Shown here piece by piece: positions 1-24,624 of a DNA stretch of 24,624 nt; the first letter of the stretch is position 1, and every line of letters starts with the position of its first letter. The notes beneath the pieces were generated by a model. It was not told the origin of the DNA. It did not search any database and was given only the letters and a program-made list of their open reading frames with translations. The stretch lies in contig CANHSW010000002.1 of NCBI GenBank assembly GCA_947463165.1, positions 1 to 24,624 on the forward strand, given 5' to 3'. Source of the DNA: Cyanobacteriota bacterium. Lineage in GTDB: Bacteria; Cyanobacteriota; Cyanobacteriia; PCC-6307; Cyanobiaceae. The position numbers were made by a program, and so were the translations under genes.

Positions 1-336
1 AGCTCTGAAAAACCCGATCCACCGGCAATTGAGCCACGATGCGCAAAGCTTATCGGGTGACAGGATCGCCTCAGAGTTGAAAACACAAACCATTAAGTAC
101 CAAGAGAAAATATAGGATGGGTGAACCACAGGGGCGCCACCGGTTCGCGCCTTGGCCAGCTCAAAACAGGCTTTCCAGCCCAGCTAATGGCAAAGAATAA
201 TCAAAATGCAACTAAATAGCTCTGCTACTTGGCGAAAACAAGCTGCGGAACAGGGCCACTAGGTTAAGAAAATCATCGGCTTTATCCTCTGCCATCCAAA
301 CCGTTGACAGGTTGATCACAATGAGGCTCAACCTCC
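1..336. other. Intergenic region upstream of grrP
   Basis: No convincing gene was seen on either strand. The region is more AT-rich than the flanking coding sequence. A TTGAAA hexamer (77-82) and a TATAGG (111-116) are too far apart to form one promoter. An exact TTGACA (304-309) has no matching -10 box at the usual distance. The only clear structure is the dyad at 309-334. The promoter of the grr cluster should lie here but cannot be placed. Confidence 0.5.
309..334 (+). promoter_or_regulatory. Hairpin in the leader of the grr cluster
   Basis: AGGTTGA (309-315) and TCAACCT (328-334) form a perfect 7-bp inverted repeat with a 12-nt loop, ending 29 nt before the preferred grrP start and 2 nt before the alternative GTG at 337. 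It could be a 5' UTR hairpin or a short operator. No poly-T follows, so it is not a classic terminator. Function is unknown. Confidence 0.35.
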
Positions 337-363
337 GTGCCGCTGGCTTCAGGCGGCGTCGCG

Positions 364-1299
364 ATGCCCGATCATTTTTTCACCTCGCGGCGGCGCCTGA
401 GCGGCCTGGCGCTGGCCTTCGCCCTGCTGGCCCCCGGCCTGGTGACCCCCCTGGCCGCCGCGGCCGAAACGGTGCTGGAGCGGGCGGCCCGCACCGGCGT
501 GATCACCATGGGCGGTCGCACCGATCTGCCCCCCTTCTCCTTTCTCGATGGCAGCAAAGCGGTCACGGGCTTCTCGATTGATGTGGCCCGACTGATCGAG
601 GCGGAGGCAACCGCCTACCTGGGCAAGCCAGTGAAACTGGAGTTCCAGCAGGTGAACGACCCCGCCACCCTGTTCCGCCAGGTGAGCCGCGGTGAAACAG
701 ACCTGGCCTGCGGCGCCCAATTCACCTGGGAGCGGGAGATGTTTGTGGATTTCTCGCTGCCCTACAGCCTCTCCGGCATCCGGCTGCTGAGTAGAGATGG
801 GCGCATTGATGGTTCGCCCCAGAGCCTGGTCGGTAAGCGCATCGGCGTGCTGGCTGGCGGCCTCGGCGACACCACCATCGCCGACCTGCAGCCCAAGGCC
901 CTGCGCCAACCCTTCCCCGGCCTTAACGAAGCGGTGGCGGCCCTGCAGGCAGGCAAGCTGGACGCCGTGGCCGGCGATTCACTGCTGTTGATGGCAATCC
1001 GCAAGCTCAAGGGCAACAAGGGGCTGGAGCTACGGCCCGAACAGCCCCTGGCCCGCTATGCGGTGGGCTGCATCATGCCGGAAAATAATTCCACATTCCG
1101 CAATCTGGTAAACATAGCCATTGCCAGGCTGCTGCAGAGTTACCTCAACGACGATCCGGCTGCCGTGGCCATCGTCAATCGCTGGTTCGGCCCCCAGGGG
1201 ATGCTCGAGCTGCCCACGCCAATGATCAAGGCCTATTTCGCAGCCGTAATGCTCAACTATGAGCAGATCCAGGTTGCCTCTCCCTCCACCGCCAAATAG
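364..1299 (+). CDS. grrP: GrrP-like orphan periplasmic substrate-binding protein
   Basis: Secreted family 3 (amino-acid type, PBPb) solute-binding protein of 311 aa, placed with GrrP because it directly precedes grrA and grrM. The N-terminus is a signal peptide: an Arg triplet near residue 10, a Leu/Ala-rich core, and cleavage near AAAA-E. The fold begins with a segment reading RTGVITMGGRTDLPPFSFLD and continues through TDLACGAQFTWERE and GKRIGVLAGGLGD, as in this family. No permease or ATPase gene is nearby, which fits GrrP as an 'orphan' binding protein tied to the RiPP rather than to an ABC importer. ATG 364 is chosen because AGGCGG (351-356) precedes it; an in-frame GTG at 337 would add nine residues and an upstream TGA limits extension further. 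Its role (binding the RiPP, its ligand, or a metabolite) is not established. Confidence 0.82.
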   Translation: MPDHFFTSRRRLSGLALAFALLAPGLVTPLAAAAETVLERAARTGVITMGGRTDLPPFSFLDGSKAVTGFSIDVARLIEAEATAYLGKPVKLEFQQVNDPATLFRQVSRGETDLACGAQFTWEREMFVDFSLPYSLSGIRLLSRDGRIDGSPQSLVGKRIGVLAGGLGDTTIADLQPKALRQPFPGLNEAVAALQAGKLDAVAGDSLLLMAIRKLKGNKGLELRPEQPLARYAVGCIMPENNSTFRNLVNIAIARLLQSYLNDDPAAVAIVNRWFGPQGMLELPTPMIKAYFAAVMLNYEQIQVASPSTAK

Positions 1300-1309
1300 C
1301 AGCAGATCC

Positions 1310-1738
1310 ATGTCGATTAATAGCCGCTCCGGCCTGTTCGCCTTCCTGATGGTGCTGGCCACCCTGCAGATCCCCGCCGGCCAGGCCAGTGCTGGCGCCG
1401 GCGCCGAGGCCCCTGGCAACCCAGCCACCGCCGGTTCGATCACCGGTTCGATCGAGGCGCGCCTGCAGCGCATCTCTGCCGCCCTGCGGGAACAGGGCTT
1501 GCAGGGCGGTATGGAGGCCGCCGCTGGGGCCGACCTGCGCCTGGCCGCCGGCTTCGTCAATGGTGGCCGTGGCGGCTGGGGTAACAGCCGCTATGGCGGC
1601 TTTGGCAATGCCCATCCCTACTACGGCGGGGGTGTCGGCTTCCTCAATGGCAACGGCGGTTTCCGCAACGGTGGTTTCCGCAATGGCGGCTTCCTCAATG
1701 GCGGCGGCTTTCGCAATGGCGGATTTGTGAATTGGTAG
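1310..1738 (+). CDS. grrA: GrrA-type Gly-rich cyclophane RiPP precursor
   Basis: Precursor of 142 aa. It has an N-terminal signal-like hydrophobic stretch (residues 8-28), a helical leader (about 44-80) and a Gly-rich core from residue 81. The core holds nine aromatic-x-Asn motifs: FVN 82, WGN 90, FGN 98, FLN 111, FRN 118, FRN 123, FLN 128, FRN 134 and FVN 139. In the GrrA/OscA family a radical SAM enzyme joins an aromatic side chain to the residue two positions later, forming three-residue cyclophanes, so these are the likely sites. The last six motifs lie in a near-regular five-residue repeat (F-x-N-G-G), and the protein ends in NW. It starts 10 bases after the grrP stop; the frame is open upstream into grrP, but ATG 1310 gives the sensible signal sequence. 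The mature product and its activity are unknown. Confidence 0.9.
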   Translation: MSINSRSGLFAFLMVLATLQIPAGQASAGAGAEAPGNPATAGSITGSIEARLQRISAALREQGLQGGMEAAAGADLRLAAGFVNGGRGGWGNSRYGGFGNAHPYYGGGVGFLNGNGGFRNGGFRNGGFLNGGGFRNGGFVNW

Positions 1739-1745
1739 GGCCGGC

Positions 1746-1752
1746 AGAGGAG
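1746..1752 (+). promoter_or_regulatory. Ribosome binding site of grrM
   Basis: AGAGGAG sits 6 nt before ATG 1759. It decides the start of grrM in favour of ATG 1759 over the in-frame TTG at 1732, which lies inside the end of grrA. Confidence 0.75.
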
Positions 1753-1758
1753 CAGAGC

Positions 1759-2925
1759 ATGGGGCAGGTCCAAGCCGCCGGCGAACCCAACTACGGGCCG
1801 ATCAGCCTGCTGGTGGTCCAGGCCACCCCCTACTGCAACCTGGACTGCGACTACTGCTACCTGCCAGATCGCGACAACCGCGCCCGCCTAAGGCCAGAGT
1901 TGCTAGATCCAATCCTGGATCGGCTGCTCAGCAGTCCCTTCATCGACGGCGACTTCACCCTGCTCTGGCATGCCGGAGAGCCATTGGCACTGCCAGTGAG
2001 CTTCTATGACGAAGCCAGCCGCCGCATCCAGGCGGCGCTGGAGCGTCATCCCGAGCGGGATATCGCCATCCACCAGTCGATCCAAACCAACGGCACGCTG
2101 ATCGATCAGCAGTGGTGTGAGTGCTTCCAGCGCCACCAGATCAGCGTGGGGGTGAGCCTGGACGGACCCGCGTTTCTCCACGATGCCCACCGCCGCACCC
2201 GCACCGGCCTGGGCAGCCATGCCGCCACGATGCGGGGCATTGGCTGGCTGCGCCGCTACGGACTGCCCTTCCATGTGATCAGCGTGCTGGGGGAGCAGGG
2301 CCTCGATCACGCCGACAGCATCTTCCAGTTCTTCCTGGAGCAGGGCATCCACGACGTGGGCTTCAACATGGAAGAAACAGAAGGCATCAATCGCGCCTCC
2401 AGCCTGCAGGGAAGTGAATGCGAAAGGCGCTTCAGCGCCTTCATGCAACGCTTCTGGGAACTGACCAGGGCCACGGGCGGACAGTTCGTACTGCGGGAGT
2501 TCGAGAGCGTCTACTCACTGGCCTATGCCGATGCTCGGCTCAAGCAAACCGACATGAACAAACCATTCGTGATCGTGAGCGTAGATCACCAGGGCAACTT
2601 CTCCACCTTTGACCCGGAATTACTAGCTGTACACACCGCAGAATATGGTGATTTCGTGCTCGGCAACGTGCAAACCGACAGCCTGGAATCGGTTATTGCC
2701 ACGGAAAAATTCCAACGCATCCAGCGTGACATGGCAGCTGGCGTGGCCCGCTGTCGCGAAAGCTGCGACTACTTCGGCCTATGCGGTGGTGGCGCCGGCA
2801 GCAATAAATATTGGGAAAATGGCAGCTTTAACTCCACCGAAACCCAGGCCTGCCGCTACCGGGTAAAGCTAGTGGCCGATGTGGTGCTAGCCGGGCTGGA
2901 AGAAGCCCTGTCCCTGACACCGTAA
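1759..2925 (+). CDS. grrM: GrrM radical SAM/SPASM cyclophane-forming maturase
   Basis: Radical SAM enzyme of 388 aa that is expected to modify the GrrA core. The N-terminus carries the Cx3Cx2C cluster motif CNLDCDYC (Cys26, Cys30, Cys33) for the SAM-binding 4Fe-4S cluster. A WHAGEP segment corresponds to the GGEP strand and SLDGP to a later strand of the barrel. The C-terminal SPASM-type region has Cys332, Cys336, Cys342 and Cys365 for auxiliary clusters. The family makes C-C bonds between an aromatic ring and the beta carbon of a residue two positions on. The gene follows grrA by 20 bases with its own strong ribosome binding site, so the three grr genes are probably one transcript. No protease or exporter gene for the product is visible in the window. 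Confidence 0.92.
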   Translation: MGQVQAAGEPNYGPISLLVVQATPYCNLDCDYCYLPDRDNRARLRPELLDPILDRLLSSPFIDGDFTLLWHAGEPLALPVSFYDEASRRIQAALERHPERDIAIHQSIQTNGTLIDQQWCECFQRHQISVGVSLDGPAFLHDAHRRTRTGLGSHAATMRGIGWLRRYGLPFHVISVLGEQGLDHADSIFQFFLEQGIHDVGFNMEETEGINRASSLQGSECERRFSAFMQRFWELTRATGGQFVLREFESVYSLAYADARLKQTDMNKPFVIVSVDHQGNFSTFDPELLAVHTAEYGDFVLGNVQTDSLESVIATEKFQRIQRDMAAGVARCRESCDYFGLCGGGAGSNKYWENGSFNSTETQACRYRVKLVADVVLAGLEEALSLTP

Positions 2926-2958
2926 AAACCAAAAAATACAGCGCACGAAATAAAGGTC

Positions 2959-3012
2959 AACAAAAAGACAGCGAACAAAGACAGCGAACAAAAGCGGTGA
3001 ACAAAGACAGCG
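2959..3012. repeat. Tandem array, 13-bp unit, 4 copies
   Basis: Three contiguous 13-bp units begin at 2974, 2987 and 3000 (consensus AACAAAGACAGCG; the first and third are identical), preceded by a 15-bp version at 2959 with two extra A. The array fills most of the gap between grrM and the next gene. There are no spacers. Confidence 0.85.
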
Positions 3013-3100
3013 AAAGCAGCTTCTGTGCGGCCAACCCCAGCCGCGGATCCGGGTACTGAGGCGGAGAGCTTACGATCGGTCCAAGCCCAGAGCTCACGCC

Positions 3101-3343
3101 ATGGAGTCCAAGCCCACCTCCGTCCAGCACGCACCCACCCTGGATGCGATCCAGCTGATGCTGCGTGATCTGCACACCCGCCACGAGGAGATTCGCCACA
3201 AGGCGGCCTTCCGCGGCTGCACCCGAGAGCTGTTGGAAGTGCAGCAGGAACTGGTCGACTACCTGCTCACCAAAAAGAGCAACCTGATGGGCCAGGAAGC
3301 CTCGGGCATTGCCCCGAAGCGGAACTACAACTCTTTTGTCTGA
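3101..3343 (+). CDS. Small unknown protein (80 aa)
   Basis: Unrecognised 80-aa soluble protein, predicted mostly alpha-helical. Residues about 14-60 are rich in Leu, Arg, Glu and Gln with no long hydrophobic run, and there is one Cys in RGCTRE. No signal peptide or known motif was found. Codon use is like that of neighbouring genes, which supports a real gene. The start is ATG 3101, preceded by GAGC rather than a strong ribosome binding site. The last codons (Phe-Val-stop) fall inside the first unit of a 17-bp tandem array, so the C-terminus and stop may have been shaped by the repeat. It stands between grrM and the FAD monooxygenase gene, both on the same strand, but the gaps on each side are repeat-filled and co-transcription is uncertain. 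Confidence 0.62.
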   Translation: MESKPTSVQHAPTLDAIQLMLRDLHTRHEEIRHKAAFRGCTRELLEVQQELVDYLLTKKSNLMGQEASGIAPKRNYNSFV

Positions 3344-3437
3344 GCCCCTGGCTTGTCTGAGCCCCTGGTTTTTTTGAGCCACTGGTTTTTTTGAGCTACT
3401 GGCTTGTCTGAGCTACTGGTTTGCCTGAGCCGCTGGC
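3336..3437. repeat. Tandem array, 17-bp unit, 6 copies
   Basis: Six exact-period 17-bp units start at 3336, 3353, 3370, 3387, 3404 and 3421 (consensus TTGTCTGAGCCACTGGT). Every unit carries TGAG followed by a CTGG core. The first unit overlaps the last two codons and TGA stop of the upstream gene. It occupies most of the gap before the FAD monooxygenase gene. Confidence 0.92.
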
Positions 3438-3480
3438 TCTGATCCTTCCCCCGTTCAACGCCATCCTTTCCTGAGCTTTC

Positions 3481-4710
3481 ATGCGAGTAGTGGTGGTGGG
3501 AGCCGGGCCGGCGGGGGCCTCCCTGGCCCTGGCCTTGGCTCGGACTGGCATCGCCACCACGCTGGTGGAAGCGGCCAGCAACTTCGATCGAGAGTTGCGC
3601 GGTGAGGCCCTGATGCCCTCGGGCCTGGAGGCCCTTAGTGCCTTGGGGTTGGCGGCCATTGACGCGGCCGTGCCCCAGAGGGTCCTGGCCGGTTGGGCCG
3701 TGGCCGTGCAGGGCCGTCTGCTGTTCGAACTGGATGAACCGCTCGGGGCCAGCGACGAACCGGCCTGCACCCTGGTCAACCAAACAGCCTGGCTGGAGCG
3801 ACTGCTCTGCCACGCCGCCAGGCCAAGCTCGCTAATGCTGCTAACCGGCCAGCCAGTGAAGCAGCTGTTGCGCGACGACAGCAGCGCAGGCCGCGTCTCG
3901 GGCGTGACCCTGGCCACAGGCGAGCAGCTCCAGGCCGATCTGGTGGTGGCCTGCGATGGCCGAGGCTCCTTACTGAGGCGCCAGGCAGGCCTGGCCCTAA
4001 TCGGCCAGGACAGCCCCATCGATGTGCTCTGGTTTCGCTACGCGGAAACGCCCACAGCGCCGCCCCTGGCCGGCCGCTTCTACACCCTGGTGGGGGATGA
4101 GGGGATCGGCAGCCTGTTTTGCAACGCCAGCGGTGGGGTTCAGCTGGGCTGGGTGATCGATCATCGAGCGCCCACCCCGGTGCGCAGTGCCGCGGAATGG
4201 AGCGCCAGGCTGGCCAGCCAGGCCCCGCCGCCGCTGGCCAGCTGGCTGCTGGCAAATGCGGATTACGTAACCGCTCCGGTGCGGCTGAGCGTGCAGGTGG
4301 GCATGGCCGAACGCTGGTGGCAACCAGGTCTGCTGCTGCTGGGCGATGCGGCCCACCCGATGAGCCCGGTGCGGGCCCAGGGGATCAATGGTGCCCTGCG
4401 GGATGCGGCGGTGGCGGCTCGTCAGCTGATCGAGCTGGCGCAACCCCTGGCCTCAGGCGCCAGCCCGCCGCCGGCAGCGATCGACGCCAGCCTGGCCGCC
4501 ATCGAAGCTGAGCGGCGGCCAGAGGTGAGCCAGCTGCAGATCCTGCAGGCAGAAGAAATGCGTCGCGGCGAACTGCTGCGGCAAACGCCAGCCCTGCGCT
4601 GCCTGCTGGCGGCCACGGCGCCCCTGCTGGGGGGGCTGATTGGCAGGCGCTGGCGCAGCCAGCAGCTACAGCTGAGGCAGGGGATCAATCGCCTGACGGT
4701 GCGGCCATGA
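3481..4710 (+). CDS. FAD-dependent monooxygenase (UbiH/PHBH-like)
   Basis: Flavoprotein of 409 aa of the aromatic-ring hydroxylase/halogenase-like group A monooxygenase superfamily. The N-terminal dinucleotide-binding motif VVVGAGPAGASLALALAR (residues 3-20) is followed by a DG motif (VVACDGRGSLLRR, about 157-169) and the FAD-ribityl motif LLLLGDAAHPMSPVRAQGIN (about 282-301). These are the three hallmarks of the superfamily. The substrate cannot be deduced: an aromatic compound, a quinone precursor or a carotenoid-like lipid are all possible. It starts at ATG 3481 just after a repeat array. Its TGA stop overlaps the ATG of the next gene (ATGA, 4707-4710), so the two are probably translated together. 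Confidence 0.85.
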   Translation: MRVVVVGAGPAGASLALALARTGIATTLVEAASNFDRELRGEALMPSGLEALSALGLAAIDAAVPQRVLAGWAVAVQGRLLFELDEPLGASDEPACTLVNQTAWLERLLCHAARPSSLMLLTGQPVKQLLRDDSSAGRVSGVTLATGEQLQADLVVACDGRGSLLRRQAGLALIGQDSPIDVLWFRYAETPTAPPLAGRFYTLVGDEGIGSLFCNASGGVQLGWVIDHRAPTPVRSAAEWSARLASQAPPPLASWLLANADYVTAPVRLSVQVGMAERWWQPGLLLLGDAAHPMSPVRAQGINGALRDAAVAARQLIELAQPLASGASPPPAAIDASLAAIEAERRPEVSQLQILQAEEMRRGELLRQTPALRCLLAATAPLLGGLIGRRWRSQQLQLRQGINRLTVRP

Positions 4711-5222
4711 TGGGGCTCCATGCACTGCCTGATGCCATGGGCCGCCTCCGCAGCCTCGCCCACCTCTGTTACCGCGGCATGGTCACTGGCTGCCTGGGCA
4801 CTGGCTGCCTGGGCACTGGGGGCCTGGTCACTGGCTGCCTGGTCGCTGGGGGCCTGGCTATGCCCTCCGCGCTGCGGGCCGCCCCGAAAGAGATCAGCTA
4901 TCCCAGCGCTGATCAATGGCGCCAACTACAGCTCACCGTGCTGGAATGCGGCCGCGAGAACACAGCCGCTAGCTGCGATCTGGCCCGCAGCACCGCCGAC
5001 CCGCTGCTGGATCACCCCCAGCTGCCGGCCACCTGCAAAGACACCCTCTGGACGATTCGTGACCAAGCCTTGGTAGCAGCCAGCAATAGCTACGCCCGCC
5101 GCGAAAGGCTCAACAAGGCCGCCAGTGAGTTGATACCGCTCTGCCGCGAACGAATCAGCAGCCCAGCTAAAAACAACAAGCCAGACCAGGGCGGCAAAAC
5201 CAATAACCTGCTCAAATTCTGA
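4707..5222 (+). CDS. Secreted unknown protein with repeat-built signal peptide
   Basis: Unrecognised 171-aa protein, probably exported. Residues 1-25 are a long n-region. The hydrophobic core (about 26-50) consists of five-residue repeats resembling TGCLG, encoded by a 15-bp tandem array (4785-4859). A cleavage site is plausible near LRAA-PKE. The mature part has four spaced Cys (ECG, SCD, TCK, LCR), which could form disulfides in the periplasm, and a Lys/Asn-rich tail. The start ATG overlaps the stop of the FAD monooxygenase gene by 4 bases, so the pair is likely co-expressed. An internal start could give a shorter leader. Function unknown. Confidence 0.68.
   Translation: MMGLHALPDAMGRLRSLAHLCYRGMVTGCLGTGCLGTGGLVTGCLVAGGLAMPSALRAAPKEISYPSADQWRQLQLTVLECGRENTAASCDLARSTADPLLDHPQLPATCKDTLWTIRDQALVAASNSYARRERLNKAASELIPLCRERISSPAKNNKPDQGGKTNNLLKF
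4785..4859. repeat. In-frame tandem array, 15-bp unit, 5 copies
   Basis: Five contiguous 15-bp units (4785, 4800, 4815, 4830, 4845; consensus ACTGGCTGCCTGGGC) encode repeats of Thr-Gly-Cys/Gly-Leu-Gly/Val. The first two units are identical. The array builds the hydrophobic core of the signal peptide of the 4707-5222 gene, and the unit length keeps the frame. Confidence 0.88.
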
Positions 5223-5279
5223 TCCCAAGGGCATTCAACAACCCAAGTGATCTCCAGGAACAATTTTCGAGATGCACGA

Positions 5280-5349
5280 GCGACAACGCACTTGAGACAA
5301 CAGGCCTGAGACAATAGGCCTGAGACAATGGGCCTGAGACCAATCATTT
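5280..5349. repeat. Tandem array, 14-bp unit, about 5 copies
   Basis: Three near-identical 14-bp units (GAGACAACAGGCCT type) start at 5294, 5308 and 5322, flanked by one degenerate copy on each side (5280 and 5336). They are contiguous and have no spacers. Confidence 0.85.
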
Positions 5350-5481
5350 CGAAAAACAGTTGCAGCAAAACAGCCCGCCAAATCGCAGCAAGAGGAGTGA
5401 CTCAGCCGCCGCAACGCTTCCTAGACCAAGAAAGTAGCGAGACCAAGAATCTTTTAAGGCGCCACAAATGCAAGCTCAACC

Positions 5482-5614
5482 ATCCAGATATCTTCTTGAT
5501 ATATCCAAGAGGCTTGGATCTAGCTGGACAGCTTGGGGCTAACTTAACGATTTGTATCTATCTAGACGGTTTGGATTTTGCCGGACGGCTTAGGTCTGAC
5601 TAGACGGCCTGTGG
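5482..5614. repeat. Degenerate tandem array, 19-bp unit, about 7 copies
   Basis: A 19-bp period runs from 5482 to 5614 with consensus close to CTAGCTGGACGGCTTGGAT. The copies starting at 5520, 5558, 5577 and 5596 are the most alike; the others are strongly diverged. This is an older-looking array than the 17-bp one. Confidence 0.7.
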
Positions 5615-5713
5615 ACAGGGCCTGCTGGGTAGCCGTTTTCGCCAATCTGCTCAGCAATCGCTTGGGGCGCAGCGGAAGTTTCTGGCCAATTGAGAAAGAA
5701 AATGTGCCTCCGC

Positions 5714-6076
5714 TCAAGCGGGTTGGGCAAGGATGGCCCGTGCCGTGGAATCCATGGTGTCCAGTCGCCAATCACTACTTACCACCGCCCGCTCGGCCAA
5801 TGCGCAGAGGGTGGTTTGGCGTGCCTCGGCCTCACAACTGGCGGAGAGGGCCAGCAGCGCCCCGGTGAGTTTGCCCCGCAGGCAAGCCTCGGCGCCCCGG
5901 CGCTCCAGCACGGCCCTGGCGGCCAGGCGACTGCGCTCCACCGCCTCTAGGTAGGGGACGGGAGCTACAGCGCCCATCACACCCGACAACCCAGCGGAGT
6001 GACAGCCAACTGCCAGCAACAGCGCAAGCAAGCTGATTTGGATAAACCTAGAGGCAAATCGCCTGGGAAAAACCAC
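5714..6076 (-). CDS. Small lipoprotein of unknown function
   Basis: Unrecognised lipoprotein of 120 aa if it starts at GTG 6076. That start gives a good leader: a basic n-region (residues 2-9 contain RR and R), a hydrophobic core LLALLLAVGC, and a lipid-attachable Cys at residue 25. The mature part is helical (YLEAVERSRLAARAVLERR) with Cys in EACLRG, ASCEA and TLCALA. The frame stays open upstream to a TTG at 6328 (204 aa), but that extension is encoded mainly by the 21-bp repeat array and reads as heptads such as VLIFSRR, so it is probably not translated. If it were, the lipobox would be internal. It is convergent with the gene ending at 5222. Confidence 0.6.
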   Translation of the reverse strand: MVFPRRFASRFIQISLLALLLAVGCHSAGLSGVMGAVAPVPYLEAVERSRLAARAVLERRGAEACLRGKLTGALLALSASCEAEARQTTLCALAERAVVSSDWRLDTMDSTARAILAQPA

Positions 6077-6227
6077 AATTCGCCTGGAAAAGATCAAAAC
6101 TCGCCTGGAAAAGATCAAAACTCGCCTGGAAAAGATTACAATTGACTCAACCAAAAGCATTATTCGACCGCCAAAAATTGCAATTTGTTTGTCCAATACC
6201 GCAACTAGCTCAGGAAAGATCATAACT
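6060..6227. repeat. Tandem array, 21-bp unit, 8 copies
   Basis: Four well-conserved 21-bp units start at 6060, 6081, 6102 and 6123 (6081 and 6102 identical), followed by four degenerate units in the same phase to 6227. On the minus strand each conserved unit supplies an AGGCGA element and an open seven-codon frame. The first unit overlaps the start of the lipoprotein gene, so the array may also form its ribosome-binding region. Confidence 0.9.
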
Positions 6228-8322
<2,095 letters not shown>

Positions 8323-8347
8323 TCCAGGGAGTTTGATAGGGCCCGCC

Positions 8348-8629
8348 TCAGCTTTGGTGGGGACCGTCTTTTTCGCCAAGCCGTATTAGGCGGATCTGGC
8401 GCATGATTTCACCCCATGCGCCACAAAATCCAGCTCCGAACAATACAAGCAATACCCCATGCGGTGGAAATGGGGTGAAAAGTTGACCAGGCACCTGGGC
8501 GGCTCGGTTGAGCAGGAGCAATACCACCATCGCCATCAGCATGCAAAGCAGCGCCGAAAAAACGATGCGCCGATTATCTCGACGTAACTGACGACGGGGA
8601 CGATAGCCAGGGGGCTTGGGAAGCGGCAT
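8348..8629 (-). CDS. Small two-helix membrane protein behind the RND pump gene
   Basis: Unrecognised 93-aa protein. The N-terminus is Pro/Arg-rich (PGYRPRRQLRRDNRR), followed by two hydrophobic segments: about residues 24-43 (FSALLCMLMAMVVLLLL) and 59-75 (LLVLFGAGFCGAW). The short loop and Arg-rich flanks suggest both ends face the cytoplasm. It starts at ATG 8629, or GTG 8632, which directly abuts the stop of the RND pump gene, so it is almost surely in the same transcript. A pump accessory role is an inference from position only. It is convergent with pgm. Confidence 0.65.
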   Translation of the reverse strand: MPLPKPPGYRPRRQLRRDNRRIVFSALLCMLMAMVVLLLLNRAAQVPGQLFTPFPPHGVLLVLFGAGFCGAWGEIMRQIRLIRLGEKDGPHQS

Positions 8630-8632
8630 CAC

Positions 8633-11600
8633 TCAAGGCTGGACAGGTTCAGGCAGTACAGGCTCCGTTTGCTTGCTGGCAGGAAACCAGTCAGATTCCA
8701 GATTCTTCATCAGAACATAAAAGGCGGGCACCACAAACAGGCTAGTGACAGTAGCCACCAACAGACCACCAAAGATCACTGAACCAACTGAACGCTGGCT
8801 CATGGCGCCGGCACCATGAGCCACCACTAGCGGGAAGAAACCAGACAAGGCCGCTGAGGCCGTCATCAGGATGGGGCGCAACCGGGATTCAGCCGCCCCC
8901 TTGACAGCCTCTGGAGCTGACAAGCCCGCCTGCATACGCTGATTAGCCAAATCAACAATTAATATGCCATTCTTGGCGGCTAGGCCAATCAGGGTTACCA
9001 GGCCAACTTGTGCATATACGTTGTTGACTTGATGCATAAGCACCAGGAACAGTAGCGCCCCGAGTACGGCCAAAGGCACTGTCATCAGAATAATCATTGG
9101 ATCTATATAGCTGCCATACTGGGCTGAAAGCACCAGATAAACAACAATTATGCCCAGAGCAAATACCACGGCAGCCAGGGAGCCCGCGGCTACTTCAGAT
9201 CGACTCAAAGCAGACCAGGCAAAACCGATGTTAGTGAAACTAATCTTGCTGAATGCAGCCTGCAAAGCCTCGATCGCCTGCCCACTACTCTTGCCAATAT
9301 TTTCCACTCCCTGAATCAGCACCGTGCGATACAAGTTATAGTGGCTAATAATTGGCGGCGCACTATCAAGATTGACTTTTACCACACTGGAGAGGGGGAT
9401 AAGATCGCCGCTGCCGTTAGGTACATAAAGGTTGTCCAGGTCTTGAACTACGTCTCTTTCCGAGCCTTCAGCCTGCACGTAAACCTGTCTATATTGGCCA
9501 TTCTCGTAGGTTTGGTTCACAAAAGTTCCGCCATTAAAAGCTCCCAGCACTTGCATAGCCTTACCAAAGTCAATATCAAGCGAAGCCATGCGATCACGAT
9601 CTGGGATTAGCCTCCATACCGGAGCATCGCTGAGATACTGGGTATAAAGATTGAAGAAATTTCCCGACGCCATGGCCTTTTTCACCAGCTCCCAGGCCAT
9701 GTTATACAGATCAGTGGGGCTATATCCACCATTGCTGAGATCATTAAACTGGAAGGAAAGTCCCCCCTGAGCGCTGAAGCCAGGCACCGCCGCTGGCGGT
9801 GCCGCAAGCACCTTGGCCCCAGGGATCGCCTCAAAGGATTTATTCATCCTTTTAATGATTGCCCCTGCAGATTGCTCCGGGGAATTCCGCTCTTCAATTG
9901 GCTTGAGTCCGAAGAAGAAAACACCTTGATTGAGTGCACCACCATTAAAGCCAAGGCCACCAATCATCTCTCCACTCACCACATCATCTTCCGCCTCTAC
10001 AATCTTTCTGGCTTGAGCAGCCACCTCCATCGTGGCATCAAGTGATGCCTGTGGTGGCAATTGAATGATGCCAAGGCCATAGCCTTGATCCTCAGTGGGC
10101 ACAAAACCAGTGGGAATAGCCGTAAATGCCAACCCGGCGAGCACCACACCAGCCAACAAAACGGCCACCACGATCCTGCGTAGACGGATCACCTGAGCCA
10201 GCAGGCGGGAATAGGTATTGGCAAAACTATCAAATAGTCGGTTGAAACCCCGGAAAATCGGCTGCAAAAATGTACCCAATACTCCGCCCAGCAAGCCAAA
10301 ACCAATGCACCAGGGCCAACCACCAAACAAGTAGCCATAGCCAGCTCCGAAGGCCGCTCCAATCAAAGTCCAAGCGATCCCTTTTGGCTCCGTCTTGCCA
10401 CCTCCAAGCAGCAGAGCTGACTGCAGGGGCTTACCAGAAATGGCATTAAACGTGCTTACAACAATTGAAAATACAATTGTGAGCGCGAACTGGCGATAGA
10501 TCACCCCGGTGGCACCCGGGAAGAAAGTGACTGGTACAAATACCGCCAGCAGCACCAAAGCCGTGGCCAAGATTGCGCCTGTGAGCTCCTTCATTGCATT
10601 AGAAGCAGCGGCAAAGGGCCGTTCACCTGCTTCAATCCTGGCCGAAACGGCCTCAACCACCACAATCGCGTCATCTACCACCAAACCAGTGGCGAGAATG
10701 ATGCCGAGCAGAGTGAGCTCGTTAATAGAAAAACCAAATATTTTTACAAAAATCAGTGCCCCTAGCAGGGCAATTGGCAAGGCCAGGGCTGGCACCATAG
10801 TGGCCTTCCAGTCCTGCAGAAATAAGAATATAATCAATAAAACCAGCACCACCGCATCCCGCAGGGCATCTAAGGCACCCCAGATCGAGGCATTAATGAA
10901 ATCAGTCTGGTCGAACACCTTCTCCAAAACAACCCCTGGCGGCAGGGTCTTCTCAAAGTTTTTGAGCACCACATCAACCTGCTTTGCCGTGTCTATGGCA
11001 TTGCTGCCCGGCAGCTGGATCACACCAAAACCGACACAGGGATAACCGGTTTTAGCATTTATAGCAGCTTGATTAAAATTTTGAAAAGCATATTCAGCCC
11101 TACCTACATCCCCCAGTCGAATTAAGCTGCCATCTGGCCCCTTATCAGACCCCTGCCCACCAGGACCACCGGCTAAAATTAAATTTTCAAATTCATCTAC
11201 AGACTTGAGATTTCCCTCCACCAATATTGGATAGGTGGTTTGATTTTTTGCCGTGGAAGGGGGGCCACCGATAGAGCCACCCACCACTATCTGGTTCTGG
11301 GAGCTAAGGGCATCGGTTACAGCCTGTACGGATAGGTTAAATCGGGCTAGTTTTTGTGGATCCACCCAGAGTCTATAGGCTGGATTGCTACTGCCAAATA
11401 CAGTCACTTGGCCCACCCCAGGAGAGCGAGTTAAGGGGTATGCCAAATTCAGCTGATACAGTCCGTTCAGATAGTTACGATCGAACTGCCCCTCGGTAGA
11501 GGTAATATTGTAAACCTTCAGGTAGCTGCTGGCCGTCTGCTGAACCGACACCCCCTGACTATTAACGCTAGAAGGCAACTGAGCTGAAGCAGTATTAACA

Positions 11601-11935
11601 CGATTGAGCACATTAACCTGATCAATATCGGGATCAGTATTAGCTTTAAAGAAAACGTTTATCTGACTGGCCCCTTCGCTAGTGCTAAAGGATGTGATGT
11701 AGTCCATCCCCGGAGTGCCATTAATTTGCTGCTCAAGGGGGCCGGTTACGGCGCTTTCCACGGTAAGGGCATCGGCGCCCGGCAGGTTGGCGCTTACCTG
11801 AATTGTGGGTGGTGCAATATTTGGCAAATTCTCAATTGGCAGCAGCGGCAAACTGATCATGCCCGCCAATAAAATCAAGATGCTGCACACCGTGCTCAGC
11901 ACGGGGCGGCGAATAAATGTATCTGAAAGACTCAT
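8633..11935 (-). CDS. HAE1-type RND efflux pump (AcrB-like)
   Basis: Inner-membrane proton/drug antiporter of 1100 aa, the pump of a tripartite efflux system. It starts with the typical MSLSDTFIRRPVLSTV. The proton-relay pair is Asp421-Asp422 in GLVVDDAIVVVE, and the partner Lys lies in LAAKNGILIVDLAN of the C-terminal half. Porter-domain segments such as NLPGADALTVE and GVGQVTVFG are present. Oddities: a Gly-rich insert near residues 256-270, and after TM6 the usual TPAL-like motif reads SGKPLQSALLL, followed by an extra hydrophobic hairpin (about 520-558) before the FNRLFD segment. The ATG overlaps the stop of the upstream adaptor gene by 4 bases (ATGA). Substrate is unknown. Confidence 0.93.
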   Translation of the reverse strand: MSLSDTFIRRPVLSTVCSILILLAGMISLPLLPIENLPNIAPPTIQVSANLPGADALTVESAVTGPLEQQINGTPGMDYITSFSTSEGASQINVFFKANTDPDIDQVNVLNRVNTASAQLPSSVNSQGVSVQQTASSYLKVYNITSTEGQFDRNYLNGLYQLNLAYPLTRSPGVGQVTVFGSSNPAYRLWVDPQKLARFNLSVQAVTDALSSQNQIVVGGSIGGPPSTAKNQTTYPILVEGNLKSVDEFENLILAGGPGGQGSDKGPDGSLIRLGDVGRAEYAFQNFNQAAINAKTGYPCVGFGVIQLPGSNAIDTAKQVDVVLKNFEKTLPPGVVLEKVFDQTDFINASIWGALDALRDAVVLVLLIIFLFLQDWKATMVPALALPIALLGALIFVKIFGFSINELTLLGIILATGLVVDDAIVVVEAVSARIEAGERPFAAASNAMKELTGAILATALVLLAVFVPVTFFPGATGVIYRQFALTIVFSIVVSTFNAISGKPLQSALLLGGGKTEPKGIAWTLIGAAFGAGYGYLFGGWPWCIGFGLLGGVLGTFLQPIFRGFNRLFDSFANTYSRLLAQVIRLRRIVVAVLLAGVVLAGLAFTAIPTGFVPTEDQGYGLGIIQLPPQASLDATMEVAAQARKIVEAEDDVVSGEMIGGLGFNGGALNQGVFFFGLKPIEERNSPEQSAGAIIKRMNKSFEAIPGAKVLAAPPAAVPGFSAQGGLSFQFNDLSNGGYSPTDLYNMAWELVKKAMASGNFFNLYTQYLSDAPVWRLIPDRDRMASLDIDFGKAMQVLGAFNGGTFVNQTYENGQYRQVYVQAEGSERDVVQDLDNLYVPNGSGDLIPLSSVVKVNLDSAPPIISHYNLYRTVLIQGVENIGKSSGQAIEALQAAFSKISFTNIGFAWSALSRSEVAAGSLAAVVFALGIIVVYLVLSAQYGSYIDPMIILMTVPLAVLGALLFLVLMHQVNNVYAQVGLVTLIGLAAKNGILIVDLANQRMQAGLSAPEAVKGAAESRLRPILMTASAALSGFFPLVVAHGAGAMSQRSVGSVIFGGLLVATVTSLFVVPAFYVLMKNLESDWFPASKQTEPVLPEPVQP

Positions 11936-13053
11936 CGGTTGACCTGGGCTGGATTTACAGGTTGCACGGAAAGGCCACTACGTAACTGGGCTAAATTACC
12001 TAGAATCACCTGGTCTGCTGCGGTAATTCCCTGGAGAACTGGATAGGCTCCAGCCTGCATCCTGCCTAGACCCACAGGCACCTGGATCGCCACGGGCAGA
12101 TCAGGGCGTGGCTTGGGATCAGGACTTCTAGCAAGCCTTCTGGTGGCCTCAGCCACGCTGACAGCCAAAAATACAAAGGGCTTGCCGGCCTGCATAAGCA
12201 CCGCCTGCTGGGGAATCATCAAATTCTGCCGTTTGGAAAAGATGATTGTTGCGCTAACCCGTTGATTGCTGCGCAGGGCAGCATCCGGGTTGTCAAAAAG
12301 AGCCTTGACCAGCAAAGTTTGGCGTTGCTTATCCAGGGATGGCGCCACGAAAGATACCGCCCCAGTAGCCGCCGGCCGCTTTGGATCTGGCCCCTTAAGA
12401 ATTACCTGAAGCCCTGGCACCACCCGATCAGCTAGCTCACCTGGCACATCCAACCGCACCCAGAGCTTGCTGTTATCAACCACACTGGCCACCACAGATC
12501 CCGCCTGAATTACATCACCAATTTTATAATTAAGATTGCCTACATGGCCTGGAATCGGCGACAGCACGTTTTTGTAGGCCAAAGTGGCAGAAGATGCCTT
12601 AAGCTGGTCGCCACTCTGAATCGCCTGGGTTACATAAAAATCGCGATCCTTGGTGGAAACCGCACCTTGCTGATTCAGGAAAATATATCGCTCAGCATTA
12701 ACGCGATCTTTGCGAAATTCGGCGGCATCAGCGTTAACACTTGCCTGTTGCTGAATCTGATCCAATACAAATAGCAGTTGACCTGGGCGCACCCGCTGCC
12801 CCTCATATACCGGCATTTTCACAATGCGACCGGCAATCTCAGGGGCCAGCCGCACTTCGCGGATCGCCTCAAGTGTGCTCTGATAATCAGCCGAATCCGG
12901 ATTTATTTCTGGCCGGGGAGTCACCAGTACCACCTGTGGTGGCGGCGGCAATGGCAGCCGCTTTTCACTGCAGGCCACCAAGCTGCCACAAATCAAGCTG
13001 CCGCCGATCAATAGGCCCAGCAGGCCAGGCGTGATCTGAACCTGACGACGCAC
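11932..13053 (-). CDS. RND membrane fusion (periplasmic adaptor) lipoprotein 1
   Basis: Adaptor subunit of 373 aa, HlyD/AcrA family, linking the RND pump to an outer-membrane channel. A lipoprotein signal with lipobox LVAC puts the lipidated Cys near residue 28. The lipoyl-like half motif (APEIAGRIVKMPVYEGQRVRPGQ) is followed by a helical hairpin around 100-150 and the second half motif (SPIPGHVGNLNYKIGDVIQAG). It starts at GTG 13053; no other in-frame start lies upstream. It overlaps the pump gene by 4 bases, which indicates translational coupling. It is paralogous to the adaptor encoded just upstream but looks much less GC-rich in base composition. Confidence 0.9.
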   Translation of the reverse strand: MRRQVQITPGLLGLLIGGSLICGSLVACSEKRLPLPPPPQVVLVTPRPEINPDSADYQSTLEAIREVRLAPEIAGRIVKMPVYEGQRVRPGQLLFVLDQIQQQASVNADAAEFRKDRVNAERYIFLNQQGAVSTKDRDFYVTQAIQSGDQLKASSATLAYKNVLSPIPGHVGNLNYKIGDVIQAGSVVASVVDNSKLWVRLDVPGELADRVVPGLQVILKGPDPKRPAATGAVSFVAPSLDKQRQTLLVKALFDNPDAALRSNQRVSATIIFSKRQNLMIPQQAVLMQAGKPFVFLAVSVAEATRRLARSPDPKPRPDLPVAIQVPVGLGRMQAGAYPVLQGITAADQVILGNLAQLRSGLSVQPVNPAQVNR

Positions 13054-13130
13054 AGGATCAACACATATCCAGGAACACTAACGGAGAAACGCAAACAGCC
13101 CTCAAACCTCCATCAAAGGTGAAATGGCAG

Positions 13131-14201
13131 TTAATCCAACCTGACCGACTGGCCGTGGCGCAGATTGATAACGCCGCTGGTGATCACCAGCTCGCCAGGG
13201 GCCAGCCCGCTGAGCAAGGGATAGCGAGTGCCCTGCAGCGGCCCCAGCCGCACGGGGGTCTGCAGGGCAAAGCGGCTGGAGCTGGGCAGTTGGCGCAATT
13301 CCGCCAGGGGAGCCTTGCCCGGTTGGCGCTCCAGGGAAGCCAAATTGCCAACTCGATAAACAAAAGCCTGACCAGCCAGGCTGGTCACCGCAGTGAATGG
13401 CACCGAGGCCTGCCAGGCCTGGTCAAACACCAGCTTGGTTGACAACCTCATCCCTGCCCGCAAGCGGCCCTTGGCATTGGCAAAGGCGGCCTTCACCAGC
13501 AATACCTGGCTGTCCGTACTCACGCCCGGATCGGCGCTCAGCACCGATCCCTGGGCCAACTCGCCGCCGGCGGCATCGAACAACCGCACCAACTGGCCCG
13601 GCCGCAGTCGATCCGCCAGGTGGGCCGGCAGATCGATACGAGCCAAGAGCCGATCGTTACGCAGCAAACTGCCGATCGGACTGCCGGCCTGAATCACGTC
13701 ACCGGGCTTGACCCGCACATCGGCCAAAGTGCCGTCGATCGGGGCGCGCAGTTGCTTGAAGCCCAGATCGGCGCGGCGGGCCACCAGGGCTTCTCGGGCC
13801 GCGATGTAGGTCTGGCGGTACTGGTCGCGGTCGATCGCGCTGGCGGCACCCTGGCGCACGAGTGCCGCATAGCGTTCAAAATTGAGCTGGCTGGTCTGCA
13901 TCTGGGCCTGCAGGCTGGCCACCTCGGCCCGCTGCTGGGTCTGGTCAAGCACCAGCAGCAATTGGCCCCGCTGCACCCGTTCCCCCTGCTGCACCAGCAG
14001 CTGCTGCACCCGACCGCTCGCCTGGGCCGCCAACTGGACACTGGCTGCCGCTTCCAGGGTGCTGACGGTATCCACCCCATCGGCAAAAGGGGCCTTAGCG
14101 ATCACCTCGGTGAGCACCCTGGCCAGGGGCCGCTCCGGCGGCTTAGACCCACAGGCCACCAGCAGCAGGCCCGGCAGCAGCAGTGAAGCAATACGGCGCA
14201 T
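13131..14201 (-). CDS. RND membrane fusion (periplasmic adaptor) lipoprotein 2
   Basis: A second HlyD/AcrA-family adaptor, 356 aa from ATG 14201. That start gives a compact lipoprotein signal (MRRIASLLLPGLLLVACGSK) with Cys17 after the LVA lipobox. The frame is open to 14411, but the extra 70 residues would precede the signal and run through the inverted repeat, so they are rejected. The family pattern is clear: a lipoyl half motif (AQASGRVQQLLVQQGERVQRGQ), a coiled helical hairpin with LDQTQQRAEVASLQAQMQTS, then RAPIDGTLADVRVKPGDVIQ. It lies 77 bases upstream of adaptor 1 on the same strand and is likely the first gene of the pump operon. GC content appears far higher than in adaptor 1 and the pump gene. 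Confidence 0.88.
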   Translation of the reverse strand: MRRIASLLLPGLLLVACGSKPPERPLARVLTEVIAKAPFADGVDTVSTLEAAASVQLAAQASGRVQQLLVQQGERVQRGQLLLVLDQTQQRAEVASLQAQMQTSQLNFERYAALVRQGAASAIDRDQYRQTYIAAREALVARRADLGFKQLRAPIDGTLADVRVKPGDVIQAGSPIGSLLRNDRLLARIDLPAHLADRLRPGQLVRLFDAAGGELAQGSVLSADPGVSTDSQVLLVKAAFANAKGRLRAGMRLSTKLVFDQAWQASVPFTAVTSLAGQAFVYRVGNLASLERQPGKAPLAELRQLPSSSRFALQTPVRLGPLQGTRYPLLSGLAPGELVITSGVINLRHGQSVRLD

Positions 14202-14242
14202 GGGCGGAGCGTATCGCCACAAGAGCGAAGATGGCGAATACA

Positions 14243-14271
14243 CATTTATGTCACCGGTAACCCAGCTGCAA
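14243..14271 (-). promoter_or_regulatory. Possible promoter of the pump operon
   Basis: On the minus strand TTGCAG (14271-14266) and TAAATG (14248-14243) are separated by 17 bp and could be -35 and -10 boxes about 40 nt before ATG 14201. The 17-bp spacer coincides with one arm of the large inverted repeat, as expected for a repressor operator. The -10 match is weak (3 of 6 bases). Confidence 0.3.
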
Positions 14272-14301
14272 CAAGGTTCAGCGGCTGGGTTACCGGTGAC
14301 A
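14249..14301. promoter_or_regulatory. 18-bp perfect inverted repeat between divergent genes
   Basis: Arms 14249-14266 and 14284-14301 are exact reverse complements (left arm TGTCACCGGTAACCCAGC), separated by 17 bp. Allowing one G-T wobble the stem extends three more pairs inward. Each arm also contains an imperfect 12-bp palindrome around ACCGGT. It lies between the start of adaptor 2 (14201, minus) and RarA (14317, plus), so a paired operator for a regulator of one or both genes is the best reading. A cruciform or miniature-element remnant is possible. Confidence 0.8.
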
Positions 14302-14316
14302 CTTTCGGGGGTGCCC

Positions 14317-16638
14317 ATGTCCCAGGTGCCACTGCCGCCGCTGAAAGTGGCGGGGCTGCCACTGCCGGAGGCTGCCTTGGCCGACCTGTTTAGCCACCAG
14401 CGAGAGGTCAACCTGGCGCAGCTGGCGCCCCTGGCCGAGCGGCTCAGGCCCAGGTGTTTGGAGGATTTCGTTGGTCAAGAGGCGATCCTCGGCCCAGGCC
14501 GCCTGCTAAGGCGCGCCATCGCCGCCGACCGGGTCGGCAATCTGATCCTGCATGGCCCACCAGGCGTGGGCAAGACCACCCTGGCGCGGATCATCGCCGC
14601 CACCACCAGATCCCACTTCAGCAGCCTCAATGCCGTGCTGGCGGGGATCAAGGATCTGAGGGCCGCAGTGGATGCAGCCCAGCAACGGCTGGAGCGCCAT
14701 GGACTGCGCTCCACCCTGTTCATCGATGAAGTGCATCGCTTCAACAGCGCCCAGCAGGATGCGCTGCTGCCCTGGGTGGAAAACGGCACCCTGACCCTGA
14801 TCGGCGCCACCACCGAAAACCCTTTCTTTGAAGTGAACAAGGCGCTGCTGAGCCGCTCGCGCCTGTTTCGCATGCAGCCACTGGCACCGGCCCAGCTGCA
14901 AGCCCTGCTGCAGCGGGCCCTCACCGATCCCGAGCGGGGCTACGGCGATCGCCAGGTGGCGATCACCCCAGAGGCGGCCGCTCACCTGGTGGATGTGGCC
15001 AGTGGCGATGCCCGCAGCCTGCTCAATGCCCTGGAGCTGGCGGTGGAGACCACCGAGCCCAACAGCGATGGGCTGATTCAAATCGATCTGAGCATCGCCG
15101 AGGAGTCGATCCAACAGCGGGCGGTGCTCTACGACAAGCAGGGCGACGCCCACTTCGACACGATTAGCGCCTTTATCAAGTCGCTGCGGGGCAGTGATCC
15201 GGATGCGGCTCTTTTCTGGCTGGCGCGGATGGTGGAAGCCGGCGAAAATCCTCGCTTCATCTTTCGTCGCCTGCTGATCTCCGCCGGGGAAGACATCGGC
15301 CTGGCCGATCCCCAGGCCATGGTGGTGGTGGAAGCCTGCGCGGCGGCGTTTGAACGGGTGGGTCTGCCGGAGGGCCTCTACCCCCTGGCCCAAGCCAGCC
15401 TCTACCTGGCAAACGCCGAGAAGAGCAACAGCCTGCTGGGGGTATTTGATGCCCTGAAGCAGGTACGCAACAGCAATGGCCAACAGGTGCCGCCCCACCT
15501 GCGCGATGCCAACCGGGATGGCAAGGCCTTCGGCGACGGGGTGGGCTATCGCTACCCCCATGCCTATGCCGACCACTGGGTGGCCCAGCAGTACCTGCCC
15601 AAGACGCTGCAGGGTGAGGTTTTCTGGCAACCGGGCAGCCTGGGCTGGGAAGGGGCCCAGCGCCAACGGCTCCAACTGCGCCGCGCCGCCCAGCTGGCTG
15701 CGGCGGCCGAAACCGAGCTGGAGCACTGCGAGCTGATCAGTGCCGGGCCCGCCGATGGCCCCCTGGACCTCTGGCTAAGGCGCCAGGCGGCGGCGGAGGG
15801 GGAGCGGCTAGATCGGTTGCGCCGCCGCTTTTGGCAGGGTGCCCAGTGGCAAAGGCACCAGCGGGTATTGGTGCTGGGGGCCCGATCGCTGCTCTGGGCC
15901 CTCGATCCCCTGGCCGCCACTCCAGAGGGGCAGGTGTTGGTGGCCGTGGAAAGCGCCGCCGATCGCCAGCGACTAGAGGCCCAGCTGCAACTGCTCGACA
16001 CCCTGCGCCGGCCGAGCATCCTGCTCTGCCAACCGGAGCAGCCTGCCCTATTGGCAGCGGCGCTAGAGGGGCCAGTGGAATGGGTGGCTGGCCGACAGCC
16101 GTTCCGCGGCCTGGCCCCGGCTGCGATCGAGGCCTGGATCACCTGCTTAGATGCGCGGCTGGCTGGCGAGGGGCAATGGCGACTGTTGTTCAGCGTGCCG
16201 CGGCTGGGCCCAGCTGGCGGCCTGCTGGCCCTGGGCCAACCGCGGGATGGGGCCCTAGCTGGCCTGCTTCAAGAGCTGGCCAACCTGGAACAGCAGGCCC
16301 TCGCCCTGGAATTCGCACCGGCCATCCACTGCCAAAGCTGCCTGGAGGATCGGCATTGGCGCCTGGATCGCGAGCGCTGGCAGGAGGCTTTGACCATGGA
16401 GATAACTCCAAATCGAATTGAGCGCTGGCTCGCCGAGGGCAGTTCCTGGCGGCGCCAACTGGAATCAGTGGCCAATCGCCGCCTCAGCCAGGGCGAACTC
16501 CAGCAACTACAAAGAGGATTTGAGGCCAACCTGGCCCAGTCTTTGCCACAACAACTAGAACACCTGCTGGTCACCGGCAGGCGTGGCCCCCAGTCCCCCT
16601 CGATGGGGCCCGCCAAGCGGACCCATCAGGAGGGGTAA
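14317..16638 (+). CDS. rarA: RarA/MgsA-type replication-associated ATPase with C-terminal fusion domain
   Basis: Clamp-loader-like AAA+ ATPase acting at stalled replication forks, 773 aa in total. The N-terminal part (about 36-440) is full RarA: LAERLRP, VGQEAILGPGRLL, Walker A GPPGVGKT (80-87), Walker B LFIDEVHRF (134-142), sensor GATTENPFF, Arg finger region SRSRLF, and the C-terminal RarA module ending in YLPKTLQGEVFW. The remaining 330 residues are a second domain seen in cyanobacterial 'RarA/unknown domain' fusions; the segment VLVLGARSLLWALDP resembles a degenerate nucleotide- or SAM-binding first strand, but this is weak. E. coli RarA is about 450 aa. ATG 14317 is chosen (GGGGG just upstream, after the inverted repeat); ATG 14248 is in frame but would translate the inverted repeat. 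Confidence 0.88.
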   Translation: MSQVPLPPLKVAGLPLPEAALADLFSHQREVNLAQLAPLAERLRPRCLEDFVGQEAILGPGRLLRRAIAADRVGNLILHGPPGVGKTTLARIIAATTRSHFSSLNAVLAGIKDLRAAVDAAQQRLERHGLRSTLFIDEVHRFNSAQQDALLPWVENGTLTLIGATTENPFFEVNKALLSRSRLFRMQPLAPAQLQALLQRALTDPERGYGDRQVAITPEAAAHLVDVASGDARSLLNALELAVETTEPNSDGLIQIDLSIAEESIQQRAVLYDKQGDAHFDTISAFIKSLRGSDPDAALFWLARMVEAGENPRFIFRRLLISAGEDIGLADPQAMVVVEACAAAFERVGLPEGLYPLAQASLYLANAEKSNSLLGVFDALKQVRNSNGQQVPPHLRDANRDGKAFGDGVGYRYPHAYADHWVAQQYLPKTLQGEVFWQPGSLGWEGAQRQRLQLRRAAQLAAAAETELEHCELISAGPADGPLDLWLRRQAAAEGERLDRLRRRFWQGAQWQRHQRVLVLGARSLLWALDPLAATPEGQVLVAVESAADRQRLEAQLQLLDTLRRPSILLCQPEQPALLAAALEGPVEWVAGRQPFRGLAPAAIEAWITCLDARLAGEGQWRLLFSVPRLGPAGGLLALGQPRDGALAGLLQELANLEQQALALEFAPAIHCQSCLEDRHWRLDRERWQEALTMEITPNRIERWLAEGSSWRRQLESVANRRLSQGELQQLQRGFEANLAQSLPQQLEHLLVTGRRGPQSPSMGPAKRTHQEG

Positions 16639-16668
16639 GGGCAACCACTCCAGCTCAACTAAGACAAC

Positions 16669-17502
16669 TCACCAAAGACCGCGAACCGGCTGTTGTGGCA
16701 TGGGCTGGGCGGGACGGGCCTGGGCCACCGGCTCGAGCACCTGGTTGGCTTGAATGCAGGCCGGCAGGAATACGTACCACGAGAACAGCGAGGTGCACTG
16801 GCCGGTACCGGGCTTACAAGCGCCTTGATCACAGACGTTCTGGGCGCCGGTATAGGTACCGCAAGTGTCGGCCAGGCGCATGTTGGTAGGCAGTTTGGCC
16901 ATGATCGTGGCGGAGGAGATTTGTCCGTCAGCCGCATCGGCCATGATCGCCGAGCGCAGGGCCTGAACGGAGGTGCTAGTCATGCCCCAATAGGGGAAAT
17001 AACTAGTAGTTTGATTCTTCAGAAATTTCACCCCCGCATCGGAATAGAGAAAACGAGACACACCCATTAGATCAACGCTATAGGTCTTGGTCATCCCTTG
17101 GCGCACTTCTTCAGAGGTCCAACCGGAGCGGTACAGCCCACCTTCAAGGCCGCGATCGGTAATTGATCCAGAGCCAAAGAAAGTATTCATAGCTGATTGG
17201 TTGGTGGACCAAACTGCACCACCTGTGTTCCAGCGCACGGGCAGATCGCCCACTTTATCGGATACCATACCTGAAGTATTCATCTGCGGTGGCGGTCCGC
17301 CAACAAAGTCGAATGCCAAGGCAGGCGCCAGAGCGGAAACCGTCAAAGCACCGCCCGCCGCCATACCCGCCAAAAGAATCCTGATCGGACCTGTCACTGG
17401 CAACCTACGCAGCAGAGAATTACCAAGCGTAGACATGGCCGACAGAGACATGACTAGCCGATGCTTAGCAGATAGAGAGTTGATCGCCAGAGGGTTGGTC
17501 AT
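16669..17502 (-). CDS. Secreted DUF1400-like protein without hydrolase domain
   Basis: Exported protein of up to 277 aa. The signal peptide core is ILLAGMAAGGALTVSALA with cleavage near ALA-FDF (about residue 64). The middle part (about 128-215) follows the pattern of DUF1400, a cyanobacterial domain normally placed before an alpha/beta hydrolase: a RQGMTKTYSVDL helix, GVSRFLYSDAGVKFL, then ALRSAIMADAADGQIS and a KLPTNMRL end. The hydrolase domain is absent; instead there is a 60-residue tail with four Cys (TCG, VCD, ACK, QCT) and a Pro-rich end. The N-terminal 45 residues before the signal are unusually long and vaguely repetitive, so ATG 17436 is a possible shorter start. Function unknown; domain match made by eye. 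Confidence 0.6.
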   Translation of the reverse strand: MTNPLAINSLSAKHRLVMSLSAMSTLGNSLLRRLPVTGPIRILLAGMAAGGALTVSALAPALAFDFVGGPPPQMNTSGMVSDKVGDLPVRWNTGGAVWSTNQSAMNTFFGSGSITDRGLEGGLYRSGWTSEEVRQGMTKTYSVDLMGVSRFLYSDAGVKFLKNQTTSYFPYWGMTSTSVQALRSAIMADAADGQISSATIMAKLPTNMRLADTCGTYTGAQNVCDQGACKPGTGQCTSLFSWYVFLPACIQANQVLEPVAQARPAQPMPQQPVRGLW

Positions 17503-17928
17503 GAATGAAAAGTAGCCGCTTCAATGAGGAATCTAGCCAGCTGCAACGCCTCCGCACGATCCATCAAATTTTCGCAGCGAGTTTGATGCATGAGTGGAAC
17601 ATTCAGTTGGCCAAGCAACTTCGTCCAGCCCTAGCGAGTTAGAATAAGTCAACAGCGTGTCTGCATTAATCGTGCAATTCCAGAATCTGCCTGCCTTTCC
17701 AGAATCTGCCTGCCTTTCCAGAATCTGCCTAGCTTTCCAGAATCTGCCTAAATGAACCGCATCTGCCCAGTAGGTGCCGCTTACATCAGCGCTGACTTAA
17801 GTAGGCTGGCTAACTACGGCGTCGATTAGGGCTGCCTGACTTGGTAGCGCCCTTGCCCCTGGGGGATTGGGCGCACACCCTGGCTCCCAGCGGACCACCT
17901 AGGCTCAGGGCACTGTTACCAATGCCCC
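17503..17928. other. Divergent intergenic region with a 19-bp array
   Basis: The gap lies between the minus-strand DUF1400-like gene and the plus-strand PrxQ gene and should contain both promoters. The only clear structure is the tandem array at 17680-17755. No gene or confident promoter boxes were seen. Confidence 0.55.
17680..17755. repeat. Tandem array, 19-bp unit, 4 copies
   Basis: Units of CCAGAATCTGCCTGCCTTT start at 17680, 17699, 17718 and 17737. The first two are identical, and the fourth diverges at its end. A degenerate unit precedes them (17661-17679) and another may follow. Confidence 0.92.
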
Positions 17929-18396
17929 ATGGCCCTAGAGATCGGAGATGCCGCCCCAGCCTTCAGCCTGCCCGACCAGGACGGCCAAGTGGTCAACCTC
18001 GCCGACTTGGTAGGACAGCGGGTAGTGATTTATTTTTATCCCAAAGATGACACGCCTGGCTGTACCAAGGAGGCCTGCAATTTTCGTGATCAGTGGAACG
18101 CCTTCAAACAGCATGGCATCCAGGTGATTGGCATCAGCAAGGACAATGCCGCTAGCCATACCAAGTTCATCGCCAAGTTCAGCCTCCCCTTCCCGCTGCT
18201 CACCGACGCCGAGCCCTGTGCCGTGGCCAGCAGCTACGGCAGCTACGGCCTAAAGAAAATGATGGGTCGTGAATACATGGGAATGATGCGCCACACCTTC
18301 GTGATCGATGCCGAAGGCAAGATAGAAAAAATCTATACCAAAGTAAAATCTGAAACCATGGCCGACGACATCCTCAAGGATCTGGGCCTGGCTTAA
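17929..18396 (+). CDS. bcp: Peroxiredoxin Q / bacterioferritin comigratory protein
   Basis: Thiol peroxidase of 155 aa that reduces hydrogen peroxide and organic peroxides using thioredoxin. The active site TPGCTKEAC has the peroxidatic Cys45 and the resolving Cys50 five residues later, the atypical 2-Cys arrangement of PrxQ. The FYPKDDTPGCT motif and the C-terminal RHTFVID strand are typical. It starts at ATG 17929. Its 3' end overlaps the convergent coaX gene by 23 bases (18374-18396). In a cyanobacterium it would protect against photosynthetic oxidative stress. Confidence 0.96.
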   Translation: MALEIGDAAPAFSLPDQDGQVVNLADLVGQRVVIYFYPKDDTPGCTKEACNFRDQWNAFKQHGIQVIGISKDNAASHTKFIAKFSLPFPLLTDAEPCAVASSYGSYGLKKMMGREYMGMMRHTFVIDAEGKIEKIYTKVKSETMADDILKDLGLA

Positions 18397-19243
18397 GACT
18401 CGCCAAGGTAAGACTCGCCAGGGCATCGAGGGCCAGATTCGGGGCCAACCGCCAAGAGCGGCGCGACGCTTTCAGCAACGGTGCCAACAGGGGGCCATCG
18501 CCGCCGGCGAGCCACAGACTCCATTCATCAACCCCTTTATCAACATATTCATCAACACATTTATCAGCACATTCATCAGCACCTTTATCCACACATTTAT
18601 CAACACATTTACCAGTAGCACTTACATCCGAGTCTGAAGGAATTAAAATTCTTTCCTCGGCTGCGGCATTGAGGGCGGCGGCCAGCCCCCGCAGCACGCC
18701 GGCCTGCATCGCCGCCACCGTGGCCTGGGGCCAGGGATCTGGATCCAGCAGCAATTGCCCAGCCGGAGGGGGCAGGTTGGCGGTGCCGGCGTTCAGGGCC
18801 CGCAACTGCAGGGCGGCGCCAGCCATTAGCCGGCCGCCAACAAACCGCCCGCGGCGATCCACACAGGTGAGGCTCAAGACCGTGCCCGCATCGGCCACCA
18901 GCACCGCCGATCCGGCAGCGGTGCTGCGCCAGGCCTGCCAGCCCACCAATGCCCTGTCTACGCCAAGCCAGGGGGGCAGCCCGGCCAGGGGCACATCAGG
19001 GAGGGTCAGGCGGCGGCTTGGATCCAGGCCAGCCTGGGGGGGCACCGGGCCCACTGCCGCCCAGCCGAGCAGCTGCCGGTCCGCCCAGGCCTGCAGCCGC
19101 GCCAGGCCCGCCGCTGGGCTCTCATCAACATATTCACGAATCCCAGTAGCGGCCTGATAAGCCCAGTGCCAGCGACTAGTGCCAATCAGCAGCCAGCAGT
19201 TCAGATGCCCTCGCCCATCAGGCCGGGCAAGTGAATGCCGCAC
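18374..19243 (-). CDS. coaX: Type III pantothenate kinase with tetrapeptide-repeat insert
   Basis: Catalyses the first step of CoA synthesis, ATP-dependent phosphorylation of pantothenate. The 289-aa protein shows the ASKHA-fold features of CoaX: an N-terminal phosphate loop in degenerate form (LLIGTSRWHWA), the VADAGTVLSLTCVD motif, GGRLMAG, and the C-terminal LWLAGGDG. Before that last motif an insert of about 28 residues repeats the tetrapeptide KCVD (KCVD, KCVD, KGAD, ECAD, KCVD, EYVD, KGVD), encoded by a 12-bp tandem array; this makes the protein longer than usual. GTG 19243 overlaps the end of cysH by 43 bases; a start closer to CWLLIG cannot be excluded, though no in-frame ATG is present there. 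It is convergent and overlapping with bcp. Confidence 0.85.
   Translation of the reverse strand: MRHSLARPDGRGHLNCWLLIGTSRWHWAYQAATGIREYVDESPAAGLARLQAWADRQLLGWAAVGPVPPQAGLDPSRRLTLPDVPLAGLPPWLGVDRALVGWQAWRSTAAGSAVLVADAGTVLSLTCVDRRGRFVGGRLMAGAALQLRALNAGTANLPPPAGQLLLDPDPWPQATVAAMQAGVLRGLAAALNAAAEERILIPSDSDVSATGKCVDKCVDKGADECADKCVDEYVDKGVDEWSLWLAGGDGPLLAPLLKASRRSWRLAPNLALDALASLTLASLKPGPDP
18522..18617. repeat. In-frame tandem array, 12-bp unit, 8 copies, inside coaX
   Basis: Eight contiguous 12-bp units (18522, 18534, 18546, 18558, 18570, 18582, 18594, 18606; plus-strand consensus CATTTATCAACA) encode Lys/Glu-Cys/Gly-Val-Asp tetrapeptides on the minus strand. The AT-rich array stands out from the GC-rich gene around it. 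Confidence 0.93.
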
Positions 19244-20034
19244 TCCTGCTTGAGCCCGCCAAAGCGGGTGGCACGACCGCTGGCTTCCAAGCCATCTGGG
19301 CCGCTGGAGTGCCAGTCCCCCACCGTTGAATAACCCTTCTCAAATAGAGGGTGCTGGGGCAGGTCATGGTCCTGCATATAGTAAAAAATATCCTTATTTG
19401 TCCAATTCAGCAGCGGTCGCAGCGACCAGCGCTGGCGCACCGCCTCAAGGTGCCGCATTCCCTGGCGATGCTCTGTCTGTTGAAGCCGCACACCACTGGC
19501 CCAGCAGGCTACCTGCAGCTCTTCCAGCAGCTGATCGAGCGGTTCCACCTTGCGGATGTAGTTGTAAAGCTCCAGATCTTCCAGCCGACCTGTGTTCCAC
19601 AACTGGCCCCGCAATGCCTCCATCCGCGCCGGGCTGCAGCTGGCTTGGGCCACGTGCAGATCAAGCTTCAATCGATCGCTCAACAGCTCGGCGTATTGGT
19701 AGGTCTCGGGGGGTAGGTAGCCCGTATCCACCCAGATGACGGGCAGCGCAGTGCCGAAACGCTTGGCCACCTCACTGGCCATATGCAGCAATACCGCCGC
19801 CTGAATGCCGAAGCTTGTGGTCATTGCAAAGCGCTCGCCAAAGCGAGTCCTGGCCCAGATCAAGCGCTCCTGGGGGCTCATCGGCTCCAGCTCAGCGCAG
19901 GCGACCGCCTGGTCGAGGGCGCAGTCGTTGCGGTCCTTGGGCAGAGTGGGTAAAAGCGCTGTCGCCATCAAGCCATCATTACCTGCTGCCATCAGCATCT
20001 GGGAAGGGGGCCAGCCCATCTGGTTAGGGTTCAT
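19201..20034 (-). CDS. cysH: Phosphoadenylyl-sulfate (PAPS) reductase
   Basis: Assimilatory sulfate reduction: reduces PAPS to sulfite using thioredoxin. Seen in the 277-aa protein: PP-loop TTSFGIQAAVLLHM, the strand VIWVDTGYLPPETY, KVEPL, and the catalytic Cys265 in KQECGIH near the C-terminus. The extra Cys pairs that bind an iron-sulfur cluster in APS reductases are not evident, which favours the PAPS-type enzyme. The N-terminus is long: ATG 20034 lies only 12 bases from the divergent NDH-2 start and next to its ribosome binding site, and internal ATGs (for example 19968) could be the real start. The stop lies inside the start region of coaX, so the two are probably co-transcribed. Confidence 0.92.
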   Translation of the reverse strand: MNPNQMGWPPSQMLMAAGNDGLMATALLPTLPKDRNDCALDQAVACAELEPMSPQERLIWARTRFGERFAMTTSFGIQAAVLLHMASEVAKRFGTALPVIWVDTGYLPPETYQYAELLSDRLKLDLHVAQASCSPARMEALRGQLWNTGRLEDLELYNYIRKVEPLDQLLEELQVACWASGVRLQQTEHRQGMRHLEAVRQRWSLRPLLNWTNKDIFYYMQDHDLPQHPLFEKGYSTVGDWHSSGPDGLEASGRATRFGGLKQECGIHLPGLMGEGI

Positions 20035-20046
20035 AGAGGCAGTGCG

Positions 20047-21231
20047 GTGACAGCAGGCGTGTCAAAACCTGTGGTAATCGCCGGTGGTGGCTTCGGAGGT
20101 CTCTACACGGCCCTGGCCCTGGCCAGCAAGCGCCATCACCCGCCGATCCTGTTGATCGAACCGGGCGAGCGCTTCCTGTTCTTGCCCCTGCTCTACGAGC
20201 TGCTCAGCGGCGAGCTGCGCAGCTGGGAAATTTGCCCCCGCTACGACGCCCTGCTCGCCGGCCGTGGCGTGGCCTGGCTGCGGGATCGGGTCACGGCGGT
20301 AGACGCCAACAGCCATCAGGTGCACATGGCCAGCGGCCGCAGCCTCCAGTTCAGCCAGCTGGTGCTGGCCACCGGGGGGGGGAATGAAACCTTCGGGGTG
20401 CCCGGGGCCCAGGAGCATGGCCTGTTCTTCCGCACCCTGGCCGATGTGGAGCGCCTGAATCAGCTGGTCGAAACTTTGCGGCAACGACGAGGCGCCCAGC
20501 AGCGCATTGCCATCGTCGGTGCGGGCCCCAGTGGGGTGGAACTGGCCTGCAAGCTGGCCGATCTGCTGGCTGGCGCCGCCACGATCGCCCTGATCGAGCA
20601 GGGACCCACCGCCCTGCCCCAGGCGCGGGCCTTCAACCGGGAGCAGGCCCTGGCCGCATTGCAACGGCGCAATGTGCGCCTGCACACCGCCACGGCGGTG
20701 CAGGCGGTGGAGGCCGATCAATTACGGCTGGCGGGGGGGCAAACCCTGGCGGTGGATGCCACCATCTGGACCGCTGGTCTGCGCCTACAGCCGCCGCCGA
20801 TCAGCCCGGCCGCCGCCAGCGACCGCCGCGGCCGCCTCTGGGTCAGCCCAGAACTGCGACTGCTCCACAGCGCCAATATCTATGCCCTTGGCGATGTGGC
20901 GGCCCTGGCCCCCCAAGCCAGCGACCAGGATCGAGACGATGGGCTTCAGCCCCTGCCCACCACGGCCCAGGTCGCCTTCCAGCAGGCCGAGTGCCTAGCC
21001 AACAACCTGATGCGCGCCGCCGCCGGCGAGCCCCAGGAACCATTCCAGTTCCAGGATCTCGGCGAGATGCTCAGCCTTGGCATCGGCGAGGCCAGCGTCA
21101 CTGGCCAAGGCCTCACCCTGGCTGGTAAACCAGCTTTTCTGCTGCGTCGCCTCGCCTATCTCGCCCGCCTGCCGGGCAGACCCCACCAGCTCAAGGTGGC
21201 GGCCGGCTGGCTGGCCGACTGGGGCCGATGA
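20047..21231 (+). CDS. Type 2 NADH dehydrogenase (NDH-2)
   Basis: Single-subunit, non-proton-pumping NAD(P)H:quinone oxidoreductase of 394 aa at the membrane surface. The N-terminal FAD site is VVIAGGGFGGLYTALALA (about 9-26). An ATGGGNETFGVPG strand follows, then the NADH site IAIVGAGPSGVELACKLADL (about 155-174), and the FAD-ribityl motif IYALGDVAAL (about 278-287). GTG 20047 has AGAGG 7 nt upstream, which supports it over GTG 20059. The stop overlaps the ATG of the HAD gene by 4 bases (ATGA), starting a three-gene operon. Cyanobacterial NDH-2 proteins are thought to sense or balance quinone redox state; that role is inferred. Confidence 0.9.
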   Translation: MTAGVSKPVVIAGGGFGGLYTALALASKRHHPPILLIEPGERFLFLPLLYELLSGELRSWEICPRYDALLAGRGVAWLRDRVTAVDANSHQVHMASGRSLQFSQLVLATGGGNETFGVPGAQEHGLFFRTLADVERLNQLVETLRQRRGAQQRIAIVGAGPSGVELACKLADLLAGAATIALIEQGPTALPQARAFNREQALAALQRRNVRLHTATAVQAVEADQLRLAGGQTLAVDATIWTAGLRLQPPPISPAAASDRRGRLWVSPELRLLHSANIYALGDVAALAPQASDQDRDDGLQPLPTTAQVAFQQAECLANNLMRAAAGEPQEPFQFQDLGEMLSLGIGEASVTGQGLTLAGKPAFLLRRLAYLARLPGRPHQLKVAAGWLADWGR

Positions 21232-21869
21232 AGGCGCCCCGGGCCCTGCTGCTCGATGCCATGGGCACCCTGATCGGCCTGCGCCGTTCGCTGGGCCACA
21301 CCTATGCCGAGCTGGCCGCCAACTTTGGCCTCAGCCTGGAGCCGGCGGCGATCGATCGGGTGTTTCCCCGCATCTACCGCCAGGCACCACCCCTGGCCTT
21401 TCCGGGCCTGGAGGGCAAGCAATTGCGCCAAGCGGAGCTGGACTGGTGGGGGGCCCGCATCGGCGCCTGCCTGGCCGCCACTGGCCAAGTCAAGGCCGAC
21501 GAGCTGCCTGCCGGGCTGGTGGAAAGTCTGTTCGAGCGGTTCGCCGACGCGGCCCTATGGCAGGTGTTTCCGGAGGTGCCGGCCTGTCTGGAGCGTTGGC
21601 GCAGCCGCCCCTTGAAGTTGGCGGTGGTGAGCAACTTCGACAGCCGACTGCCGGTTCTACTGGCCGACCTGGGGCTGGCCGAGGCCCTGGATGCCCTGGT
21701 GATTTCCAGCCAGGTGGGAGCGGCCAAGCCCGATCCAGTGCCCTTCCAGCGGGCCCTCCAAATCCTGGGGCTGGAAGCCCACCAGGTGTGGCACGTGGGG
21801 GACAGCCCGGAAGATGAGCTGGGCGCCCAAGCCGCCGGCATCCGCTGCCTGATGGTGCGCCGCCCTTGA
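21228..21869 (+). CDS. HAD-superfamily hydrolase
   Basis: Cytosolic HAD hydrolase of 213 aa with an alpha-helical cap (type C1). Motif I is LLLDAMGTL (nucleophile Asp10), motif II VVSNFDSRL (Ser), motif III Lys in AAKPDP, and motif IV HVGDSPEDELGAQAAG. In motif I the second, acid/base Asp is Met; haloacid dehalogenases read DAYGT at this point, while phosphatases normally read DxDGT. The substrate and even the reaction class (phosphatase or dehalogenase-like) are therefore open. It is coupled by 4-base overlaps to NDH-2 (ATGA) and hflX (TTGA). Confidence 0.87.
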   Translation: MKAPRALLLDAMGTLIGLRRSLGHTYAELAANFGLSLEPAAIDRVFPRIYRQAPPLAFPGLEGKQLRQAELDWWGARIGACLAATGQVKADELPAGLVESLFERFADAALWQVFPEVPACLERWRSRPLKLAVVSNFDSRLPVLLADLGLAEALDALVISSQVGAAKPDPVPFQRALQILGLEAHQVWHVGDSPEDELGAQAAGIRCLMVRRP

Positions 21870-23611
21870 AGCAGGGCACCCTGGCTGGCCGTACTGCGGG
21901 GCTGCGCCCCTCCCAGCGAAGACGGCTGGAGCAGCTGTGCCATCGCCGCCATCCCCTCGATGGGGCCGCAGATCTGCTCACCCTGCAGCGCCTCGGGGCC
22001 GAAAGTCGCGAGCTGGAACTACCACTCACCCTGGTGGTGGATGGCCGCGGCCTGGCCCGACTGCTGTGGGTGGGCCCCCTGGAGCAGTCGGGCCAACTGC
22101 TGGAAAAGCTGCCCGGCTCCCAACGGCGCCAGGGCAGCGATTGGCGGCTGCTGAGCTGCTGTGGTCGCAGCAAGCAACTGCAACCCGGCCGGCAGGAGGG
22201 AATCGTGGGTCTGGATCTGGCCCCCCAGTTCTGGCTGCGCTTCGCCGACCAGGCCCAGCCGGGCGGCAATTGGCCAGCCCAACTACTCACGGCGGCGGCC
22301 TCGGCGGCAGATCCTTGGCAGCTGCTGGAGCAGGGGGACCTGGCCGGGCTCTGCGAGCGCGATCTACTCAGCCTGGTCGCCGCTCCAGCCACCGCCAGCC
22401 CCGGCAGCAGTGGCCCCGGCAGTGGTAGCCCCGGCAGAAGTGGCAACGATCGGGCAGCCACCAGGCCAGGGGGCGGCAGCGAGCAAGGGCAGCGCCAAAG
22501 CTCAGCGCCCGGGGTGGAGCGGGTGCTGCTGCTGGCCCTCACGCCCGGGGATCGCCAGGCGGCCCAGCGTCTGATCGGCGAGCTGGAGGGGCTGGTGCGC
22601 AGTGCCGGCGCCGAACCGGTGGGCGTGGTGGAACAGCGCCGCAGCCTGATTTCACCCCAGACGATCTGGGGGGAGGGCAAACTCAGCGATGCGGCGCTGG
22701 AGGCAAGGCGCCTGGGCGCCACGCTGGTGGTCACGGACCGGGAACTCACCCCAGTGCAGGCCCGCAACCTGGAGCGGCTACTGGATTTGCCGGTGAGTGA
22801 CCGCAGCGAGCTGATCCTCGACATCTTTGCCCAGCGGGCCGCCAGCGCCGCCGGCAGGCTGCAGGTGGAGCTGGCCCAACTGCGCTATCGCCTGCCTCGG
22901 CTCAGCGGCCGGGGCCTGAGCCTGTCCCGCCAGGGCGGCGGCATCGGCACCCGCGGTCCAGGGGAAACCCAGCTGGAAAAAGATCGCCGCGCCATCGCCC
23001 GCCGCATCGAGCGGCTGCAACGAGACGCCCGGCAGCTGGGCGAACATCGCGAGCGGCTGCGGCGGGGTCGCCAGGGCCTGCGGCGATTTGCCCTGGTGGG
23101 CTACACCAACGCCGGCAAGAGCTCCCTGCTCAACGCCCTCACCCGCGCCAGCGGCGGTGCGCCGGTGTTGGCCGCCAACAAGCTGTTTGCCACCTTGGAT
23201 CCCACCACCCGGCGGCTGGATTTGCCCGATCCCCGGGGGGGGCCATGCGAAACGGCGCTGATCACCGACACGGTGGGCTTCATCCGCGACCTGCCGCCGC
23301 CGCTGGTGGAAGCTTTCCGTTCCACTTTGGAAGAAACCCTGGAGGCCGATGGGCTGCTGATCGTGGTGGATCTGGCCGATCCGGCCTGGCCCGAGCAATG
23401 GCGCACCGTGCACGCCATTCTCGACGAGCTGGGCACCAGCACGCCGCGAAGGCTGCTGGGCAACCAGATCGACCGCTGCCCTGCCGCCGAACTGGAGCGG
23501 GCTCGCAGCCTGGAGCCAGACGTGTTATTTGCCTCTGCCACCGATGGGCTGGGCTTACAGCACCTGCGCCAAGCACTGCGGCACTGGCCCGCTGAGCCGG
23601 CGACCAAATAA
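21866..23611 (+). CDS. hflX: Ribosome-associated GTPase HflX
   Basis: Ribosome-splitting GTPase of 581 aa. Residues 1-190 are an N-terminal extension, then a Gly/Ser/Pro linker built from a 15-bp repeat (about 179-193), then the HflX domain (about 215-400) with SDRSELILDIFAQRA and GGGIGTRGPGETQLE, followed by the G domain: G1 GYTNAGKSSL (412-421), G3 DTVGFI (from 468). The G4 guanine-specificity motif reads NQID (533-536) where NKxD is canonical; I recall this substitution in cyanobacterial HflX, but it was not checked. Typical HflX is about 425 aa, so this is the long form. The start is TTG 21866, overlapping the HAD stop (TTGA). Confidence 0.93.
   Translation: MKQGTLAGRTAGLRPSQRRRLEQLCHRRHPLDGAADLLTLQRLGAESRELELPLTLVVDGRGLARLLWVGPLEQSGQLLEKLPGSQRRQGSDWRLLSCCGRSKQLQPGRQEGIVGLDLAPQFWLRFADQAQPGGNWPAQLLTAAASAADPWQLLEQGDLAGLCERDLLSLVAAPATASPGSSGPGSGSPGRSGNDRAATRPGGGSEQGQRQSSAPGVERVLLLALTPGDRQAAQRLIGELEGLVRSAGAEPVGVVEQRRSLISPQTIWGEGKLSDAALEARRLGATLVVTDRELTPVQARNLERLLDLPVSDRSELILDIFAQRAASAAGRLQVELAQLRYRLPRLSGRGLSLSRQGGGIGTRGPGETQLEKDRRAIARRIERLQRDARQLGEHRERLRRGRQGLRRFALVGYTNAGKSSLLNALTRASGGAPVLAANKLFATLDPTTRRLDLPDPRGGPCETALITDTVGFIRDLPPPLVEAFRSTLEETLEADGLLIVVDLADPAWPEQWRTVHAILDELGTSTPRRLLGNQIDRCPAAELERARSLEPDVLFASATDGLGLQHLRQALRHWPAEPATK
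22399..22443. repeat. In-frame tandem array, 15-bp unit, 3 copies, inside hflX
   Basis: Three contiguous units of CCCCGGCAGCAGTGG type start at 22399, 22414 and 22429. They encode a flexible Ser/Pro/Gly linker between the N-terminal extension and the HflX domain. Confidence 0.8.
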
Positions 23612-23629
23612 CAGGCCGCCAACTACGGG

Positions 23630-23757
23630 GGATGCGAAATAGAATGGGCGTGAAATACAGCAGATGCGAAATGCAGTAGACGTGAAATGCAGGGGGCATG
23701 AAATATAGCGGGCCCGAAATATAGCGAGCATGAAATACAATGGAAACAAAATACAAC
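23630..23757. repeat. Tandem array, 16-bp unit, 8 copies
   Basis: The GAAAT core recurs with exact 16-bp spacing at 23636, 23652, 23668, 23684, 23700, 23716 and 23732, with a variant AAAAT at 23748. The consensus is near GAAATACAGCGGGCAT. Neighbouring units differ at 2-6 positions. Confidence 0.92.
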
Positions 23758-23851
23758 GGCACTGGGGCGGGGAATCCAGCCAAGCCCTGTCGTACCAAAC
23801 TTAGAAGCATGGGCCCCAGAGGCCAGCGGCGAAAACCCATTCCCGACGCGT

Positions 23852-23871
23852 TTACCGAGCTATGCTCGTAA
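23852..23871 (+). promoter_or_regulatory. Dyad upstream of the 1-Cys peroxiredoxin gene
   Basis: TTACCGAGC and GCTCGTAA form an 8-bp stem with one bulged C and a TAT loop. It directly abuts the next dyad. It may be an operator or part of a structured leader. Confidence 0.4.
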
Positions 23872-23905
23872 GCGAACGATTGGGCTGTTCAGCCCCTCTG
23901 TTCGC
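23872..23905 (+). promoter_or_regulatory. 34-bp two-part dyad upstream of the 1-Cys peroxiredoxin gene
   Basis: GCGAAC (23872-23877) pairs with GTTCGC (23900-23905), and GGGCTG (23882-23887) with CAGCCC (23890-23895). The two halves are separated by symmetric 4-nt unpaired segments and centred on TT at 23888-23889. It ends 32 nt before ATG 23938. It could be an operator or a 5' UTR hairpin; no T-run follows, so termination is unlikely. Confidence 0.5.
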
Positions 23906-23937
23906 GATCCTGTCTTACCCCCCTTTCCCCCAGACCC

Positions 23938-24576
23938 ATGGCAGCCCTGCAGCTCGGTGACACGGTTCCAGATTTCACCCAGGAATCCCAATTGGGTCCG
24001 ATCAACCTCTACGACTTCGCCGCCGACAGCTGGGTGGTGCTGTTTTCCCATCCCGCCGACTACACCCCTGTCTGCACCACCGAGCTGGGTGAAGTGGCGC
24101 GGCTGCGGGCCGAATGGGACAAGCGCAACGTCAAGACGATCGCCTTGAGTGTCGATTCCGCCGAGAGCCACAAGGGCTGGATTGGCGACATCAATGAAAC
24201 CCAAGCCACCACGGTGGATTATCCGATCCTCGCCGATCAGGACAAAACCGTAGCAGAACTTTACGGGATGATCCATCCGAATTCGCTAAACAACCTCACG
24301 GTGCGGTCGGTGTTCGTGATCGACCCCAACAAGAAGCTGCGCCTGCAGATCACCTACCCCGCCAGCACCGGCCGCAACTTCGATGAAATTCTGCGGGTAA
24401 TCGACTCCCTGCAGCTCACCGATTCCCACTCCGTAGCCACGCCAGTCAACTGGAAGGACGGCGAAGACTGTGTGGTGGTGCCCTCCATCCCCACCGATCA
24501 GGCCCGGATCAAGTTCCCCAAGGGCGTCACTGAAATCAAGCCCTACCTGCGCCTAACCCCCCAGCCCAACAAGTGA
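23938..24576 (+). CDS. 1-Cys peroxiredoxin (Prx6 type)
   Basis: Thiol peroxidase of 212 aa. The active-site segment FSHPADYTPVCTTELG holds the peroxidatic Cys46 with the PxxxT/S-x-x-C pattern of peroxiredoxins. The length and the long C-terminal part (NWKDGEDCVVVPS and a KFPKGVTEIKPYLR tail) match the Prx6 group, which dimerises through this region. The only other Cys, in the GEDC segment, is common in this group and is not a classic resolving Cys. The gene is a stand-alone unit behind its own dyad-bearing leader. Together with PrxQ at 17929-18396 the window encodes two peroxiredoxin classes. Confidence 0.95.
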   Translation: MAALQLGDTVPDFTQESQLGPINLYDFAADSWVVLFSHPADYTPVCTTELGEVARLRAEWDKRNVKTIALSVDSAESHKGWIGDINETQATTVDYPILADQDKTVAELYGMIHPNSLNNLTVRSVFVIDPNKKLRLQITYPASTGRNFDEILRVIDSLQLTDSHSVATPVNWKDGEDCVVVPSIPTDQARIKFPKGVTEIKPYLRLTPQPNK

Positions 24577-24624
24577 TCTGGGCCGCCAAACCGGCGGAGC
24601 GGCCGGGGCTCCCCGGGAGGTGAT
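24577..24624. other. GC-rich hairpins and a ribosome-binding-like sequence at the window edge
   Basis: CCGCC (24583-24587) with GGCGG (24593-24597), and CCGGGG (24603-24608) with CCCCGG (24611-24616), are short inverted repeats without a T-run. The last ten bases, GGGAGGTGAT, match a strong Shine-Dalgarno sequence, so another gene may begin just beyond the edge. Confidence 0.35.

Follow-up and report, generated by a model that had tools for sequence, protein, structure and literature searches.

Evidence for a lineage-specific excess of short tandem duplications, filtered by reading frame, in the cyanobacterial family Cyanobiaceae

A genome of the family Cyanobiaceae (G000) and its sister genome (G002, ~93% identical) are densely scattered with short tandem arrays of mostly unrelated units, and these are probably best read as an excess of short tandem duplication, specific to this lineage and filtered by reading frame. 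New DNA can come from short tandem duplication, a process whose rate and mechanism of birth are difficult to observe in bacteria, since few arrays are present in most of their genomes. In this case, the density of arrays in gaps between genes differs more than tenfold between species of one genus, the spectra of coding and intergenic arrays are alike, and some copy-number steps are recent. If true genome-wide, the lineage would offer a natural setting in which to tell mutation supply and selection apart and to watch low-complexity protein segments arise.

Tandem arrays in the window

The window (the whole stretch of DNA analysed, 24,624 nt) had been read beforehand from its letters alone, and this first-pass annotation listed eleven tandem arrays. 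These are real: TRF recovered ten of them at the unit period, with scores of 52–130. The eleventh, a 19-bp array placed at 5482, is absent from the TRF output even at score 30; it is a decayed gap array (5511–5608) whose alignment with the 19-bp unit in the orthologous gap of G002 scores 100, whereas none of 100 shuffles exceeded 24. The list was confirmed but incomplete, as three arrays (at 411, 1636–1722 and 6567) had been missed.

Both of the missed coding arrays have 15-bp units and lie on the plus strand: one of 2.7 copies (411–450, TRF score 45), in frame in the N-terminal part of a solute-binding protein gene (Pfam SBP_bac_3), and one of equal length in G002 (1636–1722, TRF scores 63–75), in a Gly-rich small ORF (1310–1738). 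Another plus-strand 15-bp array (4780–4857, TRF score 107), 30 bp shorter in G002, belongs to ORF 4737–5222, with its hydrophobic N-terminal segment. A 12-bp array on the minus strand (18522–18615, TRF match 18522–18611) encodes a 4-aa repeat inside the gene for type III pantothenate kinase (coaX; Pfam Pan_kinase), and a plus-strand 15-bp array (22398–22444, TRF score 66), again 30 bp shorter in G002, lies inside the gene for an HflX-type GTPase.

The remaining arrays lie in gaps or at gene ends. The 13-bp unit at 2959–3014 (TRF score 74) is also found in the orthologous G002 gap, together with a 26-bp extra stretch, and the 17-bp array at 3336–3438 (6.1 copies, TRF score 115), which begins at the stop codon of ORF 3101–3343, is 17 bp shorter in G002. 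Larger differences separate the 14-bp array at 5282–5340 (TRF score 82 for 5293–5340) and the 19-bp array at 17678–17767 (~4 copies at 96%, TRF score 130 for 17678–17749) from their G002 counterparts, which are shorter by 70 bp (5 × 14) and 57 bp (3 × 19), respectively. The 21-bp array at 6059–6136 (TRF score 121; ~1.5 copies in G002) had been grouped with the arrays inside or feeding reading frames, a placement that we revise: our gene calls put it in a gap, upstream of the minus-strand ORF 5714–5977. For the 18-bp unit at 6384–6451 (TRF score 52 for 6412–6451), no recognisable G002 counterpart was seen, and a different 18-bp array occupies that G002 gap. A 17-bp array (6567–6631, TRF score 60) lies upstream of phosphoglucomutase. 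Finally, a 16-bp array at 23631–23739 (TRF scores 54–82, overlapping rows) starts 20 bp past the hflX stop; G002 has an equal period with a partly different unit, and the gap that holds the array measures 326 bp here versus 31 bp in G001, the third species of the genus.

Array density across relatives

Arrays were compared in samples of each genome, keeping TRF periods of 10–60 by design; nearly all periods found were 12–25 bp. The G000 stretches were taken from its 21 largest contigs, and genes were called with our own simple caller, which undercalls the lower-GC samples G051, G006 and G034, so that coding fractions there are unusable. One 2,076-base stretch (L228, from G004) and three G118 stretches were left out of the survey. 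The 379-kb G000 sample holds 147 arrays versus 4 in one dinucleotide shuffle, a density above that of shuffled sequence and, on these samples, above that of most relatives. Counting all arrays, G000 and G002 carry ~4–5 per 10 kb of genome sampled; the single 20-kb stretch of G099 holds one (0.5 per 10 kb).

The contrast is sharpest in gaps, with 8.7 gap arrays per 10 kb of gap in G000, 9.9 in G002 and 0.5 in G001, where 1 was seen and 18.7 were expected. It survives a change of sampling. The window itself is unusually rich (19.3 per 10 kb of gap, 7 arrays), and the other 20 G000 stretches still give 8.2; the four G002 contigs chosen for matching window pieces (C64, C119, C97 and C17) give 10.5, and 14 G002 contigs chosen by number give 8.5. 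Seven G001 contigs chosen by number have no gap array in 7.9 kb of gap. A second genus is uneven in its small samples (10.4 in G098, 5.0 in G064 and 0 in G122), and small samples of other genera also contain gap arrays (2 in G061, 2 in G088, 3 in G054, 4 in G064 and 5 in G007), so the trait is graded. It is patchy in the family and not unique to the G000 genome.

Filtering by reading frame

Unit lengths divisible by three (3n) make up 98 of 106 coding arrays versus 71 of 160 gap arrays in the samples (Fisher p = 6e-17), with edge arrays at 20 of 35. The annotation had assigned 3n units to reading frames and mostly other lengths to gaps. The coding half of that split holds, apart from a weak 22-bp repeat (13631–13678) that breaks the rule within a coding frame; in gaps, the 3n share exceeds one third (p = 0.004), and the gap class probably still contains some missed coding DNA. 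Among 3n arrays, units of 12, 15, 18, 21 and 24 bp number 15, 42, 20, 12 and 5 in genes and 10, 27, 14, 10 and 7 in gaps (p = 0.79), spectra that do not differ, as expected from a single process plus a frame filter. Per base, non-3n arrays are 33-fold rarer in genes than in gaps (0.156 versus 5.15 per 10 kb), and 3n arrays are about twofold rarer (1.91 versus 4.11 per 10 kb). The 3n enrichment, the shared spectrum and the depletion of non-3n arrays in genes together support the proposal, made at first reading, of a duplication process coupled to selection against frame-breaking arrays. Neither outcome that had been named as refuting it, an array density like that of shuffled sequence or typical picocyanobacteria, or a lack of 3n enrichment in genes, appeared in these samples.

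Unit identity and copy-number change

That each array has its own unit, as first claimed, is mostly right. Within same-period pairs of non-coding and edge arrays from G000 and G002, to which this comparison was confined, 4 of 1423 are at least 80% identical, compared with none in one shuffle, and one of the four is an orthologous pair; at 70% identity, there are 20 pairs versus 12 in the shuffle. The exception is the 17-bp array at 3336, to which a sequence elsewhere in G002 (C64:11120–11181) matches at 81% over 62 bases. A transposed satellite family or shared dispersed unit is not supported, as few same-period pairs are alike and this array is the one exception.

Between G000 and G002, copy number shifts in whole units: nonzero length differences are exact unit multiples in 9 of 21 cases, where 1.3 were expected. 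At a loose threshold, 27 of 33 arrays keep their unit in G002, so most arrays predate the split of these genomes. Some steps are nevertheless recent. In CoaX, all 120 pairwise array-length differences among 16 close sequences (that encoded in the window plus P0001–P0015) are multiples of 4 aa, and P0002 and P0006 are identical at 229 of 229 sites outside the array and at 59 of 59 inside it, save one unit. Likewise, the product of ORF 4737–5222 and protein P0121 are identical at 156 of 156 aligned sites, with P0121 one 5-aa unit shorter. These two pairs bear out the earlier description of the process as continuing.

Birth of the duplications

In a scan of 12–60 bp, 20 isolated exact duplications were found, none longer than 22 bp. 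Junction homology averages 2.2 bases versus 0.72 by chance; it is zero in 8 of the 20 and at least 5 in another 5. Starting the scan at 8 bp also turns up duplications that are 10 and 11 bp long (6 and 7 in G000 and G002), so the lower edge of the size band is soft.

We propose that the G000/G002 branch far exceeds its relatives in the rate at which short tandem duplications, most of them 12 to ~22 bp long, arise (or are retained), and that they do so at unrelated places genome-wide. Births would most likely occur by strand slippage as DNA is replicated or repaired, with the help of a few microhomologous bases if available and of none in many cases. Copy number may then shift by slippage or unequal recombination within the array, with whole units gained or lost, as the copies diverge by substitution. 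Selection would remove frame-breaking arrays and tolerate about half of the frame-keeping ones, so that gaps grow and proteins probably do too. G000 proteins carry more inserts than those of G001, and internal inserts relative to the outgroup G020 are even (16 and 16), which leaves protein growth on this branch unpolarised; the direction of protein change suggested here is tentative. A stronger version, which we regard as possible but doubtful, is a heritable mutator state, acquired two or more times in the family (by G000/G002 and by G098), that makes ~10–22-bp tandem duplications nearly anywhere, often free of homology, so that gaps, and low-complexity inserts in conserved proteins, grow steadily.

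None of the examined repair genes explains the array excess. Loss of the PolA-type 5′ nuclease was rejected, as it scores above the cut-off in G000, G002 and G001 (and in 114 of 121 genomes overall), and so was loss of MutS1, ExoVII or RecJ, which have matches in all ten genomes searched, these three included. MutS2, separated from MutS1 by search scores, has a match in nine of the ten and none in the 77.7% complete G000. The G002 MutS2 carries an in-frame low-complexity insert ahead of what we take to be the Walker B motif; as a general explanation MutS2 was rejected, since array-rich G098 has an uninterrupted domain. SbcD is over the cut-off in 4 of 19 genomes (G007, G054, G088 and G117) and falls below it in array-rich genomes (G000, G002 and G098) as well as in array-poor ones (G001, G011 and G122).

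Alternative explanations

The excess could instead lie in retention, a reading that we consider rather unlikely: births would occur at an ordinary rate, and extra DNA would be purged less strongly, owing to a small effective population and little pressure for deletion. Orthologous gaps are indeed about threefold longer than in G001 (2813 versus 957 bp over 28 gaps), while G001 gaps are close to those of G020 (672 versus 827 bp over 15 gaps), and the coding share by our gene calls is 73–77% in G000/G002 versus 89% in G001. A dispersed ~100-bp repeat has multiplied as well, at no fewer than 29 places in G002 and at none among the matches listed in G001, so G002 could just be permissive of added DNA, whatever its kind. 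However, a dN/dS of 0.119 over 52 genes, a value for an array-rich pair, indicates that purifying selection on proteins is still working and gives no sign of its collapse. The frame filter is strong, arrays also sit inside conserved genes (hflX, coaX and the G002 mutS2), and extra DNA of random origin would not yield so narrow a band of lags and unit lengths. These points suggest a supply that is raised, beyond retention alone.

Births might also be free of homology, with staggered nicks or breaks leaving overhangs of up to ~22 nt that are filled in and rejoined, the size band being the stagger length. The 8 homology-free junctions and the upper size edge fit this, and there is a eukaryotic precedent, in which small tandem duplications are reported to be linked with the filling-in of broken ends (PMC8355091). 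We judge it unlikely, a little more so than retention: junctions with at least 5 bases of homology, a quarter of the set, are expected at ~0.6% by chance (estimated from the match rate), the lower size edge is softened by the 10- and 11-bp cases, and a search for Ku gave no match in the 19 genomes covered, so that classical end joining seems not to be at hand. It is very improbable that the arrays are functional elements such as regulator binding arrays, terminators or phase-variation loci. There is a mild excess behind stop codons in co-directional gaps (31% versus 20% expected within 50 bp, 64 arrays), but units are mostly unrelated and gap arrays are nearly absent from G001. The 134 of 160 gap arrays placed between two called genes are equally dense in tandem, convergent and divergent gaps (10.4, 9.9 and 10.2 per 10 kb), which speaks against a placed function. 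Phase-variation (contingency) loci would have non-3n units in, or at the start of, a frame; coding arrays are almost all 3n, hence no frame-based gene switching, with single exceptions possible. An assembly or sequencing artefact is hardly credible: G000 is a draft of 332 contigs, yet its units recur at the same sites in the second assembly, G002, and the repeats are also present in proteins from several sources.

Relation to known repeat systems

The heptamer STRR repeats of filamentous cyanobacteria share a 7-bp unit among loci, unlike the units listed in the window, which are 12–21 bp and mostly unrelated. Bacterial minisatellites (VNTRs) consist of head-to-tail units of 10–100 bp that differ by whole units between close strains, usually explained by slippage, and are said to have been reviewed by Zhou, Aertsen and Michiels in 2014. 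Our arrays belong to this known kind, as they share its head-to-tail units of ~10–100 bp and its whole-unit differences between close relatives. They are unusual among bacterial minisatellites in their density (~4–5 arrays per 10 kb, mostly unrelated), their size band (mostly 12–25 bp) and their sharp contrast between sister species.

Also close are the unique, unrelated satellites scattered in a prokaryote genome described by Subirana and Messeguer (2019, PMC6749651), whose account, in the parts relevant here, also remarks on 3n units in genes, for repeats over 30 nt, and finds only 18 of 119 bacteria to exceed 4 satellites per Mb. With a rule roughly modelled on theirs, we count 7 satellites in the 379 kb of G000 (18.5 per Mb), 12 in the 307 kb of G002 (39 per Mb), 2 in G098, 1 in G064 and 0 in eight other genomes. 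In a related genome, Synechococcus sp. CS-601 / SynAce01, 197 tandem repeats of up to 30 bp receive a one-sentence mention in a passage of PMC6337551. In freshwater Planctomycetota, a different phylum, intergenic tandem repeats are, according to a section of PMC9426551, frequently associated with noncoding deletions that set co-existing genotypes apart; relative to that section, the unit-size band, the frame analysis and the sister contrast are features of the lineage described here.

Array density in the genome and the family

Tandem arrays were counted with TRF (score 50, period 10–60). The window's own genome (G000; 2.27 Mb in 332 contigs, completeness 77.7%, the window being contig 2) contains 147 arrays in 379 kb, and a genome of the same genus (G002; ~93% identical to the window and collinear across it) contains 135 in 266 kb, of which 2 kb was counted twice. 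A single dinucleotide shuffle per genome left 4 and 1, respectively; the density is thus unlike that of shuffled sequence. The unshuffled counts correspond to 3.88 and 5.08 arrays per 10 kb, compared with 1.05 in G001, a member of the genus further off than G002 (HflX identity 88% over residues 213–576 and 77% over residues 1–184). The remaining genomes in this count gave 0.60, 1.00, 0.30, 0.30, 0.10 and 0.20, and E. coli had 1 array in the 50 kb examined.

In the gaps between called genes, array density per 10 kb was 8.65 in G000 (n=77) and 9.92 in G002 (n=83) vs 0.49 in G001 (n=1), where the pooled G000 and G002 rate predicts 18.7 arrays (Poisson p = 1.5e-7); coding arrays in G001 numbered 17 vs 33.8 expected (p = 0.001). 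The contrast with G001 is kept when the window is left out (8.2 in the 20 other G000 stretches), and contigs picked by number alone gave 8.5 in G002 (14 contigs) and no gap arrays in G001 (7 contigs holding 7.9 kb of gap). The density is thus not that of most of the relatives sampled, as the first-pass view held; G098, of a second genus, is also rich (10.4; 18 gap arrays in 120 kb). Other values were 5.0 in G064 (second genus; n=4), 3.3 in G007 (n=5), 0.8 in G006 (n=2) and zero in the sampled parts of G122 (second genus), G020, G011, G005 and G034. Across 34 further family genomes, sampled by one 8–20-kb stretch apiece, densities ranged from 0 to 5.5 arrays per 10 kb, with six surveyed genomes reaching at least 3 (G098, G118, G047, G117, G088 and G049); none of the arrays of G047 and G049 (GC 72–73%) lies in a gap. 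Samples of 20 kb also appear raised, on very small counts, in G061 (2 arrays), G088 (2) and G054 (3). The trait is thus distributed patchily over the family, and density differs strongly inside each of two genera.

Arrays and other elements of the window

TRF reported ten of the eleven window arrays first described. The other, a 19-bp array at 5482, has decayed beyond what TRF detects, but it aligns to the 19-bp unit found in G002 at the orthologous gap with a score of 100 (maximum of 100 shuffles, 24). TRF added arrays at 411, 1636–1722 and 6567. By our gene calls, the 21-bp array at 6059 lies in a gap. The units, described as unrelated, are largely so: 4/1423 same-period pairs (non-coding and edge arrays, G000 and G002) reach at least 80% identity, one of them orthologous, vs 0 in one shuffle; the 17-bp window array, however, matches G002 elsewhere over 62 bases (81%). 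Gap arrays are about twofold denser in the window (19.3 per 10 kb of gap; 7 arrays) than in the other 20 G000 stretches (8.2; 70 arrays).

A dispersed intergenic repeat of ~100 bp is also present: L045:797-899 matches at least 29 places in G002 and none among the G001 matches listed. The window's left end (1–70) matches three of these places, and one G002 copy (C23:44909-45008) falls in a gap whose orthologue in the window is at ~13,090; the window alignment is fragmentary there. At 1259–2925, a radical SAM protein (Pfam PF04055) follows a small ORF that is rich in Gly and contains N-G-G-F-R repeats; the two look like a ribosomal peptide with its maturase (GrrA/GrrM).

Reading frame

In G000 and G002 pooled, unit length is divisible by 3 (3n) in 98/106 coding, 20/35 edge and 71/160 gap arrays. 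The proposed enrichment in genes is borne out (coding vs gap, Fisher p = 6e-17), in classes that partly depend on outcome, since a non-3n array that broke its gene is scored as gap. The density of non-3n arrays is 0.156 per 10 kb in genes vs 5.15 in gaps, that of 3n arrays 1.91 vs 4.11, and no difference between genes and gaps was detected in the 3n unit-length spectrum (p = 0.79). The gap 3n share exceeds one third (p = 0.004), probably through missed coding DNA. A weak, imperfect 22-bp duplication at 13631–13678, in an HlyD-like coding frame, is a non-3n exception; its length is identical in G002.

Copy-number change

Comparison between relatives reveals whole-unit steps. On four contigs compared with G002, 33/45 G000 arrays lie within alignable blocks, and the unit is still recognised in G002 for 27 of these, at a loose threshold that may equal barely more than one copy. 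Nine of 21 nonzero length differences (in which two neighbouring-array pairs may each reflect one event) are exact unit multiples, with 1.3 expected. In pantothenate kinase (the window's sequence and 20 of 120 listed relatives), the array region spans 36 to 76 aa across 16 close sequences, and each of the 120 pairwise differences is a multiple of 4 aa; the five more distant sequences have one separate length class in common. At the protein level, the relatives P0002 and P0006 are identical at 229/229 sites outside the array and 59/59 inside, with one 4-aa unit missing. Likewise, window ORF 4737–5222 and its relative P0121 are identical at 156/156 aligned sites, with a difference of one 5-aa unit; the remaining 10 gapped positions reflect our chosen start. 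This ORF's protein, without a Pfam match, has an N-terminal hydrophobic segment that varies by 5-aa units across the window and P0121–P0128, from ~1 copy (P0128) to 5 (window).

Origin of the duplications

Gap self-similarity in G000 and G002 peaks at lags of 12–21 (23–32 per 10,000 at lags 12–17 vs 1.5–1.8 at 71–120), and part of it remains once TRF arrays are masked. A peak in this range recurs in G098 (63), G064 (63, from 3.4 kb only) and G007 (15); maxima in G001 (4.4) and G020 (5.6) occupy one bin each, and the peak is absent from G011 and G034 (at most 1.5). Scanning G000 and G002 at 12–60 bp found 20 isolated exact two-copy duplications, none longer than 22 bp; a scan from 8 bp also yields 10- and 11-bp duplications (6 and 7), so the lower size edge is soft. 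Isolated coding duplications are all 3n (3/3 in G000/G002, 5/5 in G098/G064 and 3/3 in G001), and 3/14 are so in G000/G002 gaps.

Junction homology in the 20 duplications was 0 in 8, 1–3 in 7 and 5–8 in 5 (mean 2.2 vs 0.72 by chance). Births fit slippage, whether microhomology is present or not. Fill-in of breaks is a possible route, against which counts the finding of Ku in 0/19 genomes searched. Loss of any of four repair genes was rejected as the cause: PolA-type nuclease, MutS1, ExoVII and RecJ are all present in G000, G002 and G001. The array excess may reflect more supply or more retention, both compatible with the present data. Protein selection is not at neutrality (dN/dS 0.119, dS 0.144; 52 genes).

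Gap lengths and protein inserts

Orthologous gaps have a total length of 2813 bp in G000 vs 957 bp in G001 (28 gaps) and of 2745 bp in G002 vs 882 bp in G001 (23 gaps). Against outgroups, G000 gave 1881/945 bp with G020 (18 gaps; medians reversed, 28.5/44.5), 2661/986 with G007 (13) and 380/414 with G011 (8), and G001 gave 672/827 (15), 147/265 (5) and 970/1008 (13), respectively; judged by these sums, two of three outgroups thus favour growth on the G000/G002 branch. Internal protein inserts of at least 4 aa numbered 20 (317 aa) in G000 vs 6 (27 aa) in G001 (36 orthologs) and 18 (208 aa), one being a run of unknown residues, in G002 vs 10 (44 aa) in G001 (32 orthologs). Outgroup counts disagree (G000: 16 vs 16 with G020, 17 vs 12 with G007, 11 vs 2 with G011; G001: 5 vs 14, 5 vs 7, 10 vs 3) and leave the direction of protein change unfixed. 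Relative to G001, MutS2 of G002 (L282, contig C22) carries an in-frame, Ala/Thr/Ser-rich insert of ~64 residues in its ATPase domain, with a 15-bp repeat inside it.

Relation to known repeats

Among the titles and abstract openings listed, with subscription papers mostly outside this scope, no account of such arrays in the lineage was found; the nearest mention, in the part of the source consulted, is one sentence on SynAce01 (PMC6337551). The arrays belong to a known kind, minisatellites, and 3n units within genes are already described, as far as the consulted part of PMC6749651 goes. Three features look new: how dense the arrays are in this lineage, a size band that genes and intergenic sequence have in common, and how much congeneric species differ.
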